Shown: piece after piece, positions 1-64,000 of the stretch | Layout of the letters: every line of letters begins with the position of its first letter | How positions within the stretch are numbered: the stretch's first letter is position 1 | Virus record (IMG/VR): IMGVR_UViG_3300005529_000008 | Location: 1 to 64,000 of that record | Length of the DNA: 64,000 bases | Source: a virus | Strand: one strand, 5' to 3' | Made by a program: the position numbers and the translations under genes | The notes under the pieces: generated by a model | Told to the model about the DNA's origin: nothing | What the model saw: the letters and a program-made list of their open reading frames with translations, nothing else | Database searches by the model: none

Positions 1-1
1 T

Positions 2-1234
2 ATTATCGGGATTACCCTATCGGTCTCGAATATTGAACCCGCGCCCACCGTTTCGTTGTCGGGCAGCGTCACCACAACTCTCGGCGCAGGATCGTCAATT
101 ATCGGGAAGGTCGGGATAGATCAAACAACGCCCGGTACGACCAACGCAGTGCAGGAAACTAACCTCCCCGCGACGGTCGATACGAATTCGGGAGTAAAAT
201 CCGCTTCAACCTTACGTGTCGTCTTAGCGACCGACCAGCCCCAGCTTACTAACAAAATTCTCGTCACGCCTGACTCCGTTGCGCTCCCAGCCAACCAGTC
301 CGTCAACGCCGCGCAGGTCGGGGGAACCGCAACAGACACCAACTCAGGCGTAAAGTCTAACGGAACGCTTCGGGTTGTTCTCGCCACCGACCAACCGGCG
401 CTTACAAATAAATTATTGGTCACGCCAGACTCGGTAGCCTTGCCGGCCAATCAAAGCGTGAACGTCGCGCAGATGAATGGCGTGACGACTTCTATGAATG
501 CGGGCACTTCAGATACCGGAACACAACGGGTGGTACAAGCTCAAACTACACCAGCCGACGCAACCTCCAATACCTCCGTACCAGGACCGCAGTCATATAT
601 GATGAGTTTCAACGGTTCTACGTGGGATAGGCTTAAAGGAATTACAGGGCAGACTGGGCTTATAGGAGTGGGGGTAATAAACTCTGGCACGACCTTATCT
701 GATGGAATGTCTAGTGGTATTCCTTCCGCTACATTAGATAATACCGGAAGCGCAAGACTTATCGGTTCTGGGGGAATGCTCTTTAATAATTCTACTTACG
801 ATAGACCGCGTTCGGGCGCAACTGCCAACCTCCCCAATCTTATCGGTTCCACGCTCACCGCCGCTGTAACCGTAGACCCCTGTCAAAGTAGCGCGGTAGC
901 GAAGTCAAGTGCGGTGATAAATATTTCCAGCGCCACCACTACTTCTCTCGTGGCCGCTTCCGGTTCAACAGTGATTTACGTTTGCGGTTTTTCAATGTCG
1001 ATGGTCGGCGCGATTGAATCCTTAAAATTCGTCTACGGAACACAGGTGACAAATCCCTGCGATACGGGACAAACTGCGCTTACTGGCGCTTTTGCGGACG
1101 GAACAGCCAGCGATATCGCGTGGAGCTATGGGCCGGGTTCTACGATTTTCAAAACTATCGCCTCGCAGCAACTTTGTGCTGTGACTACAGGCACCGTGTC
1201 GATTCAGGGTCTCGTAACTTTTGTGCAGCAATAA
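2..1234 (+). CDS. tail/receptor-type structural protein, 5' partial
   Basis: The frame is open to the first base of the window, so the N-terminus lies outside. The visible part is rich in Thr, Ser, Asn, Gly and Val, as in phage tail fibre and baseplate-surface proteins. Two near-identical modules of about 50 residues, each with TNSGVKS, LRVVLATDQP and TPDSVALPANQSVN, lie at about bases 176-313 and 331-463. The C-terminal half has a different composition, with three cysteines and SSATTTSLVAASGSTVIYV, resembling a beta-sandwich tip domain. No catalytic motif was seen. The virion role is inferred from composition and repeats, not from a recognised family. The following genes are co-directional. 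Confidence 0.7.
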   Translation: MIGITLSVSNIEPAPTVSLSGSVTTTLGAGSSIIGKVGIDQTTPGTTNAVQETNLPATVDTNSGVKSASTLRVVLATDQPQLTNKILVTPDSVALPANQSVNAAQVGGTATDTNSGVKSNGTLRVVLATDQPALTNKLLVTPDSVALPANQSVNVAQMNGVTTSMNAGTSDTGTQRVVQAQTTPADATSNTSVPGPQSYMMSFNGSTWDRLKGITGQTGLIGVGVINSGTTLSDGMSSGIPSATLDNTGSARLIGSGGMLFNNSTYDRPRSGATANLPNLIGSTLTAAVTVDPCQSSAVAKSSAVINISSATTTSLVAASGSTVIYVCGFSMSMVGAIESLKFVYGTQVTNPCDTGQTALTGAFADGTASDIAWSYGPGSTIFKTIASQQLCAVTTGTVSIQGLVTFVQQ

Positions 1235-1252
1235 TTTTAACGAAAGGTAACA

Positions 1253-1552
1253 ATGTCTGATCTTAAAAAAGCTCTAAATTTCTACGTCCTTTTCGAATCA
1301 GACGGGACGAATAAAAATTTCACCGTCTCCTTCGCGACCGACCCGATTGCGTTCGCGCCGCCGTCCACTTCCACACTTCTCTCCCCCCTCTTTGCCAGCC
1401 TCCCCTCGGATGTGCCGGTAGATTCGCTTTTTTGCGATCTGGGAATTGCGTCGGCTTCGTATAACGCACTCACGCACGTGCTTACTGGCGCCTTCACCGA
1501 TGCTGGCACAGACGACACCCTTCACACGCTCGGGGGCAATGCGCTTTATTGA
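1253..1552 (+). CDS. small hypothetical protein in tail region
   Basis: A 99-residue protein starting with ATG after AAAGG. No known domain was recognised. It is rich in Ser, Thr, Ala and Asp with regular hydrophobics, lacks a signal peptide or membrane helix, and contains the pattern LTGAFTDAGTDDTLHTLGG near the C-terminus. It follows the preceding tail-type gene by 18 bases and probably shares its transcript. A small virion-surface or chaperone role is possible but unsupported. Confidence 0.6.
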   Translation: MSDLKKALNFYVLFESDGTNKNFTVSFATDPIAFAPPSTSTLLSPLFASLPSDVPVDSLFCDLGIASASYNALTHVLTGAFTDAGTDDTLHTLGGNALY

Positions 1553-1560
1553 GGTTCGTT

Positions 1561-1791
1561 ATGGGCCAGTTTTTACGAGAATATTTCGATCACCTTCTTC
1601 TCACGCTACTCGGCGTGTTGGGTGGTGTAGCGGGTGCATGGGCGACTGCGCATAATTGGCCGAAGACAGCGGATTGGTTTTTTACGCAGGCCGGGATGTC
1701 GCTGGGCGCGTTGTTGATGAGGATGCAGCCTGGTAAGGCGTCGCAAGTCGCGCAATCTCTTGACAAATCGCCCGTGCCACCTCTACAATAA
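1561..1791 (+). CDS. small membrane protein, holin candidate
   Basis: A 76-residue protein. ATG 1561 is chosen because GAGG lies 6 bases upstream, inside the previous stop region. One clear membrane helix (about residues 9-31, LLLTLLGVLGGVAGAWATA) follows a short charged N-terminus; the C-terminal part is amphipathic and charged. Size, single helix and position downstream of tail genes fit a holin or other small phage membrane protein. No endolysin was found next to it, so the lysis role is only an inference. Confidence 0.6.
   Translation: MGQFLREYFDHLLLTLLGVLGGVAGAWATAHNWPKTADWFFTQAGMSLGALLMRMQPGKASQVAQSLDKSPVPPLQ
1760..1789 (+). promoter_or_regulatory. sigma-70 type promoter for the beta-barrel gene
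   Basis: TTGACA at 1760-1765, an 18-base spacer, and TACAAT at 1784-1789. The same box pair and spacing occur at 5803-5832 on the other strand. It lies inside the end of the holin-like gene and 41 bases before the TTG start of the beta-barrel gene, so that gene may be expressed apart from the late genes. Confidence 0.6.
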
Positions 1792-1829
1792 AATCTGCCC
1801 AATTTCAACCTCAAAAAGGAGAACAAACT

Positions 1830-2384
1830 TTGAAGAAACTTTTAGCTTTTTTCTTTCTGACACTTACCGCCGCATTGACTTTCGCACAGACTGTACCGGC
1901 CTCCCGCGAACCCAACGATGCCACGAAGGTTGCGATTGCTGAGACATACTCGGCATCGGTCAACGGCGGCGTAGGTTCTGCGACCGTTACATCAATTGTG
2001 GTGCCCTTCCACCCCCGTTGGGCCGTGGAAGCCAACGCCTTCCTACTCCCCGGCGCGGACTCGAAAATCATCACCCTCGGACCGCGTTACGCCAGGAACC
2101 TTGGCAACTTCGTAAAACGCGGCAAGCTATTTTTCGACCCAAATAATCTCGACATATTCTTCCACATTGGGCTGGGCGGGAAGCAACAGCAGCTTCCAGC
2201 GGGTTTCAACGCGTCCGCCTTTTCAGCATATGGCGAGGCGGGGGTTGTGTATCATAAAGGCCCAATCGATATTGTCCCGCTCAAAGTCGGCTTTCTGCGC
2301 ACCAGCTTCGGCCACAACGGCACGAACGCCTTTCTCTCGCCCAACGTGTCCGAGATTGGCGCCGCAGTGGGATTTCACTTCTGA
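1830..2384 (+). CDS. secreted outer-membrane beta-barrel-like protein
   Basis: A 184-residue protein with a TTG start preceded by AAGGAG at proper spacing. Residues 1-19 are a clear Sec signal peptide (two Lys, hydrophobic core, cleavage after FA-Q). The mature part alternates short polar and hydrophobic stretches like amphipathic beta strands and ends in aromatic Phe (VGFHF), the usual C-terminal signature of Gram-negative outer-membrane barrels. Length fits an 8-stranded OmpA/OmpX-like barrel. A phage barrel made in the infected cell could alter the host surface, for example blocking superinfection; this is inference. It has its own TTGACA/TACAAT promoter and is followed by convergent minus-strand genes. 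Confidence 0.7.
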   Translation: MKKLLAFFFLTLTAALTFAQTVPASREPNDATKVAIAETYSASVNGGVGSATVTSIVVPFHPRWAVEANAFLLPGADSKIITLGPRYARNLGNFVKRGKLFFDPNNLDIFFHIGLGGKQQQLPAGFNASAFSAYGEAGVVYHKGPIDIVPLKVGFLRTSFGHNGTNAFLSPNVSEIGAAVGFHF

Positions 2385-2432
2385 TACCTCCCCACTAACT
2401 CCCACCTTCCCTCCCGCCACAACCTACGCAAT

Positions 2433-2459
2433 AAAAACGGGGTAGTCTGAGCTACCCCG
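2433..2459 (-). terminator. Rho-independent terminator of the minus-strand operon
   Basis: Inverted repeat CGGGGTAG (2438-2445) and CTACCCCG (2452-2459), 8 bp, with a 6-base loop. On the minus strand it is followed by five T (2433-2437). It lies 40 bases past the stop of the kinase gene and ends the leftward transcript between convergent units. Confidence 0.85.
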
Positions 2460-2499
2460 CACCTCCCGGTAAAACGTCTCCGTTAGTACCGAAAGACAC

Positions 2500-3264
2500 C
2501 TAATTTACGTGGAACCGTTCCAACAGCTTCTCAAACACCTCACACGATCGGCGTTCGAGTTGTGCCAGGTCGCCATCGTTCACGATATCGAACGTCGCCA
2601 CATGTCCCGCGAGTTCCGTTTCACTCACATGCTGCGAGATGGTCGGGTCGGCAGCAGGGACGGGCCGAATGACTTTTATCGTGGCGTGGCAGATGTCGGT
2701 TTCGTTGAGGAATCGCACATCAGGTACCAAAACGACCTGCGCACCGAGCCTATCGACCTCTTCAAGAAGCCTATCCGTCCAATAGCGCGGATCTTCACTG
2801 CGACGAAATTCTGTCCCGTGAAGTTGAAGAAAGTGGCGTAGCTCGTTTTTATTCTCGTTTATCCACGCAATCTTATCGGGCGTGGGGATATTTTGGTGGT
2901 GATCTGGGATAGTGATGGGATTGAATATCGGAAAACCGTGCGTACCTCGGTTGATATGAAAGCAATACGTGCGAAGCCAATCATACACCTCACACTTCAA
3001 CGCATCCGCCAGCGCGACCCGTTTGATACGCAGCGTCGGAGTGAAGTTGTCGAGAATATATTGCGCCGCGCAGTCTTTACCGGCCCGTGCTGACCCCACC
3101 ACCTTCCCGGACGGGTCGCGCAGTTCCCCGACAATTCCCACGATGAGGGTACCGTTACGTGTCGCCACGTCTTCCTGGCGCATGGCGCGTTTTATGGTAT
3201 CGTAGGTTGATGCGCCTAGCGGAAATGTGCCGGTTTCTGTTCCCTTACTAAATCGCAATTCCAT
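2500..3264 (-). CDS. deoxynucleoside monophosphate kinase
   Basis: A 254-residue P-loop kinase. The phosphate loop reads GSARAGKD at residues 57-64, the GxxxxGKD variant of phage dNMP kinases. Further on, LQLHGTEFRR followed by DPRYWTDRLLEEV matches the family's conserved helix, and LVPDVRFLNE fits the later strand-turn with an acidic residue. It would phosphorylate dNMPs to dNDPs for phage DNA synthesis in the cytoplasm. The ATG is preceded by AAGGAGAGGAAG. The gene is last in the leftward operon, before the terminator, and its start overlaps the end of the upstream gene by 17 bases. Confidence 0.85.
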   Translation of the reverse strand: MELRFSKGTETGTFPLGASTYDTIKRAMRQEDVATRNGTLIVGIVGELRDPSGKVVGSARAGKDCAAQYILDNFTPTLRIKRVALADALKCEVYDWLRTYCFHINRGTHGFPIFNPITIPDHHQNIPTPDKIAWINENKNELRHFLQLHGTEFRRSEDPRYWTDRLLEEVDRLGAQVVLVPDVRFLNETDICHATIKVIRPVPAADPTISQHVSETELAGHVATFDIVNDGDLAQLERRSCEVFEKLLERFHVN

Positions 3265-3679
3265 TCTTCCTCTCCTTCTTTCGCTCGTCTTTCAAGTTTT
3301 GCGCCGCGCCGGTTTCAAAAGCGCGTAAGTTGCGCAACAACACCGGCGTCTCTAACTTCACTAAATCCACAATATGCTGCGCCGACAATCCCACTAACCC
3401 CGCAACCTCATACAAATCGGGATCGGGGCGGTAAAGGTAGTCTTGCGCCGCCTTTTTTACCAACTCCCTCGCGCCCAAATCTTCCACGTCCTCCATAGCC
3501 TCCCCCTCCGCTTCCGCCGCGCATTGCAACAGCACATTCAACCACAACCTTCTACACGCCCACGCCGACGCAACCTCATGCTGGCAACGGTCGGTCCACT
3601 GGCGCGTGGTGCCCAACATACCCGCCTCTGCCTCGGTGCGGAATGAGCAAATTTCTCCCTGACCTTCAACGAGATCCAT
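3248..3679 (-). CDS. hypothetical protein
   Basis: A 144-residue product; ATG 3679 is chosen because GGAAGGG lies just upstream and the preceding gene stops at 3682. The protein is acidic and helical in the middle, with a basic Lys/Arg tail (ERKKERKNG). No known domain was seen. It sits between the HD hydrolase and the dNMP kinase, so a link to nucleotide metabolism is possible by context only. Confidence 0.65.
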   Translation of the reverse strand: MDLVEGQGEICSFRTEAEAGMLGTTRQWTDRCQHEVASAWACRRLWLNVLLQCAAEAEGEAMEDVEDLGARELVKKAAQDYLYRPDPDLYEVAGLVGLSAQHIVDLVKLETPVLLRNLRAFETGAAQNLKDERKKERKNGIAI

Positions 3680-3681
3680 TT

Positions 3682-4560
3682 TTATATCCCTTCCTCGTCC
3701 ACGAGCTGCCACCCACTCATAAGTTGCACTCGCCCATCTGATCGCTGCCATTTAAATTTTACTGAACGCACCTTACTACTTTCTCGCAGTTTATTAATCT
3801 GCTTATGAGCTGCTTCAATACCCACCCCGTTCTCCCGCGCATATTCAGATGCGGTGAAAGAGCGGGGGGGACGGTCGGTGAGAGGTGCAGTGATAATACT
3901 TGCCGCAGCTTGTGCGGGGGATTTTAACACGGCCAGCAATGCGGGATCGGGCGCGGGAACGTTACCGAATAACTTATGAGGCTGTACCGCCCTAACTCGC
4001 TCCCCCGTTAACTCTTCATACCGTGCCAGGAAACGGTGCTCGGCTTCGTCGGGGGGCCACAGGCGCGATTGATCGATAGTCAGATTAAGTAATCTCTCGC
4101 CCTTTCTCAACTCTCGCCCGAAGAGAATTTTCTGTTCGGTGCGGAACATAGCATTGTCAATTTCGTGAATGATCGGCGGGAAAGGGTATAGTAAATCAAA
4201 CTTCTTACTCACGCACTTTTGTAGATTCTCTCCAAACTTTACATACGCTTTCAAACGTCGATCGTGCTTTACGGGCCGCGCTAAGTCTGGCAAACCAAGC
4301 GCCTCATCGGCATCGTGGAAGAGAAATGTGAGCCGAAGACGGTTGTCCTGAAAACATATGGCAACAACTGCGGGATCGATAAAATACGACCCCACCACGC
4401 AATGCTGGGCGACCGTAAGGCGAGAATATCCCACGTAACGGTACTGACCCGCGAGCGAATATGCAATATCGCGCACGTCGATATCTTGCGGGCGGGGGTC
4501 GAGCGGCCAGAACTTCCCGTACCGAGTTCGAATATACGTTGTGCTATCACCGTGCGCCAT
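3682..4560 (-). CDS. HD-domain hydrolase, YfbR-like nucleotidase candidate
   Basis: A 292-residue protein; ATG 4560 has AAGGAG seven bases upstream. Residues 45-130 carry HD-superfamily metal-binding signatures: H53 in AQHCVV, H82-D83 in FLFHDADEALGL, and a later conserved acidic helix. This layout matches 5'-deoxynucleotidases of the YfbR/YedK type, which dephosphorylate dNMPs. The C-terminal 70 residues look like a winged-helix or helix-turn-helix segment (TASEYARENGVGIEAAHKQI), an unusual addition. It adjoins a dNMP kinase and phosphatase genes, which supports a nucleotide-pool role. Substrate is inferred. Confidence 0.75.
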   Translation of the reverse strand: MAHGDSTTYIRTRYGKFWPLDPRPQDIDVRDIAYSLAGQYRYVGYSRLTVAQHCVVGSYFIDPAVVAICFQDNRLRLTFLFHDADEALGLPDLARPVKHDRRLKAYVKFGENLQKCVSKKFDLLYPFPPIIHEIDNAMFRTEQKILFGRELRKGERLLNLTIDQSRLWPPDEAEHRFLARYEELTGERVRAVQPHKLFGNVPAPDPALLAVLKSPAQAAASIITAPLTDRPPRSFTASEYARENGVGIEAAHKQINKLRESSKVRSVKFKWQRSDGRVQLMSGWQLVDEEGI

Positions 4561-4693
4561 TACGCCACTCCTTAAATTCGACAAATCTCAGCTCAGCCCG
4601 CCGTGAGAGGGGCCACCACACGTAGTATTTCATAAAACGCGGTGTATCAAGTTGCCACCAGGTTTCTAAGTCAAGCTGGGCGGGGAGGTTCAT
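4547..4693 (-). CDS. small hypothetical protein
   Basis: A 48-residue gene found by translation: it starts MNLPAQLDLETWW, is Trp-rich, and ends FKEWRNGAR. Its ATG overlaps the stop of the upstream phosphatase (ATGA at 4690-4693), and its end overlaps the downstream HD gene by 14 bases, so all three are translationally coupled. No family was recognised; the many Trp and Arg residues suggest a protein-binding peptide. Confidence 0.65.
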   Translation of the reverse strand: MNLPAQLDLETWWQLDTPRFMKYYVWWPLSRRAELRFVEFKEWRNGAR

Positions 4694-5796
4694 TTTCGTC
4701 TCGCGTCCGTCTCGTCCTGTTCAATCTTAAACCGCCACGGCACGTATCCAAATGCGCCCCATCTTGGATGTACGAGGTAGGATATTTGTGCTGGTTTCGC
4801 GTGCCGACCCGCCGAATGGTCATACTCATCCGTTCCCGAAAGCGACCCGTTGATAAAGCAATTTTCACTAACCCAATTCGGCACGTGGAAATGTCCGATA
4901 TTAATGTAATCGAATTCCTTACCTCCTCCGCCCATACGCCGAGTAGCTTCGCGCCCCCGGTCGCGTTCAATTCCATAGAAAGGTATTCCGAGAACACATT
5001 TTATTGTATCGCCGTGATGGACGAGAAAACGATGTCCGCCAACTTCGATAAGGGGCTTCATATCCTCATGCGCGATCATCTTGAAGTTCGAGTGATTACT
5101 GAGATAGGCCTCTATTAATGCGTGAACAAGGTACGACATGTTATTCGCGGCTTTCTGCTTTGCCTGTGGCTTCTTTTGTAACCGCCCGTGATTATCAGCT
5201 CCCACACCATGAAATGTAATGCGCCGGAAATGCGGGGCCAGCCTCTTAATCGACTCCGCAATGAGATAACCGGCTCGTGCAACTTGTACAGGCGAAGGAC
5301 AGTCGTTAGTTACTAAAAGTTCCTGATGAATATCGCCGGAAATGTAGTCACCGATGCCAAAAATTGTGAGATCGGGAATGTTATAAGCGTGACGTTGGGT
5401 GGCGGCGAAGTCGATTAGGTTCTCGGTATAGCTTGCCATCCGCTTTTGTTCAATCTCCCAATTGAACGCGCCAAAACCGCCTGTCTCAGCGGGCCGATTT
5501 AATACACCAGTGTGAATGTCGGAGAGGTTCGCCACGAATGCGATTTCAGATTTCGATTTATCTTTAGTCCGGTATGGTATGGTCGGTGCGTGTTCCAACG
5601 CCTTCACCGCTTGGCAAATTTCCTTCGCTAGCTCGATTAAACCGCCGCGCGATTTCTGGTACTTACGAATCGTACTATCGCGCTCGGCAACCTGCGCACG
5701 AAGGTGTTCGATCGTCGCCTGTAAGTCCTGTTCTTTTTGCTTTTCGCTGGTTTCTTTTACAGCTAACTGTGCGTCACGAGCGGCAGAGTTTGGCAT
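4690..5796 (-). CDS. calcineurin-like metallophosphatase
   Basis: A 368-residue protein with a coiled N-terminus (about residues 10-60) and a full set of metallophosphoesterase motifs in order: LSDIHTG (D-x-H), GIGDYISGD (GD), GADNHGR (GNH-like with D), HHGDT, and NIGHFHVP (GHFH). The family includes phage and Mre11/SbcD-like nucleases as well as phosphatases, so it may act on DNA ends or nucleotides. ATG 5796 is chosen over an upstream alternative because a TTGACA-18-TACAAT promoter ends 7 bases before it, predicting a leaderless mRNA; no Shine-Dalgarno sequence is visible. The 3' end overlaps the next small gene by ATGA. Confidence 0.85.
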   Translation of the reverse strand: MPNSAARDAQLAVKETSEKQKEQDLQATIEHLRAQVAERDSTIRKYQKSRGGLIELAKEICQAVKALEHAPTIPYRTKDKSKSEIAFVANLSDIHTGVLNRPAETGGFGAFNWEIEQKRMASYTENLIDFAATQRHAYNIPDLTIFGIGDYISGDIHQELLVTNDCPSPVQVARAGYLIAESIKRLAPHFRRITFHGVGADNHGRLQKKPQAKQKAANNMSYLVHALIEAYLSNHSNFKMIAHEDMKPLIEVGGHRFLVHHGDTIKCVLGIPFYGIERDRGREATRRMGGGGKEFDYINIGHFHVPNWVSENCFINGSLSGTDEYDHSAGRHAKPAQISYLVHPRWGAFGYVPWRFKIEQDETDARRK

Positions 5797-5802
5797 GTGA
5801 GG

Positions 5803-5832
5803 ATTGTAAAGGAAAGGAGCGGTGCGTGTCAA
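5803..5832 (-). promoter_or_regulatory. sigma-70 type promoter, leaderless start
   Basis: On the minus strand: TTGACA (5827-5832), 18-base spacer, TACAAT (5803-5808). The ATG of the metallophosphatase begins 7 bases after the -10 box, where the transcription start should be. A 15-bp palindrome lies 16 bases upstream of the -35 box. Confidence 0.75.
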
Positions 5833-6356
5833 GTGTTTTCAACAATATTTGTCAAATTGACAAGCGGCGCGGAGTCGGGCGAAGGTTGTACAATCTCCTC
5901 GGACTTTTTACGCGGTTTCCGCGCCTTCTTCCCACTCTCTCGCGGGTGGATCATTAAAATACTAGGCTGCGGTTCCCACCAACTCACTGCCGTTTTAAAT
6001 TTCCCTGGTTTCCCGTCCTCTTTCCAGATGGTCATAATTCCGAAGATATGCTCGCCAAATTTAAACGCGTCTTCCCAATCCTGCGGGGAGGGGGAAGGGT
6101 CGTACATGTTGCAGTGCGTGTGTAGTGAGCCAAGTAATATCTCCCCCTGTCCCGCACGATTCACAGTGTCAGCACGGTCGAACCTAAGTGCGTCCTCCGA
6201 CGCTTCCTGCGGCATCTTACCGAGCGCTGACACAATCACCGTCCCACCCTCAATCCGGCCCCAGAGCGTTTCCATGTACTCAACGGGAAACTTGCACACC
6301 GCTTCGTCCCGAAAAGCTTTAAGCATCGGACGAGGGAGGATGATACGCGTTATCAC
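5829..6356 (-). CDS. JAB/MPN-domain metalloprotease-like protein
   Basis: A 175-residue protein. GTG 6356 is chosen because it overlaps the stop of the previous gene (GTGA) and has GGGAG seven bases upstream. The JAMM motif is visible: an upstream Glu in PVEYMETLWG, then SLHTHCNMYDPSPSPQD (H-x-H, then S-x2-D). JAB/MPN proteins are zinc isopeptidases or proteases; phage members occur both in tail-tip complexes and as free enzymes. Here it sits in the early cluster beside the metallophosphatase, not in the tail genes. A basic linker and Pro/Ser-rich tail follow the domain; the last codons contain a regulatory palindrome. Confidence 0.8.
   Translation of the reverse strand: MITRIILPRPMLKAFRDEAVCKFPVEYMETLWGRIEGGTVIVSALGKMPQEASEDALRFDRADTVNRAGQGEILLGSLHTHCNMYDPSPSPQDWEDAFKFGEHIFGIMTIWKEDGKPGKFKTAVSWWEPQPSILMIHPRESGKKARKPRKKSEEIVQPSPDSAPLVNLTNIVENT
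5849..5863. promoter_or_regulatory. 15-bp palindromic operator-like site
   Basis: TTGTCAA-A-TTGACAA, a perfect 7-1-7 palindrome, one of eight copies in the window. It lies in the last codons of the JAB gene, 16 bases upstream of the -35 box of the metallophosphatase promoter. Confidence 0.65.
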
Positions 6357-6724
6357 GGTTTTACTCCCAACGCCGCGCACCGTATGCGCCACAGCTCGTT
6401 AACTTGGCAACAATGCCCCGGTTGTCCGAACATATCACTTAGTCCCGTCGTTTTCTTCAACACTTCCAGTAAGTCAGGTCGGCTCGCGATATACCTGTCC
6501 CATAATCGCGAATATATCTCCGCGCACGCTTTCTGATTCACCGCTTTGCGACCCTTAGCCTGTCGCCAGTGCAGCCCCGGACCGTATGGCGGGTCTGCGA
6601 ATATCTTCGCTCCCTGATACCACTCTTCGATACTACGACAATTCACAATTGCTTGAAACGCGGAAAAACGCGCATCCCCAGCGGAGGAGCATTCGAGGAA
6701 GGGCGGGGTGCCGTGTTGGATCAT
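6353..6724 (-). CDS. conserved phage protein of unknown function
   Basis: A 123-residue protein with the pattern SIEEWYQGAKIF, a Gly/Trp segment, a K-G-R-K-A motif, and SGLSDMFGQPGHxCQ near the end. From memory this arrangement is a recurrent phage family without assigned function. ATG overlaps the upstream stop (ATGA); the stop overlaps the GTG of the JAB gene. The tight coupling suggests co-translation in one early operon. Confidence 0.7.
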   Translation of the reverse strand: MIQHGTPPFLECSSAGDARFSAFQAIVNCRSIEEWYQGAKIFADPPYGPGLHWRQAKGRKAVNQKACAEIYSRLWDRYIASRPDLLEVLKKTTGLSDMFGQPGHCCQVNELWRIRCAALGVKP

Positions 6725-6990
6725 TGCGCCGCTCCCACCGCCGCATATTCCTCCAAACCGAAGAAGCGTTCGAGTTGCGCCACATCGCGCCAGGACTCAC
6801 AACGGGTGAATTTACGCCCGTGTATTTTAATTTCGGCCTGTCCGCCGTTCCCATGCACCCACACGTACCAAATTTCGCCCGCTATTTGACCGACCCGAAC
6901 CCACGTACAGCCTGTTTCGCGAGTAAAGCCGTGTTCGTGGAGCCACGCCAGAGTCGTAGGTGCGGTTTTTGGATACGACTTACTCACCAT
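6721..6990 (-). CDS. small hypothetical protein
   Basis: An 89-residue protein, ATG at 6990 overlapping the end of the small membrane gene upstream, stop overlapping the next ATG. It contains several Trp residues and a GFTRETGCTWVRVG segment like small beta-rich phage proteins. No family recognised. Confidence 0.65.
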   Translation of the reverse strand: MVSKSYPKTAPTTLAWLHEHGFTRETGCTWVRVGQIAGEIWYVWVHGNGGQAEIKIHGRKFTRCESWRDVAQLERFFGLEEYAAVGAAQ

Positions 6991-7072
6991 TCCCTCCCCT
7001 ACCGGGCCAACAAACCACGATCAATAAAATCACCGCTCCCGCCACAATCAATGTCGCCGCCGTTCCCATCAT
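6980..7072 (-). CDS. 30-residue membrane peptide
   Basis: A very short gene starting MMGTAATLIVAGAVILLIVV: nearly all of it is one membrane helix, followed by CWPGRGGNGE. The ATG overlaps the stop of the upstream gene (ATGA) and the stop overlaps the next gene, as expected for a real coupled gene. With the lipoprotein-like gene upstream it could belong to a lysis cassette, but this is speculative. Confidence 0.55.
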   Translation of the reverse strand: MMGTAATLIVAGAVILLIVVCWPGRGGNGE

Positions 7073-7392
7073 TTCTCCGCCCCTTTATCCACCACTACCG
7101 TATCGCGTAGTACTTGACATTCGGGCGTATTGCGCACCGCCAAGTGAACCTTCTCGCACGTCCACCCACCACCACGAGCCGGTTTGCATACGCCGGAGAA
7201 GTTATCCACGATCAGACACCGCGACGGGATTGGTAAAGGAACGAGCTTGGCGCGTTTAGGAGAGGCCGCTGCACAACCGGAGAAAGTTAATAGTGCGAAG
7301 AGTAAAAGCGCGGTTAAAATAAACGCCAAAACTAACCACGCAACCACATCAAATAACGTTACCGGCTCCCACCGTCTTGGAAAAATGCTCAT
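7069..7392 (-). CDS. membrane-anchored protein, possible lipoprotein/spanin
   Basis: A 107-residue protein with a strong hydrophobic segment (about residues 14-37) ending LTFSGCAAAS, which resembles a lipobox around Cys, although the segment starts rather far from the N-terminus. The rest is a small domain with four further cysteines. It could be a lipoprotein (outer spanin type) or a single-pass inner-membrane protein. ATG overlaps the stop of the HNH gene upstream. Function unknown. Confidence 0.6.
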   Translation of the reverse strand: MSIFPRRWEPVTLFDVVAWLVLAFILTALLLFALLTFSGCAAASPKRAKLVPLPIPSRCLIVDNFSGVCKPARGGGWTCEKVHLAVRNTPECQVLRDTVVVDKGAEK

Positions 7393-7776
7393 GGAAATCT
7401 CCTCTCGCGCTCTCTCACATTCCGCTCATCTCGAAACCTCTCCACAATATCGGGCCGGTCGCACATGATTATCGCACGCTCATCCCCGCACTCTGGGCAC
7501 CCTTTTGTGCGCTTGGCCGATTTAAACTGGCCACAATTCGGACAGTAAACTTCACACATCTTGTGCCTCTCGTGCATGGCGCGGGTATTTTGGCTACGTG
7601 ACATCGGGCCGATGATGTTATCGGGGTCCACGTTCAAACCGTTCCCGTCCTTGTGCTTCGCAGTTTCGTCCGCGCGTAGTTTACGGCCCAGCTTCGCTTC
7701 GAGTATAAATCATGTACGTAACGACCGGCTTGCGGTCCGGTGCGGATACGTAGATACTTTCTGCCGGGTTGGGCAT
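7389..7776 (-). CDS. HNH endonuclease with zinc ribbon, apparently frameshifted
   Basis: An ATG at 7776 opens a 31-codon frame (MPNPAESIYVSAPDRKP) that stops near 7682. In another frame the sequence continues LGRKLRADETAKHKDGNG then NVDPDNI, a typical HNH core (DE-x3-H-x-DGN-x4-PDN), followed by SRSQNT, then a zinc ribbon CPNCG-x10-CPEC, ending at 7389 where the stop overlaps the next ATG. The HNH frame alone has no good start codon upstream of its core, so the two parts are best joined by one frameshift around 7690-7720. It could be a homing-type or structural HNH nuclease. Whether the frameshift is real, programmed, or an assembly error cannot be told here. Confidence 0.6.
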
Positions 7777-7780
7777 AGCT

Positions 7781-7945
7781 TTAATCCGTTGACGCCAGAA
7801 GTTCTACGCTCTCAACTCGTACATGTGCCGGCTCGCCTTTCTTCGCTTTACGAATAGCGACCTCGCAAGTTGACGCCGCTACTTTTTTACACGACCAATT
7901 CGAACCCCATTTCTTGCTTTCGAAATTTACTTTATATATTCGCAT
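7781..7945 (-). CDS. small basic hypothetical protein
   Basis: A 54-residue gene starting MRIYKVNFESKKWG, with GGTGAGG upstream of the ATG. Basic middle part (RKAKKGEPAHVRVE). No family recognised. It lies between a 38-residue gene and the HNH gene in a leftward unit started by the promoter at 8136-8163. Confidence 0.6.
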   Translation of the reverse strand: MRIYKVNFESKKWGSNWSCKKVAASTCEVAIRKAKKGEPAHVRVESVELLASTD

Positions 7946-7995
7946 CTCTACCTCACCGGAAGTACAACCATCGGATTTAGAAAAAGGCCTAACGT

Positions 7996-8112
7996 TTAGT
8001 TGTTCTGCCCACGAAACACCACGATAAGACCATCCGCATCGAATTTATATCCCATCTTCGCGGCGGACACGGTAAATTCTTTATCATGAAAAGCTACCCG
8101 ATAATTCTTCAT
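7996..8112 (-). CDS. 38-residue hypothetical protein
   Basis: Starts MKNYRVAFHDKEFTVSAAKM and ends VVFRGQNN. A GGAGGAGAG ribosome site lies directly before the ATG, and a good promoter lies 24 bases further upstream, which makes this very short frame credible. Function unknown. Confidence 0.6.
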   Translation of the reverse strand: MKNYRVAFHDKEFTVSAAKMGYKFDADGLIVVFRGQNN

Positions 8113-8135
8113 CTTCTCTCCTCCAACACAATGAA

Positions 8136-8163
8136 ATTCTACACAAAACGCGGGGGAAGTCAA
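8136..8163 (-). promoter_or_regulatory. sigma-70 type promoter after polA
   Basis: Minus strand TTGACT (8158-8163), 16-base spacer, TAGAAT (8136-8141). It overlaps the polA stop and reads into the small-gene group at 8112 and below, with a 23-base leader holding a strong ribosome site. Confidence 0.65.
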
Positions 8164-11100
8164 GCCCCTTTTACCTCGATCATATCGCGCCAGTTTGAGG
8201 GTGTACCGTCTTCGGGGAGGCTGTATTTGAAATCCGTGGGAATGACAAAACCGGGCATTTCAGGTGTCTCAACTTCCATCGCCTCTCTCGTCCACACTCT
8301 TGCTTGTTCCCACGGCACATCATTACGAACTTCGCACAAAATCGAATCATGAACTTGTAATATGGGACGCATTGGACGGCCCTTGCGAAACGCGCGCAAC
8401 AAATTTATGAGGGCGAGCTTTGTGAAATGCGCTACGGGATTCGAGCCGAACATCGCTGCGCAGGTTTTCATACGCCCCTCCGCATCCCCGAGAGCTTGGA
8501 GGAAATAACCGTGAGGTGTAACTATTGCGCGTTCCCTCTCCATACGAGCGCATATTTCTTGTTGAAACTTACGCGCACCCGGATACGCCCCAAACAACTT
8601 TCCAAGAATCTGCAACGCCTTTGCTCGATTTACCCACGACTTGTCACCAAACGCCCTCTGCGCTAAATTTGCCCCGGTGAAAGTCACAACTTTCCCCTCA
8701 AACATCCAATTCGGCCATACCTCTCTCGCGCCCGCCGCAATCTCTTTCCGTATTCTATCCTGGCGCAACTCGCTTGGGTATTTAAGCTGTAACCCCTCCA
8801 AGTACATACTGTTGCCTGTGACATGAATTGTGTCTTTATATCGCACCAAAAAAAAGCCTGCTGGTACGGTGAAGCAGTAAACTTTACCCTCATAAAATTC
8901 CCGTTCACATTTCATAGTTTCTATCGAAGAATACTTACGCCGATTGAAACTTAACCTCCAACTTCTTTTTATTGATGGGTATCCCGCTTTGAAATGTGAT
9001 GTTTCGCGCATGAGAGATTGCTTACCGCTTAAATGCGCTACCGTTTGCACCCAAACAAGCGAAACATAGTCTGTATTGAAATAGGAATAGTTAACCACTT
9101 TCTTTCCAATCGAGCCGTACCAAAACAATATCTCCTCAAGAAAAATTTCACGCTGCCGTTGTGAAAGCAAAAGAACATTTGCGTTGAATTGTTTTTTCTC
9201 GTTTAATAGTGGATATTTTACATCCATCTTAACGCCCAATCTCATTCCTGTGGGATGGCACCCGCAAGGTACACCGGGCAAAGAGAATAGTTTTCTCAAC
9301 CTTTCCTTTTTTCTTTCTTTTACAACATGAAAACAGACGCCTCCAGCTTTTCTCATCGTGGCGTCCGCTTGAACAGCAACGCACCGCCGAATACTGTCGT
9401 CCGAGATATCCCAATCATCTCCTACAAGGATACCAGCAATTGCAATGCGACCTGCGTTGGTTAATTCCGCAAAAGTTTTTCTTTGTGTTTTTGAATATTT
9501 GATCTTGTTCCACGTTCCGCTTATATTAACAGGCCACGCATGATTGTCGGTGGCGAGCGCTTGCAAGCCAGTAGAATCAAGGCGCGCAAGAAACCCTTTA
9601 AAATCGTATTCGTGAAATTTTTGAGTTTTGACAAATGAGATACTACTATTTGACATATCCCACTGCGCCAACACCGTGCTGTCATCACAGGTATCAATTT
9701 TCTTCCAACCCTGCGGTGTAAGAATTTCATGATCACCCGTTAGACAGCCATGTGAGGCCGACTTCGCCGCTTGCCTTATCTTTCCTCCGCCCGTCTTCTT
9801 CACAAATTCCATATCCGAAGTAAGACCCATAAACTCCGCCGTCTGTGTATGACCGTCCACATCAAGCGGAATGGTGTGACCGGACTGATGAAGGAAGGTT
9901 CTATTCTCAGCATTGTTCTCATCTGCCTCTACGAGATAGAAACCGGGTGAAGCGATAATGGCGCGACGTACCAGCTTGCCTAAAGATATACCGCTAAACT
10001 TTTCGCACCCACATTGCGAACACTTCTTTTGCTCTACATGTTGTTCTATCTTATGTCCGCAGTCACAATTGTGTCTATCTGCGCGGCGAGTACTAACATT
10101 TTGAAGGTTTGGTGAAACGCAATTGCACCGATTTGTACTAGTAAAAAATCCCAACCTCGGGTGAATCTTCCCATCCGAATCCATATACCCCGTCCAATTT
10201 CCGCTCTTATCTTTCCCTATCGGCGCGAACCACCTATCGGTTCCGTTTCCCAGCTCTTTGTAATCTAGACACAAATGAAGCTCATCATCTTCATACTCCT
10301 TACACACATCTCGAATCGTACTTTCCTGCCAATCTTTCAGCACGATACCCTTGTTCTTGAAATATACAAGAGCGGCTTTGTTTGATTTCGGATTGAAAGA
10401 CAGGGTCTGTTCAATAAGAGCTTTTTGGCGCTCAAACTCCACTTGCAAGCCGTCTTTCTCATCGAATAGGTACTTGCGGTCGGCTTGAACACCAAAACGC
10501 GTCATCTCAGCCATCCCGTAAGCCAGCTCGCGGTGCATATCGTATAACTTATCTACCCGGCGCAACCTAGCCTGGCGCACCACATTCGGCAACGCTAAAA
10601 CCGGCCCCACGCTATCCACTCCGTTATACCCCTGGAAATTATGCGTCCAACACGGGCGCTTTCCATTGCAACCGTTTTCCTCCCCAATACATTCCTTCCA
10701 GTTTGCGAGAGATGTGTAGAGAGAGATAAAGGTCCATAGATTCATATAACCCTTACCACGTTTTATCCCATCCCCATCCTCAGTCTTCGAGATGGTTTTA
10801 TTGAGATGAGAATTTGTGAGTGTATGCCAGATAATCGTATCCTGTACATTACGAATATCAATCTCTATCCCGATTTGCTTGAAGGCGAAAACATCGGCGC
10901 TCGTGAAGGCGTGGCCCACATAAAGCACGTTCGGAACGCGCCGTACAAGCTGTTCAAAATATGAAAGACCTTCATCAAAAGGCACACTTACTGTTAGTGC
11001 GCCGTCCGATACTCCGAGTATGGTCGGAACTTCCTTATACCGCTCGGGTTCGTTGTATTCTAAATCACAACCCAGAATAGGTTGGTTTACTTGGAGTATG

Positions 11101-11225
11101 GTCTGTGCGGCTTTTTGGAAAGGTTCAGACGCGAGGCCGAAGAGGTTGAGTATATCGGCGGCGTTGTAAGATATCGCCGGCCAATTTCGCTGCGCAGTGT
11201 ATCGCACCTTATCGCGCCGCCCCAT
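8160..11225 (-). CDS. polA: family A DNA polymerase interrupted by an intein
   Basis: A 1021-residue precursor; removal of a 312-residue intein (residues 494-805) leaves 709 residues, normal for a phage polymerase with proofreading domain. Exonuclease: D54-x-E56 (CDLEYNE), GHAFTSADVFAF, and YNGVDS (Y-x3-D). Polymerase: motif A LVEADENNAENR (431-442, D435), motif B IRQAAKSASHG joined after splicing to SMYLEG, and motif C QVHDS with H959-D960. A Cys4 zinc ribbon (CDCG and CSQCGC, about 387-407) is inserted before motif A. It would replicate the phage genome. Translation start is ATG 11225, directly behind a regulatory palindrome; the gene follows the sigma-factor gene in the same operon. Confidence 0.93.
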   Translation of the reverse strand: MGRRDKVRYTAQRNWPAISYNAADILNLFGLASEPFQKAAQTILQVNQPILGCDLEYNEPERYKEVPTILGVSDGALTVSVPFDEGLSYFEQLVRRVPNVLYVGHAFTSADVFAFKQIGIEIDIRNVQDTIIWHTLTNSHLNKTISKTEDGDGIKRGKGYMNLWTFISLYTSLANWKECIGEENGCNGKRPCWTHNFQGYNGVDSVGPVLALPNVVRQARLRRVDKLYDMHRELAYGMAEMTRFGVQADRKYLFDEKDGLQVEFERQKALIEQTLSFNPKSNKAALVYFKNKGIVLKDWQESTIRDVCKEYEDDELHLCLDYKELGNGTDRWFAPIGKDKSGNWTGYMDSDGKIHPRLGFFTSTNRCNCVSPNLQNVSTRRADRHNCDCGHKIEQHVEQKKCSQCGCEKFSGISLGKLVRRAIIASPGFYLVEADENNAENRTFLHQSGHTIPLDVDGHTQTAEFMGLTSDMEFVKKTGGGKIRQAAKSASHGCLTGDHEILTPQGWKKIDTCDDSTVLAQWDMSNSSISFVKTQKFHEYDFKGFLARLDSTGLQALATDNHAWPVNISGTWNKIKYSKTQRKTFAELTNAGRIAIAGILVGDDWDISDDSIRRCVAVQADATMRKAGGVCFHVVKERKKERLRKLFSLPGVPCGCHPTGMRLGVKMDVKYPLLNEKKQFNANVLLLSQRQREIFLEEILFWYGSIGKKVVNYSYFNTDYVSLVWVQTVAHLSGKQSLMRETSHFKAGYPSIKRSWRLSFNRRKYSSIETMKCEREFYEGKVYCFTVPAGFFLVRYKDTIHVTGNSMYLEGLQLKYPSELRQDRIRKEIAAGAREVWPNWMFEGKVVTFTGANLAQRAFGDKSWVNRAKALQILGKLFGAYPGARKFQQEICARMERERAIVTPHGYFLQALGDAEGRMKTCAAMFGSNPVAHFTKLALINLLRAFRKGRPMRPILQVHDSILCEVRNDVPWEQARVWTREAMEVETPEMPGFVIPTDFKYSLPEDGTPSNWRDMIEVKGA
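8811..9746 (-). mobile_element. intein in the DNA polymerase, insertion at motif B
   Basis: 312 codons from C494 (CLTGDHEILTPQGW, splicing block A) to N805 (block F VYCFTVPAGFFLVR, block G IHVTGN), followed by Ser as the +1 nucleophile. Block B is seen as ATDNH. The central part resembles a LAGLIDADG endonuclease: AVQADATMRKAG then KERKKERLRKLF, and a second copy EEILFWYGSIG. The usual second motif has an acidic residue where Tyr stands here, so the homing endonuclease may be inactive. All residues needed for protein splicing are present. Confidence 0.9.
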
Positions 11226-11556
11226 TTGTCAATTCGACAAATTCCATTTGCGAGAGCGTATGCGCGGAAATATGCGTGACGCTAAATTTCGGCAAATAGA
11301 ACCAATACGTGCGCAATGACTGCGCGGGACTTTCTTTATAATCGCGCTGGTCATCTTTGCGTAGCCACTGCGTCATACGTCGCTGCCACGTAAACTTGGC
11401 CCACGTCTGTTTCGCAAGTTTTTCCGCACGCAGCTCGTTGCAGAGGCTTACTAAATCGTGTAGTTCGCTTTTCGGCGCAGCGGTGGCAACTTTCGCGCCA
11501 AGACCTATCGCGTTTAAAATCTTCGTGAATAAATTTTGCGTTTGTTGCTGTTTCAC
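11209..11556 (-). CDS. hypothetical basic protein between sigma factor and polymerase
   Basis: A 115-residue protein, strongly basic and Trp-rich in the centre (KFTWQRRMTQWLRK), Gln-rich at the N-terminus. No known family. Its ATG overlaps the stop of the sigma-factor gene and its end overlaps the polymerase start, so the three genes are coupled. A DNA-binding or polymerase accessory role is possible from charge and context only. Confidence 0.65.
   Translation of the reverse strand: MKQQQTQNLFTKILNAIGLGAKVATAAPKSELHDLVSLCNELRAEKLAKQTWAKFTWQRRMTQWLRKDDQRDYKESPAQSLRTYWFYLPKFSVTHISAHTLSQMEFVELTNGAAR
11226..11240. promoter_or_regulatory. 15-bp palindromic operator-like site
   Basis: TTGTCAA-T-TCGACAA, one mismatch from the perfect palindrome, ending exactly where the polA ATG begins on the minus strand. 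It also lies in the last codons of the upstream gene. Binding here could block polymerase passage or expose translation control of polA. Confidence 0.55.
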
Positions 11557-12191
11557 ACTACCTTCCTCCTCCTTGTAACCCGTGCCTTCTCTCCCGGCTT
11601 GCGTTCCAAAATCTCCCGCATCGCCTTGCGCGCTTTAAAAAGTTGTGATTTCGAATTTCCAATATGTCTACCGGCAATCCGCGCAATTTCCTTATGCTGT
11701 AAACCCGCGAGATCGTGCCACACGACTTCCTTGCAATATCCGGGGGCCAGTTGCGAGATCGTGCGCTCAATATCGACCTTCGCGAGTGCGGCGCGTTGGT
11801 GCGTGTCTTCACGGCCCAGTAGATGTTCAATCTTCCTTACTTGGCTGGGAAATATAAGTTCCTGCGCCAGGAAGGTATCTAGGTCTATTAGTCGTGCGCG
11901 GTCACTTTTACTACTGCGTAACTTCATCAAACAGCAATTTGCCGCGAGTCGAAAGAGCCATGTTGTGAACGCTGACTCTCCGCGAAATAGGTGTAACTTG
12001 AGCCGTAATCGTAGGAAAGTATCTTGCGACGCATCTTCGCGGTCCTCCTGCGATACGGGGAAGAATTTCCAACAAACGCCGCGTATTAATGGGGCATATT
12101 TAGCGTGAAACGTACGCCACGCATCTTCTTCCCCCGCTACGCAGCGTTTTAATAGCGCGGTGGTTTCGGCAGCTTTCGCGTTGCGCTTCAC
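11553..12191 (-). CDS. phage-encoded ECF-type sigma-70 factor
   Basis: A 212-residue protein with two-domain ECF architecture. Region 2 (about residues 20-95): AWRTFHAKYAPLIRGVCWKFF, then EDREDASQDTFLRL, and FTTWLFRLAANCCLMKLR, the core-binding and -10-recognition helices. Region 4 (about 135-185): ISQLAPGYCKEVVWHDLAGL, then HKEIARIAGRHIGNSKSQL, the -35 helix-turn-helix. Region 3 is absent. The tail is basic. It should redirect host RNA polymerase to phage promoters, for example the late motif TAWAATA-N4-YAG described elsewhere in this record. It is co-operonic with the polymerase. Confidence 0.88.
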   Translation of the reverse strand: MKRNAKAAETTALLKRCVAGEEDAWRTFHAKYAPLIRGVCWKFFPVSQEDREDASQDTFLRLRLKLHLFRGESAFTTWLFRLAANCCLMKLRSSKSDRARLIDLDTFLAQELIFPSQVRKIEHLLGREDTHQRAALAKVDIERTISQLAPGYCKEVVWHDLAGLQHKEIARIAGRHIGNSKSQLFKARKAMREILERKPGEKARVTRRRKVV

Positions 12192-12451
12192 AGGCCCAGC
12201 TCTCTTCGAAGGCGTTGGACGGTACTTTTACGGAGGAGTGTACAGCCGATTTGAATTGCGCCGGTTTTGAGAAAAGTTACCTTACTAAAGTTGCAAGTCA
12301 TATTTGGAGAGAAATAACCGTAACCCAATCGCACCTTCGTATCGCAACCGTTCTTCAAAATTCTCCTCGCAGTGCGGCAGAGAATCCAATAGCCGAGATC
12401 GTCACAGTCATATCTCGTCTCTCCTATCCTCCCGCTAACTATCTTAATCAT
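12188..12451 (-). CDS. small Cys-containing hypothetical protein
   Basis: An 87-residue protein, ATG preceded by GGGGAGGGGAT, stop overlapping the sigma-factor ATG (ATGA). Five cysteines and a basic tail (LLRKSTVQRLRRELGL). As the gene directly before an ECF sigma factor it is a candidate partner or anti-sigma factor, but no anti-sigma motif was seen and this is only positional. Confidence 0.6.
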   Translation of the reverse strand: MIKIVSGRIGETRYDCDDLGYWILCRTARRILKNGCDTKVRLGYGYFSPNMTCNFSKVTFLKTGAIQIGCTLLRKSTVQRLRRELGL

Positions 12452-12471
12452 ATCCCCTCCCCCTCGTAGCG

Positions 12472-12500
12472 ACTTTACCCGTTTTGTTCTGGGTAGTCAA
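12472..12500 (-). promoter_or_regulatory. promoter of the sigma factor - polymerase operon
   Basis: Minus strand TTGACT (12495-12500), 17-base spacer, TAAAGT (12472-12477), 21 bases before the first gene of the operon. Confidence 0.6.
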
Positions 12501-12640
12501 GTGTATTTTTTCCCGCACAGCGCATTGTCGTTAGAGAATTAACTTCCCGTGAGCACGAAACGGGAGAAACAGTAAAAACCCCGCTTGTATAGCTTTATAA
12601 CCACAATACGCTCACTGTTCGCCTTCGGACGCGAGAAAAG

Positions 12641-12910
12641 TTACTTTGCGTTCCCGAAGTGTAAATCGCCGTCAAGATATGCAATACATACCGCAGCGAG
12701 TTGTAACACTTCTTTGCGCTTTTCTTCGGAGGATAGTGCTTGGCACACAGCTCGGCAAATCTCCCCAAACTCTTCTCCCATTATCGCGACGGCCTCCGAG
12801 TCGGTTGCGAGAGGTTCGTGTCCGAATTTCTGGCGCTGGCGAAAACGCTCATCGTCTAGAGCTTCCGCCGTTTCATGCTGGATCGTTGATAACATCAGTG
12901 GGTATCCCAT
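12641..12910 (-). CDS. MazG-like protein
   Basis: An 89-residue all-helical protein with MGEEFGEICRAVCQAL and EVLQLAAVCIAYLDG, the E-x2-E helix and following helix of small MazG-like nucleotide pyrophosphohydrolases common in phages. ATG 12910 follows AAGGAG at 7 bases. It would hydrolyse (d)NTPs or an alarmone. The start lies inside the 3' end of the upstream glycosylase gene. A second MazG-like gene exists at 36408. Confidence 0.65.
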   Translation of the reverse strand: MGYPLMLSTIQHETAEALDDERFRQRQKFGHEPLATDSEAVAIMGEEFGEICRAVCQALSSEEKRKEVLQLAAVCIAYLDGDLHFGNAK

Positions 12911-13922
12911 TTTCGTTCTCCTTTTCTTGAACTACTTTCGCCTTGCGCTCTTTCTTGGGCGGGGTAAGTTTCGCAAGTATCTCACGCATCAGTGAATTTT
13001 TTACCGCCAAGCCAAACCGAGGCATTCCTTGCCGCTCAATCTCATCGTCCACGGCATTAAAAATACTCTCCGCAAGAAATTCCCTCGCAACCTCCGCTTT
13101 CGTTTTCTTCTTCTCCTTCGGCACCTTCGGCATCGCAGCTCTCCTCGCCTTTTCGGCTTTCGCGTTTAATTTCCCGATACGGTTCTCGTACCAGTTGTAG
13201 AACTCTTTACTAGTCCATTCATAGTGACCACGCCATCTCGACACATTATTCGCAAATCCCAAAAACGTCTCACACGCGTGCCCACCCATTAGTAACAACA
13301 CGCGCAAACCTTGCTTGGCGAAACACGCCACTTTTTCCAAGTCGGCTAAAATCAACGGTTCCCCGGAACTCGCGCCTTCTTTGAACAGCGAGGCGGGGTG
13401 CAACGTCACAACTATCACATCGGGCGCAAATTTGCCCAGCCCATCGCCAAGCCGATCATACTGGCGACACGCGGCCTGCGCGATATTCTTCTCGTTGCCG
13501 GTGGGATAGTTGTCGCCTTTTGCGGATTTAGGCGGGAAACATCGAATTGAATTGCCGATAAAGCAATGCTCGCGCACAATTCCAGCTTGTTTCAATAAAC
13601 GATTTAACACAGCGCCCGTCCGACCAACGACTGGCACGCCCCGGCTGCGCAATGGGCCAGGTATATCAGGAAACGCCGCGCTGCGCCGTAAAGCTTCCTC
13701 TTGCGCCTCCCGCACCGTACCTAGCACCTGGCGCGTTCCTAAATGCGCGGGCGGAGGTATCACAGAGAAATTCACCTCTTCCGCTGCGGGCGTTTCGAGC
13801 ATAATTGCGATACGCGCCGTACTGGGATCGCCCACGTCCAGCGCAAAACCACGTCCCGTTTCGCACAAGGAACATGAGCTACAGGAATTAGGTCTTTGCA
13901 AGATCGGTAGAGAGGCGCTCAT
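12873..13922 (-). CDS. uracil-DNA glycosylase superfamily protein
   Basis: A 349-residue protein; ATG 13922 is chosen because it overlaps the reconstructed stop of the upstream gene (ATGA). The N-terminal half looks like UDG family 4/5: CSSCSLC cluster at the start, GVPVVGRTGAVLNRLL with FIGNSIRCFPP, and HPASLF near residue 175. These enzymes excise uracil or related bases and often hold an iron-sulphur cluster through such cysteines. The C-terminal 120 residues are Lys/Arg/Glu-rich and unlike the family. Several motif residues differ from textbook UDG, so specificity is uncertain. Confidence 0.75.
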   Translation of the reverse strand: MSASLPILQRPNSCSSCSLCETGRGFALDVGDPSTARIAIMLETPAAEEVNFSVIPPPAHLGTRQVLGTVREAQEEALRRSAAFPDIPGPLRSRGVPVVGRTGAVLNRLLKQAGIVREHCFIGNSIRCFPPKSAKGDNYPTGNEKNIAQAACRQYDRLGDGLGKFAPDVIVVTLHPASLFKEGASSGEPLILADLEKVACFAKQGLRVLLLMGGHACETFLGFANNVSRWRGHYEWTSKEFYNWYENRIGKLNAKAEKARRAAMPKVPKEKKKTKAEVAREFLAESIFNAVDDEIERQGMPRFGLAVKNSLMREILAKLTPPKKERKAKVVQEKENENGIPTDVINDPA

Positions 13923-14421
13923 TTCTCTAACCACCTTGCCAGCTTGGGATTATCCGATAAAATGCGCAACAACACCGGCGCGGACGGTTTAATAAACGCA
14001 TCCTCGGTGTTATCTTGCGATATTGCCCGCCACCCTCTCGCGAGGCGATGTGCATCAGCTCGTGTAGTAGGCTAGTGCGCGTGCTCTCCTCACCATACTC
14101 CTCTCGCGGTAGCCACACTTGAAAAGTCTCGAAGCCCGTATATGCTAGACAGCGATTCGTATCTAAATACGCCTGCGTGGTGTAGTGGGTTGTCCAACCA
14201 AACTTACCTGCGGCGAAGTAAAGGGGAGTATGGTCACGGGGAGGGGTGACTTCGGGCGCGGCCCAAGTGAAGCGAGGTAAGGTGAGGGTGAGTGTTGACA
14301 AAGACTCGTTGCTTGTTCCGACCGCTAAACGAGAATTCCCGTAACGTAGCTGATACGCGACATTAAATGAACCGAATAGAAGTAAAATTGCGAAAATCCA
14401 AACGCCATTATTTCGATTCAT
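13919..14421 (-). CDS. membrane-anchored zinc metallopeptidase, apparently frameshifted
   Basis: One membrane helix or signal anchor (residues 7-24), then a domain ending with LLHELMHIA (H120-E-x2-H124, the HExxH zinc site). After that the first frame runs into an implausible basic tail ending at 13927. A shift by one base near 14005-14030 gives DNTEDAFIKPSAPVLLRIL then NPKLARWLEK, a sensible helical end with a stop at 13919-13921 that overlaps the glycosylase ATG. This stop-start overlap supports the shifted frame as the true one. It may be a periplasmic peptidase active on the cell wall or host proteins. Confidence 0.7.
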
Positions 14422-14499
14422 CTCAATCTCCCCCTAAAAACTCGGCCCCCAGTTACGAGGGCCGCGTGGTTTCATATTGCGTACCGAACGGCGCCGAAC

Positions 14500-15228
14500 T
14501 TACTCCCACTTCAACAACACACCGCCTTTTCTCAACCGCGCCAGGAACTTCTCATCGTTGAGGGACGAGATAGGGTACAACGCGTTCACCTTCAACTGCC
14601 CGTCGAACTTCGGGTCGTCGTTCGCCTCCGGCTTACGGACGATCACCACCTGCGTCCCGGCCAGAACGGCGTTCAAATTCGAAACGTACTCCTCGGGGTT
14701 CTTTGGAGAGGATAGGCCCAGCGAGGCCAGGGTGCGCCCCTCTTCTGCCGCCGCCTGCACCGCGACCTGTACAAGACCATTTTTCTTCGAATTGAAGAAA
14801 TTCCGCGCATACGCCTGGTCGGCGCTCTGCTTCTTACCGGGCGGCGGTTCCTTGCTCAGCTTGGTGTTGTCGAAATGTCCCCCGGCCCAGCACGGTGCGT
14901 CGGACGAGAAAATATCCTGTGGTCCCCAGATGATTTGTTGAAAGCCCCGGTTTTCTACCCCAGTGTCGTGCGACTTACATTGGATCACCAGTCCCACGGT
15001 CCCGGTCTGCGCGGTGGTGGTGGCGACACTGACTATCTCGCCCCGGTGTGCGTCGGCCTGTTGCGGGTCGAGCTTACCCTCCCCGCCAAACCCAGTGTCG
15101 TCGGTTGTTGTTGTGGACGCGTCGCCACCGTCGCCCTCGAACGTCGCGCCCGTTTCAGCCGGTGTGTTGCCTAAAACCTCCTCAACGCTCCCGACTTCGT
15201 TCTGATCGATCGTAAAAGTCTCTTCCAT
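14500..15228 (-). CDS. hypothetical acidic protein
   Basis: A 242-residue protein with a disordered acidic and Thr/Gly-rich N-terminus (residues 1-60) and a folded C-terminal part with VVIVRKPEAN and NALYPISSLNDEKFLARL. No known family recognised. The fold region might be an OB-like or nucleic-acid-binding domain, given its place between the recombination and replication genes, but no motif proves this. Strong ribosome site (AAGGAG) before the ATG. Confidence 0.6.
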   Translation of the reverse strand: MEETFTIDQNEVGSVEEVLGNTPAETGATFEGDGGDASTTTTDDTGFGGEGKLDPQQADAHRGEIVSVATTTAQTGTVGLVIQCKSHDTGVENRGFQQIIWGPQDIFSSDAPCWAGGHFDNTKLSKEPPPGKKQSADQAYARNFFNSKKNGLVQVAVQAAAEEGRTLASLGLSSPKNPEEYVSNLNAVLAGTQVVIVRKPEANDDPKFDGQLKVNALYPISSLNDEKFLARLRKGGVLLKWE

Positions 15229-15299
15229 ATTTCTCCTTTTGAACTACGCCACTATCGGGGGCGAGGCCGGTTGATTTTGTGTAGTGAGATCGTGCCGCG

Positions 15300-15485
15300 T
15301 TAGTATCCGTGCGCTGCGTCGATATCCTCCGAGGTGCCGGCGCAGGTTCCGGGGGTGATTGTTGGCGCGGTTGTGCTGGTCGTCGTCGTGGTATTACGCC
15401 GCGTATACTTCCGTTTCATCTTCGCGCCCGCCGCCACCTTCATCGCGCTTTTCTTTCCCTTCGTCGCTTTCTTTTTCGTTGCCAT
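15300..15485 (-). CDS. small Lys-rich protein
   Basis: A 61-residue protein whose N-terminal half is Lys-rich (MATKKKATKGKKSAMKV) and followed by KMKRKYTRR and a Thr-run. This is like histone-tail or nucleoid-type DNA-binding peptides. AAGGAG precedes the ATG and an excellent promoter lies 22 bases upstream, so it is probably highly expressed. Role inferred from composition. Confidence 0.7.
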   Translation of the reverse strand: MATKKKATKGKKSAMKVAAGAKMKRKYTRRNTTTTTSTTAPTITPGTCAGTSEDIDAAHGY

Positions 15486-15506
15486 GTTGCGTTTTCTCCT
15501 TATTTG

Positions 15507-15535
15507 AATTTACGTGCGTGTTTCGAAAATGTCAA
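15507..15535 (-). promoter_or_regulatory. sigma-70 type promoter of the Lys-rich protein
   Basis: Minus strand TTGACA (15530-15535), exactly 17 bases, TAAATT (15507-15512). It lies between the structured intergenic stretch and the gene. Confidence 0.75.
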
Positions 15536-15585
15536 GTTTTATTACAGAAATTGTGCTAAATACCCCGCACACGCTCCCACCACAG

Positions 15586-15893
15586 CACATCCGTCCCCGG
15601 CACTAAATTCCGATTGACCGAGGTACTTTGGCCATGCCTTTTCCCGCGCCGCAGTCAATGGAGTGAATCGCGTACATATTTTATCGGGAACGCTCCATCC
15701 GATCGCTACCTTTTAACGCCGAACTACGTAAAATTAAAACTAAAAAGGGCCGAGCCGTGGCAGGCCGTTGGCTGTTTATCCTAACGTCCCACCCATTAGA
15801 CACCGCACCCTACACGGCGTAATTTTGCTCTCACGAGTCCTGGTAAAAGTCGCTGGCCCTTGGTCGTGGTTCTCTCCGGCGTAACTAAAACGG
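15586..15893 (-). ncRNA. candidate structured intergenic RNA A
   Basis: A 400-base gap between 15486 and 15884 holds no credible gene. On the minus strand it shows CCGTTTTAGTTACG (15893-15880), GACGTTAGGATAA, a GC-rich hairpin followed by CTTTTT near 15745-15765 that could terminate transcription, CGTTAAAAGG, and TGGCCAAAGT-N11-TCGG-AATTT. The same blocks in the same order occur in the structured region at 37798-38220. Function unknown; the match is by eye and the folding was not computed. Confidence 0.35.
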
Positions 15894-16229
15894 TAGATCC
15901 TCTTCAATTTCCTTGATCGACGCGCCCTCGACCGTGTACTCGTTTTTTAGCTCTTCCATGCGCGCATGGACTTCGTACTTCTCTTTGAACGTCTCACGAC
16001 GCTCCCCGATAAGAGGTAAAGTATAAATTAACTCTTGTTTCTTCACCTTCTCAGGCGGTGCGATGGTTTCAGCGGCGAGGTCGCTATAACCATTTTTACG
16101 AACACGAAGGATATTTCCCTTGGCATCGGTAATGGTCACAGAGATAAGGTACTTATCGACGACATCGAACGTGACCGCCACACCTTCCAAGGTAATTTCC
16201 GTGGGCGATTTTATCGTTTGAAATTTCAT
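15885..16229 (-). CDS. hypothetical protein
   Basis: A 114-residue protein beginning MKFQTIKSPTEITLEGVAVT, beta-rich at first, then Lys/Glu-rich and helical with an acidic end. GGAGAG lies before the ATG and a TTGACA-18-TAGATT promoter upstream. No family recognised. Its last codons form the start of the conserved block of region A. Confidence 0.65.
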   Translation of the reverse strand: MKFQTIKSPTEITLEGVAVTFDVVDKYLISVTITDAKGNILRVRKNGYSDLAAETIAPPEKVKKQELIYTLPLIGERRETFKEKYEVHARMEELKNEYTVEGASIKEIEEDLPF

Positions 16230-16268
16230 TTTTGGTTCTCTCCAGAACGTTGTAATGTTGTGCTACCG

Positions 16269-16583
16269 CTAATCTACTTCCACAATACGAACCTTGTCAA
16301 GTCTTTTTTGCGCGGTTTGAGAACTATTTTTACCGGGCGCGGTAACCAGGCTATGAAGTTGGCGCTCGCCCCGCGCAAGGTGCGCCGCGACCGGCTTGAG
16401 CACATCTCGCGTTACGATCACGCCGGCTTCGTATATTGCGGTGATAAGTGCGCCTGTCATACGAGCTGCCCCACATAGCGCCACCAACGCCAACCTACAC
16501 GCTACCACCAACGGCGTGGGCGTATCCAACCAACTACCGCGCGGCAACCCACCCTCCGTTTCCCCTTCTCTCCGTACTGTCAT
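16269..16583 (-). CDS. hypothetical membrane-associated protein
   Basis: A 104-residue protein with a hydrophobic central part (PLVVACRLALVALCGAARM and ALITAIYEAGVIV) that could form one or two helices, flanked by charged ends. GGAAGGAGAG precedes the ATG. No family recognised. Confidence 0.6.
   Translation of the reverse strand: MTVRREGETEGGLPRGSWLDTPTPLVVACRLALVALCGAARMTGALITAIYEAGVIVTRDVLKPVAAHLARGERQLHSLVTAPGKNSSQTAQKRLDKVRIVEVD
16271..16300 (-). promoter_or_regulatory. sigma-70 type promoter
   Basis: Minus strand TTGACA (16295-16300), 18-base spacer, TAGATT (16271-16276), inside the end of the upstream membrane gene; it serves the 114-residue gene starting at 16229. Confidence 0.55.
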
Positions 16584-16603
16584 ACGTCTCTCCTTCCTTC
16601 GAC

Positions 16604-16741
16604 TTATGCCACATGGTTGCAGAATTTACACTGGTACGCGGTTAGCGGGAAGAGGCTGGGCGTTCGTGCAATGCTGATCTCACACGCCGCTTGTGTGTCG
16701 AACCGCCGCTTTCGTAAACATGCCACATCGCGTTCGGTCAC
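16604..16741 (-). CDS. 45-residue zinc-ribbon-type protein
   Basis: A GTG-initiated small gene: MTERDVACLRKRRFDTQAA, ending AYQCKFCNHVA. The pattern of a basic K-R-R-F-D start and a C-terminal C-x2-C with His is common in small phage zinc-ribbon proteins. AGGGGG precedes the start. It directly follows the Sak4-like gene. Confidence 0.6.
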   Translation of the reverse strand: MTERDVACLRKRRFDTQAACEISIARTPSLFPLTAYQCKFCNHVA

Positions 16742-16751
16742 CAGCGGCCCC

Positions 16752-17735
16752 CTATTTCTTCACCGAACCCTGCGACATCCGCACTTTTTTCCAAATCGCG
16801 GCCAGATCCAAATTTTCCTCTTTTTCTAGCACGCCCTTCCCGATGTCCAGAAAGTCAATCTTCGTCTTTCCGTACACGGTGCGTTTCTTGCTGCGCATAT
16901 CCTTTGGGCCACCAGGGCCTTCGTACTGATATGTGAATTCCGTATCCTGCGTGATGAGCTTGAGTTTCTTCTTATCGATGTAGAAAACGAACTCGAAATC
17001 GGACATGATCATTTCTAGCATCGCCGGAGGCAGCCACGGGCCGTAAATTTCCTCATCCGGTGCGCGGGGAGAGTCTTTCGACTTCGCCAGGGCTGTGAGT
17101 CCGAAATTATACGGCTTCCACAGTGTATTTTTCAACAATACCTCGCGCAACTCTTTCCCCGCGTTCCCATACGTTTTCATCTGGTTCGTATGTTCGTTGG
17201 AATCGAGCAGCATATTCACTGCTTCCGTCCCGTCGTCAAGTATCAATGTCCTACGGCGCTCGGGATCGGGCATCGCGCCCCAATCCGGCCACTCCGCTTC
17301 AGGATATTTCAACAACCACACAAGTTGCTCGGCGTTTTGAGCCACCGCGTAGTTATACCCGAGCTTCTTCAATGTGACCATCTGCTCGGGGTGACGGGTG
17401 CCGATGATGCGCACGTACTTCGGTTCGTCGAAACGAGCGGCGGTGGTGGTTTTCGTGGCGTTTGTTTCGCTGTACAGCACGAAACGGAAAAACCCGCTTT
17501 CCAAATCCCGCGTATTGCCCGAGATAATGCCTTTGGGACGCGGTGGGACTTTCGCGACTGGCGCGGGGGGCGCAGCGGCCTTTACGAGCTGGGCGACCGT
17601 TTTGGGCGGGGTGGCTATTTGAGGCGCGGGAAGTTTGACGGAACCGGCAACCGGCGCACCCGGCCCGCTCACCGGATTTGCCGAAACCGTACCGCCATTC
17701 ACCACAACCTGCGGACCTTCTGGAACTTGGCTCAT
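16752..17735 (-). CDS. Sak4-like RecA-fold ATPase with degenerate P-loop
   Basis: A 327-residue protein: Pro/Ala-rich linker (1-68), then a RecA/AAA-like core. The phosphate-loop position reads YSETNATKTTTAA (about 88-100): the Lys-Thr is kept (K95, T96) but the glycines of GxxxxGKT are gone. The Walker B strand is intact: RRTLILDDG (D168, D169). The layout matches phage Sak4/AAA_24 single-strand annealing ATPases in recombination. Loss of glycines suggests altered or no ATP hydrolysis. It sits with a RecB/Cas4-like nuclease, fitting a recombination module. Start ATG overlaps nothing upstream but has a clear ribosome site. Confidence 0.65.
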   Translation of the reverse strand: MSQVPEGPQVVVNGGTVSANPVSGPGAPVAGSVKLPAPQIATPPKTVAQLVKAAAPPAPVAKVPPRPKGIISGNTRDLESGFFRFVLYSETNATKTTTAARFDEPKYVRIIGTRHPEQMVTLKKLGYNYAVAQNAEQLVWLLKYPEAEWPDWGAMPDPERRRTLILDDGTEAVNMLLDSNEHTNQMKTYGNAGKELREVLLKNTLWKPYNFGLTALAKSKDSPRAPDEEIYGPWLPPAMLEMIMSDFEFVFYIDKKKLKLITQDTEFTYQYEGPGGPKDMRSKKRTVYGKTKIDFLDIGKGVLEKEENLDLAAIWKKVRMSQGSVKK

Positions 17736-18298
17736 TTGCTCTCCTTTTCCTTCAAACTTTCAACTCTCGCACGTTCGCGTTTCAGCCAGTTCTCAAAGCC
17801 GATTTCGGCATCTCCGACTGGCGGGTGATTGTTGATATGCACCGCCGCCGTAAACAGCATCATCAACCACTCCCTGGCGTCGGAATGTAGTTCAAGGTTC
17901 GATAGCTGGTACACGCCCGCTCGCCCTTCAAACTCTCCCTCATACACCAACACCATATGACCAAGTTTGAATTTAGCGGAGATATCGCGCAGAAAGCTGA
18001 CGAAAGATTCAACGCGCTCCTGTTGAGGGCGGGAGAGATCAGGAACCGACCACGGCACGGTAGACGCCTCCTCATTCGGCAATCCCTGCTCCTCCTCCGC
18101 CTCCTTCACCGCCTTTTCCACACACGGCAGATCGTCGGGGTAGGTAGTTGGTATGGGTCGTGCGGTGGGACGATAGAAACTCGGATCAAGTTGGCTCTCG
18201 CGCTGTTCCGCCCGGCTTGGATACAACGGTAACTCACTCCCACCAGGATCGCCCTGTCGCTGTGCCGCTTTACGCTCTTGTTCATCATACTTGCTCAC
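17732..18298 (-). CDS. hypothetical protein coupled to the ATPase
   Basis: A 188-residue protein with a disordered Gln/Glu/Pro-rich N-terminus and a helical C-terminal half (FVSFLRDISAKFKLGHMVLV). Its stop overlaps the ATPase start (ATGA). No family seen; partner role for the recombination ATPase is positional inference. Confidence 0.65.
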   Translation of the reverse strand: MSKYDEQERKAAQRQGDPGGSELPLYPSRAEQRESQLDPSFYRPTARPIPTTYPDDLPCVEKAVKEAEEEQGLPNEEASTVPWSVPDLSRPQQERVESFVSFLRDISAKFKLGHMVLVYEGEFEGRAGVYQLSNLELHSDAREWLMMLFTAAVHINNHPPVGDAEIGFENWLKRERARVESLKEKESK

Positions 18299-18317
18299 GG
18301 TTTCTCTCCTTTATCTT

Positions 18318-18527
18318 TCAACACCCAAAACAATCCTCACAACACTCATCATGACAATGCGAAGCCGAATATGCGCCCGCCAAACGCGCCTTCGCATCTG
18401 CTGCATCACAATCATCGTGACGGTTGCAGCTACGCACGCTCTCATCTGGCGTCTCCTGTGTTGGCGATTCTAACTGCCTCGCCTCGCTGTGCCACACCCA
18501 ATCGCGGTTTATGTTGGAAAGGGTCAT
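18318..18527 (-). CDS. Cys/His-rich small protein
   Basis: A 69-residue protein; ATG 18527 overlaps the upstream stop (ATGA). The C-terminal part SCNRHDDCDAADAKARLAG, then HCHDECCEDCFGC, carries eight cysteines and several His, surely metal-binding. A similar end motif is, from memory, recurrent in small phage proteins of unknown function. Confidence 0.65.
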   Translation of the reverse strand: MTLSNINRDWVWHSEARQLESPTQETPDESVRSCNRHDDCDAADAKARLAGAYSASHCHDECCEDCFGC

Positions 18528-18658
18528 TTTGCGCACCCAATTAAAGCAGCGGCAATAGTAAAACCAATCGCGAAAGCTAAACCGGCCCAAAACCAAATGT
18601 CCGCAGATGTATACCGCACGGGCCGTTTTTCTTCTTCATGCCCGCCACAATTCCACAT
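18524..18658 (-). CDS. 44-residue single-pass membrane protein
   Basis: Starts MWNCGGHEEEKRPVRYTSAD, followed by one membrane helix (IWFWAGLAFAIGFTIAAALIG) and CAK. GGAGG precedes the ATG; the stop overlaps the next ATG. Function unknown. Confidence 0.6.
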   Translation of the reverse strand: MWNCGGHEEEKRPVRYTSADIWFWAGLAFAIGFTIAAALIGCAK

Positions 18659-18662
18659 CGCG

Positions 18663-19343
18663 CTACCTCCTCGCCAACGGCGCTAGCCCCGCCGCCACTT
18701 TCACAATACTCCACGCCGCGCCGAAGATCAAGGATTTTTTCGTGGGGTTGAGGGTGTGGTGGAGGGACTTGTCCGCGTCTGCTGACATCGCTTCGAGATG
18801 CGTCGCCACGCCGTCCACATGCGCTAGGGTCTTATTGGCGTTTTCCGTCGCATCAGCTAGCGCGGTCAAGGCGCGCGGAATATCAGGATTATCGGCAAGC
18901 TTTCCCGTTTTATCAACGGTCTCACGCAGGCTGGTAAGTAGTGCGGGAACGGGCGCGAGAGACGTTTGTAAACTCTGTACAACGCCGTGCAAATCATCGG
19001 ACACCCGCACTATCTGTCCCTGCGCGACTGGTACCGCCGCGAGAACTTGCTTGTCCAACCGCAATAAAAAATCATGCTGCTCTTGCGAAACGCGCCGTGC
19101 TTGGTCGGCCGCGAGACCGGTTTGCAATAAAATTGCGTTCACGTTCTGCAACGTGCCATCCACTTTCTCCTGGTTATGTTTGACGACAGCAGCGAGAGAA
19201 TTCGATAATTCTACCCGCGCCGCCGTCACTCCTAACTGGGCGCGATTTGTCAAATTGACAACTTGGCGATATGTGAGAATCGCCAACACGATCAACGTGA
19301 CGTACCAAGCGGCGCGCAGGCATTGAACGATTTTCTCTGACAT
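18663..19343 (-). CDS. membrane-anchored coiled-coil protein
   Basis: A 226-residue protein: membrane helix at residues 12-24, then a long heptad-rich helical region (about 30-200) with few glycines, and a hydrophobic C-terminal helix (LIFGAAWSIVKVAAGLAPL). The shape resembles MlaD/chemotaxis-like tethered coiled coils. It may organise a membrane-bound replication or lysis complex. The start region contains one of the repeated 15-bp palindromes. Upstream is the structured region B. Confidence 0.65.
   Translation of the reverse strand: MSEKIVQCLRAAWYVTLIVLAILTYRQVVNLTNRAQLGVTAARVELSNSLAAVVKHNQEKVDGTLQNVNAILLQTGLAADQARRVSQEQHDFLLRLDKQVLAAVPVAQGQIVRVSDDLHGVVQSLQTSLAPVPALLTSLRETVDKTGKLADNPDIPRALTALADATENANKTLAHVDGVATHLEAMSADADKSLHHTLNPTKKSLIFGAAWSIVKVAAGLAPLARR
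19247..19261. promoter_or_regulatory. 15-bp palindromic operator-like site
   Basis: TTGTCAA-A-TTGACAA, perfect, about 82-96 bases inside the coiled-coil gene from its start codon. It codes for V-N-L-T-N, as does the copy at 5849. Confidence 0.55.
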
Positions 19344-19370
19344 GTTCCCTCCTCTAAAAACTCGGGGGTC

Positions 19371-19795
19371 GGCGCGGGCTATGGTGAACTTTTACCCGCG
19401 CCTTATGCTTAACCGGACTTCGCTCCACTCCGCGCACTCACCAACAGCGCGGCTAGATTATCATGACGAATTGACCGGTGTTTACCCCCACGCAACTCGA
19501 AAATTAAGAGGCATATCCGGGCGCTAGTCAGCGGGGCTAATACCCTCCCAGCCACTTTTCGGTCCATCGCGCAGGTCTCGCGACCCTTCGCAACTTCAAC
19601 CCTAGACTAACGTTCCGCGCTAAAACGGGCCGGATATGCCCGGAGGGCCGTACACACCCACACTTGCGGCCCAAAGTTGGCCCCCGGACTTGGAGTCGAA
19701 CCAAGCTATTCTCTTTCGAGTGAGCTGACCGTAGCTCTTATTTACACGAAAATCTTAAAGGTGCGACCTTCACTCGTAATCGTGCGTAACCGGGG
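19371..19795 (-). ncRNA. candidate structured region B with tRNA-like 3' domain
   Basis: A 460-base gap (19344-19805) without a gene. It has an 11-bp inverted repeat GGCATATCCGG (19510-19520) / CCGGATATGCC (19630-19640), a hairpin GGCGCGGG (19371-19378) / CCCGCGCC (19395-19402), and on the minus strand a tRNA-like T-arm: CTTGG-TTCGACT-CCAAG, then an acceptor-like strand TCCGGGG, one base, and CCA (19678-19705). CCCCGG at 19795-19790 could be the 5' acceptor strand, but the span of 118 bases and no clear anticodon arm argue against an ordinary tRNA. The block CCGGCCCGTTTTA also occurs at 37785-37796. Confidence 0.4.
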
Positions 19796-19805
19796 AAACT
19801 TTTAT

Positions 19806-20843
19806 CTAAAAACCCTGCTCTTGAAGCTGGGCGTGATATTCCAACGCGCCTGTGTGAAAAATATGTCCCACATCAAACGCTTCCTTCTCCTCTCGCGTCT
19901 CGCCCTCGCTCAACCGTCTCCACAGCTCGGGGCACTGTTGTAAATTCTCAAATGAACTTGCTGAAAGTATCACATGGTCACGATACTCGTCAAGCGCGAT
20001 TCGTCCCGATTTAATAAGAAATTGCACCACTGCGTTCGAACCGGGTGAAAGTCCCGCGCCGGGGGCCGCGCATTCAGTCAACGCAACCTCGCCCGTTTGA
20101 CATGCGCGTAAAAACTGGCACGGAAATTCCTTGAAACCAAATTTTTTAATACACTGTTGGCCAACTAACTGCCACGGCACTAGTTGCGTGGCGCGTCTTG
20201 CCCGAATCGCAGCGGCCTCATTCCGATACGCATTCAGCGCCGCATCAATACGGCGGTCGAGTACCGTAACGAACGCGCCGGCGGGCGTGGGCCAGATTTG
20301 GGGAGGCTTGGATTTTGAAACGGCGCGGAGGAGGATGCGCGGCGAGGTAACGTTTGGCGTCCACACCAAACCACCCTTTTCGTACCCAATCGCGAAACGT
20401 GTGATATCTCTTTCGCTAGGAGGGGCAGGACCGTCACAATCAACCACGGCCCAATTCGGTAACCGCTCCTGCGCGATAATAAATGACCCGCGCTGCAACG
20501 CCGCCGCATACGTCGCCACCTGATGACCCCCGGCGAGTTGATCGTACCACCGCTCGGGCGTCCACGTTTTAGACCCCGCGCTCGTAGTTTTCATCTCTTC
20601 AAGCAAAACACCTTCCTCATCTAACATCACCCGATCGCACGCCCCCACCACCCACGTTTTCGGGCCGAGCGGGATGTAGAAACCAGCTTCGAGTAGGAGG
20701 GTGCGGTAGGCTTGGTCGTGTGCTACGCACTGCTCCACCCATGCATCTACTAACTCCGCGCCCAATTCGGTCGCGGCGGCAGGTAAGCGCTGCGAGGTGA
20801 TTGCATTGAAGATTTTTTCCGAATTTATTTGAGGTGTTATCAT
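19806..20843 (-). CDS. PD-(D/E)XK nuclease, RecB/Cas4-like
   Basis: A 345-residue protein; ATG 20843 is chosen because it shares a base with the upstream stop (TGATG). Nuclease core: GACDRVMLDEEGVLLEEMK gives D70 and E83-x-K85, followed by a QLAGGHQVATY helix (Q108, Y112). Several C-terminal cysteines (QCIKKFGFKEFPCQFLRAC region, about 225-245) could hold an iron-sulphur cluster as in Cas4/AddB. It probably trims DNA ends for recombination or packaging. Neighbouring ATPase and annealing-type genes support a recombination function. Confidence 0.75.
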   Translation of the reverse strand: MITPQINSEKIFNAITSQRLPAAATELGAELVDAWVEQCVAHDQAYRTLLLEAGFYIPLGPKTWVVGACDRVMLDEEGVLLEEMKTTSAGSKTWTPERWYDQLAGGHQVATYAAALQRGSFIIAQERLPNWAVVDCDGPAPPSERDITRFAIGYEKGGLVWTPNVTSPRILLRAVSKSKPPQIWPTPAGAFVTVLDRRIDAALNAYRNEAAAIRARRATQLVPWQLVGQQCIKKFGFKEFPCQFLRACQTGEVALTECAAPGAGLSPGSNAVVQFLIKSGRIALDEYRDHVILSASSFENLQQCPELWRRLSEGETREEKEAFDVGHIFHTGALEYHAQLQEQGF

Positions 20844-20989
20844 CACGCCCATTCCTCAAGGATGGTCGCCGCAAACACTTCCCGGAAGCGCGGGTCATCG
20901 TACTCAATTAATTCGCCATTTTCTGTCCTAATTGCGCCCACATTCGCGTAATCTCTTTGCGCTATAACCTTAGCTGTGTTTTTATCCAT
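20843..20989 (-). CDS. 48-residue hypothetical protein
   Basis: Starts MDKNTAKVIAQRDYANVGAI and ends EVFAATILEEWA; AAGGAGAAG lies before the ATG. Its stop shares a base with the nuclease ATG. Acidic and helical. Unknown function. Confidence 0.6.
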   Translation of the reverse strand: MDKNTAKVIAQRDYANVGAIRTENGELIEYDDPRFREVFAATILEEWA

Positions 20990-21067
20990 CTACTTCTCCT
21001 TCCAGCCGCAAGTGCGACACTTCTTACCGTTCCATAACTCACCACACATGGGACAATTTACTCTCAC
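20990..21067 (-). CDS. 25-residue zinc-ribbon peptide
   Basis: GTG-initiated: MRVNCPMCGELWNGKKCRTC, ending GWKEK. C-x2-C-x8-C-x2-C is a complete rubredoxin-like zinc knuckle. The GTG overlaps the stop of the repeat protein (GTGA) and its stop abuts the next ATG, which argues that this micro-gene is translated. Confidence 0.55.
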   Translation of the reverse strand: MRVNCPMCGELWNGKKCRTCGWKEK

Positions 21068-22857
21068 CCTTGCACCGCCTTTTTAACTTTCTCCTTCAAA
21101 TCGTTGTATAGACCGTAATTGCGTAGCGAATCGGCGCGGTAACTATCTCGCTCTTTCCGCACCGCTGCGCACTGCCCCTGCCAACTCTTCACGTCGTTTT
21201 CGAGTTTCTTGACCTTCTCCTTAAACTCAACTTGTTTTTTATCATCTTCAATCGATCTTCTCGAAGCTTCTTCTAAAAGTAAACGAAGCGCCGCAACACT
21301 CGCGCCTACTTCGCGCAACTTCCTCTCCGCCTCGTCCTGGCGGACCCACGGGGTTTCTTGTTGGATGAGGCGCGCGGCCCACGAGAAATTGGCAGAGGAT
21401 AAAACTTCTTGTGGCGCAACACGCAATCGCACGATATAGCGCGAGTCAGGCGGACGGCAGCTTTTCGCGGATAAAACGTAACTTCGTCTATCTTCGCCCA
21501 CATAATATTCCCCTTCCTGCGGAGGGCGGAATTCGCCGGTGAGTACATACTTGTCCGAAATCTTCGGCGCGACATTGGAGGTGTCGCAGGGGTGTTGGCC
21601 GGGGAAGGCGGGGGTTTTTGCGGGCGTGTTGTAACACGAGCGCGGGTCGAAGCTTGAAACTTGTGGCGCGTATTTCTGCGCGGTCTCTCCACAATCGCAC
21701 TGCTCTGACCAGCCGCGAGAACATATACAGTTTTTATTTGATACGGTGCGGCGCAAGATCCACCTTTTTAACGGAGTCTCACAGTTACCCTCGCAAGGTC
21801 CACACAAATAAGGCGGATTGTCGGGCGAACCGTCCATTTTCGAACGTAGCCAATACTCACCTTTCTGCACGACTCGCCACTCCCCCGTCGATTCCCACCC
21901 GTCCGGCACCGTGACGCCGAAGGGTTTGAGCACATCACATTCAATAACGGACTCCTCCGATGCCCACTGTGACGCACCGACTTCCGCGTTCCAATCGCGG
22001 GAATCCTTCACCCACTCCCCCCTTCTCGCGCGCCGCTTTTCGCCCGTCCGCACAAACAACTGTCCCTCCGGCGCCAGATGTTCAAAGCCGGATAGCGGGG
22101 GGAAAGCTTCGATGAGTATGGAACGCGCCGCGTTTGAACTCATAAAATCCGTCCACTCTCCCCAAACATCGCCCGCAGGCGAAAGCCAATAATCACCTTT
22201 ACTCAACTTACGAAACTCGCCCGATTCCACAAATAGCTTCCCATCGTAGCGGTAAGTTTTAGACACGGCTGTCTCGGCAACTTTCCTCGCCACATTTGTG
22301 GCCGGAGACGTTACACCCTTCACAACATCATCAATCTCGCGTACAATTCGACACGGCTGATTACCGGTTTCGCGTTCACTTTGAGCTTTAACAATATAGC
22401 CGGGAGTTGTAACATACCAACCGCGTGCTATATAAAACTCCCCGACTCTCGGCACCCTCCACTCCCCCGTCGCCTCATACTTCGCGGGGGGCGTGGGTGG
22501 TGTAAGCGGCTCGACATACTCGCGCAGGATTTCGCGCAGGAGAGATAATTTACTTGTGACGCAGCGTGCGGGCCCGCACACTACCCCGCCGGGATCGCTT
22601 AACCAAAAATCGCCTTCCTGCAATAACCGGCGAGTGCCCGTACTCACATACTTCTTATCGCCACGCGTGTAAATCTGTTCGAAAGGCCGCAAAATTACCC
22701 TCTCAAACGAAGTCGCCCACGGCCCGTGTTTCTGCGCGAACCCACTCTCCGCAACGAACCACTCGTTGTATTGGGGAATACGATACTCGCCTGTCGCGAC
22801 GAATCTGTACGGCCCCGCACCATCATTCGCAAAATATGTGTAAATTTTCTCTGACAT
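21064..22857 (-). CDS. TGExR-repeat protein with C-terminal coiled coil
   Basis: A 597-residue protein; ATG 22857 has CTGGAGAG upstream. It contains seven copies of a module with consensus [YFW]-x2-[TS]GE[YWF]R-x3-[KQ]-x-GE[YF][YW]: for example FVATGEYRIPQYNEWFV, YEATGEWRVPRVGEFYI, WESTGEWRVVQKGEYWL and YVLTGEFRPPQEGEYYV. Between copies lie Cys-rich stretches. The last 120 residues form a coiled coil (RRSIEDDKKQVEFKEKVKKL). The module occurs singly in other phage proteins by memory; seven in one chain is unusual. Multivalent binding to a host or virion polymer is a fair guess. Confidence 0.75.
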   Translation of the reverse strand: MSEKIYTYFANDGAGPYRFVATGEYRIPQYNEWFVAESGFAQKHGPWATSFERVILRPFEQIYTRGDKKYVSTGTRRLLQEGDFWLSDPGGVVCGPARCVTSKLSLLREILREYVEPLTPPTPPAKYEATGEWRVPRVGEFYIARGWYVTTPGYIVKAQSERETGNQPCRIVREIDDVVKGVTSPATNVARKVAETAVSKTYRYDGKLFVESGEFRKLSKGDYWLSPAGDVWGEWTDFMSSNAARSILIEAFPPLSGFEHLAPEGQLFVRTGEKRRARRGEWVKDSRDWNAEVGASQWASEESVIECDVLKPFGVTVPDGWESTGEWRVVQKGEYWLRSKMDGSPDNPPYLCGPCEGNCETPLKRWILRRTVSNKNCICSRGWSEQCDCGETAQKYAPQVSSFDPRSCYNTPAKTPAFPGQHPCDTSNVAPKISDKYVLTGEFRPPQEGEYYVGEDRRSYVLSAKSCRPPDSRYIVRLRVAPQEVLSSANFSWAARLIQQETPWVRQDEAERKLREVGASVAALRLLLEEASRRSIEDDKKQVEFKEKVKKLENDVKSWQGQCAAVRKERDSYRADSLRNYGLYNDLKEKVKKAVQG

Positions 22858-22882
22858 TTTTTCTCTCCAGAAAGTTGTTTTG

Positions 22883-23113
22883 TTATTTTGAGGAGGCGCT
22901 ACTCGAACTCTTAAACAACGCAGCACACAACACCGCCAATCCCCACGCTTGCCACACCGTCACATGCGCATGACCGAATATGAGGGTACGGAAGGATTCA
23001 CTTAGTAGCCTATTTAACAACCACATCACGGGGAGCGAGAAGATAAGACCGAGCATGATAATACTCGCACCAAACACCACCGCCGCGCCCACGATTTTCA
23101 AAAAAGTGTCCAT
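22883..23113 (-). CDS. two-helix membrane protein
   Basis: A 76-residue protein with two membrane helices (about residues 5-33 and 51-67) and a Ser-rich tail. CGGAGG precedes the ATG and a TTGACA-17-TACCCT promoter lies upstream. Holin-like in size and topology, but far from other lysis genes. Confidence 0.65.
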   Translation of the reverse strand: MDTFLKIVGAAVVFGASIIMLGLIFSLPVMWLLNRLLSESFRTLIFGHAHVTVWQAWGLAVLCAALFKSSSSASSK

Positions 23114-23146
23114 TACGATTTCCTCCGATAAAGTTGTGATAGGGGA

Positions 23147-23175
23147 AGGGTATCAGGATGGTGGGAGGGTGTCAA
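23147..23175 (-). promoter_or_regulatory. promoter with TACC-type -10 box
   Basis: Minus strand TTGACA (23170-23175), 17-base spacer, TACCCT (23147-23152). The -10 box is far from consensus but resembles those at 34108 (TACCGT) and 46862 (TACCTC). Confidence 0.5.
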
Positions 23176-23513
23176 GTAATATTTTCAAATTTTTTACAGA
23201 GCTTAGCCGCAATAGATTTCGGCCCGAGAATCCGTGTTAACGTCATCACGCTTAAAATATCTTCCCGTTCGGGTTTCCAACCTAAACCCAAAGCCTTACT
23301 CATACACCGAAGACACTTATCTTGAATAAATAAATCCAGCGACCAACCATGCGGGGGACGTAGACCGCAAAGGGCTGTCGAACCTTTTAACTCGTGAAAC
23401 TGAGATTTATCTGTGAAAAACGTGTGAAGCTTCCAGCCTGTTTGTCCGGCATCGTAACCCGTTGCCGGTCTGCGCGGATTAGCTTGGGTGGTAAACCATT
23501 GTAACGATTTCAT
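23172..23513 (-). CDS. hypothetical protein
   Basis: A 113-residue basic protein, ATG overlapping the stop of the AAA gene. Three cysteines near CLRCMSKALGLGWKPER suggest a small metal site. No family recognised. Confidence 0.65.
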   Translation of the reverse strand: MKSLQWFTTQANPRRPATGYDAGQTGWKLHTFFTDKSQFHELKGSTALCGLRPPHGWSLDLFIQDKCLRCMSKALGLGWKPEREDILSVMTLTRILGPKSIAAKLCKKFENIT

Positions 23514-24775
23514 TTCAAAATACTACCATACCCCGCCGACCGATTCAACCCCAAAAAGTCTTCACGAAGTCGCCACTCGCAATCGTCCCCGCCAAAACTG
23601 GGCGACGCGACACGCTCCACCGCTCCCAACGCTTCCAACTCTTCAAGATTGTACCTAACCGTCCCCTGCGGCACCTTATTACGTTTCGCCAGATCCGCAA
23701 CCGATATTGTCTCCCCCGCGACCATATGTTCCAATACCACCAACCTGCGCAGCGGCACCGAGTCCCTGGCGACACGTTTCGCAAGTCGCAGGTCATCGTC
23801 ACATACCTCTCCATTCCACACCGAGGCGTGTGCGCGGACGATGAGCGATAACGACTTGTGAACGCGCCCTGGCTCCTCACATCCCGGCACCTCCACGATC
23901 TCCCCGCCCTTCGCGCGGGAGACTTGTGGCCGTAGTGTCGCCACCAGCTCGGCCAACGCCGCAAGTTGCTTGAGTTGCGCCACATTTAAACTGGGGAGAG
24001 AAAGTCGCACGCCGGGGGCTGCCACCCTCGAACATACAACCTCCCTCCCCAGTGCTGCGGTCGTCTTCGCAATTTCTTCCTCGTGCCCCTGTTGCTCGCC
24101 GGCTTTTACCGCCAGTGCTTCACCGCCCGAACGGGGCCAACGCACCGTGAGAAACCTCTCCCCCATATCTCGTTGCACCGACCACGCCTTTTCCAGCGCC
24201 GGGGTACACGCCGCAAGCACAGTAACTTTACCCTTCCAATGGTACTCACCCACACCCGTGCGACGTTTGAACTCCCCATCGTACACCTCGCGCAGTTGCC
24301 CCACGATTTCAGCACGGCTTTGGTCGTTCATTGTGAGTATGGTCGTAAAATCCTTGAACATTACAATCCCGTCGCCGCCTTTTGCAATTGCGTCCACAAG
24401 CAAGCCTTGTGGCACTGCGGAGTAAAACGAGAGCAAGCTGTGTTGAGTTAACGCGCCTTCAACGAAGGTCTTAGGCACAGCGCTAGCAGATTTGATTAAA
24501 AGTGCAGTTTTCCCAGAGCCGGACGGACCTACAAAAAAGCACCAACAGGGTTCTGGTTGATTGGAACGATGCGCGATGACGCACGACAACAGAATTTCCA
24601 CCGCTTCCAGATCGGGCCGGTAGAACCATTTCTCCGCATGGGCGCAGAACTTGCGCCAGGTTTCGCGGGCGGTTTGTATATGGGAAGGTAAAACGAAATC
24701 TTCAATAACGAAGTTGTCAATTTGACAAATGGGAGGCGCGACTATAACGTCCGTGGCAGCGGAGAGATCGGGCAT
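23510..24775 (-). CDS. AAA-type phage ATPase/helicase with winged-helix end
   Basis: A 421-residue protein. Walker A FFVGPSGSGKTALL (about 81-94), Walker B-like GIVMFKDFTTIL (about 136-147), then LREVYDGEFKRRTG, a strand with LAACTPALEK as sensor 1, and an arginine-rich MGERFLTVRWPR region. The C-terminal 90 residues are a winged helix (ISVADLAKRNKVPQGTVRYN). This resembles the phage DUF3987/D5-type helicase-loader group. Likely acts at the replication fork or origin. The start region holds one of the 15-bp palindromes. Confidence 0.75.
   Translation of the reverse strand: MPDLSAATDVIVAPPICQIDNFVIEDFVLPSHIQTARETWRKFCAHAEKWFYRPDLEAVEILLSCVIAHRSNQPEPCWCFFVGPSGSGKTALLIKSASAVPKTFVEGALTQHSLLSFYSAVPQGLLVDAIAKGGDGIVMFKDFTTILTMNDQSRAEIVGQLREVYDGEFKRRTGVGEYHWKGKVTVLAACTPALEKAWSVQRDMGERFLTVRWPRSGGEALAVKAGEQQGHEEEIAKTTAALGREVVCSRVAAPGVRLSLPSLNVAQLKQLAALAELVATLRPQVSRAKGGEIVEVPGCEEPGRVHKSLSLIVRAHASVWNGEVCDDDLRLAKRVARDSVPLRRLVVLEHMVAGETISVADLAKRNKVPQGTVRYNLEELEALGAVERVASPSFGGDDCEWRLREDFLGLNRSAGYGSILK
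24714..24728. promoter_or_regulatory. 15-bp palindromic operator-like site
   Basis: TTGTCAA-T-TTGACAA, perfect, 47-61 bases inside the AAA ATPase gene from its start codon. Confidence 0.55.
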
Positions 24776-24870
24776 GTTATATAGATGCTGAAAACGGAAG
24801 CCGAGTTACTCTACCGGCAAAGCGCTCTCATTTAACTTGCTCCAAAACCACCCTCGCAACTTCCCACATC

Positions 24871-24996
24871 TCACGTTGCGCACTCCATCGTGACACGCCC
24901 ACCGCTTACAATCGTAATGGGGCCAGTCCATAATGGTGTAACCTGTTGCGCCCACACACCCACGCAACTCAACAGGACGAATAGAAGGGTTTTCAT
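24871..24996 (-). CDS. 41-residue secreted peptide
   Basis: A short gene with a clear signal peptide (MKTLLFVLLSCVGVWAQQ, cleavage before QQ) and a mature part of about 25 residues with one Cys. GGAGAG precedes the ATG. It would be exported to the periplasm. The space between it and the AAA gene (24776-24870) shows no further gene. Confidence 0.55.
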   Translation of the reverse strand: MKTLLFVLLSCVGVWAQQVTPLWTGPITIVSGGRVTMECAT

Positions 24997-25102
24997 AGTC
25001 TCTCCGTAAGGGCCATATTTCGTTTACAAACTCTTTTCACCGCTTTACAAAGTCCGCGCAGCACCTTGGGAGGCACTGCGCGTTTTTGCTGCGCTGTGTT
25101 TT

Positions 25103-25816
25103 CTACTGCGCGGACAGTTCGATTATTGGCGCGGCGCTCATTAGCTCAATTAGTTTATCCGCTTGGGCCTCGCGCCATTCTTTTCTCGCTGCGGCTGCGT
25201 CTGCGGCTGCGAATGCGGCTGCGGCTGCGTCTGCGGCTGCGAATGCGGCTGCGGCTGCGTCTGCGGCTGCGAATGCGGCTGCGGATGCGGCTGCGGATGC
25301 GGATGCGTCTGCGAATGCGGCTGCGGATGCGGATGCGTCTACGCGCAACTTGTTCCAACCTTCATATTCGAGTGGATTAATTCCGGTTGCGGCCCACTCT
25401 ACATACTTGTCAGCGATATCTTGAATTGCCTTTCGCGGTTTTTTCTTTTTGGCAAATTGCAAAACGCCATGTTTCGGATCGGCGAGCATCCACACTGCGA
25501 ATTGTGGCCATACCATCGAAAGATCGGCGCTGGGTTGAATCGCACCTAAGAATCGCTCCGGCCATTCTTGAGACTTGCCGTTTGAGAGTGACTCGAAAAT
25601 GCCGTCTTCTAACCGTGCAAGGATTCGCGGGATTCCGAGTTCTACTTCGTAGGCCGCATGGTCGTACTTATGCAACGTGCAGCCGACTGCACAGCCTTTG
25701 CCATTCTCCCATCCCGTTCCGTGAATGAGTTCATCCGCGAGACGGTGAGCGCGGATGCGAGCAATGTAAAAATCCTTCGTCTCCTGTTTGCCGTGAAATG
25801 CGATTAGTTTTTCCAT
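25103..25816 (-). CDS. phage protein with Ala-rich repeat tail
   Basis: A 237-residue protein; ATG 25816 has GGGAGG upstream. The first 160 residues form a globular domain (HRLADELIHGTGWENGKGC with a Cys pair, then HAAYEVELGIPRILARLED) that I recall from other phages as a family without function. Residues 165-215 are Ala/Asp/Ser/Phe repeats made by a short DNA tandem repeat, predicted as a long helix. Ends with a normal amphipathic helix. Length of the tail is likely variable between relatives. Confidence 0.7.
   Translation of the reverse strand: MEKLIAFHGKQETKDFYIARIRAHRLADELIHGTGWENGKGCAVGCTLHKYDHAAYEVELGIPRILARLEDGIFESLSNGKSQEWPERFLGAIQPSADLSMVWPQFAVWMLADPKHGVLQFAKKKKPRKAIQDIADKYVEWAATGINPLEYEGWNKLRVDASASAAAFADASASAAASAAAFAAADAAAAAFAAADAAAAAFAAADAAAARKEWREAQADKLIELMSAAPIIELSAQ
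25186..25345. repeat. short tandem repeat coding an Ala-rich helix
   Basis: Iterations of 6-base units GCGGCT/GCGTCT/GCGAAT/GCGGAT, with a higher-order period of about 36 bases in the first part. It lies in frame inside the gene at 25103-25816. Unit spacing has no conserved spacers, so it is not a CRISPR. Confidence 0.85.
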
Positions 25817-25918
25817 TTTTGTGCCTCCCAAGCACTTTCATTTTCACTTTCTCACAACTTCAAAAACCTGTCAAGCAAATTCATAACGCACCGCTTAAAT
25901 CTTAAAATTTTCTAACCG

Positions 25919-26042
25919 CCGCAGGAAGTCACACGGATATCATATATACCTTGACCTGCATAGGATTATATATAAAACAAACCACTTATCTTAGAATTTG
26001 AATTTCGCACTATATATGATATCCTGGTGAAAACCTGTGCGG
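25919..26042. repeat. inverted-repeat element, copy 1 (124 bp)
   Basis: Left end CCGCAGGAAGTCACAC, right end GTGAAAACCTGTGCGG (an imperfect inverse), with inner perfect 14-bp arms GGATATCATATATA (25935-25948) and TATATATGATATCC (26011-26024). The AT-rich centre contains TTGACCTGCATAGGATTATA. It shares ends, size and centre with a second copy at 33877-33996. The gap 25817-26059 holds nothing else. Confidence 0.7.
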
Positions 26043-26059
26043 ATTTGTAAAGTTTAATC

Positions 26060-26512
26060 TTACACGTCCAATTCGGAGCTTTCGAAAAGCTCCTTCTCGA
26101 ACGCATTTTTATCCACGCACGGGCCGCAAGTACAATCAAGCGAGTGTGGCGATTCGCGTAATTCTTCCCTCGGAAGATCATCTAACAAATCCACCGCCTC
26201 ACGAAACCCCGGCACTAACCAGCAAGATGCGGACTCGGGCACGCCAAACCACGCGCCATTAAGAAGTGACATGAGTGTGTCAGCATCGCCCCTCGACACC
26301 GCACGATCCCATCTTTCAACGGGGTTTTCTTTCTCCCGCTGCGCAATTTCCTCCCGTATAGCCTGACACGCCTGTTCAGCCCTCGGCGCGGTGATGGTCA
26401 TGGGTGTGGTGTGATGTGACGATCTACTTGCGAATGGGTACCAACTCACCACAAAGTCACGCAGCACTTCTTGAACCTCTCCAACCTTCTCTAACCACTC
26501 TTTTGTTGTCAT
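26060..26512 (-). CDS. conserved phage protein of unknown function
   Basis: A 150-residue protein with GDADTLMSLLNGAWFGVPES, then PGFREAVDLLDDLP, a pattern I recognise from phage proteins without known role, followed by a C-terminal CTCGPCVDK metal-like cluster. ATG has a ribosome site. It is followed by the inverted-repeat element. Confidence 0.7.
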   Translation of the reverse strand: MTTKEWLEKVGEVQEVLRDFVVSWYPFASRSSHHTTPMTITAPRAEQACQAIREEIAQREKENPVERWDRAVSRGDADTLMSLLNGAWFGVPESASCWLVPGFREAVDLLDDLPREELRESPHSLDCTCGPCVDKNAFEKELFESSELDV

Positions 26513-26556
26513 AGCGGCTCTCCTTTTCCAGATTTGAACTTACTTAAAACTAACCC

Positions 26557-26584
26557 GCCAAGCTCTCTCAAACCCGGCGGGCCG
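26557..26584 (-). terminator. probable terminator
   Basis: Inverted repeat CCCGCC / GGCGGG with a 15-base loop; on the minus strand GGCGGG is followed by TTAGTTTT. It lies 52 bases after the stop of the gene at 26636. Confidence 0.5.
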
Positions 26585-26635
26585 TGTGATGAACGTCGCC
26601 CGAATATCTCGCAACATCCGCGCGCGTTTTGTAGG

Positions 26636-27055
26636 TTATTTGTCGATAGGCGTGGCCCCCTTCGTGTAAAGTGTGTTCAGATACTTCTCCAACTCGCGAA
26701 CCTTCATGGCGCCTTCTTCAAATGCGCCCTTTCGGCCTAAATAATATTCCAACTCATCGCATGCATCGTCAGCATTTTTCGCGCAACAATCGAAATACCG
26801 CGCCAGATCGTCAAGAGTTTTAATTTCGCGTTTCATCGTCCCACCTCGATCCACATATGGCTCGTTGCAAGTGTAATCGGTCTGGCATACCACGCGACTC
26901 TGTTCGCAAGTATGACATGTGCCCCCGTAAGTCACGCAACCATCCGTTCGTACATCGTCGCAACCGCTTTCGGTTGAGCATGTACTTGACGTTCCCGCGT
27001 ATAGTCTGGGCATCGGCGCGATTATTTCTTGTTTCAAGGTTAATTTTCTCAGCAT
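26636..27055 (-). CDS. Cys-rich protein, possibly two starts
   Basis: A 139-residue frame. The first 73 residues have nine cysteines (TCSTESGCDDVRTDGC, then TCHTCEQS and CQTDYTC). The rest starts at an internal Met (26836) with its own GAGG site and reads as a helical acidic domain. Both starts have ribosome sites (GGAGAG at 27055), so one long and one short product may be made. No family recognised. Confidence 0.6.
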   Translation of the reverse strand: MLRKLTLKQEIIAPMPRLYAGTSSTCSTESGCDDVRTDGCVTYGGTCHTCEQSRVVCQTDYTCNEPYVDRGGTMKREIKTLDDLARYFDCCAKNADDACDELEYYLGRKGAFEEGAMKVRELEKYLNTLYTKGATPIDK

Positions 27056-27087
27056 GAAATCTCTCCTCTCTCATCACCACGAAAATA

Positions 27088-27831
27088 CTACGCCGCTTTC
27101 CCAACCCCCGCAACACTTTTCTTCAACAGCGCGATAGTGGGGATGGTAGCGCCCAGCAGCTTGATAGCTCGTAACGTCACCTCTCGCACATACTGGGCCT
27201 GTGCGTCGGGTGTGTCGCCATGCACCTCCGCCTTGCGGACCAAAATCTGCGCATCCCGCTCGACCGGCGCGACCTTCTCCGCTCGATTCCGAATACGCTT
27301 CAACTCTGCCACACGGGCCGTAACGACCTGCGCGACCCAGCTCCGCGCACGTTCCAACTCGCGCACGGGATCTTTCCCACCGTCGCGAGGTGGCGGGCCG
27401 ACCTTGCGCGCCGCTTTAGTAAATTTACCGTACGGCGCATCCTCGGACTCGCCGGCCAGCGCCACGCCGCCCGCCAACGCCACAGCAAGCACTAACTCGG
27501 GCAGCACCTTCCGCGCCATCTCGTACCGTTTGATGAGACGGTCGGCGGTCTTTGCGGACAAACCAGGCACGCGGCGCAAGAATGCCATCCACAGCCCGAC
27601 CGGCTTGAAGAGTTCGCGCGCTTCCAGTAACACCTCGCCCAGCGCCAACCCTGCGCGGCCAAATTTGTGCATCGCATCGCAGGTGCGTTTGAGTATCGCG
27701 GTGGCGCGCAGCTCAAACGCCGGGGGGAGCTTGGCGGGATCTAACACAACCGCGCCTCCCTCATCTTTTGGCAACTCAACCTGCGCGGCACGCCTCTCAA
27801 CATTGGTCAATTTGACAAGTTCGTTTTTCAT
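27088..27831 (-). CDS. DUF3102-like helical protein
   Basis: A 247-residue protein with GLALGEVLLEARELFKPVG, then FLRRVPGLSAKTADRLIKRY, a helix-turn-helix-like stretch typical of DUF3102/ParB-adjacent phage proteins. The later half is Lys/Arg/Val-rich and helical. A DNA-binding or partition-type role is possible. The start codons overlap one of the 15-bp palindromes. Confidence 0.65.
   Translation of the reverse strand: MKNELVKLTNVERRAAQVELPKDEGGAVVLDPAKLPPAFELRATAILKRTCDAMHKFGRAGLALGEVLLEARELFKPVGLWMAFLRRVPGLSAKTADRLIKRYEMARKVLPELVLAVALAGGVALAGESEDAPYGKFTKAARKVGPPPRDGGKDPVRELERARSWVAQVVTARVAELKRIRNRAEKVAPVERDAQILVRKAEVHGDTPDAQAQYVREVTLRAIKLLGATIPTIALLKKSVAGVGKAA
27804..27818. promoter_or_regulatory. 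15-bp palindromic operator-like site
   Basis: TGGTCAA-T-TTGACAA, one mismatch, 13-27 bases inside the DUF3102-like gene. Confidence 0.5.
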
Positions 27832-27946
27832 AGTGGTAAAACCTCCTATTTACACACCTTGCAATTTACCTGCCGCGTGATTTTAGGGAGAAGTACCTAG
27901 GGCTAGTGGTACGTGCGTGCCAAACTTGGCGCGAAACGTGCGCAAC

Positions 27947-28126
27947 TTATCTCCCGGCGTGCTCACCACTTTTAAAAGTAACATTCCAATCACCTCTCGC
28001 TTCAGCGCACATACCATTAGGTTTTACGTGGAACCAGTAAACCTTATTATGGTCTACCGATGTATAAGGCGATATATACGGCACGGTAGCTAAACCGCAA
28101 TTTTCACATGTGAATTGTTTTGTCAT
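27947..28126 (-). CDS. small zinc-finger protein
   Basis: A 59-residue protein; ATG 28126 has GGGGGAGG upstream. CENCGLATVPYIS with a later HVKPNGMC provides a Cys3-His-type zinc site. Unknown function. Confidence 0.6.
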   Translation of the reverse strand: MTKQFTCENCGLATVPYISPYTSVDHNKVYWFHVKPNGMCAEARGDWNVTFKSGEHAGR

Positions 28127-28130
28127 ACCG

Positions 28131-28262
28131 TCACCGCCTCCCCCTACTATGCGCACCCCACACGACCGTCGCGCGGTTGACTTTCCCCGATAGCGTGGCG
28201 CACAGCGAAAAGTATACGGCTAGCGCCAGGAGGATAATAATGATTTTTGTTCTCGTTTTCAT
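28131..28262 (-). CDS. 43-residue membrane peptide
   Basis: Starts MKTRTKIIIILLALAVYFSL and continues CATLSGKVNRATVVWG: a basic N-terminus and one membrane helix with Cys at its end, lipoprotein-like. ATGA overlap with the upstream gene. Confidence 0.55.
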   Translation of the reverse strand: MKTRTKIIIILLALAVYFSLCATLSGKVNRATVVWGAHSRGRR

Positions 28263-28492
28263 TTCGCACCTCGTTTGTGAGTCGCCTCAAATTCAGCATC
28301 GGTTTGTTCAATAAAACGTGTATTTGAATAGCCGTCCAGAGATACTTTACATTCCCCGGCATAATTATTTGGAATAGTGCTAATTGATTCGACTCTTGCA
28401 CCACGTTCATCGCGTAAACCAACAGTGATATTTACAATACCTAGCGGTGTCTCGATATGTAAAACACCCGATTTTAAAGATATCCTCTTCAT
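28259..28492 (-). CDS. hypothetical protein
   Basis: A 77-residue beta-rich protein (ISLKSGVLHIETPLGIVNIT), GAAAGGAG before the ATG, coupled on both sides by ATGA overlaps. No family recognised. Confidence 0.65.
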   Translation of the reverse strand: MKRISLKSGVLHIETPLGIVNITVGLRDERGARVESISTIPNNYAGECKVSLDGYSNTRFIEQTDAEFEATHKRGAK

Positions 28493-28983
28493 TTTATTTC
28501 TCCTTTCGAATTTATACTACCGACAAACTTCCTCGCGCCGTTCGGGTGCGCCACATCCAACGCACGTGTCATACCACTGAGAAAATACCACACCTCCGTC
28601 GTGTTGGCATCAGTAAGCAACGTCACATCCTCCAACCGGCACGAACATGTCGCGCTTTCGTATACACGCGCCGCGCACCTCTCCCCATGCGTCACATGCC
28701 GGGACCACACAACCCACGACTGGCGGCGCGGCTTGGCGGCGTGTAACTTCAAATCCACGCACCAATGCTTGCACCCGCACCCGCACACCCTGCCCCAACT
28801 CGCGCCTCTCCCACCCTCGCGCACGATCTTGTGCTCCCGGCGCTCGTGCCCGCAACTCGCACACTTGAAATAATCCTGCTCGGCTTTGGCAACTGGGGCG
28901 TGTTGTGGCGTAAGACGTAACACTAGCTCGTGCCGGATATTCAAGTAGGAAATTTGCGCGAGGAGAGTATTTTTGGTGATCAT
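28489..28983 (-). CDS. zinc-binding hypothetical protein
   Basis: A 164-residue protein with a Cys/His cluster (KCASCGHERREH, then VCGCGCKHWC) near residues 40-75 and a further CSC. Central part is a zinc ribbon; the rest unknown. Coupled to the genes on both sides. Confidence 0.65.
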   Translation of the reverse strand: MITKNTLLAQISYLNIRHELVLRLTPQHAPVAKAEQDYFKCASCGHERREHKIVREGGRGASWGRVCGCGCKHWCVDLKLHAAKPRRQSWVVWSRHVTHGERCAARVYESATCSCRLEDVTLLTDANTTEVWYFLSGMTRALDVAHPNGARKFVGSINSKGEIK

Positions 28984-29198
28984 ATTTTCCTGCGTTTCTT
29001 CTTGTTAATCTCTGACATCAATAGCTCAACCTCCCGCCGTTGTTCCAGCGTTAAAAGTTCATTCGCCTGATAGACAGAAATTGATAGATCTTTCTCAATG
29101 ACCTTAATTATCCTTTTCAAATCGCGCGCAGATGCATTTTTAATCTGCTGCGCGTATTTCTTAAAACGTTCTATATCAGCAACCGTTGAAATTTTCAC
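28980..29198 (-). CDS. small helical protein
   Basis: A 72-residue Lys-rich all-helical protein, GTG start behind GGAGGAGAG, stop overlapping the next ATG. Ends in KKKRRK. Could bind nucleic acid; no family recognised. Confidence 0.65.
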   Translation of the reverse strand: MKISTVADIERFKKYAQQIKNASARDLKRIIKVIEKDLSISVYQANELLTLEQRREVELLMSEINKKKRRKI

Positions 29199-29422
29199 CT
29201 CTCCTCCTTTTTAGTAATCATACTTCTCAAAAACCCCTTTTCTTCGTTGGTAAAGCTTGTTGCTTCATCGCTCGCGCCGTGAAGACCCTTATGCCCATCT
29301 TGCGCGCCTCTTGTTACACTCGCGGTTATTTTAAAAGGATTATCCTCTGCATTGACCTCAACATCCCATACCCGCACCTCCAACACCTCTGGCGCATCAT
29401 ATAAACACGCTTCTGCCAGCAC
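29195..29422 (-). CDS. hypothetical protein
   Basis: A 75-residue acidic protein starting from GTG 29422; stop overlaps the next GTG. The N-terminal 30 residues overlap another open frame (29326-29526, starting from TTG and reading MREIKRGVVSPFLLSDSEF), which is also protein-like. Either the genes overlap by 97 bases or one frameshift joins the start of the second frame to the end of this one. Confidence 0.5.
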   Translation of the reverse strand: MLAEACLYDAPEVLEVRVWDVEVNAEDNPFKITASVTRGAQDGHKGLHGASDEATSFTNEEKGFLRSMITKKEER

Positions 29423-29501
29423 CTCACATACTGGCGCGCAACGTCCCGCGCTACTCTCTCACCGCACAAAAATTCTGAGTCAGAGAGTAGGAATGGGGAT
29501 A

Positions 29502-29702
29502 CTACGCCGCGTTTAATTTCTCGCAAAGACTATCAATATCTTCCGTGCCCAACGGAGCCACATCTTGGAAGTGCATGGGCCAGATCGCACGTATCGTGTC
29601 CGCGTCCACATCTTCGTAGCGGCTCTGCCACATTCGTAATGCCGCTAACACCGTCGCCCGCTCCTCCGCGTCCAGTTGTAAAGTTTTCATTGTGGTTGTC
29701 AT
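29502..29702 (-). CDS. small hypothetical phage protein
   Basis: A 66-residue protein with MKTLQLDAEERATVLAALRM, a helix seen in many small phage proteins. AGGAG precedes the ATG. Function unknown. Confidence 0.65.
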   Translation of the reverse strand: MTTTMKTLQLDAEERATVLAALRMWQSRYEDVDADTIRAIWPMHFQDVAPLGTEDIDSLCEKLNAA

Positions 29703-29728
29703 GGTAAAAATCTCCTATTTTTGAATTT

Positions 29729-30325
29729 TTAACACAGCCATTTCTGCACTAACGCATACCCGCCATCGCTATGCGGCTCACCCTTCTGCACATCCAACTT
29801 GGGATTTGGCCATCCGCCTTTGCCCTTGCACGTTGGGCATTGGCGTTTTTTATCTTCCCCGGAATCAATCGACTCTTGTTCATATACAACATGCGTCCGA
29901 AGCTCCCTGTCCCAAAAACACGATGATCCGGTATTGGGACCATTGGGATTGTACACGCGCGTACCCTCGCACCGCACCGTGCGCCGGTAATTGCGATGAT
30001 CATTACTCGGGCAGTTCTCGCCCAAGCAACGGAAATCTGGAAACAACACTCGCCCGAGCAAGTACACGGCCTGAAAACCCATATCCATCCCGCACCCACC
30101 CATGACCACTCCTTCATGCTTGCGCGAATACCTTGCGCCAATGGCTTCCGCCACGCGCCGAGTGATCCGTAGCGGAGTGTTATCTTTAATCAGGTACACG
30201 TCTAACACCCGCGACATACCACTCCGCGAGACGTGGATCATTTTCGTATACACGGTGTCGCCAGGTTGTACGATCTTGCGCAGCTCGTTAATACTCTCTT
30301 GTTTCTTGTCATTTTTACTTGTCAT
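29729..30325 (-). CDS. conserved phage protein with zinc cluster
   Basis: A 198-residue protein; ATG 30325 has AAAGGAGG nine bases upstream. Recognisable blocks: PGDTVYTKMIHVSRSGMSR, then a GVVMGGCGMDMGF loop, NCPSNDH, and CPTCKGKGGW (zinc knuckle), ending DGGYALVQKWL. From memory these blocks recur in many phages without function. The order of blocks is complete. Confidence 0.75.
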   Translation of the reverse strand: MTSKNDKKQESINELRKIVQPGDTVYTKMIHVSRSGMSRVLDVYLIKDNTPLRITRRVAEAIGARYSRKHEGVVMGGCGMDMGFQAVYLLGRVLFPDFRCLGENCPSNDHRNYRRTVRCEGTRVYNPNGPNTGSSCFWDRELRTHVVYEQESIDSGEDKKRQCPTCKGKGGWPNPKLDVQKGEPHSDGGYALVQKWLC

Positions 30326-30373
30326 GGTCACTCGCCTCCTTTGGCGGACTCACGTTGTTTTTGAAAACTCAAA

Positions 30374-30758
30374 CTACTCCCGCACATCTACCGGCATCAC
30401 TTCCAATACCAGCTCTGCTTCTACCACCCTCCGGTAATTCGCGTCTGGTTCACAAATACTCCCCAGCGACGCCAGTACTTTACTTTGCTGGGCATCCCAC
30501 AACAAGCAACACAGCGACTCGTGCCCCCATTTGCCATTCGTAAATGAGCGAGTTATCTGCCGCGTATCTCTCTGCTTTCGCCAGCATCTCCGCGCATCTC
30601 TTCCGACCTTGTTCACGCGTTTCGGCACTGGGCTTCCACGAATACCCCGCGTGATCGTAGAAGAATTGTACTTGCGCATCCCGCACCACGACACGGTGCG
30701 CTTTGCGTGATTGTTTCTTAATCGCGGCTTTGCGAGAACGGCCAATATTATTTTTCAT
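30374..30758 (-). CDS. conserved phage protein, apparently frameshifted in a G-run
   Basis: ATG 30758 starts a frame reading MKNNIGRSRKAAIKK, then VQFFYDHAGYSWKP, a family recognised from other phages; it runs to a poor end (ARVAVLLVVGCPAK) at 30480. In another frame the expected family end continues HESLCCLLWDAQQ, then YRRVVEAELVLEV, to 30374. The junction is a run of five G near 30527-30531; removing one G joins both parts. It is likely a single gene with a natural or artificial indel. Confidence 0.6.
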
Positions 30759-31053
30759 CGGACACCTCCGCATAGGCCGATTCGATGCGTTTATTGCAAT
30801 GCGCGCAATAAAGATCAGGATCTTCCCAATTGATATCGCGCCCAGCAAGTTCCCAACCGTCGTGTGATCCTGTAAGGGTGGATTCTTTGATTTGAACATA
30901 TTCCTTAGTCACGCAGGACGGGCAGAGCACCTCTCCATCGTTACAAACATAATAAATCGGGTATCCACCCGGCCATGCGTAGGAATCCGCTGTTCCATTC
31001 GGAACAATTGCTTCTAACTCTCTGAGTGTCATAAGCGTTACCTCGTTTTTCAA
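30748..31053 (-). CDS. conserved phage protein with zinc ribbon
   Basis: A 101-residue protein: NGTADSYAWPGGYPIYYVC, then VLCPSCVTKEY and YCAHCNKRI form a split zinc ribbon. The GTxDxYAWPGGYPxYY block is known to me from phage genes without function. Its end overlaps the next gene's start. Confidence 0.7.
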   Translation of the reverse strand: MKNEVTLMTLRELEAIVPNGTADSYAWPGGYPIYYVCNDGEVLCPSCVTKEYVQIKESTLTGSHDGWELAGRDINWEDPDLYCAHCNKRIESAYAEVSDEK

Positions 31054-31079
31054 TCCAGCAGTAGGGTGCTAGCCAAGTT

Positions 31080-31181
31080 TTATAGCGTCACTTTCCCGGC
31101 AAGCTCCGAGCTGATCTGCCCACACTTCGAAAGCGAATCGACAAAATCACAAAATGCCGTGCGTGTATCTGTGTTGTGCAT
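31080..31181 (-). CDS. 33-residue peptide
   Basis: MHNTDTRTAFCDFVDSLSKC, ending ISSELAGKVTL. No strong ribosome site. Composition and position in a tightly packed gene row argue weakly for a real gene. Confidence 0.4.
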   Translation of the reverse strand: MHNTDTRTAFCDFVDSLSKCGQISSELAGKVTL

Positions 31182-31192
31182 CTTACCATTCT

Positions 31193-31396
31193 TCACTTCA
31201 CTATCGTATCGAGCAAAAATACTCCCGCGTTATCCTTATGGTCCTCGCCTTGCGAATCGCGCAAGATCGTGACCACGCACGAGACGTTCTTAACTTTCTC
31301 CGCAAAGGCCACCGCGTAACCACGTGCGGGGAAAATTGGGCTTTCGAGCTGTACCTGGGTACGCTTGCGCCAGTAGACCACTTTGAATAGCGGCAT
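31193..31396 (-). CDS. small hypothetical protein
   Basis: A 67-residue protein (MPLFKVVYWRKRTQVQ), GAGGAGAG before ATG 31396. Beta-rich with a basic start; no family recognised. Confidence 0.6.
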   Translation of the reverse strand: MPLFKVVYWRKRTQVQLESPIFPARGYAVAFAEKVKNVSCVVTILRDSQGEDHKDNAGVFLLDTIVK

Positions 31397-31412
31397 GGTT
31401 CTCTCCTCAAAA

Positions 31413-31928
31413 TTACGCGACCAAACTCTCCCAAAGCCTATCCGGCAAGGCACTGTTACGTCTCGCTGCAAAGATCGACACGCCACAATCGCGGCACATA
31501 TCGACCTTGTCAGATAACGAAAGACCGCTCCAAAACTCCATCGCGCGTTCATATTCGAGGTTGGAAAAATGCGATTCGTTCAAAATCGGGTAGCTATTCG
31601 CGCGTTCACACAGTTCCTTCGCCAGTTCAATTGCCGCCACGTTGGAATCGTGTATAGCAATCCACTCTACCCAACCAACCGCCCAGTGATTTTCGCACAC
31701 AATCTGAACGCTCAAGCAATCATCTAGCTGCTCAAGCATCTCAACCGACAATTCATGACGCGGCGCATCTTCGGCAAGTTTTAACAATGCCGCCGATGCG
31801 ACTTGAAAGTTACTCTCCTCTAACACGTCGCTATCTCGTGACCGTCCAAACCCCGCGCTATGCCAGCCTTCCCAAGTCAAGCCGGCGTAATTTTGTGGAA
31901 CTCGATATGGTTTGCACTCGTGTGACAT
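31413..31928 (-). CDS. conserved phage protein of unknown function
   Basis: A 171-residue protein with GWVEWIAIHDSNVAAIELA, then YERAMEFWSGLSLSDKV and CGVSIFAARR, blocks familiar from phage genomes but with no assigned role. GGAGAGG before the ATG. Confidence 0.75.
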   Translation of the reverse strand: MSHECKPYRVPQNYAGLTWEGWHSAGFGRSRDSDVLEESNFQVASAALLKLAEDAPRHELSVEMLEQLDDCLSVQIVCENHWAVGWVEWIAIHDSNVAAIELAKELCERANSYPILNESHFSNLEYERAMEFWSGLSLSDKVDMCRDCGVSIFAARRNSALPDRLWESLVA

Positions 31929-31945
31929 ATATTTCCTCTCCTCCG

Positions 31946-32125
31946 CTAAAACTCAATAAACAAACTATCAAACTCAATCACAGCAGGAATTTTCCTCCGC
32001 CACTGTTTCGCAATATATGCACCGTCACGCGCCGGCACGACTTCCAGATACTTACAACCCCCACCTTTCGGGAGCTGATCGACGTTGCGAATTACAAGGT
32101 CGGGAGTGTATTTGATGATTGTCAT
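31946..32125 (-). CDS. small hypothetical protein
   Basis: A 59-residue protein from ATG 32125 (MTIIKYTPDLVIRNV), GCGGAGG upstream and ATGA overlap with the gene before. No family recognised. Confidence 0.6.
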   Translation of the reverse strand: MTIIKYTPDLVIRNVDQLPKGGGCKYLEVVPARDGAYIAKQWRRKIPAVIEFDSLFIEF

Positions 32126-32301
32126 TTCGCTATTTCCTCCGCGACCATAATTCTCATGCAAACTTGCGCTAGGAAATTGCGGCAGGTTAAGAAAAATCCC
32201 GTTTCATCATAATCTGTCGCGGGATCTAGCGCGAACTGTAAATCATTCGAGGTGAAGATTTGGTCAGTTTGCAAGTGTTCAAGCTGCTCGTGTGTTGACA
32301 T
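32122..32301 (-). CDS. 59-residue hypothetical protein
   Basis: Starts MSTHEQLEHLQTDQIFTSND; GAGGAGAG lies before the ATG and the stop overlaps the next start. Acidic, with two cysteines near the end. Unknown. Confidence 0.65.
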   Translation of the reverse strand: MSTHEQLEHLQTDQIFTSNDLQFALDPATDYDETGFFLTCRNFLAQVCMRIMVAEEIAK

Positions 32302-32392
32302 AAAATTTCTCTCCTCTAACTCTCTGGCGTGTAACTTGCATTAACCACGAAAAACGGCTCTGACCTACGCGATTCCCGCCACTCGCGCAACG

Positions 32393-32551
32393 TTACCGGG
32401 CGCAACTCTGGCCGTTGCTCATCGTACTTTGCGCCGGCATCTCGTAAATAGCCGATCCATTGCTAAGGGTGTAAAAATATGGCTTGCGGTTCGCTAGGCA
32501 ATACCCGCAAGTGAAATTATACGTGCATTTACACTCGATATTTTTAGCCAT
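32393..32551 (-). CDS. 52-residue zinc-ribbon protein
   Basis: MAKNIECKCTYNFTCGYCLA gives C-x-C-x5-C-x2-C; AAAGGAG before the ATG. The 90 bases after it (32302-32392) hold no gene. Confidence 0.6.
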   Translation of the reverse strand: MAKNIECKCTYNFTCGYCLANRKPYFYTLSNGSAIYEMPAQSTMSNGQSCAR

Positions 32552-32580
32552 TTGATTCTCCTTTGAAATCACTCGAAAAA

Positions 32581-32847
32581 CTAGTCGTACATCGAACGTG
32601 TTGACGGCACATGACCATCTGCCCACTCTTGTGCCTCTTCGCGTGTCTTCCACGGAACGCGACAAATACCCACCTCGCCAGTGTGAGGATTGCGCACGGT
32701 CCAGCCTTGCGAGACTATCTGCCAGCCGTCTGCGAGACGTTCTGCCTCGCTACGCCACGGCAATGCCCCGTATATACTCACCTTGCGCCCGGACGCACTC
32801 TGCCAAACTCGCGATTCGATTACTTCGTATTTCTGCGTGTTAGTCAT
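32581..32847 (-). CDS. small hypothetical protein
   Basis: An 88-residue protein from ATG 32847 with GCGGAGGAG upstream: ESRVWQSASGRKVSIYGAL, then GWTVRNPHTGEVGICRVPW, a small beta domain with an ending helix. Seen in phages by memory, unknown role. Confidence 0.65.
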   Translation of the reverse strand: MTNTQKYEVIESRVWQSASGRKVSIYGALPWRSEAERLADGWQIVSQGWTVRNPHTGEVGICRVPWKTREEAQEWADGHVPSTRSMYD

Positions 32848-32983
32848 TGCCAGTCTCCTCCGCGCAAGAGTTACACAGATAATAATCGGGATTCTCATTG
32901 TGTGTCGGCACATTAGCACTGCATACGACGTGCGTAATCTCCGCACCGCAATTCTCACAGTTAACAATATCTTCATGAATCAT
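32840..32983 (-). CDS. 47-residue zinc-ribbon protein
   Basis: MIHEDIVNCENCGAEITHVV, then YLCNSCAEETGND: two C-x2-C knuckles. First gene of the leftward transcript; overlaps the next gene by 8 bases. Confidence 0.65.
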   Translation of the reverse strand: MIHEDIVNCENCGAEITHVVCSANVPTHNENPDYYLCNSCAEETGND

Positions 32984-33041
32984 AGTGGTCTCTCTTCTAA
33001 CTCCTCTGATTATCCAGCTAACTAACTAACTAACTAACCAT

Positions 33042-33070
33042 ACTATCGCACAACACCAAAATCCTGTCAA
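33042..33070 (-). promoter_or_regulatory. promoter of the rightmost leftward operon
   Basis: Minus strand TTGACA (33065-33070), 17-base spacer, GATAGT (33042-33047). The untranslated leader contains a GTTA tandem repeat (33016-33038). Confidence 0.65.
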
Positions 33071-33253
33071 GGGAAATCGTAACGCTAGTGAAAGAAAGTA
33101 TTTCCATGAATTTTGCGCGTGTAAGTTGTTGAGAAATATACTATGTATTTTTCACACACTCGCGCATTTCCCAAACTAACCGAACGCTCGTTCGGTAGTA
33201 CTAGTTAGTTAGTAGTGTCGCTACTAACTGAACGGTTAATTAACTTGCTAAGC

Positions 33254-33268
33254 TTGTCAAAATGACAA
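33254..33268. promoter_or_regulatory. 15-bp palindromic operator-like site
   Basis: TTGTCAA-A-ATGACAA, one mismatch, in the non-coding hub. Confidence 0.55.
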
Positions 33269-33876
33269 ACTTCAGGTCCGTCAGGTCCGTCGGTGATGCG
33301 CGAGACCGTTCGACCGTTCGAGCCAGGTTCGAGCTAACCGCCCCGCGCAACTCCCCGCGTCTCAGTCACTTACGCCATCACTCCCTGCTCCCCCGATCTG
33401 GTTTGGCCGGCGCAATTTTCCTGGCGCCCCTAACCAGGTCGGCATGGCGGGGGGAGGTCGCGCAACGCGGGGGTGGTTTTTGGGGGAAGAGTCTAAGTTA
33501 GTTGCGCGGGAGCGGTAAGTTTTGGAGGGTGGTTAGTTAAGATTATTAAGTAGAATGTCGAGTCAACCAACGTGTCATAAAGCGGTCGCGCCTAGCCCAA
33601 TTTTCTAACTCGTTGAAAATAAATAGCGGCTAAACCTGGCTACCCGCGTGGCTAATGGCTAGGAGTAGTAGTGCTATCGGTGGGGGCTATATGACGGCTA
33701 CATGTATTATTTCTCGCGCAGGCTCCGCACGATTTTAGCGAAGGAAATACGTTAGTTTAGTTATGTGTAGAAGTGTAAAGTTAGGTTAAGGCGGTGATAC
33801 TCAAAATTCCCTTCGTAAAGCTTTGTAAAGACCGCTCGAAAATACTACGACTTTTATTAAACTTTACAATACTTAA

Positions 33877-33996
33877 CCGCAGGAAATCACACTGAGGAGT
33901 TATATCGTCAAGCATAGCAATATTATATAAACAAACACTTTATTTCTCTTTTCTTCTCTTACGTGTATTATGTCTTCAGTGTGAAATCCTGTGCGG
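33877..33996. repeat. inverted-repeat element, copy 2 (120 bp)
   Basis: Left end CCGCAGGAAATCACACTGA, right end TCAGTGTGAAATCCTG followed by TGCGG. The AT-rich centre has AAGCATAGCAATATTATATA and AACAAACACTT, matching the centre of copy 1 (GCATAGGATTATATATAAAA, then CAAACCACTT). Same orientation as copy 1. Confidence 0.7.
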
Positions 33997-34048
33997 ATTA
34001 GTAGATTTTAAGATTTCGTAGTGTCTAGCACTTACATTTCTTTACGAT

Positions 34049-34063
34049 TTGTCAAAATGACAA
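34049..34063. promoter_or_regulatory. 15-bp palindromic operator-like site
   Basis: TTGTCAA-A-ATGACAA, identical to the copy at 33254, 20 bases before the -35 box of the HNH gene. Confidence 0.6.
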
Positions 34064-34083
34064 ATTCCGTCACGAAAATTACC

Positions 34084-34113
34084 TTGACGCACATATTTAC
34101 ACTATGCTACCGT
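34084..34113 (+). promoter_or_regulatory. promoter with TACC-type -10 box, leaderless start
   Basis: TTGACG (34084-34089), 18-base spacer, TACCGT (34108-34113) as part of ATGCTACC. The HNH ATG follows 8 bases after the box. The same CTTGAC-N15-ATGCTACC layout occurs at 46838. Confidence 0.5.
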
Positions 34114-34120
34114 GGTATTT

Positions 34121-34669
34121 ATGTCCCCGCAATATTGGAAAGTCGCCCAGTACCGCCCGCTTGATCTCGAAACGTTCAAGCGCCGTTTTGAGCAGAAGTA
34201 TGCGGTGGATGAGGCGACGGGGTGTTGGGTGTGGCAGGGGACGCGGAATAAACGCGGGCAAGGGTTGATGAGTGATGGGGTGCGGCAGCAGAAGGCGCAT
34301 AAGTTGGCGTATTTATATTTCGTGTGTGGTGAGATACCACCGATGCACTACGTCGCTCAAACGTGTAAAAACGTGGCGTGCGTGAATCCGGCGCATTTGA
34401 CCGTGCGGAGGGCTGGCGCGGCGTCGAAGGAGGGTAATTCACCGTTTGCGCAGAATGCTCGTAAGACGCATTGTATTCACGGGCATGAATTCACAGAGGC
34501 GAATACGATTGTGTATCGGGGTCGGCGGCGGTGCGGGACGTGTCAGGATAGGCGGCGTAAGAGGCCCAAGCATACCGACGAGCGCAAGTTGCTGGAAGAT
34601 GTAAGACGACGCTTTTCGGATGTCGAAATTGCGAAGAGGGTGTGGGAGGAGAGAGACGATGATTTATAA
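34121..34669 (+). CDS. HNH-type protein with second zinc ribbon, catalytic His missing
   Basis: A 182-residue protein. ATG 34121 is chosen because a -10 box ends 7 bases before it and no ribosome site exists. It has a TGCWVWQG start domain, HKLAYLYFVCGEIPP, and CVNPAHL, like phage HNH proteins; but where the family has R-H-x-C the sequence is VAQTC, so the first catalytic His is replaced by Gln. A second ribbon follows: HCIHGHEFTEANT then CGTCQDRR. DNA binding may persist without cleavage; a transcriptional role is conceivable. It opens the rightward transcript. Confidence 0.7.
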   Translation: MSPQYWKVAQYRPLDLETFKRRFEQKYAVDEATGCWVWQGTRNKRGQGLMSDGVRQQKAHKLAYLYFVCGEIPPMHYVAQTCKNVACVNPAHLTVRRAGAASKEGNSPFAQNARKTHCIHGHEFTEANTIVYRGRRRCGTCQDRRRKRPKHTDERKLLEDVRRRFSDVEIAKRVWEERDDDL

Positions 34670-34934
34670 ACCCCCGAAGTGGTCGGAGATAATTACCGTT
34701 ACACCAGTTGCGAAGAATAATATTTGTCGGTCTATGGCGATTTGGTTGGAGGTGCTGGGGCCGGGGTTAGAGGCGCTAGATCCATACCAACGCCACCATG
34801 TATTGAGGCTCACGATGGAAGTGATGCTCGACACGTATCTTGGCGCGTTGCAATCCATCGCGGACTCGGCGCAGAGAAGTGCGCAAGAGACGTTGATGAT
34901 GTCAACGGCGGTGAGATTGGTGGTGACGGAGTGA
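34659..34934 (+). CDS. small hypothetical protein
   Basis: A 91-residue protein, GGAGGAG before ATG 34659, starting inside the HNH gene; stop overlaps the methyltransferase GTG. It is helical with LRLTMEVMLDTYLGALQSIA. No family recognised. Confidence 0.65.
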   Translation: MIYKPPKWSEIITVTPVAKNNICRSMAIWLEVLGPGLEALDPYQRHHVLRLTMEVMLDTYLGALQSIADSAQRSAQETLMMSTAVRLVVTE

Positions 34935-36376
34935 GTAAAGGCGTATGGTATAACGAAAACGATCCCTTCGCGGCGGCGTGGTTGAGCGAGCTTATCAAAG
35001 AGGGTGTAATTGCAAAAGGAGATGTGGATGAGCGAGATATTCAAGATGTCAGACCCGATGAGTTGCGAGACTACACACAATGGCACCTCTTTGCTGGAAT
35101 CGGGTGCTGGAGCTATGCCTTGCGATGCGAAGGTTGGTCAGACGATCGACCCGTCCTCACCGTCTCCTGTCCTTGCCAACCTTACAGCGCGGCAGGCAAA
35201 GGAGCAGGGTTTACTGACGAGCGACACCTATGGCCGGCAGCCTTCCACATTATCAGCGGACTTCGCGACAAGGTGCCATGCGTTTTTGGCGAGCAGGTTA
35301 GCAAAGCTGTCGGATTCGGCTGGAGCGATCTTGTGGAAAATGACTTGGAAGGAATCGGTTACGCCTTCTGGAAGGAAGTTTTTCCGGCTTGCAGCGTCGG
35401 CGCGTGGCACAAGAGGGAGAGGCTGTACTTCGTGGCTCACGACCAAGGTACAGAATCACAAGGCCAGCGGGCCGAGCAGGACGGGCGACAAAGTAGACCT
35501 GCAAACGGCTGCGGAACTATCCGGCTGGCCCACTCCGAACGCCTTACCGCCGAACCGGGGCGGACTCCAATCGAGTCCAGAGAAAGCGATGGAGCGGCGG
35601 GCGCAGGGTCATCAATTGAATCTGGACGATGCGGCGACACTGGCCAGTTGGTGCAGCCCCACAGCCCAAGACCACAGCCTGGGAGGACAGCCACCGAGGG
35701 AATGGGATACGGGAGTGCCGTTGACGCAACAGGCGGCGATGACAAGTTGGGCGACTCCAGCCCAGCGCGACTTCAAGAGCGAGAGCGCCACGGACGAATT
35801 CAACGAGAAGAGGTTCAGTCATCCGAGAGGCAAGCCGTTGAGTGCGGAAGCGACGCTGGCCGGGTGGATGACGCCAGTGGTCCCGAACGGCGGCCGCAAA
35901 CCCAAGGGCGGAACGATGACGGCAACTGGCCAGACTACGGACGGCAAGAAAAGACAAGTGGACAACGACTTCTTAGCGCAACTAGCGAATTGGACGACTC
36001 CGAGCGCATCCGAGCGGAGCGGGCAGGGAGAGAAGAACAAGTCGCTGATGCAAGATGCTCGATTGACAACCCCTGGTCCGACCCCCTCTGGCTCCCATGC
36101 AGAGACGGAAAGTACCGGCCAGTCGAACGCGTCATTCCGAGGACAGTTGAATCCAGCGTTGAGCCGCTGGCTTCAGGGACTGCCAGAGATTTGGGATATC
36201 ACTGCGTTACGGGTGAAACTGGAGAAGAAGCGTGGATCATCGGGCCGCTCATTGAGAAAGGCAAAGCAAGGGTCGGGAGATTGAGGGGGTATGGGAATTC
36301 TCTCTGTGCCCCGCAGGCGCAAATTTTCATCGAATCCTATCTCGCGGCGCTTGACACCGGCCCGCCCGTTGTGTAG
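34931..36376 (+). CDS. dcm: DNA cytosine-5 methyltransferase
   Basis: A 481-residue enzyme; GTG 34931 overlaps the stop before it. The start VWYNENDPFAAAWLSELI is typical of phage Dcm enzymes. Motif I HLFAGIGCW (52-60), motif IV SCPCQPYS (79-86, Cys nucleophile), motif VI FGEQV (119-123, in place of ENV), motif VIII KRERLYFVAH (161-170), motif X GYGNSLCAPQAQ (453-464). It would methylate cytosine in phage DNA to evade restriction. Between VIII and X lie about 270 low-complexity residues (LAHSER, DDASGPERR type repeats) in place of a normal target domain, and this stretch codes a second protein in another frame. Confidence 0.88.
   Translation: MSKGVWYNENDPFAAAWLSELIKEGVIAKGDVDERDIQDVRPDELRDYTQWHLFAGIGCWSYALRCEGWSDDRPVLTVSCPCQPYSAAGKGAGFTDERHLWPAAFHIISGLRDKVPCVFGEQVSKAVGFGWSDLVENDLEGIGYAFWKEVFPACSVGAWHKRERLYFVAHDQGTESQGQRAEQDGRQSRPANGCGTIRLAHSERLTAEPGRTPIESRESDGAAGAGSSIESGRCGDTGQLVQPHSPRPQPGRTATEGMGYGSAVDATGGDDKLGDSSPARLQERERHGRIQREEVQSSERQAVECGSDAGRVDDASGPERRPQTQGRNDDGNWPDYGRQEKTSGQRLLSATSELDDSERIRAERAGREEQVADARCSIDNPWSDPLWLPCRDGKYRPVERVIPRTVESSVEPLASGTARDLGYHCVTGETGEEAWIIGPLIEKGKARVGRLRGYGNSLCAPQAQIFIESYLAALDTGPPVV
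35028..36284 (+). CDS. overlapping gene in alternate frame, W-x-TP repeat protein
   Basis: A 418-codon frame wholly inside dcm in the +1 frame. ATG 35028 has AAAGGAG nine bases upstream. The product begins MSEIFKMSDPMSCET, has NLTARQAKEQGLLTSDTYG and ILWKMTWKESVTPSGR, then five spaced motifs SGWPTPNA, ASWCSPTA, TSWATPAQ, AGWMTPVV, ANWTTPSA, and ends LNPALSRWLQGLPEIWD. I recall very similar proteins from other phages, annotated as hypothetical next to or within dcm. Repeated motifs, start signal and length without stop indicate true dual coding. Function unknown; a partner or target-site helper of the methyltransferase is a guess. Confidence 0.75.
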   Translation: MSEIFKMSDPMSCETTHNGTSLLESGAGAMPCDAKVGQTIDPSSPSPVLANLTARQAKEQGLLTSDTYGRQPSTLSADFATRCHAFLASRLAKLSDSAGAILWKMTWKESVTPSGRKFFRLAASARGTRGRGCTSWLTTKVQNHKASGPSRTGDKVDLQTAAELSGWPTPNALPPNRGGLQSSPEKAMERRAQGHQLNLDDAATLASWCSPTAQDHSLGGQPPREWDTGVPLTQQAAMTSWATPAQRDFKSESATDEFNEKRFSHPRGKPLSAEATLAGWMTPVVPNGGRKPKGGTMTATGQTTDGKKRQVDNDFLAQLANWTTPSASERSGQGEKNKSLMQDARLTTPGPTPSGSHAETESTGQSNASFRGQLNPALSRWLQGLPEIWDITALRVKLEKKRGSSGRSLRKAKQGSGD

Positions 36377-36379
36377 AAT
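36351..36379 (+). promoter_or_regulatory. sigma-70 type promoter
   Basis: TTGACA (36351-36356), exactly 17 bases, TAGAAT (36374-36379), inside the end of dcm; reads into the MazG gene 29 bases downstream. Confidence 0.75.
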
Positions 36380-36407
36380 GTGCAAGTCGGTCGGTCGAGG
36401 AGAGAAA

Positions 36408-36704
36408 ATGACACACGAGGAATTTTACTTCTTAAAGCTCGCGGAGGAGTGCGCGGAGGTGGCGCAGCGCGCGTCGAAGCTGTTGCAGTTTGGGCCGGAC
36501 GAGGTGCAGGAGGGGCAGGGAGAGAATAACCTACAACGGCTTCGCGGTGAGCTAAACGATCTGCTTTCGATTGTTGAGATTCTGGAGAGTGAGTACGATT
36601 TGCCCCGCCCTTCCGAAGAAGAGATGGTCGTGCATTATCTTGCGAAACGCGAGAAGCTGGCGAAGTACTTGGCGCTGTCTGAGAAACTTGGAAGGGTGAA
36701 ATAA
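36408..36704 (+). CDS. MazG-like nucleotide pyrophosphohydrolase
   Basis: A 98-residue protein; ATG 36408 has GAGGAGAG upstream. LKLAEECAEVAQRASKLLQF carries the E-x2-E metal site of MazG-like enzymes and LRGELNDLLSIVEIL the second acidic helix. It may cleave dNTPs or alarmones. Second MazG-like gene of the window. Confidence 0.75.
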   Translation: MTHEEFYFLKLAEECAEVAQRASKLLQFGPDEVQEGQGENNLQRLRGELNDLLSIVEILESEYDLPRPSEEEMVVHYLAKREKLAKYLALSEKLGRVK

Positions 36705-36705
36705 C

Positions 36706-36852
36706 GTGCCACGCATCGCGTTAGAAACGTGCAAGGCGTGCGGAGGGAAGTATGAGGGGAGCGGCGTGGGGAATTTGTGCGAGAAATGCTATGCTAAGAC
36801 TGTGCCGGCGCAATTTCGCGTATCGGTGAAAAAGGAGACGAAAATAAAATGA
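36706..36852 (+). CDS. 48-residue zinc-ribbon protein
   Basis: GTG start one base after the MazG stop. CKACGGKYEG then LCEKCYAK gives two C-x2-C knuckles. The stop overlaps the next ATG (ATGA). Probably nucleic-acid or protein binding. Confidence 0.65.
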   Translation: MPRIALETCKACGGKYEGSGVGNLCEKCYAKTVPAQFRVSVKKETKIK

Positions 36853-37298
36853 GCTTCGATTTTATGAAATCTTACGACGGCCCGGTGGTGGAGGGCGCGG
36901 AGGAGTTGGAGGTCGTGTATGCGGCGGATCAACCACAGTATAATCCGCTGCGAGTGTTGCGCACAAATACTGCGGAGGGTGCGGTGCTATCGCGGTGGAC
37001 GTTGACGGATGTGCAGCGCGATATGGTGGCGGGCGGCGGGGATATTTATTTGGAGTTATTAACGTTCGGCGCACCTTTACAACCGATACGAATGGCGGTG
37101 GGGAGGGATGTGAGTTTTTCTGACCTTGCGCGAGCGAGATTTCCCGAGTTGTGGAGGAAGCGCATGGATGGTATAACTGTGCCCGATGCTACGGGAGATT
37201 CACAGTTTCATGAAATGTCAGATTCGTTACTTACGCCGGGATCGTCAGAAGTCGAAGATCGCGCGGTCGGTAACAACCACGAACAGGATGGTGCGTGA
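36849..37298 (+). CDS. hypothetical protein
   Basis: A 149-residue protein with AGGGDIYLELLTFGAPLQPIR, a beta-rich middle, and a disordered acidic end. GGAG ribosome site; stop shares a base with the next ATG. No family recognised. Confidence 0.6.
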   Translation: MSFDFMKSYDGPVVEGAEELEVVYAADQPQYNPLRVLRTNTAEGAVLSRWTLTDVQRDMVAGGGDIYLELLTFGAPLQPIRMAVGRDVSFSDLARARFPELWRKRMDGITVPDATGDSQFHEMSDSLLTPGSSEVEDRAVGNNHEQDGA

Positions 37299-37543
37299 TG
37301 GCGTTTTATTATGCGATAGCCGCGATTTGGGCAGTGGTTTTCTATATCCTCTGGTGGTCCCTCGCCGGTCGCGAGTGGTGGGAGTTGAAGTATCGCGAGA
37401 GCGGCCTGGTCGCGCCACATGTTATCGCATGGCGTTTGTTGTGGTTCGTGCCCGTATACACCGTGGTGGGTTTATTCGTCGCATTGTTATTCTTACAAGG
37501 CGGTTTGGAACCTGCGAGGAGAATGGCGAGGGAAATATGGTGA
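37298..37543 (+). CDS. two-helix membrane protein
   Basis: An 81-residue protein with helices at about residues 3-22 and 48-66, aromatic-rich (YAIAAIWAVVFYILWWSLAG). Coupled on both sides. Function unknown. Confidence 0.65.
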   Translation: MAFYYAIAAIWAVVFYILWWSLAGREWWELKYRESGLVAPHVIAWRLLWFVPVYTVVGLFVALLFLQGGLEPARRMAREIW

Positions 37544-37752
37544 TTTTGAGAATTTGGCATGGCGTGCGGCATGATGATGCGATGGTGACGGAGGTGAGTG
37601 AGGGGATTGAGTCGCGCGAGGCTGCGTTAGCGGTGATCGATCGGATGGTAAAGACGGGATTTTTTGTCCACCGCGAGGACGATAAAACGGTGGTTGTGCC
37701 GTGGGCGAAGGTGAATTATTTAGAGATAATCGAAACGGACGATGAAAGATAA
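37537..37752 (+). CDS. small hypothetical protein
   Basis: A 71-residue protein from ATG 37537 (MVILRIWHGVRHDDAMVTEV); acidic end (EIIETDDER). GAGG upstream; overlaps the preceding stop by 7 bases. Confidence 0.6.
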   Translation: MVILRIWHGVRHDDAMVTEVSEGIESREAALAVIDRMVKTGFFVHREDDKTVVVPWAKVNYLEIIETDDER

Positions 37753-37797
37753 CCCTCCCGTTTAACTGGCATCTAAACTAACACCGGCCCGTTTTAC

Positions 37798-38220
37798 TTA
37801 CGACGCGCCAGGATAAGTTCGCGGCATCTCTCCCCGCGAGCAGAGTGGGCGGTTGAGCGGTGACGTTCCCGCCCACAAGTTTTCGTAGTTTAAGTTACTG
37901 AGAGGAGACGGTAAAAGCTTGAGTGTTTCAATAAGGAGTAGCGGTAGTGACGCGATTCGTAGAAATACTGTCGGGCCTGTTCACAGCTTAACACGCTATG
38001 CGCATAGTGAAGCTCCTTTAAATTTTTAAAAGAAACGCCCGACTATGAACCCTCGGGAGTGTGTCGGGCGGGACGTTTAGTGTAACGGAAGCACACGCCC
38101 GATGGAGGGTGGAGAGCGGTTCGACTCCGTAACGTCTACCAAGTTTTTTAACGAGCACTTGCCTATCTCGTTAAAATAGGCCAACGGCGATATGGCCAAA
38201 GTCCGGTATGGCGTCGGTAA
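37798..38220 (+). ncRNA. large structured RNA candidate C
   Basis: A 520-base gap (37753-38269) with no gene. The ends can pair: TTACGACGC (37798-37806) with GCGTCGGTAA (38211-38220), one bulge. Inside: TCGCGG/CCGCGA (37819, 37834), GTGGGCGG/CCGCCCAC (37845, 37869), CGCTAT/ATAGTG with AGCTT/AAGCT (37985-38014), CGCCCGAC/GTCGGGCG (38036, 38063), a tRNA-like fold (38071-38141), TTTAACGAG/CTCGTTAAA (38147, 38167), GGCCA/TGGCC (38179, 38193). GTCGGGC also stands at 37970 and CGCCCGA at 38095, allowing alternative pairings. Size and ornate fold are reminiscent of GOLLD/ROOL-type phage RNAs. Not computed. Confidence 0.6.
38071..38141 (+). tRNA. tRNA-like element, imperfect
   Basis: 71 bases with a 7-bp acceptor GGACGTT/AACGTCT (one G-T), a good D-arm GTGT-AACGGAA-GCAC, an anticodon-like stem CGCCC/GGGTG with only a 6-base loop GATGGA lacking U33, a 4-bp T-stem with loop TTCGACT, and encoded CCA. 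One base each is missing in the anticodon loop and T-stem. It may be a decayed tRNA, a tRNA mimic within the larger RNA, or a tRNA with sequencing indels; no amino acid is assigned. Confidence 0.5.
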
Positions 38221-38269
38221 ATTTCTCTTAGGTCTTTAGGGATGATGAGAAAAAGTCGCCTCGATTTTT

Positions 38270-38455
38270 ATGTCGCAAAACTTGACACTACTACGTATTA
38301 CCACTAAAAACTTCTGCTGCGGCGCATTCGTGGACTCGCACGGTACGATTCGTAAGACCGCGCCGTTGTTGTGGAAATTTCGCGGACAGCCCCGGCGTAA
38401 TTTAGAGCGGTGGATCGCCACGCTGGGCGGTACAATCGAAACCCTCCCCGACTAA
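38270..38455 (+). CDS. small hypothetical protein
   Basis: A 61-residue protein with FCCGAFVDSHGTIRKTAPLL then WKFRGQPRRNLERWI, a layout I know from tiny phage proteins of unknown function (a strand pair with a C-terminal helix). No ribosome site directly before the ATG; it follows the structured RNA. Confidence 0.55.
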   Translation: MSQNLTLLRITTKNFCCGAFVDSHGTIRKTAPLLWKFRGQPRRNLERWIATLGGTIETLPD

Positions 38456-38467
38456 AAACCTCCCGCT

Positions 38468-38483
38468 GATAAAATAGTGTTAG
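38468..38483 (+). promoter_or_regulatory. late promoter motif
   Basis: GA-TAAAATA-GTGT-TAG, 24 bases before the gene at 38507. No TTGACA at -35. Confidence 0.65.
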
Positions 38484-38506
38484 GCCACGCTTCGCGCCGT
38501 TTTATA

Positions 38507-39037
38507 ATGCCCGGTACTGCTCTTATCGAAACACTTAAAAATGTCGTCTATGCGACGGATTGCGAGCATCCCGACCGTTCGCACTATGCGAACGGTAAGT
38601 GCCGCCCATGTTATCGTGCCGGTCGGAAAGCGGAGCAGCTTGCGAAGGAATTGGAGCGCACAAAGTCGGGCGAGGCTAGCGAAGAGAAAGCTGCCGCGAA
38701 ATTGAAATTAACTTGGGACCAAGATCCCGAGTTGAAGGAGAAGTTTGGGCGGATAATGTGGGGATGGTTGGAAGGCGCGGAGGTTGAGGAGATTTGGGTA
38801 GAGAAGGATGGGGAGAGAAGGCGGGATTTTCAGACCGAGGCGCGGCTGGCTGAGATTAACCAGCGTAAGGCCGATAAAGCTGCCACGGTACTCGCGAAAG
38901 GCTATGTGACGGAGAAGGTCGAGGAGGTCAAACCCCAGCCTCTCCCGATTGGGGCGAGTGTGGATATGAGCGGGTGGGGGTTGGTTGGCGGGGAGGAAAA
39001 TTTTAACGAGGACGGTGACGGTGATGACGAAGAATAG
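38507..39037 (+). CDS. hypothetical protein with small Cys motif
   Basis: A 176-residue protein from ATG 38507, 24 bases after a late motif. DCEHPDRSHYANGKCRPCYR near the start looks like a zinc site; the rest is charged and helical, and the end acidic. Possibly a small terminase-type or packaging protein because of position before TerL and the DNA-binding-like start, but no terminase motif was seen. Confidence 0.6.
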   Translation: MPGTALIETLKNVVYATDCEHPDRSHYANGKCRPCYRAGRKAEQLAKELERTKSGEASEEKAAAKLKLTWDQDPELKEKFGRIMWGWLEGAEVEEIWVEKDGERRRDFQTEARLAEINQRKADKAATVLAKGYVTEKVEEVKPQPLPIGASVDMSGWGLVGGEENFNEDGDGDDEE

Positions 39038-39464
39038 TTTTAGGCCGCGAGGTGGTGGGGGTGCGCAGGGAACGTTGGGAGTTGGAGCGGGTGCGCCAAA
39101 GCCTCCCACGGGTGATGAAGGAGGGGGAAATATTTTGGGTGGGTTAGGAAGTGGTGGTGGGTTGACTTTACCCGGCCCGAATCTTATGGGGCTGCCGGCG
39201 TTGAGTGGTGGTGGCGGCGCAACTACCGCGTCTGGCATTATGCCTCCGTTACAAAAACCGCCCGAGGGTGCGCCGGGTGTGATGCCGCCGTTGGGTGCGC
39301 CGCCCGCGCCATCGTTAACTGGTGGTTCAGCGCAAGATCAAGTTAACGCGGCTTTTAACCCCCCGCAGTTCGATGTGAATCAGTCTGGTATACCTGGCTT
39401 ACAGGGTCTCGCGGGTGGTGGGGTGTTGAGGCAAAAAGGCGTGCCGCAGATTCCGTCGTTGTGA
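39024..39464 (+). CDS. Gly/Pro-rich disordered protein
   Basis: A 146-residue protein overlapping the previous stop; long Gly and Pro runs (MPPLQKPPEGAPGVMPPL) and no folded domain. Typical of internal or scaffold-like virion components. GAGG before ATG 39024. Confidence 0.6.
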   Translation: MTKNSFRPRGGGGAQGTLGVGAGAPKPPTGDEGGGNILGGLGSGGGLTLPGPNLMGLPALSGGGGATTASGIMPPLQKPPEGAPGVMPPLGAPPAPSLTGGSAQDQVNAAFNPPQFDVNQSGIPGLQGLAGGGVLRQKGVPQIPSL

Positions 39465-39498
39465 GTTTAGTGCGCCGTAAGACCTCCAACATCACTGC

Positions 39499-39514
39499 GA
39501 TAAAATAAAAGAGA
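39499..39514 (+). promoter_or_regulatory. late promoter motif (weaker 3' half)
   Basis: GA-TAAAATA-AAAG-AGA; the TAG part is not kept. 60 bases before the secreted fibre-like gene. Confidence 0.5.
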
Positions 39515-39573
39515 CGAAATACTTCACGCGGCGACGGTCGCAGGGTTTAATGCCCGAAAGGAATTCGAATTTC

Positions 39574-40827
39574 ATGAAAAATTTTCTCAGCAAGTTTCTC
39601 CTGATCGTTGCCGGGTTGTTCGGCGCGACAACGTTCGGTCATGCACAAGGTAGCTGTATATTCTTCCCACTCCCTGGCGAGTATCAGAACCAGCCTAATG
39701 CGACGAACGTGTATCGGGTGGCGAGCGGTATCAATGCTAGCGGCACACCCGTCACAACCACGCCTATCTCAACCGACTCCACGCTTGCGACGACCGTGAC
39801 ACAACCCGCGAACGTTCCTCAGTCCGGTTCCGCGTTGCAAATCTGCGCCCCAGCCGGCCCGTATACGATTCAGTTTAATACTTCGAACGTAGGTGGGGGA
39901 TTTTTTAACTATAACTTCATCATCCCCGCAGACGCGACGAAGACTGTGGCGAGCGTATTTAAGGTGGTGGATGGCACCGATAACACAAAAGTTATCGTAT
40001 TTCAAAGCTCTGGCGCCACGACCGCGACAACTCTCACCCTCGCGGATAGCTCCACTGTCAATCGCACGCTGACCTTCCCCGATGCGACCGACACGTTGGT
40101 AGGTAAGGCCACGACCGATACGTTGACGAATAAGACTCTGACTTCGCCCGTTATCGCGACGGGACTTACTGCGTCTGGCTCGGCTGCCAACGATTTTAGC
40201 GGCTCGACTGGCGCGTTTAAGCCTAGCACCGGCACCTTTACCTTCCAAGCTACTGCGGTGGCTGCGTCGGCTGGCGCGAATAACTTTGATCTTTCCGCTA
40301 GCTCGGGAACGTTTAAGACGACAACTGGCGTGGGTACGTTTGGTGGATCGTCTAACTCCTTCTCCGGAGCGGTGACAATTACTCCGACCGCCTCGTTGAC
40401 GTTAGGCACGGCTGGCTCAGCCGTGGGACAGGCAATTTTCAACAACGCCACCTCTGGCACTATTACCCTCGCCCCGCCCACCGGCGCGTTGGGCAGCGTG
40501 ACTGCGCAGCTCCCCGACACTACGGGTGGAATGCCGGTTGTGATTAACTGCGGTGCGGTGGCTGCGGCTGGTGCGTGTGCCAATACGAATACCAACGGCA
40601 CGGCGCATATTTTCTACGGGCTATTCACGTTGTCCGGTAACTCCTCGCTGGCAACCGGACTCTCCCCCGCCTTTACCTCTACCACCTCCTTCGCGTGTAA
40701 CGGAACTACATCCACCGGCACTGCCGCGACGATCAAAATCGCCAACACCTCCGCTTCTACGATCACCATCACTAATCCGGGTGGCGGTGCGACGGATACG
40801 GTGAGTGTTATCTGCATCGGGAATTAA
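39574..40827 (+). CDS. secreted tail-fibre-like repeat protein
   Basis: A 417-residue protein. The ATG at 39574 follows AAAGGA; an upstream in-frame ATG (39550) is possible. Residues 1-25 are a Sec signal peptide (MKNFLSKFLLIVAGLFGATT, cleavage after HAQ). The mature part is Thr/Ser/Ala/Gly-rich with the fibre motif FPDATDTLVGKATTDTLTNK then TLTSPVI, found in many phage tail fibres. A signal peptide on such a protein is odd: it would be exported before assembly, perhaps as a decoy or surface protein. Late motif upstream, terminator downstream. Confidence 0.7.
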   Translation: MKNFLSKFLLIVAGLFGATTFGHAQGSCIFFPLPGEYQNQPNATNVYRVASGINASGTPVTTTPISTDSTLATTVTQPANVPQSGSALQICAPAGPYTIQFNTSNVGGGFFNYNFIIPADATKTVASVFKVVDGTDNTKVIVFQSSGATTATTLTLADSSTVNRTLTFPDATDTLVGKATTDTLTNKTLTSPVIATGLTASGSAANDFSGSTGAFKPSTGTFTFQATAVAASAGANNFDLSASSGTFKTTTGVGTFGGSSNSFSGAVTITPTASLTLGTAGSAVGQAIFNNATSGTITLAPPTGALGSVTAQLPDTTGGMPVVINCGAVAAAGACANTNTNGTAHIFYGLFTLSGNSSLATGLSPAFTSTTSFACNGTTSTGTAATIKIANTSASTITITNPGGGATDTVSVICIGN

Positions 40828-40858
40828 GACACGCCACCCAAAAGAGTGTGTAGAAGAA

Positions 40859-40884
40859 GGGCCGTTTGAAACGCGGCCCTTTTT
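40859..40884 (+). terminator. Rho-independent terminator
   Basis: GGGCCG (40859-40864) and CGGCCC (40874-40879), 9-base loop, then TTTTT. Ends the transcript of the secreted fibre-like gene before TerL. Confidence 0.85.
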
Positions 40885-40905
40885 CATTTCCCCACACCAC
40901 CTCGC

Positions 40906-40921
40906 GATAAAATAGAGCTAG
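40906..40921 (+). promoter_or_regulatory. late promoter motif, leaderless terL
   Basis: GA-TAAAATA-GAGC-TAG, with the terL ATG starting at the very next base. No ribosome site is possible, so terL mRNA is predicted leaderless. Confidence 0.75.
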
Positions 40922-42499
40922 ATGCCCGCAACGTCTTCCAAATTAAAACTCACCGGCTCTCAAAGCGTCTTCCTCGACTTTCCTCGACCTGGCCAGTGCG
41001 ATAAGCAATATAACGTTTATCAGCAGATGGTGGTGGGAGGATGGGCGAGCGGTAAGTCTTGGTCGGGTATTCAGAAGATTCTCTACCTCTCCGCGCTATT
41101 CCCCGGCAACGAATGTATGATCTGCCGCTTGCACGGCGCGGATCTTGAGAAGACCGTGATACCGGAGTTTTTTAAGCAATGTCCTCCGGGGTGGGTGCGG
41201 AAGATTCGTAATCGCGATCGTTCAAATATGATCGTGCATTTCGTGAACGGCAGTATCTTATACTTCCAGCATATTCGAGACGCAGCACAGAAAGGCACTA
41301 AGACACGTATCACGGGACATAACTTGGGCGCGTTTCTTGTTGAGCAGGCGGAGGAAATATCCCGCGAAGAGTGGATGGCGCTTTGCGGTCGGTTGCGCAA
41401 TACACGGGCGAAGGTGCGGTTCGCGCTTGGCAATGCTAACCCTGCGGGGCGAGATTGGATTCAGCAGGATTTTTTCCCGAATTGGAAGGCGCTTGATCCC
41501 CGGCGCGGTGTGTATTTCCGCACGTATGTGAAGGGGAACCGAATCGGGATACACGTTGATTCCGAAGAAAATCGCGTTTCCAATGGCGGTTTCGTAGACG
41601 ATGCATTTTACGATAACGTAATCGCGAATTCCACGCAGGAATTTGTGGACCGTTATGTACATGCGAGCTTTGCCGATTTTACTGGGAAAGTTTATAAAGA
41701 ATTTTCTGAAACCTCGGTACATAATATTGAGCCTCTGCCGCGCATACCGGACGGGTGGGAGTGTATTGGCGGGATTGATGTGGGCGGGGCGTGCGCGTGG
41801 TCGGTGTTGAAGGTGTACGTTGATAATGCGAAGAATTTAATCGTGGCAGGGGAGTTTGATAAGGCAACGCCGCTCGTAACGGATGTGGCGATGTGGATTA
41901 AGGCGAATATGCCGTGGGACGATCCCCGGACGACGTTTATAATTGACCCGGAGAATAAAGTCGCAAGCGCCGATCTTGCTGAATTTGGAATCTATACGCG
42001 ACCGGCGTGGAAGGGCGTGATTACGAATATCCAGCGCGTTTCGGGGTATTTGCATTGTGTGAAAGGCCGGCGCGCGCCACAATGGTTACACGATTACGAT
42101 CCTGAACACGCGGCGAGGTGCGAGCGCGATGGCACGCCGCGTTTATTCGTGTATAGCGCCTGTACAACCTTCCGTAAAGAACACGACTCGGTGGTGTGGG
42201 ACGATAAGCGCGTTAATCAGATTAAGAAAACGAAGACGGAACGCTACGATTCGGTGGATTGTGCGCAGTATATCGTGGCCACCCGGCCCGAGGCAAGGGA
42301 GTTGGCCGCGACGGAAGACCCCCGTATTGTGGAGATGCGCAAGGTGTCACCCCTCGCAGCACGGGAAATGCTAGAGGAACAACGTCTTATCGCGCAAATT
42401 AAAGCGCGGCAGGAGGGGCGTGGCACGGCGGAGATGTTTTGCGATTTTGACGATGGTGGGGGCGCGAGACAGTACGCAGAGGTGCCGTATTATGATTAG
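40922..42499 (+). CDS. terL: terminase large subunit
   Basis: A 525-residue packaging motor. Walker A GGWASGKS (39-46), Walker B LGAFLVEQAEEI (135-146, with E-E), a coupling motif around FALGNANPAG (Asn), and the RNase H-like nuclease with CIGGIDVGGACAW near residue 280, FIIDPENK and the late acidic YDSVDCAQY. It powers DNA packaging and cuts concatemers. Start ATG directly follows a late promoter motif. No confident small subunit gene was found nearby. Confidence 0.92.
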   Translation: MPATSSKLKLTGSQSVFLDFPRPGQCDKQYNVYQQMVVGGWASGKSWSGIQKILYLSALFPGNECMICRLHGADLEKTVIPEFFKQCPPGWVRKIRNRDRSNMIVHFVNGSILYFQHIRDAAQKGTKTRITGHNLGAFLVEQAEEISREEWMALCGRLRNTRAKVRFALGNANPAGRDWIQQDFFPNWKALDPRRGVYFRTYVKGNRIGIHVDSEENRVSNGGFVDDAFYDNVIANSTQEFVDRYVHASFADFTGKVYKEFSETSVHNIEPLPRIPDGWECIGGIDVGGACAWSVLKVYVDNAKNLIVAGEFDKATPLVTDVAMWIKANMPWDDPRTTFIIDPENKVASADLAEFGIYTRPAWKGVITNIQRVSGYLHCVKGRRAPQWLHDYDPEHAARCERDGTPRLFVYSACTTFRKEHDSVVWDDKRVNQIKKTKTERYDSVDCAQYIVATRPEARELAATEDPRIVEMRKVSPLAAREMLEEQRLIAQIKARQEGRGTAEMFCDFDDGGGARQYAEVPYYD

Positions 42500-42513
42500 C
42501 GCGTTTTTACTGC

Positions 42514-42529
42514 GATAAAATATATCTAG
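42514..42529 (+). promoter_or_regulatory. late promoter motif
   Basis: GA-TAAAATA-TATC-TAG, 17 bases before the gene at 42546. Confidence 0.7.
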
Positions 42530-42545
42530 TAGCGAGTTTCGAATT

Positions 42546-42917
42546 ATGGCGAAAAAATCGGCAAAATTGGGTAAAAATCGCACCAAGCGGGGAAGACCAC
42601 GTAAAGAAGTGTTCTTACAGGTCTCCCAGCGCGAATACGACTCGTGGCTCGCGCAAATCGAGCACTGGCAGGGGATGTTTGAGCGTGAGCAGCGCCGTGC
42701 TGATGCGCTGGTGGATCAGGTTTTAGTGGAGGGTGGGCGTGCGCCGGTTTCACACGTTGAGAATCGTGCTGGTACGGTCGATATGCAAAAAGCGGCGCGG
42801 GAAATGTTCGAGCAGATGAACGTGGCGATGTCGGATGGGGATGGGAGTGATTTTATCGATGAGAACGATATGGTGCGGATTGCGCCGGATGCCGTAGCGG
42901 CCCTTGGGGGTAAGTGA
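42546..42917 (+). CDS. hypothetical protein before portal
   Basis: A 123-residue protein: very basic start (MAKKSAKLGKNRTKRGRPRK), then a helical region with EYDSWLAQIEHWQGMFEREQ. Basic tail plus coiled helix could bind DNA, such as an atypical small terminase or head-completion protein; not established. Stop overlaps the portal ATG. Confidence 0.6.
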   Translation: MAKKSAKLGKNRTKRGRPRKEVFLQVSQREYDSWLAQIEHWQGMFEREQRRADALVDQVLVEGGRAPVSHVENRAGTVDMQKAAREMFEQMNVAMSDGDGSDFIDENDMVRIAPDAVAALGGK

Positions 42918-45409
42918 TGGCGGATATGATGAGTGCGGCGCTTGGGGCGTTGAGCGGTGGAGTAGGCGGTGCGGATAGCGGCGTGCCGGGGATTTCTGGC
43001 AGCACGGTCAAACCTCCCGCACCCGACCCGTATGAACTTTCGAAGGACAATAAGAAAGCCGCGTCGGATTTAATTGACAAGTATTTGAAAGTCAACGCTG
43101 CGACTCGCACGTCTTTCGAGTGGGGGTGGTTTCGAAATTTATGTTTACTCGCGGGCGCGCACGATATTGTGAAGTTGCAGGGCCAGGTAAAAGTGCGCCC
43201 GATGCCCCGATATTACTCTCGCGTCTATACGAATAAAATCGCTGAGAAACACTCGCAACTTCTCTCCGCATTAATGACGGGCCGCGTACCGATCAAACAC
43301 TCCCCCGCGACCGATGATGATAAGGCGCGTGGCACGGCGGAGGTGGCGGAGCGCGTACGCGAGGTAATTTACGCCGAAGCAAAACTCGATTATAAGGAAA
43401 ATGAAGCGGGAAGTTGGTTCTGGGCCACGGGTAATGTATTTATGCACCCGTATTATTCGTATGATGAGCGGCATGGCACTACGGAAGTTCCAAAGTTAGA
43501 GTGTCCGACGTGTAAGGAGACGTTTAGCACAAGTGAAGTTGAAGAACCGGGTGTTGAGGATGAACAGGACGAGCAAGCCGCGTCTCCTCCCGCGCCAAAC
43601 TGCCCAACTTGTGCCGCGCAGGGCGTAGCCTCACCGCTCGGTCCGTCCGAAGAAGTAGATCTTCTTCCAATCGGCGCACTATGCGCGGATGTGCTTTCGC
43701 CGTTCGAAATACGTGGTGATTTGCGGATTCGTGACGTGCGAGATTGGAACTGGTTTATCCGTGTGAGACGGTACGATTTATCTTACGCACAGGAGACGCT
43801 GGGTTATAAGGGTGGCGAGGAGGATAATGTCGATACCGGTAACACGCTTTCGCAACACTACCTTGATGTGATTGCGGCGCTTAACGAGCAATTCAATCCG
43901 CAAGGAGGTTTTGGCGGGTTAGGAAGCACGAATCAGGGTTCGCAGAAAGTGCCGAAAGTTACCGCATATGAGCTTTATATGCTGCCGAACGCGCAGTTTC
44001 CGCAGGGACTTTGCGTGGTACGAATTGGCAAGGAAGCGTCGAACGTTACACAAATAGTGCCGTTAGATTCTGAATATGGCGCGGGTGTGAAGAAGGGTAA
44101 GAAATTTCTCCCGCTCGTGCATGGTCGCGCCGAGACATTATGCGGGCGGATGTGGGGGAAGACTCCGCTTGATGATGTGGTGCCGTTACAGTATTTTCGC
44201 AATCGTGTGGAACGTGCGCTTGATACTGAATATAAGCGGATGGTCAATTCACTGTGGATGAATCCCAAGGGATCGGGCGTTGATAACTTCACCGGCGAAG
44301 GCGGCCAAGTAATGACGTATAACCCGATGGTGTTGGGAGGTACGGCGGTTGCGAAGCCCGAGAGATTAGTGCCGCAACTTCAATATCTTCAGTATTACAT
44401 TGAGTTTCTAAAATATCTTGACGATCAGATTGAACGAGTATCACTCACATATTTTCTTGCTGGGGGCCAAGCGCCGGCTGGGGTAGACGCCGCTAGCGCG
44501 TTGAATTTACTCGATCAGCGTAGTAAGCGCGCACTCTCACCAGCTACCCGCGAATGGGCGAAGATGTGGTTGCAGCTTGATGAGATGATGTTGGAGCTGG
44601 CGAGAAAGCACTGGGGCGATCGTCGTATCAATGTAGCGACTGGTAAAAATACGGCGTGGGAAGTCCAGTCGTTTATGGCGTCCGATTTAGTGGGCGCAAT
44701 TACGATGGAGATTGATTATGAGGCGCTATTTCCCAAGTCTGAAGCCACCACGCACGCGATGATTACGCAACTCATTCAGGGCGGCGTTATTAATCCGCAA
44801 GACCCCGAACAGAAGTATGAAGTATTACGAGTGTTCGGATTCTTAAAAATGCAGGGCGATGTGAACGATCATACGAAGGTGGCGCAGCGCGAGAACGATG
44901 AGTATATGAAGTCGATTCAGACAGGCGCGCCTAAGTTACCCCAGATGATACCGATGGTTGATAATTCAATGATTCACATTAAGGAGCATATCAAGCTGGG
45001 CACAACACAGGAGTTTCGCGCGTTGCCGCCACAGCTACAACAGCCGATGTTGGAGCACATACAGGCGCATTTTGTGGAGGAGGGACAGAAGCGTGCGTTG
45101 TTGGCAGAGATGCAAGTCAACCCTGATGCGCCAGGAGCGACCGATATTACAGGAGCGGATGCACAGGCCGCGTTGGGTGGTGCGAGCCAGGTGATACAGG
45201 CGGCGCAGCAAGGTGGCGCAAGTGCGCAACAGTCTCCAAATGGGTCGGGGCGGGTGGGGAATCAAGTGGGGAGTCGGACGCCGAAGGGTACGACAGGAAA
45301 CGGGCCGAATCAAGCTGCGGCGACACAAGCGCGGCAGAAACAGGTTATGACACAGCCGATACCAGACCCAGCGCAAGAAGCCGCGAAGTCGATATTTGGG
45401 AGCGGGTAA
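42917..45409 (+). CDS. portal protein
   Basis: An 830-residue protein of the large podovirus portal type. Recognised features: PRYYSRVYTNKIAEKHSQLL near the start, the stem/wing stretch RVERALDTEYKRMVNSLWMN, GGTAVAKPERLVPQLQYLQY and AGVDAASALNLLDQRSKRAL, which precede the long C-terminal barrel and a disordered Gly/Gln end. An insert near residue 195 holds two C-x2-C knuckles (CPTCKETF and CPTCAAQG) separated by an acidic linker, unusual for a portal. It forms the dodecameric DNA channel at one capsid vertex. Confidence 0.85.
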   Translation: MADMMSAALGALSGGVGGADSGVPGISGSTVKPPAPDPYELSKDNKKAASDLIDKYLKVNAATRTSFEWGWFRNLCLLAGAHDIVKLQGQVKVRPMPRYYSRVYTNKIAEKHSQLLSALMTGRVPIKHSPATDDDKARGTAEVAERVREVIYAEAKLDYKENEAGSWFWATGNVFMHPYYSYDERHGTTEVPKLECPTCKETFSTSEVEEPGVEDEQDEQAASPPAPNCPTCAAQGVASPLGPSEEVDLLPIGALCADVLSPFEIRGDLRIRDVRDWNWFIRVRRYDLSYAQETLGYKGGEEDNVDTGNTLSQHYLDVIAALNEQFNPQGGFGGLGSTNQGSQKVPKVTAYELYMLPNAQFPQGLCVVRIGKEASNVTQIVPLDSEYGAGVKKGKKFLPLVHGRAETLCGRMWGKTPLDDVVPLQYFRNRVERALDTEYKRMVNSLWMNPKGSGVDNFTGEGGQVMTYNPMVLGGTAVAKPERLVPQLQYLQYYIEFLKYLDDQIERVSLTYFLAGGQAPAGVDAASALNLLDQRSKRALSPATREWAKMWLQLDEMMLELARKHWGDRRINVATGKNTAWEVQSFMASDLVGAITMEIDYEALFPKSEATTHAMITQLIQGGVINPQDPEQKYEVLRVFGFLKMQGDVNDHTKVAQRENDEYMKSIQTGAPKLPQMIPMVDNSMIHIKEHIKLGTTQEFRALPPQLQQPMLEHIQAHFVEEGQKRALLAEMQVNPDAPGATDITGADAQAALGGASQVIQAAQQGGASAQQSPNGSGRVGNQVGSRTPKGTTGNGPNQAAATQARQKQVMTQPIPDPAQEAAKSIFGSG

Positions 45410-45420
45410 AATAAATTTAG
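45405..45420 (+). promoter_or_regulatory. late promoter motif
   Basis: GG-TAAAATA-AATT-TAG, overlapping the portal stop, 11 bases before the next gene. Confidence 0.65.
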
Positions 45421-45431
45421 TGAGGTGAGTG

Positions 45432-45617
45432 GTGCCAGCGGTATCGGAAGCGCAAAGAAAACTGTTCGCAATTGCCGAACATGAGCCGGGGAAGTTGCAC
45501 AGTGAGAATAAAGGCTTAGCGAAGCTGGGGCATAAGACTCTGCACGATTTCGCTGCCACGCCTGAGAAAAATCTCCCCGAGCGCAAGAATATATTGTCGA
45601 AACTAGGAAGGAAATAA
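45432..45617 (+). CDS. DUF3008-like small protein
   Basis: A 61-residue protein from GTG 45432 with GAGG upstream: MPAVSEAQRKLFAIAEHEPG, then LHDFAATPEKNLPE, a small basic phage family (DUF3008-like). It ends LSKLGRK, shared with the next gene. Possibly head-internal. Confidence 0.7.
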   Translation: MPAVSEAQRKLFAIAEHEPGKLHSENKGLAKLGHKTLHDFAATPEKNLPERKNILSKLGRK

Positions 45618-45620
45618 CGG

Positions 45621-45869
45621 ATGAAACTTGATACGAAATCCCGCAATGCGATTGACGATAAAGACTTCGCCCTTCCCGGTCGTCGCTATCCGGTGGAGGA
45701 CGAGAGTCACGCCAGAAATGCTCTCTCACGTATCGGTCAATTCGGATCGCCCGAGGAAAAGTCGAAGGTCCGTGCGAAGGTTCATTCAAAATATCCCGAT
45801 ATTGGCGCGAACGACCACGATGAAGACGATAAGCCAAAGAATATGCTCGCGAAACTGGGCCGTAAGTAA
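45621..45869 (+). CDS. DUF6582-like small protein
   Basis: An 82-residue protein with SHARNALSRIGQFGSPEEKS then VRAKVHSKYPDIG, the conserved core of a family common in phages and genomic islands. Ends LAKLGRK like its neighbour. Role unknown. Confidence 0.75.
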   Translation: MKLDTKSRNAIDDKDFALPGRRYPVEDESHARNALSRIGQFGSPEEKSKVRAKVHSKYPDIGANDHDEDDKPKNMLAKLGRK

Positions 45870-45878
45870 GGTACGACA

Positions 45879-46484
45879 ATGCTAGAAAATCTCGGACGTT
45901 CGCGCACCGCGTCAACTTCGCAACTCGTCACGATAACTTTCGCGCCCAAGCTTGGCGCGGATGGTCTTTATGAAGATACCGGCACGTATGATGAGGTGTT
46001 GGAAGCGCATATACGGGAGGGCATTGCGAATGCCTTCCACTATGCGGAGCCGGGAGTGGGGAATGGACGCACGTTCGATCCGAAAGGTACGTATTTATGT
46101 CGCGATTGTAATAAGTTCAAACGCGATGCGGCGGGATGCACGCTCGTACAGGGTAAAGTCTCCCCCGACCACGGCAGTTCGGAACACTGGGAGAATAAAT
46201 TCCTCGGAGATCACGAGCAGGATTATCCAGAGTCTTTAAAGCTCAATAAAGAGGACGCATCTTATGGCGAGCGTCCCGACGGACATTTCGGATGTGGGGG
46301 CGGGTGTGAGTATGCGGTGCGCGCCAGGAAAGCCGACTCACAAGGCCGTGCGTTATTCTGCCGGCGCCACGCCACGCGTGTTATGGCGCTCGCGTGTTGT
46401 AAGGCGAATTCGCGCGATGGTGATGTGGCGTTTGAAGAGAATGAGCCGGTGACGGTGGGCGAGGAGGGCAAGGAGGAGTCGTGA
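45879..46484 (+). CDS. Cys-rich protein, HiPIP-like pattern
   Basis: A 201-residue protein with YLCRDCNKFKRDAAGCTLV, then CGGGCEYAV, FCRRHATR and ACC; about nine cysteines. The first part resembles high-potential iron-sulphur-like domains found in some phage structural clusters. N-terminus is beta-rich (TSQLVTITFAPKLGADGLY). Role unknown. Confidence 0.6.
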   Translation: MLENLGRSRTASTSQLVTITFAPKLGADGLYEDTGTYDEVLEAHIREGIANAFHYAEPGVGNGRTFDPKGTYLCRDCNKFKRDAAGCTLVQGKVSPDHGSSEHWENKFLGDHEQDYPESLKLNKEDASYGERPDGHFGCGGGCEYAVRARKADSQGRALFCRRHATRVMALACCKANSRDGDVAFEENEPVTVGEEGKEES

Positions 46485-46690
46485 AATATACACAAACGAG
46501 TTTTACGCTGCCAGTGTGCTCGCGCCCGATTTCGGATGAAGAGTATAAGAAGGCGGTGGGTGCTATCGAACCCGACTCAGCGCCACATGATAAACCTCGC
46601 CGTAATCTCTCCGCTCGGCGGCGGTTCCGATCGAAACGACCTCTCTCGCCTCAACTCCGAAAAGTTTCTCTACACGATTCGCTTCGATAA
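46481..46690 (+). CDS. short protein, possibly truncated
   Basis: A 69-residue frame from GTG 46481, AAGGAGG upstream and stop-start overlap. The first 30 residues (MKYTQTSFTLPVCSRPISDE) look natural; the last 35 are Arg/Ser-rich and overlap a good minus-strand gene by 128 bases. It may be the remnant of a longer gene cut by insertion of that gene. Confidence 0.4.
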   Translation: MKYTQTSFTLPVCSRPISDEEYKKAVGAIEPDSAPHDKPRRNLSARRRFRSKRPLSPQLRKVSLHDSLR

Positions 46691-46769
46691 GTTTCGTGTC
46701 GGGATGTTGGGCTTTATATCGTAGAAATTGGCCGTGATCTCCTGCAATTACGATGGTTGGTTTATTCAT
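46563..46769 (-). CDS. minus-strand small protein inserted in late region
   Basis: A 68-residue protein MNKPTIVIAGDHGQFLRYKA, followed by a helix-strand pattern like a small Rossmann-type fold. ATG 46769 lies 7 bases after a TAAAAT -10 box, with TTGACA 18 bases before that, so a leaderless mRNA is predicted; the -35 box is half of an operator palindrome. Looks like an independent insert. Confidence 0.65.
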   Translation of the reverse strand: MNKPTIVIAGDHGQFLRYKAQHPDTKLIEANRVEKLFGVEAREVVSIGTAAERRDYGEVYHVALSRVR

Positions 46770-46775
46770 TTAGAA

Positions 46776-46805
46776 ATTTTACCTCTCTTTTTCTTAATTT
46801 GTCAA
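46776..46805 (-). promoter_or_regulatory. sigma-70 type promoter, leaderless
   Basis: Minus strand TTGACA (46800-46805), 18-base spacer, TAAAAT (46776-46781). The -35 box is part of the palindrome at 46799. Confidence 0.65.
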
Positions 46806-46813
46806 ATCGACAA
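46799..46813. promoter_or_regulatory. 15-bp palindromic operator-like site
   Basis: TTGTCAA-A-TCGACAA, one mismatch, between a leftward promoter (overlapping) and a rightward TTGACA at 46838, 24 bases away. Confidence 0.6.
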
Positions 46814-46837
46814 TTCTCGTCCTGCCTAACTTTCCCC

Positions 46838-46867
46838 TTGACACCTTCCTCCCTACCATGCTACCTC
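46838..46867 (+). promoter_or_regulatory. promoter with TACC-type -10 box
   Basis: TTGACA (46838-46843), 18-base spacer, TACCTC (46862-46867) as part of ATGCTACC, same layout as at 34084. Confidence 0.4.
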
Positions 46868-46876
46868 GCCGGGTGC

Positions 46877-46892
46877 GATACAATAAATACAG
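46877..46892 (+). promoter_or_regulatory. late promoter motif
   Basis: GA-TACAATA-AATA-CAG, 13 bases before the structural gene at 46905. Confidence 0.55.
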
Positions 46893-46904
46893 AGGGACGA
46901 GACG

Positions 46905-47336
46905 ATGGCGATTGTAATTCACGAACAGAATGAAAAGATGCTGCGGTTGACAGTGCCCGGTACGCAGGCTGTTGCGGATCACTTGGATGTGTGCGTGATA
47001 CCGTTCGACGGCGTTATTCGCGGGATTTTGGCGCGACTTGATACGGCAGGCACTACCGGCACTCAAACCACCGATATTCTGCTCAACGGCGTGAGTATAT
47101 TCTCCGGCGCGACCCTCGTGAATTTTGCCAGTACCTCTCGCGTGCCTACGTATGGCGCTCTGACAACCAACCCGCCCAAGGTGAAGAAGGGCGATACGGT
47201 TCGATTGAATACGACTGCGGTACATAGCGGTACGGCTGGAAAGTCCCTGGCGATCGATATCACGATCCGGCGCGGACGGGCATCGCAGGAGGGGACGGAT
47301 TTTGATAGCGTTTCAGCGCGGTCTGATGCGATTTAA
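46905..47336 (+). CDS. structural protein, decoration-like
   Basis: A 143-residue beta-rich protein without catalytic motifs (TVPGTQAVADHLDVCVIPFD, KVKKGDTVRLNTTAV). Size and place before scaffold and capsid suggest a head decoration or fibre-type component. GAGGGACGAG before the ATG. Confidence 0.6.
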   Translation: MAIVIHEQNEKMLRLTVPGTQAVADHLDVCVIPFDGVIRGILARLDTAGTTGTQTTDILLNGVSIFSGATLVNFASTSRVPTYGALTTNPPKVKKGDTVRLNTTAVHSGTAGKSLAIDITIRRGRASQEGTDFDSVSARSDAI

Positions 47337-47428
47337 GTTTTGTAAGATTCGTGAGACGTTGTTCTCATAAAGTTTTGTAAGATGTGCGAACCCCAGTGCT
47401 ACTCACGCGGGGGATTTTGAAGTAAGTT

Positions 47429-47443
47429 GCGGGCTACTCCCGC
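47429..47443 (+). promoter_or_regulatory. leader hairpin, copy 1
   Basis: GCGGG-CTACT-CCCGC, a 5-bp stem with 5-base loop, just before the scaffold gene. An identical 15-mer precedes the gene at 50029. Confidence 0.55.
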
Positions 47444-47447
47444 AGAG

Positions 47448-48434
47448 GTGATTGTGGAAGATAATGTGGATCTGAATCTTGCTACTCAGGATGACGGCCA
47501 GGGCAATGTTGGGGCCAATGACAACAACAATGGTGGGAGCGGCGACGGCTCTCAACAACAGCAATACTTTCTCGATATCAACGAACGAACGCGGTATAAG
47601 ACGGCAGATGACGCGAAGCGAGGCTACTCCCAGCTTCAAGAAAAAGTCACCTCCTTCTCGCCAATCGAGCGCACGTTAAAGCAGTACTATGGGGACAAGT
47701 TCACTCCCGAGGTGCTGTCGGCTCACTTGGCGGATTATGTGCGGCGTTTGGAAGCGGATAGCGCGAAAGAGGCCGAAGAAGCGAAGGCGAAGTTGTCGAA
47801 AGACGATGCTGCGCGCTTCGAAGGCAAGTCGGCGGAAGAGATTAAGCAGATTCGCGCCGCTGAGAAGTGGTTCCAGTCCGAGGCCGAACGCCTCGGGTAC
47901 GTGTCGAAAGACGCGTTGAAAAAGCTGGAAGATAAGCTCGCGAAGATCGAAAACGCGCCCGTTGAGCAGAGTAAGTCTGCGAACGACGCGATGACTTCCG
48001 CAGGGACAGCAGAGTTACAGAAGTGGCTGGGCGAGTCGAAGGTGGTGTTAAACGACACCGAGATGGCTCGACTTGGGAAGCGAATTGTCGCTTATATCGA
48101 TGGCGATGATGAGCTGACCCAGAAGTGGGTAGACGCCGCACAAAGCCGCAACAAGGCCGAGTGTTTCGCGTTGATTCGCGAGGCGGCGAATTTTGCGTTG
48201 CCTCTTGTAAAGTCGGGCGCGAAGCTTATCGATCCCGCTGCCACGCAACGTTCTGCTGTCGCAACGAAAACCAAGCTGATCGCAACCACGCCTAAGCCGC
48301 TGCCGAAACCCGGCGCCGGTAAGGAAGTGCAAGTTGAACCTCCCCCGCCCCGTCCGACACAACGCGGTCTGCGTAAGCCGAACCTGACCCAAGCAGCGAT
48401 GGCGTTGATGGAGGAGATGGAAGCGCAGGGGTAG
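47448..48434 (+). CDS. capsid scaffold-like protein
   Basis: A 328-residue acidic protein. GTG 47448 is preferred to an earlier TTG. N-terminus is disordered (Asn/Gly/Gln-rich), the centre a long helical Ala/Glu/Lys region (DSAKEAEEAKAKLSKDDAAR), the C-terminus basic-proline then a helix (ALMEEMEAQ), the usual design of phage scaffolds. It directly precedes the capsid gene. It would guide procapsid assembly. Confidence 0.75.
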   Translation: MIVEDNVDLNLATQDDGQGNVGANDNNNGGSGDGSQQQQYFLDINERTRYKTADDAKRGYSQLQEKVTSFSPIERTLKQYYGDKFTPEVLSAHLADYVRRLEADSAKEAEEAKAKLSKDDAARFEGKSAEEIKQIRAAEKWFQSEAERLGYVSKDALKKLEDKLAKIENAPVEQSKSANDAMTSAGTAELQKWLGESKVVLNDTEMARLGKRIVAYIDGDDELTQKWVDAAQSRNKAECFALIREAANFALPLVKSGAKLIDPAATQRSAVATKTKLIATTPKPLPKPGAGKEVQVEPPPPRPTQRGLRKPNLTQAAMALMEEMEAQG

Positions 48435-48478
48435 TGAGGTCGATCAGCGACACACGATTTTGGAAAAGGAAAACGACA

Positions 48479-49870
48479 ATGAGTAGCACATTTTATAGCA
48501 AGTTTTACAGTACGCACGTTGAGATTGATATCGCGAGTGGCGCGATTATGTCTCGTGATATCGTGCCGTATGAAGGGCCGTGGGAGGGCGCGATGGGGCT
48601 GGAAACGGCCACCGCGACCGCCATTCTGAAAACCGTGTATGAGGGAGATTTGAAAGAACAGATCAACCAAGATACCACGGCGTTGAAATATATCGTTGAC
48701 GGTGATATGACCGGGAAGAAATGGGAAGGCGCGAAGGTCGTGGTTGCGTTGCACACAAAGCGCAACTCCGGCGTGAAGGCGATCGCGCTCAACACTGGCC
48801 AGATCCCCCAAGCCGGCAACCAGGGTACGGCCAACGCAGAAATCAACATGAAGAAGTGGTTCGGGCATATCCAGCTCACCGCAGATATCATGGCGCAGGC
48901 CAAGACCAATAAGGGCGCGTTTGTCAACGCCCTCACGATGGAGCAGGAGGGGATGGTCAATGACATCTCCCGCCAGCGAAATCGCGGGTTGAATTATTTC
49001 GGCCAGGGTACGTTGGCGGTTGTATCGGCGGGCGCAAATTCCGCGACACAGGCCATTAAAGACCCCGGCAATGTGGTCGGTACGGTCAATCCCGAGCGTT
49101 TTATTAAGGTCGGAGATGTGATTGCTATTACCTCCAGCGACGGTACCGTGCTGCGCGGCGTTCAGACCGTGTTGTCGATTACCACGCCGAACGTCGTGTT
49201 CGATGCGGCAATTAACACCACCACCGGCGACTTGCTCTCGTTCGGTTCCAATAGCGTGGCCCCGGGTGAGTCGAGCTTCAATGCCGAGCCAATTGGACTG
49301 TTGGGTTTGATCGATTCCACCACCTACGTGTCGAATGCTTATACCATCGACCGCTCCTTGGCCGCGAATGCCTTCTGGCGCTCGAACGTTCTAACCAGCG
49401 TGGGAAGTTTGAATCCCGACTTACTCAACCGTGCTATTCAGAATAATCACGAAATCTCGGGGAAGAAGATCAAGAAAATGTACACGCACTATGGCGTGGC
49501 CCGCGAAATCTTGAAACTGACCGAGCAGGACAAGCGGTACAATGTTCAGCCCGGTAATAAAGGCTCGTCCTTCCAAGCCGGTCCCGAGGATGAGGAATTT
49601 GGATTTGGCGGGAAAGACGGCACCGCAGACCGCGACGCCCCCTACGGTACGCTATTCATGTTCCCCGAGGACGGGTATCTTGAGCGGTACGAGCTGGGCG
49701 AGAGCGGCTGGGCAGAGGAAGATGGGAATCTCTTCCTGCGCGCACAGTTCTACGACCAGTATGAGGCAAGGTATCGGTTGCGTGAGCAGTTTTTCAATTC
49801 GCGACCGAATGCTTTTACGAGGCTTGACGGGATCACGAATACTGTAAGTTCGGGCGCGTTCGGGCTGTAA
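48479..49870 (+). CDS. major capsid protein
   Basis: A 463-residue protein; ATG 48479 has AAAAGGAAAA upstream. HK97-fold features: long helix region INMKKWFGHIQLTADIMAQA, then EGMVNDISRQRNRGLNYFG (spine helix and loop), a Gly-rich middle, and a C-terminal A-domain with AREILKLTEQDKRYN and PYGTLFMFPEDGYLE. It follows the scaffold gene and is ended by a strong terminator, as expected for the most abundant product. The N-terminal block SGAIMSRDIVPYEGPWEG recurs in an internal protein (56821). Confidence 0.85.
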   Translation: MSSTFYSKFYSTHVEIDIASGAIMSRDIVPYEGPWEGAMGLETATATAILKTVYEGDLKEQINQDTTALKYIVDGDMTGKKWEGAKVVVALHTKRNSGVKAIALNTGQIPQAGNQGTANAEINMKKWFGHIQLTADIMAQAKTNKGAFVNALTMEQEGMVNDISRQRNRGLNYFGQGTLAVVSAGANSATQAIKDPGNVVGTVNPERFIKVGDVIAITSSDGTVLRGVQTVLSITTPNVVFDAAINTTTGDLLSFGSNSVAPGESSFNAEPIGLLGLIDSTTYVSNAYTIDRSLAANAFWRSNVLTSVGSLNPDLLNRAIQNNHEISGKKIKKMYTHYGVAREILKLTEQDKRYNVQPGNKGSSFQAGPEDEEFGFGGKDGTADRDAPYGTLFMFPEDGYLERYELGESGWAEEDGNLFLRAQFYDQYEARYRLREQFFNSRPNAFTRLDGITNTVSSGAFGL

Positions 49871-49891
49871 GGCTTGACGGGATCACGAATA
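49820..49891. repeat. 22-bp direct repeat around the capsid stop
   Basis: Identical 22-base segments at 49820-49841 (last coding part) and 49870-49891 (after the stop), offset by 50 bases, just before the terminator. Looks like a recent tandem duplication. Confidence 0.8.
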
Positions 49892-49895
49892 TTTT

Positions 49896-49922
49896 GGGCA
49901 CTTAGAAATAAGTGCCCTTTTT
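49896..49922 (+). terminator. Rho-independent terminator after capsid gene
   Basis: GGGCACTTA (49896-49904), loop GAAA, TAAGTGCCC (49909-49917), then TTTTT. A 9-bp stem with a stable tetraloop. Confidence 0.9.
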
Positions 49923-49954
49923 ATTTGCGCAAAGTAAATTTACGTGCCCCCGCT

Positions 49955-49970
49955 GATAAAATACAACTAG
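49955..49970 (+). promoter_or_regulatory. late promoter motif
   Basis: GA-TAAAATA-CAAC-TAG, 59 bases before the gene at 50029, directly after the capsid terminator. Confidence 0.75.
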
Positions 49971-49994
49971 GGGCGCAACTTGCGTCTCAATTCT

Positions 49995-50009
49995 GCGGGC
50001 TACTCCCGC
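49995..50009 (+). promoter_or_regulatory. leader hairpin, copy 2
   Basis: GCGGG-CTACT-CCCGC, identical to 47429-47443, in the leader of the C2H2 gene. Confidence 0.55.
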
Positions 50010-50028
50010 GTAAAATGGGGCGTGTGAG

Positions 50029-50535
50029 ATGGATGGAAAAATTGTCGCGTTGAGGCTTACCGATAATCCGAAGATTTTGGAAGTGTTGCGCGAGAGAGGC
50101 GCATTGAGGCCCGATCCCAATAATGAGGAGAAAGAGACTTACTGGGCCATGTTTAACGGGCGACCGTTCGGCTTCTGCGCCGGGAAAGTTATCAGTCTAC
50201 CGGAGAATGTGGCGACGTGTTTGCGCAATTTACAACCCCTTATGGGGGGCACGCCGACTAAGCGTAAGAATGCGTTGGGCGAAGATTACGTATATCGAAG
50301 CTCCTACGACGCCCAGTGGACGCCAGTATTGGACGTGGTGGAAAGCTGGGGCGTTGGTGACGAGGCTCCAAGCGTTAAGGCACTACGAAAGACCCAGTGC
50401 GGCGTGTGCGAGAAGTCATTCGCATCCGTACGAGAGCTGGCCGCGCATCTTAACGAACATATCGACGATGAGCAGGGTACGCCAGCCATCTCGAAATCCA
50501 ACGGTAAATCCCACCTTCTCGGAGCGCCAAAATAA
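50029..50535 (+). CDS. virion-region protein with C2H2 zinc finger
   Basis: A 168-residue protein. Near the C-terminus it has CGVCEKSFASVRELAAHLNE-H, a full C2H2 finger (C-x2-C-x12-H-x3-H). The rest is beta/alpha with VLRERGALRPDPN and MFNGRPFGF. C2H2 fingers are rare in phages; here it may serve capsid or DNA interaction. Stop overlaps the next start. Confidence 0.65.
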   Translation: MDGKIVALRLTDNPKILEVLRERGALRPDPNNEEKETYWAMFNGRPFGFCAGKVISLPENVATCLRNLQPLMGGTPTKRKNALGEDYVYRSSYDAQWTPVLDVVESWGVGDEAPSVKALRKTQCGVCEKSFASVRELAAHLNEHIDDEQGTPAISKSNGKSHLLGAPK

Positions 50536-51143
50536 TGCGTCCGCCACAGGGATTTCTTAACACGCTACAAATCATGGACGCCCTACTTGACTTGCGGTGG
50601 GGCGACTATGTTGGGAAGTGGGTGGTGGAACGCAAGGCCGTGACGCCCCCGCACGAGTTGGTGTGGTTGATACGGCGGCGTGAGAGAGAAGCGCAAGATA
50701 TTCGCGCAGGTCTCGCCACACCGCAAGACATACTTGACTTCGCGGGTTTGAATGAGGAAATTCTCTCTCTCCAGCGCGGGAAGCGGGTGATCGTATTCGC
50801 GGACCAGCTCACGCCGGAACTTTACAATAAACTCTGCTACTCCGATATCAAGCGATATGGCGGGTATTCGCGCTATGCCGATGCGATGCAGGCGAGGAAG
50901 GATGCGAAGAAGGCGGCGCGCGTGAAAGACCGGCGCGAGTTTCTGCGCGACCTGAATATCGAAGCGTTTGGCACGGAACATTCGCGGGGGATATATGATT
51001 TTCTTACTGATAAGCGCCGCACGGGGTTGATGGAGGACGTGAAGAGGGGATCGCGCACGTTACATGATGTGCTTGGCGTGAAACCTGGCGAGAAGCTTGT
51101 CGGACGTGGTGGAGATCGGCGCATTCAAGTTGTGGGAGGGTAA
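50535..51143 (+). CDS. hypothetical protein in head-tail region
   Basis: A 202-residue basic helical protein, start coupled to the upstream stop: DALLDLRWGDYVGKWVVERK, then QARKDAKKAARVKDRREFLR. Likely a head-completion or connector-type protein by position; no family recognised. Confidence 0.6.
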   Translation: MRPPQGFLNTLQIMDALLDLRWGDYVGKWVVERKAVTPPHELVWLIRRREREAQDIRAGLATPQDILDFAGLNEEILSLQRGKRVIVFADQLTPELYNKLCYSDIKRYGGYSRYADAMQARKDAKKAARVKDRREFLRDLNIEAFGTEHSRGIYDFLTDKRRTGLMEDVKRGSRTLHDVLGVKPGEKLVGRGGDRRIQVVGG

Positions 51144-51148
51144 ATTAC

Positions 51149-51859
51149 GTGGCCGTTCAATACTCCGAACTTCTCTCGCAAGTCCTGGCGCGTGTGTCGG
51201 GCAAGGGCAACGCATTCACGACCGATCAGTACCGTTCGTTTATCAACGAGGGTAAGGATGAGCTGTGGAAGGCTCTGGTTGCGACCACGGACGATTATTT
51301 TTTACAATCCACCGTCACCACGCCCTCGAACGCCGTCAATCTCTTCGCGCCGCTGTCATTAACGGTGCGCGAGTACGTCCTACCCGGCGACTGTCTTAAG
51401 CCTCGCTTTATCGAAGTGCTCGGCCCCGCTGGGTACGAGATGACCCAGTTTATATACCGCAAAATCCACCACCCCGACTTTCAAGACCAGCGGAATCTAT
51501 CCACGCAAAACGGGCCGCAGGGAGCGTCGGATGCGTTTCTCACCGCTGACGCGTATTATTACACGATTGTGGGAAAGAATACGTTGATGTTGGCGCGATA
51601 TCCCGAGGTCGCGTTCACGTTAAAAGTGTGGTACGTGCGCGCCCTACCGGATATGGATGTGGGAAGTTCGATCGACGAGACTGTGGTTCCGTTTAAGTCC
51701 GATATAGTGAACTTCGCGGTGAAGCGATGTGAGCTGGTCGCGGACGCGGACGGCTTCGCGGGGTGGTTAGAAAGTTGGAAGGCGAGTATCGTGGAGACGG
51801 TGCAAGCGGCGGGGCCGCGTAGCGAGGGGGCGATTTTTGTACAGGATGCGGAATATTAA
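51149..51859 (+). CDS. head-tail adaptor protein
   Basis: A 236-residue protein: LLSQVLARVSGKGNAFTTDQ, helical start, then a long beta stretch with VKVWYVRALPDMD-like strands and a C-terminal helix with RSEGAIF. The size and layout fit podovirus tail tubular A / gp4-like adaptors that dock below the portal. GTG start at 51149. Confidence 0.6.
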   Translation: MAVQYSELLSQVLARVSGKGNAFTTDQYRSFINEGKDELWKALVATTDDYFLQSTVTTPSNAVNLFAPLSLTVREYVLPGDCLKPRFIEVLGPAGYEMTQFIYRKIHHPDFQDQRNLSTQNGPQGASDAFLTADAYYYTIVGKNTLMLARYPEVAFTLKVWYVRALPDMDVGSSIDETVVPFKSDIVNFAVKRCELVADADGFAGWLESWKASIVETVQAAGPRSEGAIFVQDAEY

Positions 51860-51862
51860 ATT

Positions 51863-52204
51863 TTACTTAAAAAGACTCTCTACTCTTTTAATCGCCTCGT
51901 CCCGTCTCTCATAACTTTCGCGTGTCGTTGGAGAAGTTTCTATCGAAAACACGCTCCAAGTATCGCCCTCGCCACAATTAAAAACATGCGCGACTTCACG
52001 GTGAGATTGGTCTTCGATATAGAAATCTTCCTCGCCCGAAGTACACACTCTCTGTGTTTTCCAATGATAAGTTTTTAGTGCTTTTGGCGGGCAAAATCGC
52101 GCCGCTATTTCATTCCAAGGTTGATAGCGTATTGTGAGAATTACTATAACAATAATTAAAATCGTTCTCAACGGAAATCGTGATTTTTCAAACGCCGTTT
52201 TCAT
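51863..52204 (-). CDS. minus-strand membrane protein
   Basis: A 113-residue protein from ATG 52204 with one membrane helix (residues 13-30, TILIIVIVILTI) and an extracellular or periplasmic part with four cysteines. Partner gene of the dCMP deaminase on the same insert; function unknown. Confidence 0.6.
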   Translation of the reverse strand: MKTAFEKSRFPLRTILIIVIVILTIRYQPWNEIAARFCPPKALKTYHWKTQRVCTSGEEDFYIEDQSHREVAHVFNCGEGDTWSVFSIETSPTTRESYERRDEAIKRVESLFK

Positions 52205-52206
52205 AA

Positions 52207-52665
52207 TTATTTCGCTTCTCCAATACTTCCTTCGAGAAAAATAACTTTTACTTTCGCTTCGAATAACATCACTCCAACCACGGTAAAATCCGCGCCCCAT
52301 TTCGGGTCGTTGAAATCCGGTTTGAATGCGACGAGTGTTTTAATCCCGCTTTGGATTAAGGCTCGTGCGCAATCGGCGCATGGATACCAGGGGATATATG
52401 CGGCACAGCCTTCTAGCGATACACCAATTCGTGCGGCGTTATAAATCGCATTCCGTTCTGCGTGTTCTGTCCAAGCGTATTTATCGGGACGTTGGTTGCG
52501 TAAGGCTACACTGTCATTACAACCTCTTGGAAAACCATTAAATCCAGTTGTTCGAATCTCCCCTGCGCTCCCAACGATCACACAACCGGTTTTTCGCGAG
52601 GCGTCTTTGCTCCATTGTGAAATATGTACCGCGAGATCCATGAATCTTTTGTGCCAGTCGGCCAT
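52207..52665 (-). CDS. dCMP deaminase
   Basis: A 152-residue enzyme of the ComE/dCMP deaminase family. The zinc site is clear: TEHAERNAI (H-A-E) and PWYPCADCA (P-C-x2-C). FNGFPRGCND is the family substrate loop. It makes dUMP for thymidylate synthesis. AGGAGG precedes the ATG. It lies on the minus strand within the late region, so it has its own control. Confidence 0.88.
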   Translation of the reverse strand: MADWHKRFMDLAVHISQWSKDASRKTGCVIVGSAGEIRTTGFNGFPRGCNDSVALRNQRPDKYAWTEHAERNAIYNAARIGVSLEGCAAYIPWYPCADCARALIQSGIKTLVAFKPDFNDPKWGADFTVVGVMLFEAKVKVIFLEGSIGEAK

Positions 52666-52676
52666 AACTTCCTCCT

Positions 52677-52692
52677 AGTAAAATAAGTATAG
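52677..52692 (+). promoter_or_regulatory. late promoter motif
   Basis: AG-TAAAATA-AGTA-TAG, 9 bases before the ATG of the nozzle protein; near-leaderless. Confidence 0.6.
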
Positions 52693-52700
52693 ACACAACT

Positions 52701-54920
52701 ATGCCAAAAAAGCAAGCTAGCTCGAAAGAAACTTCCGGCACGTTTAACCTGTCCACGGCCTCTGAAAATACTTATGCCGGCCAAGACGCACAGGAAGCGG
52801 CTGGAGCGCGGCGTGTATTGTCGATGATCCCCAAAATCTCCGGCGAGATGGTGCGCGAGTTGGGACAGGCGAAGTATTTACCGACGCAGCTTCCCACGAA
52901 AATCGGCGCGTTGATGGATTATCCGTACAACGATTCTAACGGTGTGCGCCAGTCTGTGCGCTTCGCCGTCGCCACGTCCGATAATATCGTGTTTGCGTTA
53001 TATAAAGAAGTCGCCGGTGCGTGGGTTGTGCAGACCCTTCCGCTCAATAACGGGCTAACTTCGAATGCGCCATTTAACGACTTCCCCCAGTTCGTAGTAT
53101 TGAATAATCTTCTCCATATCACAGACGGCACCACGTCTTGGATCTACGACGGGCCGAACGCCCAGTTCGTAATTGAAGGCTTCATCATCCCGCCCGTCCC
53201 GCCGAATATTGAAAATACGGGATTTGCGGGCACGTTTAGTTGCTCGGTGGGACGTTTCTACTGGATCACCTACGCCGACCATACCGTGGGTCGCGTGCAT
53301 GAATCCAGCTCGTCGCCTATTTCCACTTCGCCTGTCAACTCCCAAGGCTCCACCGGCCCCGTGGCGAATAAGTCAATTCAAGTACAAGCGTGTCGCACGC
53401 TCGTTACCACCACGATAGGTCTCACCGCGATCACCACTGGCGCAGGCGGATTCTTCCCCCAATTCGTGGGGATGAATTTGTATATCGGCGCGGTAAATTA
53501 CGGTCGTATTGCCACATTTACCGATTCCGCACATATGATACTCGATACTCCCGCGCCTGCAAGTAACGCCGGGGTAAATTGCATCATCGCCCCGCCCCGC
53601 GCCACGCATATTCATTTCTACTGTTCTGAGACCGATGGATCGCGGTTGGGTAAGTTTCTCACCAGTATCTCGGTGCTTGATCCGAACGACTTTATAATGG
53701 ACCAGGTTCCGTTTATTACTGATCCCACGAGTACGATTTCAACAGTGGATCGCCCAATCCGCAACGACCCTCCTGCGCCCAGTAAAATCGCGGAAGTCCA
53801 TAAATATCGCATCTTCCGGCGTCGCGAGGCCAAGCCAAATTTCTTCCACTTTTCGGGAAACGAAGAAATCTCGGCGGGGAACGGGAACGGCAGTCCTCAA
53901 GAATCCTACCCTGGCGCGGCAGGCACGGTTACGATGTCCGATATCGTGGATGAACAATCTTACCCACAATCTGCCAATCGTCTTCGCGGCTTGAAATCCC
54001 ACGCCGACGCGCTATGGCTCGGCACGGAAAAAGGAATCGTGCCGTTATACGGTAATTCGATCGATGACTTCGGTCTAATGCAAGTCGTGACAATTACGGG
54101 CGGCGTAATATCGCGGTGGGGGATGGAGACGACGCCGCACGGGTTGACGATTTTCGGGTACGATCGTCTATTGAAGCTCTACCCGCCCATTTCACCAATT
54201 TACTCCATACTCCCCCAAGATCTCAATGTCACCGACCAACTTCTCGAAATTGGTCGCCCGATGCGCAAGAAATTTCTCACGATTAAGAATGTGGACCAGG
54301 ACAATGTGCGCACGCTTCATTACCAGTACAACGAACGCGACTGGTTGGTGGTGTGTTACCAAGACAATACCTCAACCTACCACACTTACATCTACGACTT
54401 TGCGATCAAAGGGTGGTTCGAGTCGCAGCGCGGTTTTGCGAGCGTGGCGGTTTTCGAACCGATAGCCGGTAATGTCATTCTTGTCGGGGGCGGCACAGAC
54501 GGCTTTGTGTACGTTATTGACGATCTCTCCGGCACATTCTCCAATGCGACTTGTCCCGCCGCGATATTTCGACCCGCGCTTATCAACTTCGGTCGCCCTG
54601 ATATTATGCACCAGCTTTATTCGTTGGAGTATGAGTTAACGAACGATGCTCTCTCAGCAGACGTAACGGTGAATTTCTACCTTGACCCGCAAGACGCCGA
54701 TAATCCTGGTGCACCGTTCGGCCCGTTGAATTTTGCGAAAGTCCCAAATAGTGCTGCGCGATATCGTGCGTACTTCGCCGCGACGGACGGCGTAGTGGGA
54801 ACATTGTGTAAGCGTGCGCTCATCGAATTTCAAATCGCATCTTCCACAAACACCGGGGGTTTCCGTGGTATTATGCTTAAAGCGTGGCCGGTGGATGCAG
54901 AAGTGAATCAGGCGGGTTAG
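52701..54920 (+). CDS. tail nozzle/stabilisation-type protein
   Basis: A 739-residue protein made of many beta repeats (WIYDGPNAQFVIEGFIIPP, ALWLGTEKGIVPLYG, GWFESQRGFASVAVFEPIAG, NVILVGGGTDGFVYVID). The beta-propeller-like WYV repeats and size match podovirus nozzle or packaged-DNA-stabilisation proteins (tail tubular B / gp10 type). It closes the portal channel and may bind tail spikes. No catalytic site seen. Confidence 0.65.
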   Translation: MPKKQASSKETSGTFNLSTASENTYAGQDAQEAAGARRVLSMIPKISGEMVRELGQAKYLPTQLPTKIGALMDYPYNDSNGVRQSVRFAVATSDNIVFALYKEVAGAWVVQTLPLNNGLTSNAPFNDFPQFVVLNNLLHITDGTTSWIYDGPNAQFVIEGFIIPPVPPNIENTGFAGTFSCSVGRFYWITYADHTVGRVHESSSSPISTSPVNSQGSTGPVANKSIQVQACRTLVTTTIGLTAITTGAGGFFPQFVGMNLYIGAVNYGRIATFTDSAHMILDTPAPASNAGVNCIIAPPRATHIHFYCSETDGSRLGKFLTSISVLDPNDFIMDQVPFITDPTSTISTVDRPIRNDPPAPSKIAEVHKYRIFRRREAKPNFFHFSGNEEISAGNGNGSPQESYPGAAGTVTMSDIVDEQSYPQSANRLRGLKSHADALWLGTEKGIVPLYGNSIDDFGLMQVVTITGGVISRWGMETTPHGLTIFGYDRLLKLYPPISPIYSILPQDLNVTDQLLEIGRPMRKKFLTIKNVDQDNVRTLHYQYNERDWLVVCYQDNTSTYHTYIYDFAIKGWFESQRGFASVAVFEPIAGNVILVGGGTDGFVYVIDDLSGTFSNATCPAAIFRPALINFGRPDIMHQLYSLEYELTNDALSADVTVNFYLDPQDADNPGAPFGPLNFAKVPNSAARYRAYFAATDGVVGTLCKRALIEFQIASSTNTGGFRGIMLKAWPVDAEVNQAG

Positions 54921-55434
54921 TGCGGCGTTCGGCCATACAGATTGTGTCATTATGGTCGGAGCCATGCGCTACAAGCAAGATTTCTTCAATTTCAAATTTA
55001 TATTTCTTGCCCATCCCATTCGTGTTCCACCCGAAGAATAGCGCAACTCCCGTTTCGTTTAAAAGCCGGTCGATTTGAACTTTCATATCGCCGCGAATCT
55101 TGCCGAGCGCATCACCCTGTTTCATTTTCACGCCGATTCCGTCGTAGCATTCTTTGACTTGACGCGGAGAATACGGCGGGTCGATTATTACGAGATCGGC
55201 TTTGCCTTCCATGTCGGTATCGGCAAGTTTCTTCATAAACTCCGTCGCGTCCATGTGATATTGTGCGGCGGTATTTGGGTTGAGGTCGTTTGTAAATGTT
55301 GCGCCGTTGAAATTACGCGCGAAAGGGTCAACGGAAATTGGGCACTTCGCAAGATACTTTTCAACGAACGCCCGGATTGGCGGGATGGAAAAGGTTTCGG
55401 AATTTGGCATCGACCAGACGCGAGAGATTATCAT
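54877..55434 (-). CDS. DNA adenine N6-methyltransferase
   Basis: A 185-residue enzyme from ATG 55434. ISRVWSMPNSETFSIPPI is a family start; VDPFARN (motif I-like), and VIIDPPYSPRQVKECY (motif IV DPPY). Phage enzymes of this kind protect DNA against restriction. Minus strand, its end overlaps the end of the nozzle gene by 44 bases. Confidence 0.85.
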   Translation of the reverse strand: MIISRVWSMPNSETFSIPPIRAFVEKYLAKCPISVDPFARNFNGATFTNDLNPNTAAQYHMDATEFMKKLADTDMEGKADLVIIDPPYSPRQVKECYDGIGVKMKQGDALGKIRGDMKVQIDRLLNETGVALFFGWNTNGMGKKYKFEIEEILLVAHGSDHNDTICMAERRTNPPDSLLHPPATL

Positions 55435-55458
55435 GCCTTGCACTCTACCACACTCTCC

Positions 55459-55474
55459 TATAAAATACAACTAG
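55459..55474 (+). promoter_or_regulatory. late promoter motif
   Basis: TA-TAAAATA-CAAC-TAG, 10 bases before the TTG start at 55485; its core and downstream half are identical to those of the motif at 49955. Confidence 0.75.
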
Positions 55475-55484
55475 GCGGTGAAAT

Positions 55485-56000
55485 TTGGCCCAACGCACAA
55501 TTCCCACGATCAGTACGATTCCTCAACTGGCACAGTGGCAAGCCGGCCTGCGCGCCAACATCATGCGCGTTCTGGCGCCACCCGTGCCCGCCAATTTATC
55601 TGTGACCTCAAAACAGGGTGGGAACTATGTCACATGGTCCACGGTAAAAGGCGCGGATGGGTTCGAGTTGGACGTGTCGGAAAACGGCGATATGTCCAAT
55701 GTGCTCTCAACAGTCGCGTTGCCGTCGTCGCAAAATACTGCATATTTCGACACCGTGCCAGTGCAAGGTGGTTCGACACCGAAGACCCGCTATTACCGGG
55801 TACGCGCGACGGCGGGTACTGTGCAAAATCCCCACAACGTTAAAGGCGTATCAAGTTCGGTAGTATCTTCCACCGCCATCGCACCGAACGACACCGTAAC
55901 CGCCTCCGTCACCACTACCGACAATTCGAATCGTGACAAGATAAATATCGGGGCTGGAGGAGGCGCGTATCGAGAGCCATCTTTTGTTGACTTACCATAG
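55485..56000 (+). CDS. fibronectin-type-III-like virion protein
   Basis: A 171-residue protein, TTG start. PPVPANLSVTSKQGGNYVTW, then KGADGFELDVSENGD and RYYRVRATAG, the strand pattern of an FnIII domain, common on phage tails for carbohydrate or cell binding. A short helical region precedes it; the end is Gly-rich. Confidence 0.7.
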   Translation: MAQRTIPTISTIPQLAQWQAGLRANIMRVLAPPVPANLSVTSKQGGNYVTWSTVKGADGFELDVSENGDMSNVLSTVALPSSQNTAYFDTVPVQGGSTPKTRYYRVRATAGTVQNPHNVKGVSSSVVSSTAIAPNDTVTASVTTTDNSNRDKINIGAGGGAYREPSFVDLP

Positions 56001-56021
56001 TTTTTACGATATACTGCACGT

Positions 56022-56552
56022 ATGAAAAAAGTCTTCACCCGCCCCCTCACGCCCGCCGATGTTCGACAACTAGATGCGTGGAGGAGAAATTTTTTGAGTG
56101 CGGACCTCGAACTGCCGCACGATTTCGACGCGCCGGGTGTAAAGACCGTGGGACTACACGAGAACCATAAACTCTTCGGTTCACTCACCGGGACGCGGGC
56201 GATAGTGCTTGATCCCTTCATTCATGATCCCTCGTATGATGAGCAACAAGGCGCGAAGTTGATTTACGGTCTTGTGAAAGCCGACGCGATTCTTACGCAG
56301 TGGGGGCAGGAGGGTGGCGCGGTGGATTCGTATATCGCAATTCCCCGGAGCATGGAAGCTTACGTGCGGCTTCTTGATCATTACGGTTATAAACCGACTT
56401 GTGAAGGGTGCGTGATACTCCGTCGCCCCCTCGCTCCCGAAACCGTGCCGTTGCTTGGCGCGGAACGCGATGCCGCGCAACGTGCTACAAACTCGGCCAC
56501 GACTTCCAAGGTTTCTGGCGAGGCACCAAACGATATCGCCAGCGACGTTTAA
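56022..56552 (+). CDS. GNAT-like protein of virion region
   Basis: A 176-residue protein. No ribosome site; TATACT ends 6 bases before the ATG, suggesting a leaderless mRNA. RQLDAWRRNFLSADLELPHD and LLDHYGYKPTCEGCVILRR resemble the acyltransferase-like protein found in many podovirus internal-protein operons. Acetyl-CoA motif is weak, so enzyme activity is doubtful. Confidence 0.6.
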   Translation: MKKVFTRPLTPADVRQLDAWRRNFLSADLELPHDFDAPGVKTVGLHENHKLFGSLTGTRAIVLDPFIHDPSYDEQQGAKLIYGLVKADAILTQWGQEGGAVDSYIAIPRSMEAYVRLLDHYGYKPTCEGCVILRRPLAPETVPLLGAERDAAQRATNSATTSKVSGEAPNDIASDV

Positions 56553-56757
56553 ATTGTTTCGGAACCCCGAGCCAATTTAACACTTTTCCAAACCAAGTCT
56601 GTTGCTTGCGAAAACACCACATCGGGCCGTTGATGAGTAAATCGTATCGCAAACCGCGTTGTTCTTTTTTGAGCGCCGTGACAAACGCACCTTTTTCTGG
56701 TACAAGATCCTCGGATGAAAAAGATATTCTACCGCGATAATTACGTATCGGAATCAT
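56485..56757 (-). CDS. minus-strand small basic protein
   Basis: A 90-residue protein MIPIRNYRGRISFSSEDLVP, Trp/Arg-rich towards the end. It overlaps the end of the GNAT-like gene by 68 bases. AGGAT lies near the start. Probably a real convergent insert; unknown role. Confidence 0.5.
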   Translation of the reverse strand: MIPIRNYRGRISFSSEDLVPEKGAFVTALKKEQRGLRYDLLINGPMWCFRKQQTWFGKVLNWLGVPKQFKRRWRYRLVPRQKPWKSWPSL

Positions 56758-56792
56758 CCCCGTATCCTACCATACCCACCCACCTCGCGTAA

Positions 56793-56808
56793 ACTATAAT
56801 AAACACAG
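56793..56808 (+). promoter_or_regulatory. late promoter motif
   Basis: AC-TATAATA-AACA-CAG, 13 bases before the internal protein gene; similar to the motif at 46877. Confidence 0.6.
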
Positions 56809-56820
56809 AGGACTTTTTCC

Positions 56821-57702
56821 ATGCCTGTGCCCCTGTACGCTCGTTCTGCCACCTACGATATCGAAACGGGGTGGTTGTTGGATATTGATGAAGTGCCGTG
56901 GGAGGGTGCATGGGAGTTGGAAAAAAAAGGAAGAGAAAGCGAACAGCGCGTAACCGACGCTTCCCTACAAAACGCCGCGAATGATGCGCAGCGGCAGGGT
57001 GAGCAATATGGCGCGGAGAAGGGTGATCTCGCGCAACTTGATACAATTGGCGCGAATGGGTTAGGATTGGGTGCGAGTGGATATCTCGCCAATCAATTAA
57101 ATTCTATCGGGCGATCTTATGGCAATGCGCGCCAGAATGCTGCGCGTATCAACGCCTCTCGCGGGTTAGGCTCAACCCCAGAAGGCGCGTTTCAATCCAG
57201 TTTAAACGGTGCGAACTTGGGACAAGCGGGGGCGGAAAACGAAGCGTATAACAACGCGCAAATGCTCACTCGCGACAATATGCTTCAGGCGCTTGGTGCC
57301 CGTGCCGGATTGCAAAACACATATAATCCAAACGGTGCTTTATCGGTCGGCGCACAATCCGCGTATGATCAAAATCACATGGGTAGTTTGCTTGGCGATA
57401 TTGGTGCGGGATTATCAAGTGCTGCTGGAATTGTCGGGAGCGGGTTTGGTCTTGCAAATCAGGTTAAAGGCGGCGTGTGCTGGATCGCAGAGGCACTGTG
57501 GGGCGTGGATGATTTACGCACTCATATTGTGCGCGGGTGGTTAAATTATTCGCGGTTCGCAAATACTGTGTTGGGTCGCGCAATCCTGGTGCTTTACCGC
57601 ACTTTCGGTCAACGCTTAGCAAAATGCCGCTGGGCGGTGTTGAAATTACGTCCGCTTTTTAACCTCGCGTTACGGCGCGCAACCACGGAGGCGTGGCAAT
57701 GA
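56821..57702 (+). CDS. internal virion protein with CWIA C-terminal domain
   Basis: A 293-residue protein. N-terminus has ETGWLLDIDEVPWEGAWE, like the capsid N-terminal block. The middle is Ala/Gly/Asn/Gln-rich. The C-terminal part CWIAEALWGVDDLRTHIVRG, then LNYSRFANTVLGRAILVLYR, matches a Cys-starting phage domain often found at the end of internal or ejection proteins. Likely ejected with DNA. Confidence 0.65.
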   Translation: MPVPLYARSATYDIETGWLLDIDEVPWEGAWELEKKGRESEQRVTDASLQNAANDAQRQGEQYGAEKGDLAQLDTIGANGLGLGASGYLANQLNSIGRSYGNARQNAARINASRGLGSTPEGAFQSSLNGANLGQAGAENEAYNNAQMLTRDNMLQALGARAGLQNTYNPNGALSVGAQSAYDQNHMGSLLGDIGAGLSSAAGIVGSGFGLANQVKGGVCWIAEALWGVDDLRTHIVRGWLNYSRFANTVLGRAILVLYRTFGQRLAKCRWAVLKLRPLFNLALRRATTEAWQ

Positions 57703-59531
57703 TAGTTGATCCCAGTCTTTTACAGCCGTCGCGCAACCCTCTCACCGCTGCCGCTGGAATTCCCGATGTGTTGGCGAAGTTGCTCGGAGGCGGTACGGGA
57801 GATGGCGCGCAAGGTGATGTGCCGCCACCGGACGTTGTGCCGCGCTTGCCACAACCGAACGCGTCGAATAGCGCTGTTCCGCCTCCATCAATTGTGCCGC
57901 CCCCGTCCGCGCCGAAAGAGGACGACGTAACACCGCCAAAATCCCTTGCAGACTTGGCGCAACGCACGCAGGAGAATGTAAATGCGCCCGTCCCTCCGCC
58001 CGATGTACTAGCGGCGTCAAAAGTGGGCGAGGACGGGAGTGCGGTGCCAAATTTACCCGGAACGGTGCAAACGGCACAGGCGCCTAAACTCGCGCCGCTC
58101 CATCCCTCTCTTCTCTCGCGTATCCTGCCAATTGTAGGCGCAGTGGGCGCGGGTATGGAAGCGGCGGGAAATCGTGGCGAAGCTCCCAACGCCGCACGGT
58201 TACAAGCGACGTTACAAAATCAAGCGCAGCAACGCTTGCAAGCTGAACGACTGCACAATGTCGAAGAACCGGAAGCCGAAGCACGCGCCGCTTTACAACG
58301 CGCACAGGCCCAGTCCACGCAAAATACCGTGCCGGTTGATGTGAACGGGCAACGTTACTACGTGCCACAATCACAACTTTCGAAAATTCTCTCACCACAA
58401 ATCGCGGGGCAGTCGCGGGAGAATGTACAGACATTACGTAATACTGGAAACGTTGATGTACAGAATTTAAAGAACTCGGGTCGGATGAGTATTGAGCAGA
58501 TGAAGGCGTTAATTCAACAAGGAAAAGTTGCTCGCGTTATTCCCGGCAAAGATCCCGAGACTGGCGAGACAACTATGCTCGCCTATAATGCGCAAAATCA
58601 GCTTCTCGGAGCTGCACAGAATTCGCTTGCACCAGCACAGTTTTATAATAAACTCACCTCCACCACCCAATATATGGCCGACGCCGCTGGAAATATCCAA
58701 GCGTTGCCGAAGAATACGGTGTCGGGGGTGCAGTTGCCGGGAAGTGTTGGAGGGATTGGGAGTGTTGTGCCGAATGCGCCGGGTAGTAATGGGGCGCGTC
58801 CACAACATAACACCGGCGCACAGCCTCCACGAGCCAGTGGCGCAACTACCGCCGCACCAATCCAAGCTCGGCCTGTCAATGGCGCAAACGGCCAGCCGAT
58901 GGTTAATGCGGCGAGTACTAAATGGGTTCAGTGGCAAGATCCAGTTTCGGGCCGTAATGTTGCCGGTCCCGCATCTATGGCGCCCCCAAATTCAAATCCC
59001 GCCCAGCTCCCCGCGCAAGAAGTGCGTGATGTGAACAACGCTCGCCATGCGGTAAATTTGATAACAAAAACTGGCGACCTGAATAAGCCCGAAACCCAGG
59101 GAGTGTTACAGCTTCTCGATTCGCTTGATAAAGAAGGTAAGTTGGGGATTGTCGCTTCGCGGTGGAATAAATTTATAACATCGGGCGTCGGCACAAGCCC
59201 CAACGATGATCCGCGTATTATCATGCTCATCAATAAAAATATGTTAGCTGATACTGCAACAATGCTTGCCCATTTTGGGGCAGCCGGCGGTCGATCGCCA
59301 CAAATGTTGCAGCATTTTTTAGATCTTGCGAACGCTGGGAGAATGGATGGAATAACATTGCGCGCCGGTGTGATGGCGATGGCCGATTATATGAAAGACC
59401 GTGCAATGATGCCCGAGGCTACACCACAACGCACCGCGCCGCAACAGAATACTCAACCCACGCATGTCGTAAAAGTAAATGGCGTTCGAACGGGCACAGT
59501 TGTGAATAACGTGTACGTACCGGACAAATAA
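57699..59531 (+). CDS. internal virion protein candidate
   Basis: A 610-residue protein, ATG coupled to the previous stop. Pro/Ala-rich start, helical Gln-rich middle (NQAQQRLQAERLHNVEEPEA), an extended disordered stretch, and a helical end with HFGAAGGRSPQMLQHFLDLA. Typical of ejection proteins; no lytic domain seen. Confidence 0.6.
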   Translation: MIVDPSLLQPSRNPLTAAAGIPDVLAKLLGGGTGDGAQGDVPPPDVVPRLPQPNASNSAVPPPSIVPPPSAPKEDDVTPPKSLADLAQRTQENVNAPVPPPDVLAASKVGEDGSAVPNLPGTVQTAQAPKLAPLHPSLLSRILPIVGAVGAGMEAAGNRGEAPNAARLQATLQNQAQQRLQAERLHNVEEPEAEARAALQRAQAQSTQNTVPVDVNGQRYYVPQSQLSKILSPQIAGQSRENVQTLRNTGNVDVQNLKNSGRMSIEQMKALIQQGKVARVIPGKDPETGETTMLAYNAQNQLLGAAQNSLAPAQFYNKLTSTTQYMADAAGNIQALPKNTVSGVQLPGSVGGIGSVVPNAPGSNGARPQHNTGAQPPRASGATTAAPIQARPVNGANGQPMVNAASTKWVQWQDPVSGRNVAGPASMAPPNSNPAQLPAQEVRDVNNARHAVNLITKTGDLNKPETQGVLQLLDSLDKEGKLGIVASRWNKFITSGVGTSPNDDPRIIMLINKNMLADTATMLAHFGAAGGRSPQMLQHFLDLANAGRMDGITLRAGVMAMADYMKDRAMMPEATPQRTAPQQNTQPTHVVKVNGVRTGTVVNNVYVPDK

Positions 59532-61718
59532 ATGGGACAGAACACACAGCAAATTAAAGGTCTACCAGCGGGCGCGACGGTAGAACCGGTTGGTTCGGCG
59601 GGTGGTAGTACGGGTACGCCACAAATCAGCGGCCTACCTCCCGGCGCGTCCGTGGAAGCTATCCCGCAACTCAATAACGCCGACAAGCCCCTTCGGATGT
59701 TCCGCTCCGATACGGGCGCGGAGCAAGATGTGCCACGCAATCAAGTGGGCGATTTTGCGAAACAGGGATGGCAGGCCGGGAGTGCGCCGCAGAAGTCGGG
59801 TGCGAGTGGTGAAGGCTTTGGAACGTCCTTCGCTCACGCAGCCGGTGTTCCGGCTTCGATAAGCGAAGTTACAGATTCGGTAAAAGATAAATCGGTGCCA
59901 CAACTTCTTGGCGGCGCACTTATGCGTTTCTCCCCCGCTGGAATGGCAGTGCGCGGATATCAGGCCATTTTTAACGCAGATAAAAAACTCGCGACGGGTC
60001 ATCCGTTAGAGGCGGTTGAAGCGACTCCGGGCGGCGGCGCGGTTAAGAAAACGGCAGAACAAGTTGGCGAGGGAAATTATTCTGGCGCAGCGGGAACTTT
60101 ACTCGGCACAGCCGCTCCGCTACTCGCTACGAAAGCTTTGGAACGCGCCGGTGTAGGCTCGGTTGATGAACAAGGAATTAAGATAAACGGAAAAGAGCCT
60201 GTAACGCGAGAAGCCGCGCGAGATAATTTAGTCAAAGCCGTCAACCCCGCCGCGTCCGATATGGGCACGATGAACGCGCATGGAGGCGGGACGGGGTTTA
60301 AAGGTAACTTGGACGCCACGCTCGATCACGTCGTGGATGCAGGACAGAAAGGCGGATTTGCAGATAAAGTTACCGGCGCAAAAACTCCCGGACAGGCTTT
60401 GGAAACCGCTGCAATGGCCCCGGAAGCCGCATATAAAAACCTCCCCTACTTCAAAGAGGTGATGGAACCGAACCTGGCGAAAACCGCCGACGTTACGTTC
60501 AATAACTATCGGGGCGGGAAGACGGGATATAATCAAGCAACCGTGGCGCAACTCAACGACCGGCTCACCGCGATCAATGCGGAGATGTACGGGAAGTATC
60601 AGCAAGGTGGTGCGGGTAGTGCGCGGGCCGATGCGGCGGTGAATGCCGAGCGCGTGCAATCCCTACAACAAGAAGCGGCGGGGATTCGTGATGCTCTTGA
60701 TAAGACCCTTGCGCGAGAGACGGGTGTGCCGATTGACCGTTTAAAAGGGATGCGCCAGCAGTACGGCCAGCTCAAAGATGTCGCGGACACGATGAAGCTG
60801 CGCGCAGCAGAATTACAACACGGCGAGAACGCGACGGCGAACAAGACGCTTTCCGAGCAAGTTCCTTCGCATCTTTCGGTGCCGGCAGTGTTGTTGAAAA
60901 CTGGCGCGAAAGTCGCGGACAAAGTGCGCGGCAACCCGGTCATCAACGGAATTCAAGATGCGTTTAAATATAAACCAACACCTCCCGCGCCGTTCAACGT
61001 AAATCCGCCCCTCGCACCCACTCCATACCAAGCGCCGAATAACTTGCCATTCGGTCGCCCCGGCACGCAGTCATCGCTACCGCCTGAGGTTTTACGCGTG
61101 TTACAACAGGCAGAGGAACAAAACGCGTCGCCTAAAACGATGACGGGTAAACCACTTACGGAACGCGCTCGGCGCGCCGCCAATGCTAATTTAGAAGCCG
61201 AGAGCCGCTTAAAGAACTCTTTGCCTACATCACCACCCAACGCGCCGCAGGTTGAGCCGCTGGCGCCCTCTGTAGCGGGTCCGCAGACCGGCACGTTGCC
61301 GTTGCCGAATAGGGGCGGTACTTTAAATCGGCCCCCGTTACAGCTACCCCCCGGCCCAACCGCGCCACCACAACTTCCCCAAAACGCCTCACCCATCGCG
61401 CTCCCGCCCAGCTCCGTCTCGCAGCTCATGCAGTATATTGAGAGCGGGAGCAAGCCAGTGCCGCGCAGTGAGTTGCCGATTACGACCACACCGTCGAAAC
61501 CGAACGTGGCACGCACTGCTCCACTCGCGCCAAAAAGTACCAGCGGCGCGGTTGAGTCCTCGAATCTACCTACCGTGCGCAATATGACCACCGAGGTGAA
61601 CGTAATCCACCCGGACGGCACGCCCGGTACGGTGCCCTCTGCGATGTTGCCGGAGTATTTGAGCAAAGGTTACAAGCTCGCCGCGCCGTTAGGTCGGGGC
61701 GCGTCGGGAGGGCAGTAA
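59532..61718 (+). CDS. internal virion protein candidate, large
   Basis: A 728-residue protein starting one base after the preceding stop. Early DVPRNQVGDFAKQGWQAG is a short repeated-type motif of ejection proteins; the centre is helical, and the last 250 residues are disordered Pro/Thr/Ser-rich. No transglycosylase motif was found. Probably ejected. Confidence 0.6.
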   Translation: MGQNTQQIKGLPAGATVEPVGSAGGSTGTPQISGLPPGASVEAIPQLNNADKPLRMFRSDTGAEQDVPRNQVGDFAKQGWQAGSAPQKSGASGEGFGTSFAHAAGVPASISEVTDSVKDKSVPQLLGGALMRFSPAGMAVRGYQAIFNADKKLATGHPLEAVEATPGGGAVKKTAEQVGEGNYSGAAGTLLGTAAPLLATKALERAGVGSVDEQGIKINGKEPVTREAARDNLVKAVNPAASDMGTMNAHGGGTGFKGNLDATLDHVVDAGQKGGFADKVTGAKTPGQALETAAMAPEAAYKNLPYFKEVMEPNLAKTADVTFNNYRGGKTGYNQATVAQLNDRLTAINAEMYGKYQQGGAGSARADAAVNAERVQSLQQEAAGIRDALDKTLARETGVPIDRLKGMRQQYGQLKDVADTMKLRAAELQHGENATANKTLSEQVPSHLSVPAVLLKTGAKVADKVRGNPVINGIQDAFKYKPTPPAPFNVNPPLAPTPYQAPNNLPFGRPGTQSSLPPEVLRVLQQAEEQNASPKTMTGKPLTERARRAANANLEAESRLKNSLPTSPPNAPQVEPLAPSVAGPQTGTLPLPNRGGTLNRPPLQLPPGPTAPPQLPQNASPIALPPSSVSQLMQYIESGSKPVPRSELPITTTPSKPNVARTAPLAPKSTSGAVESSNLPTVRNMTTEVNVIHPDGTPGTVPSAMLPEYLSKGYKLAAPLGRGASGGQ

Positions 61719-61719
61719 C

Positions 61720-62214
61720 GTGGCGGGGTATAAGGGAGATCCGCATTTCACACCGACTGGGCCGGTTAAGATGCCGTTTCAAGGCACCCATTTCTCCGAC
61801 CAACCAATATCGGGTGGAGTGTTGCGCGGTTCGATGCGCGGCGCGAGTGGTGCGGAAGAGTCGGCACGGCTTGATGTGCCACCCCAAGCTCCTGCGGGCG
61901 TACATGTGGTGCGCCAGGGACATCTCGCGCATCCGCATTTACGGTTACGGAAATATTCAAGCGGGGTATCGGGGAACAAAGCCATCGCGGATGTGGAAGG
62001 TGCGCAACACGAACTTTGGAACACTTCCGTGCAGCAAGGTCACGCTGCGGCGTTACAGAATGGGCTTGACCCTAAAACGGCGCAACTCTCCGCGCTCAAT
62101 GCCGGTGAGCATGGCATAAAAGCGGCGGGTTATGATGGGATGGAGTTCGGACGTTCGGCTCCCGGATCGGTACTGATGTTCGGAGATGTGGCGGTGGATA
62201 AATCGCATGTTTGA
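61720..62214 (+). CDS. hypothetical protein, ADP-ribosyltransferase-like pattern
   Basis: A 164-residue protein, GTG start one base after the previous stop. MPFQGTHFSDQPISGG and KAAGYDGMEFGRSAPGSV recall the opening and closing strands of ADP-ribosyltransferase-fold proteins packaged by phages, but the catalytic glutamate is not certain. Co-translated with ejection-type proteins. Confidence 0.5.
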   Translation: MAGYKGDPHFTPTGPVKMPFQGTHFSDQPISGGVLRGSMRGASGAEESARLDVPPQAPAGVHVVRQGHLAHPHLRLRKYSSGVSGNKAIADVEGAQHELWNTSVQQGHAAALQNGLDPKTAQLSALNAGEHGIKAAGYDGMEFGRSAPGSVLMFGDVAVDKSHV

Positions 62215-62726
62215 ATTTCTCTCCCCCAACTCTCCCAACCTTCCGTTTTCGTTCTAGCGAATATTTCCAATCGAGGCGTGGGCGATGCAATTTCAATCAA
62301 CTTACGCACGTCCTCCGGCTTTGCACTGTGCTTCCTTCTCGCCCAGGTTCCCCAGCTTCGCAACGAGTGAGATTGGAACGGCGCTTTTCCTCGCAAGCCG
62401 AACAGCAGAAATTCATGTGATACGCGCCAGTAATTTCCCATTCCGATATGCGGTTTGGTCCACACGAAGCAGGATTTGTACGTGAATCCCCACGCTGATA
62501 TCACTTCGAACGCGCGCGGGAGAAAGGCGTTGGTTGTCCACAGATGTAAATGCGCGTTGTCTTCGACCAGTGACGATACGGGCAACGACGCAATTTCCTC
62601 CACCGACATCGTTTCATAGTGATCGGTTGCCGCACCACGCGTCCCATTGTTCCCGTACTGCCACGGCGGGTCAGCATATATTGTGGCGAACTTGCGTCCT
62701 GCGATGAAAGTCAATAAATCGGACAT
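62130..62726 (-). CDS. MT-A70 family DNA adenine methyltransferase
   Basis: A 198-residue enzyme from ATG 62726. Motif FATIYADPPWQYGN (DPPW), then HLHLWTTNAFLPRAFEVISA, GFTYKSCFVWTKPHIGMGNYW, and SHEFLLFGLRG, in the family order. Modifies adenine in phage DNA. Its end overlaps the upstream gene by 85 bases; a late motif of the opposite strand adjoins its start. Confidence 0.88.
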   Translation of the reverse strand: MSDLLTFIAGRKFATIYADPPWQYGNNGTRGAATDHYETMSVEEIASLPVSSLVEDNAHLHLWTTNAFLPRAFEVISAWGFTYKSCFVWTKPHIGMGNYWRVSHEFLLFGLRGKAPFQSHSLRSWGTWARRKHSAKPEDVRKLIEIASPTPRLEIFARTKTEGWESWGREIQTCDLSTATSPNISTDPGAERPNSIPS

Positions 62727-62727
62727 T

Positions 62728-62743
62728 GATAAAATATAACTAG
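62728..62743 (+). promoter_or_regulatory. late promoter motif
   Basis: GA-TAAAATA-TAAC-TAG, 17 bases before the tail-spike gene. Confidence 0.75.
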
Positions 62744-62760
62744 CGAGGACATAAAAGTCA

Positions 62761-64000
62761 ATGAGAATTTTGCGTAATTTTGCGGCGTTTTTGGCGGTTT
62801 TTTGTGGCGTGTGTGCGGCACAATCCACCGTGACCGTGACTGCCAATGTAAAGACAATCTTCGGTGGCAACTCCACCACTCGCGTGAAGGCGTGTTTTAC
62901 CTTGCTCACCAGCGACGGGCAGCAGCCCGCTGATCCACACGTTGTTGGAAGCGGTGTGCTGGTACCGACGCAGACGCAGTGTCTTTCACCGGACGGCAAT
63001 GGTCTCATATCGACCACGCTCATTCCTAACGATCAGATAACGGTTGGGGGTATTACGAATACTACTAACTATAGTCTAACGTGGCTATACAACGGCTCCC
63101 CGGCGCACGGCGCACTTTACAACTTCCTCCTCGCAGACGTGACGGAAGACTTGAACTCGAAATCACCAGTGAATTTATCGGTCTCGCCCAGTGTAACGCC
63201 CACCGATCAAATCTACGCGCGTCTTGACGGCGGGAATCAACCCTTCCTCGGCCCGATTCGAAGTTGTGTGATGAACGGAATGTATGTGGCTGGTTCATCC
63301 TGTTACCCTACTATCCACCAGGCAATCACCGCCGTCTGCACATCTTCTCCCGCAGGTGGCGCGATCTGGATTCCACCTGGTACATACGTTGAGAATTCTT
63401 CATTAAGTGTGGCGAACGGGACGTGGTGTAATTCAGTAGCACTGTTGGGCGCGGGCGCCGGTCAGTGTGATTCCGTTACTCCGCCCGTTACAATCACTAG
63501 CACTATTACTTCAGGCCATTTAATTGATGGGCTAAACGCGAATGACTGGGGCGTGTTTAACGTTTGCTTAAAAAATACTGGCACGGGCAGCACGGGAGCA
63601 GCGATAAACTTCGCTTCCTCACAACGCGCTTCGGTCGGCAACGTCTATGTCTCCGGCCCCTTCGGCCAAGGTGTGCGTTTCTTCTCATCTTCTATCGCCT
63701 CTGCCTCGACGATTTGGAATAATATTAACAACATTCACTGTACAGGCTTAGCGGCGAATGGTACGGGCATTCTAATGGACTCATCCAACGCCAGTGCGAA
63801 AGTTATCAACGGGAATAACATTCTGCAAGATCATTGTACAGGCGGGACGGGCGGCAAGGCATTGTGGCTCACAAACTCCGGCGTTCATAATCAGGTCATC
63901 AACGACAATGTGATTGAGTGTACAGAGTGCTCCGCAACCTCCGGTACCGGCGTGCAAATCGACAACGGTTCCACTAGCCGGTTGACGTTACTCGCGCCGG
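62761..64000 (+). CDS. secreted tail-spike-like beta-helix protein, 3' partial
   Basis: 413 codons open to the window end. Residues 1-20 form a signal peptide (MRILRNFAAFLAVFCGVCAA). About residues 185-215 show the pectate-lyase-type entry (CYPTIHQAITAVCTSSPAGG, then IWIPPGTYVE), followed by repeating rungs (NWGVFNVCLKN, SVGNVYVSGPFGQGVRFF, NNINNIHCTGLAANGTGILM) of a right-handed beta helix. Such proteins bind or cut surface polysaccharide. A signal peptide and many cysteines are unusual for a spike, suggesting export and disulphides. Confidence 0.75.
   Translation, partial: MRILRNFAAFLAVFCGVCAAQSTVTVTANVKTIFGGNSTTRVKACFTLLTSDGQQPADPHVVGSGVLVPTQTQCLSPDGNGLISTTLIPNDQITVGGITNTTNYSLTWLYNGSPAHGALYNFLLADVTEDLNSKSPVNLSVSPSVTPTDQIYARLDGGNQPFLGPIRSCVMNGMYVAGSSCYPTIHQAITAVCTSSPAGGAIWIPPGTYVENSSLSVANGTWCNSVALLGAGAGQCDSVTPPVTITSTITSGHLIDGLNANDWGVFNVCLKNTGTGSTGAAINFASSQRASVGNVYVSGPFGQGVRFFSSSIASASTIWNNINNIHCTGLAANGTGILMDSSNASAKVINGNNILQDHCTGGTGGKALWLTNSGVHNQVINDNVIECTECSATSGTGVQIDNGSTSRLTLLAP

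Follow-up and report, generated by a model that had tools for sequence, protein, structure and literature searches.

A predicted -10-only late promoter element and a phage ECF-type sigma factor as its probable reader in an uncultured phage

A short element recurs ahead of the virion genes of the phage recorded as IMGVR_UViG_3300005529_000008, which raises the questions of whether it is a promoter and, if so, which RNA polymerase holoenzyme reads it. The window analysed here, 64,000 nucleotides long, comprises bases 1-64,000 of a record of 65,738 bases. A direct terminal repeat of 90 bases (genome positions 1-90 and 65649-65738) makes the genome appear complete, the last ORF runs on across the genome join, and the record probably represents a complete genome that is circular or permuted. 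Leftward genes between 1.3 and 33 kb include those for a DNA polymerase, an exonuclease, a uracil-DNA-glycosylase-like protein and a sigma factor, and the genes for the large terminase, portal and major capsid proteins are among those running rightward from 38.4 kb on. The capsid protein is at most 32% identical to named records, and a search of bacterial genomes with the portal protein, for a host or a prophage, gave no match. In the protein encoded at 25103-25831 on the minus strand, the C-terminal half contains an extended series of alanine-rich repeats (ADAAAAAFAAADAAA).

Alignment-based searches yielded as relatives the genomes G001, G008, G009, G010, G011 and G003 together with fragments. 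G001 (42.7 kb, partial) and G008 (68.3 kb, with a terminal repeat of 127 bases) have terminases that are 63 and 59% identical, respectively, to that of the window phage. G009, G010 and G011, with terminal repeats of 97, 123 and 127 bases, are complete and more distant (about 40% identical). Searches of viral contigs with the sigma, terminase or capsid sequence alone gave no close relatives; the alignments gave only G001 and G008 as such. A tree built from the terminase, portal and capsid proteins unites the window phage with G001 and G008 in one clade with a support of 1.0, in which G001 and G008 are sisters.

The late element and its placement

An earlier note on this DNA had described the element as TAWAATA-N4-YAG at 11 places on the plus strand, and it is indeed present at all of them. 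The literal motif occurs nine times in the window, always on the plus strand between 38.4 and 62.8 kb and never on the other strand, with 0.24 occurrences expected from dinucleotide shuffles (largest shuffle 2). These matches cover 9 of the 11 listed places, and there is no further match on either strand. At one of the two non-literal places, listed as 39499, GAGA replaces YAG, as the earlier note had remarked; the other, listed as 46877, reads TACAATA, a deviation that it did not mention, so that TAHAATA is the better consensus. According to the same note, a motif just as frequent on the minus strand and within genes would speak against promoters; this was not seen: same-direction genes contain none of the sites, overlaps with gene ends excepted.

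The whole-genome scan that had been proposed was carried out with a weight matrix built from the 11 sites and run over both strands of the 65,738-base record. Its top 12 positions are these sites and a twelfth at about 64577-64579 (GATAAAATAGACTTAGG), all on the plus strand; since the matrix was made from the 11 sites, their ranks are not independent and only the twelfth is out of sample. The weakest scores, 14.1 at 39499 and 13.9 at 56793, are barely above the 13.6 of the best background position. Blind expectation maximization (EM) upstream of 22 late genes led to GaTAAAATAaatCtAGg, with a log-likelihood of 96.8 versus 58-64 in shuffles. With the first T set at -12, the consensus reads G-14 A-13 T-12 A-11 A-10 A-9 A-8 T-7 A-6 N4 Y-1 A+1 G+2; G-14 is present in 9/12 sites of the window phage, T-15 in a minority, and T at -10 in one of the twelve. 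The sites, and a hairpin among them, are:

38470-38483, plus strand: predicted late promoter TAAAATA-GTGT-TAG; predicted +1 at 38482, ATG at 38507; orthologous sites in G001 and G008
39501-39514, plus strand: predicted late promoter TAAAATAAAAGAGA, without YAG; ATG at 39550; weak matrix score (14.1); orthologous sites in G001 and G008
40908-40921, plus strand: predicted late promoter TAAAATA-GAGC-TAG; adjoins the large terminase ATG at 40922, predicted leader 2 nt
42516-42529, plus strand: predicted late promoter TAAAATA-TATC-TAG; ATG at 42546; seen by literal motif, matrix and orthologous-place comparison
45407-45420, plus strand: predicted late promoter TAAAATA-AATT-TAG; overlaps the end of the portal gene; literal motif and matrix
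46879-46892, plus strand: predicted late promoter TACAATA-AATA-CAG; ATG at 46905; TACACTA at the orthologous place in both G001 and G008
49896-49917, plus strand: hairpin GGGCACTTAGAAATAAGTGCCC-TTTTTATTTG, terminator-like; downstream of the major capsid gene
49957-49970, plus strand: predicted late promoter TAAAATA-CAAC-TAG; follows the major capsid gene and the hairpin, ATG at 50029; orthologous-place comparison
52679-52692, plus strand: predicted late promoter TAAAATA-AGTA-TAG; ATG at 52701; literal motif and matrix
55461-55474, plus strand: predicted late promoter TAAAATA-CAAC-TAG; start codon TTG at 55485; literal motif, matrix and orthologous-place comparison
56795-56808, plus strand: predicted late promoter TATAATA-AACA-CAG; ATG at 56821; weak matrix score (13.9), strong orthologous sites in G001 and G008
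62730-62743, plus strand: predicted late promoter TAAAATA-TAAC-TAG; ATG at 62761 of a 600-aa protein; literal motif and matrix
Genome 64579-64592 (L001:4579-4592), beyond the window, plus strand: predicted late promoter TAAAATA-GACT-TAG; ATG at 64607; matrix

The elements stand on the coding strand ahead of genes for the terminase, the capsid region, the tail and probable holins. The predicted +1 (the A of YAG) is separated by 2-60 nt from the downstream start codon wherever this is clear; the distances are 2, 37, 18, 14, 60, 10, 12, 14, and 19 nt at nine sites, 25 nt before ATG 38507 and 16 nt before ATG 64607, which covers 11 of the 12 sites, the one at 45407 being left out for want of a clear start codon. 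For comparison, 7% of random late-region positions fall 2-60 nt ahead of a called start. The A of YAG is a good candidate for the transcription start site. The hairpin at 49896-49917 ends the capsid unit just ahead of the promoter at 49957, and the ORF starting at ATG 64607 codes for a 75-aa protein with a C-terminal hydrophobic stretch, which is probably a holin.

No -35 element was detected at these sites. At 33 sites from three phages the best match to TTGACA at a spacing of 15-19 averages 2.67 of six positions, versus 2.69 at random positions, and none of the 33 reaches at least 5/6. A flexibly spaced -35 was rejected as well, since de novo EM over positions -44 to -21, which sought an upstream element or a -35 of flexible spacing, did no better than shuffles. 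One lone TTGACA upstream of the 46877 site is 35 nt away from its -10 and out of register, and the description of the element as -10 only, with no TTGACA upstream, is borne out.

Two minus-strand genes lie against the late direction. An ORF of 68 aa at 46769, within the late cluster, has a strong sigma70-like promoter (TTGACA-18-TAAAAT at 46805) ahead of it. A DNA methyltransferase gene (62130-63023) opposes the late genes; its start is probably near 62729, and its sigma70-like promoter TTGACT-17-TATATT is arranged divergently to the adjacent late promoter at 62730.

Early regions present a different picture. We scanned those of the window phage and G008 for matches of at least 10/12 to TTGACA-N16-18-TATAAT and found 18 on the early strand versus 4 on the other (8/4 in the window phage, 10/0 in G008), several of them directly ahead of early genes, e.g., on the minus strand at 15535, 8163, and 5832. 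By consensus match only, the candidates in the window include:

5787-5832, minus strand: predicted early promoter of sigma70 type (TTGACA-18-TACAAT), ahead of the nuclease gene at 4690-5832
Starts at 33070, 29008, 16300, 15535 and 8163, minus strand: further predicted sigma70-type early promoters

These matches suggest that ordinary -35/-10 promoters are in use in the host and that the late promoters form a class of another kind.

Conservation in sister phages and the change at position -8

The relaxed pattern TANANTA-N4-YAG occurs 11 times on the late strand and twice on the other strand in the window phage, 9 and 0 times in G001, and 7 and 1 times in G008. The corresponding counts are 0/1 in G009, 0/3 in G010, 0/1 in G011 and 1/1 in G003, and the motif is not in excess in the relatives found by capsid homology (L002-L085, G002-G004, G009-G011). 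Comparison of the window phage with either sister at 8-9 orthologous places gives 77-81% identity over the ten defined positions, a core identity that is biased upward because some sister sites were located by inspecting the orthologous place, and 26-30% identity, at or near background, in the flanks (-52 to -17 and downstream). Taken together with the coding strand and the short predicted leaders before late genes, this conservation of the element and not of its flanks upholds the earlier reading as late promoters, which we regard as very probable. For the site at 52679 no clear counterpart was seen in G001 and G008.

T-12, A-11, A-9 and T-7 are the same in every orthologous pair, whereas -8 agrees at only 0-11%. 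When -8 is left free, it is A at 11/11 sites in the window phage; in G001 and G008, 13/16 sites have C there. These counts are unaffected by the way in which sister sites were located; Fisher's test gives p = 6e-6, which serves only as a guide since sites within one genome share history. The sister consensus is TAAACTA versus TAAAATA in the window phage. Blind EM in the sisters returned other weak patterns and not the late motif, so that their sites rest on pattern and orthology searches, and matrix refinement in G008 retained only three sites.

In all three phages a predicted promoter adjoins the start codon of the large terminase (window 40908-40924, G001 16141-16158, G008 8199-8215), with predicted leaders of 2 nt in the window phage (AG-ATG), 3 nt in G001, and 2 nt in G008. 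A similar near-leaderless layout is also observed at G001 13282, G008 5996, and G008 30580.

The sisters show some further features. G001 has four tRNA genes (Pro, Leu, Leu, Leu; L006:11722-12067) in the interval from the capsid gene to the late promoter that follows; a tRNA search found none in G008 and only a doubtful one, at 38070, in the window phage. The family A DNA polymerase of G008 (L133:566-3688, minus strand) scores above cut-off against TIGR01443, a profile for intein C-terminal splicing. That of the window phage (8160-11225, minus strand) contains GCLTGDHEILTPQGWKKI...VHVTGNS at a place comparable to the G008 intein, with no intein profile matched; both polymerases seem to carry an intein.

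Candidate readers of the element

A phage sigma factor in the window had been named as a natural reader, and such a gene is present between the polymerase and glycosylase genes:

11553-12191, minus strand: ECF-type sigma factor with regions 2 and 4, proposed reader; Sigma70_r2 (1.7e-10), Sigma70_r4_2 (7.2e-9), PHROG 1740 and TIGR02937

Its score for TIGR02937 (sigma70-ECF) is 60.6 bits, that of the G008 sigma is 60.5, and the curated cut-off is 42.9; the nearest structures by sequence are solved ECF sigmas, and its AlphaFold model is poor (mean pLDDT 53). The ECF sigma of G008 is encoded at the same place and has a region 4 match as well (1.3e-5). At only 26% identity to the window sigma, it may be a replacement and not a co-evolved orthologue. 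PHROG 1740 is matched by the window sigma (2.1e-15), the G008 sigma (2.1e-11), gp36 of phiEco32 (1.9e-45) and gp47 of Salmonella phage 7-11 (1.1e-38), the latter two being biochemically proven phage late sigmas (PMC8948821). Sigma and motif occur together in the window phage and the complete G008, and both are absent from the complete G009, G010, and G011, in which a sigma profile search found none; the G001 contig is without the region where the sigma would lie and was left out of this comparison. As the three carriers form one clade, the co-occurrence represents a single evolutionary event.

In a family survey of 75 ORFs this sigma is the sole initiation factor recognised among the matches listed. 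The conservation that extends to the presumed start, as in T7-type promoters, might point to a phage single-subunit RNA polymerase reading the element as a short promoter. This seems hardly conceivable, as no RNA polymerase family is among the matches listed for the 75 ORFs, and a T7-type enzyme was rejected on that ground; a search for PF00940 was also negative, a result that is weak on its own since the controls were silent too. Just as improbable, or nearly so, is an element of translation or RNA processing, or a site of replication or packaging, which might be suspected from sites standing just ahead of start codons: the distance to the start varies from 2 to 60 nt and does not fit a ribosome-binding feature, and the confinement to one strand and to the heads of late units, with conserved -12, -11, -7, and +1-like positions, fits promoter geometry. 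An alternative sigma of the host, e.g., of the flagellar type, has a -10 of GCCGATAA, resembling GCGATAAAATA, and GC-GATAA is indeed found at several sites in the window. However, an upstream partner element at fixed spacing is absent and the likeness disappears in the sisters (GAGTAAACTA, GCGTAAACTA), which makes such a reader very improbable.

If the host holoenzyme with its primary, sigma70-type factor read the elements, as promoters of the -10-only or extended -10 kind and perhaps with a phage activator, the phage sigma would be left to serve something else. The element resembles the sigma70 -10 hexamer, A-11 and T-7 are invariant, the geometry fits, a -35 is not needed in extended -10 promoters, and G-14, a feature of these, is common in the window phage. 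There is also precedent, in that the late genes of T5 and others use host sigma70 (PMC7472727). However, most sites are without TG at -15/-14, G-14 is much less conserved in the sisters, the T of the primary-sigma consensus at -10 is nearly absent (1/12), and the strong A-6 and Y-1 A+1 G+2 set the element apart. The predicted promoters of the early genes are of the -35/-10 kind, which indicates that a -35 is used by the host polymerase, and a conserved upstream activator site was not found by EM over -44 to -21. Each lineage is uniform at -8, and the base there changes as a block from one sister lineage to the other, to C for the most part in G001 and G008, whereas a primary sigma of the host would be expected to keep an almost constant specificity. 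On balance we consider host sigma70 an unlikely reader.

The phage ECF-type sigma is probably the reader, to judge from comparative sequence evidence: it is the only initiation factor recognised, it co-occurs with the motif, the -8 position changed as a block, and PHROG 1740 links it to proven late sigmas. Each element would then be the promoter of one late (virion, lysis) transcription unit, consisting of T-12 A-11 A-10 A-9 A-8 T-7 A-6, four free bases and an initiator Y-1 A+1 G+2 at whose A transcription would start. Host RNA polymerase core with the phage sigma (11553-12191) would recognise this element alone, without a -35. The sigma would be made from the leftward early cluster, and transcription would switch from the leftward early genes, served by host sigma at TTGACA/TATAAT-type promoters, to the rightward late genes. 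We assign this mechanism as a whole a probability of about 0.7.

Counting against the phage sigma is its region 4 without a visible -35. ECF sigmas that have region 4 normally use a -35, and the conserved -35 of ECF-type promoters was not found here. Either region 4 has another task (e.g., to hold the polymerase flap), or the elements are read by something other than the phage sigma, or the -35 is too weak to be detected with 12 sites.

Relation to known late systems and significance

The T4 late promoter is the 8-bp TATAAATA, which occurs at 0/12 sites. The likeness to T4 drawn in the earlier note holds for the principle of a -10-only late promoter read by host core polymerase with a phage-encoded recognition protein (PMC2988020), here proposed from the genome sequence, and does not extend to the sequence or the proteins. 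T4 gp55 is without region 4 and acts with gp33 and the sliding clamp gp45, whereas the window phage has an ECF sigma with regions 2 and 4; gp33 occupies the polymerase flap site without reading DNA (PMC2988020). Neither a gp33-like co-activator nor a gp45-like clamp is named among the families listed (best 25 of 29 in one survey), where small or divergent proteins could escape.

A closer precedent than T4 is gp36 of phiEco32 (Kuravirus), and the late system described here is a variant of the phiEco32 kind, not a T4 relative. Ahead of middle and late genes, the gp36 holoenzyme recognises just one element, tAATGTAtA, and transcription starts 6-8 bp downstream of it (PMC8948821); the position of YAG would fit such a start distance. 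In both phages a PHROG 1740 sigma is encoded in a leftward cluster, late genes run rightward from single-element promoters without a -35, and early genes have host sigma70 promoters (PMC8948821, PMC4281155), both promoter classes being predicted ones in the window phage. The differences are that TAAAATA or TAAACTA plus YAG takes the place of tAATGTAtA, that 12 predicted sites compare with six proven ones, and that pairwise similarity between the window sigma and gp36 is not detectable. Moreover, a region 4 profile was not found in gp36, and its missing region 4 is the authors' explanation for the missing -35 (PMC8948821), whereas the window sigma has region 4. In this it resembles gp47 of phage 7-11, a PHROG 1740 sigma with region 4 that was proven in vitro with E. 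coli core and whose late promoters lie at comparable genome positions; the gp47 holoenzyme, however, reads a bipartite GTAAtg-(16)-aCTA (PMC8948821), and no -35 was found here.

It is possible, although we put this forward tentatively and at slightly less than even odds, that an ECF sigma with intact region 4 directs late transcription from promoters made up of a -10 and an initiator, so that loss of region 4 would be unnecessary, that this sigma and its dozen promoters moved together at -8 between sister phages, and that some late messages, i.e., those of the large terminase in all three phages, start 2-3 nt before the start codon.

The analysis provides, from sequence alone, a testable late-gene switch for an uncultured phage group and would extend the scheme known from phiEco32 to phages with structural genes that have only distant relatives in database phages. 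The sister phages may represent a natural experiment on a joint change of specificity in a sigma factor and its whole set of promoters. Should the phage sigma turn out to read the elements, the connection drawn in the literature between the absence of region 4 and that of a -35 would not be general.
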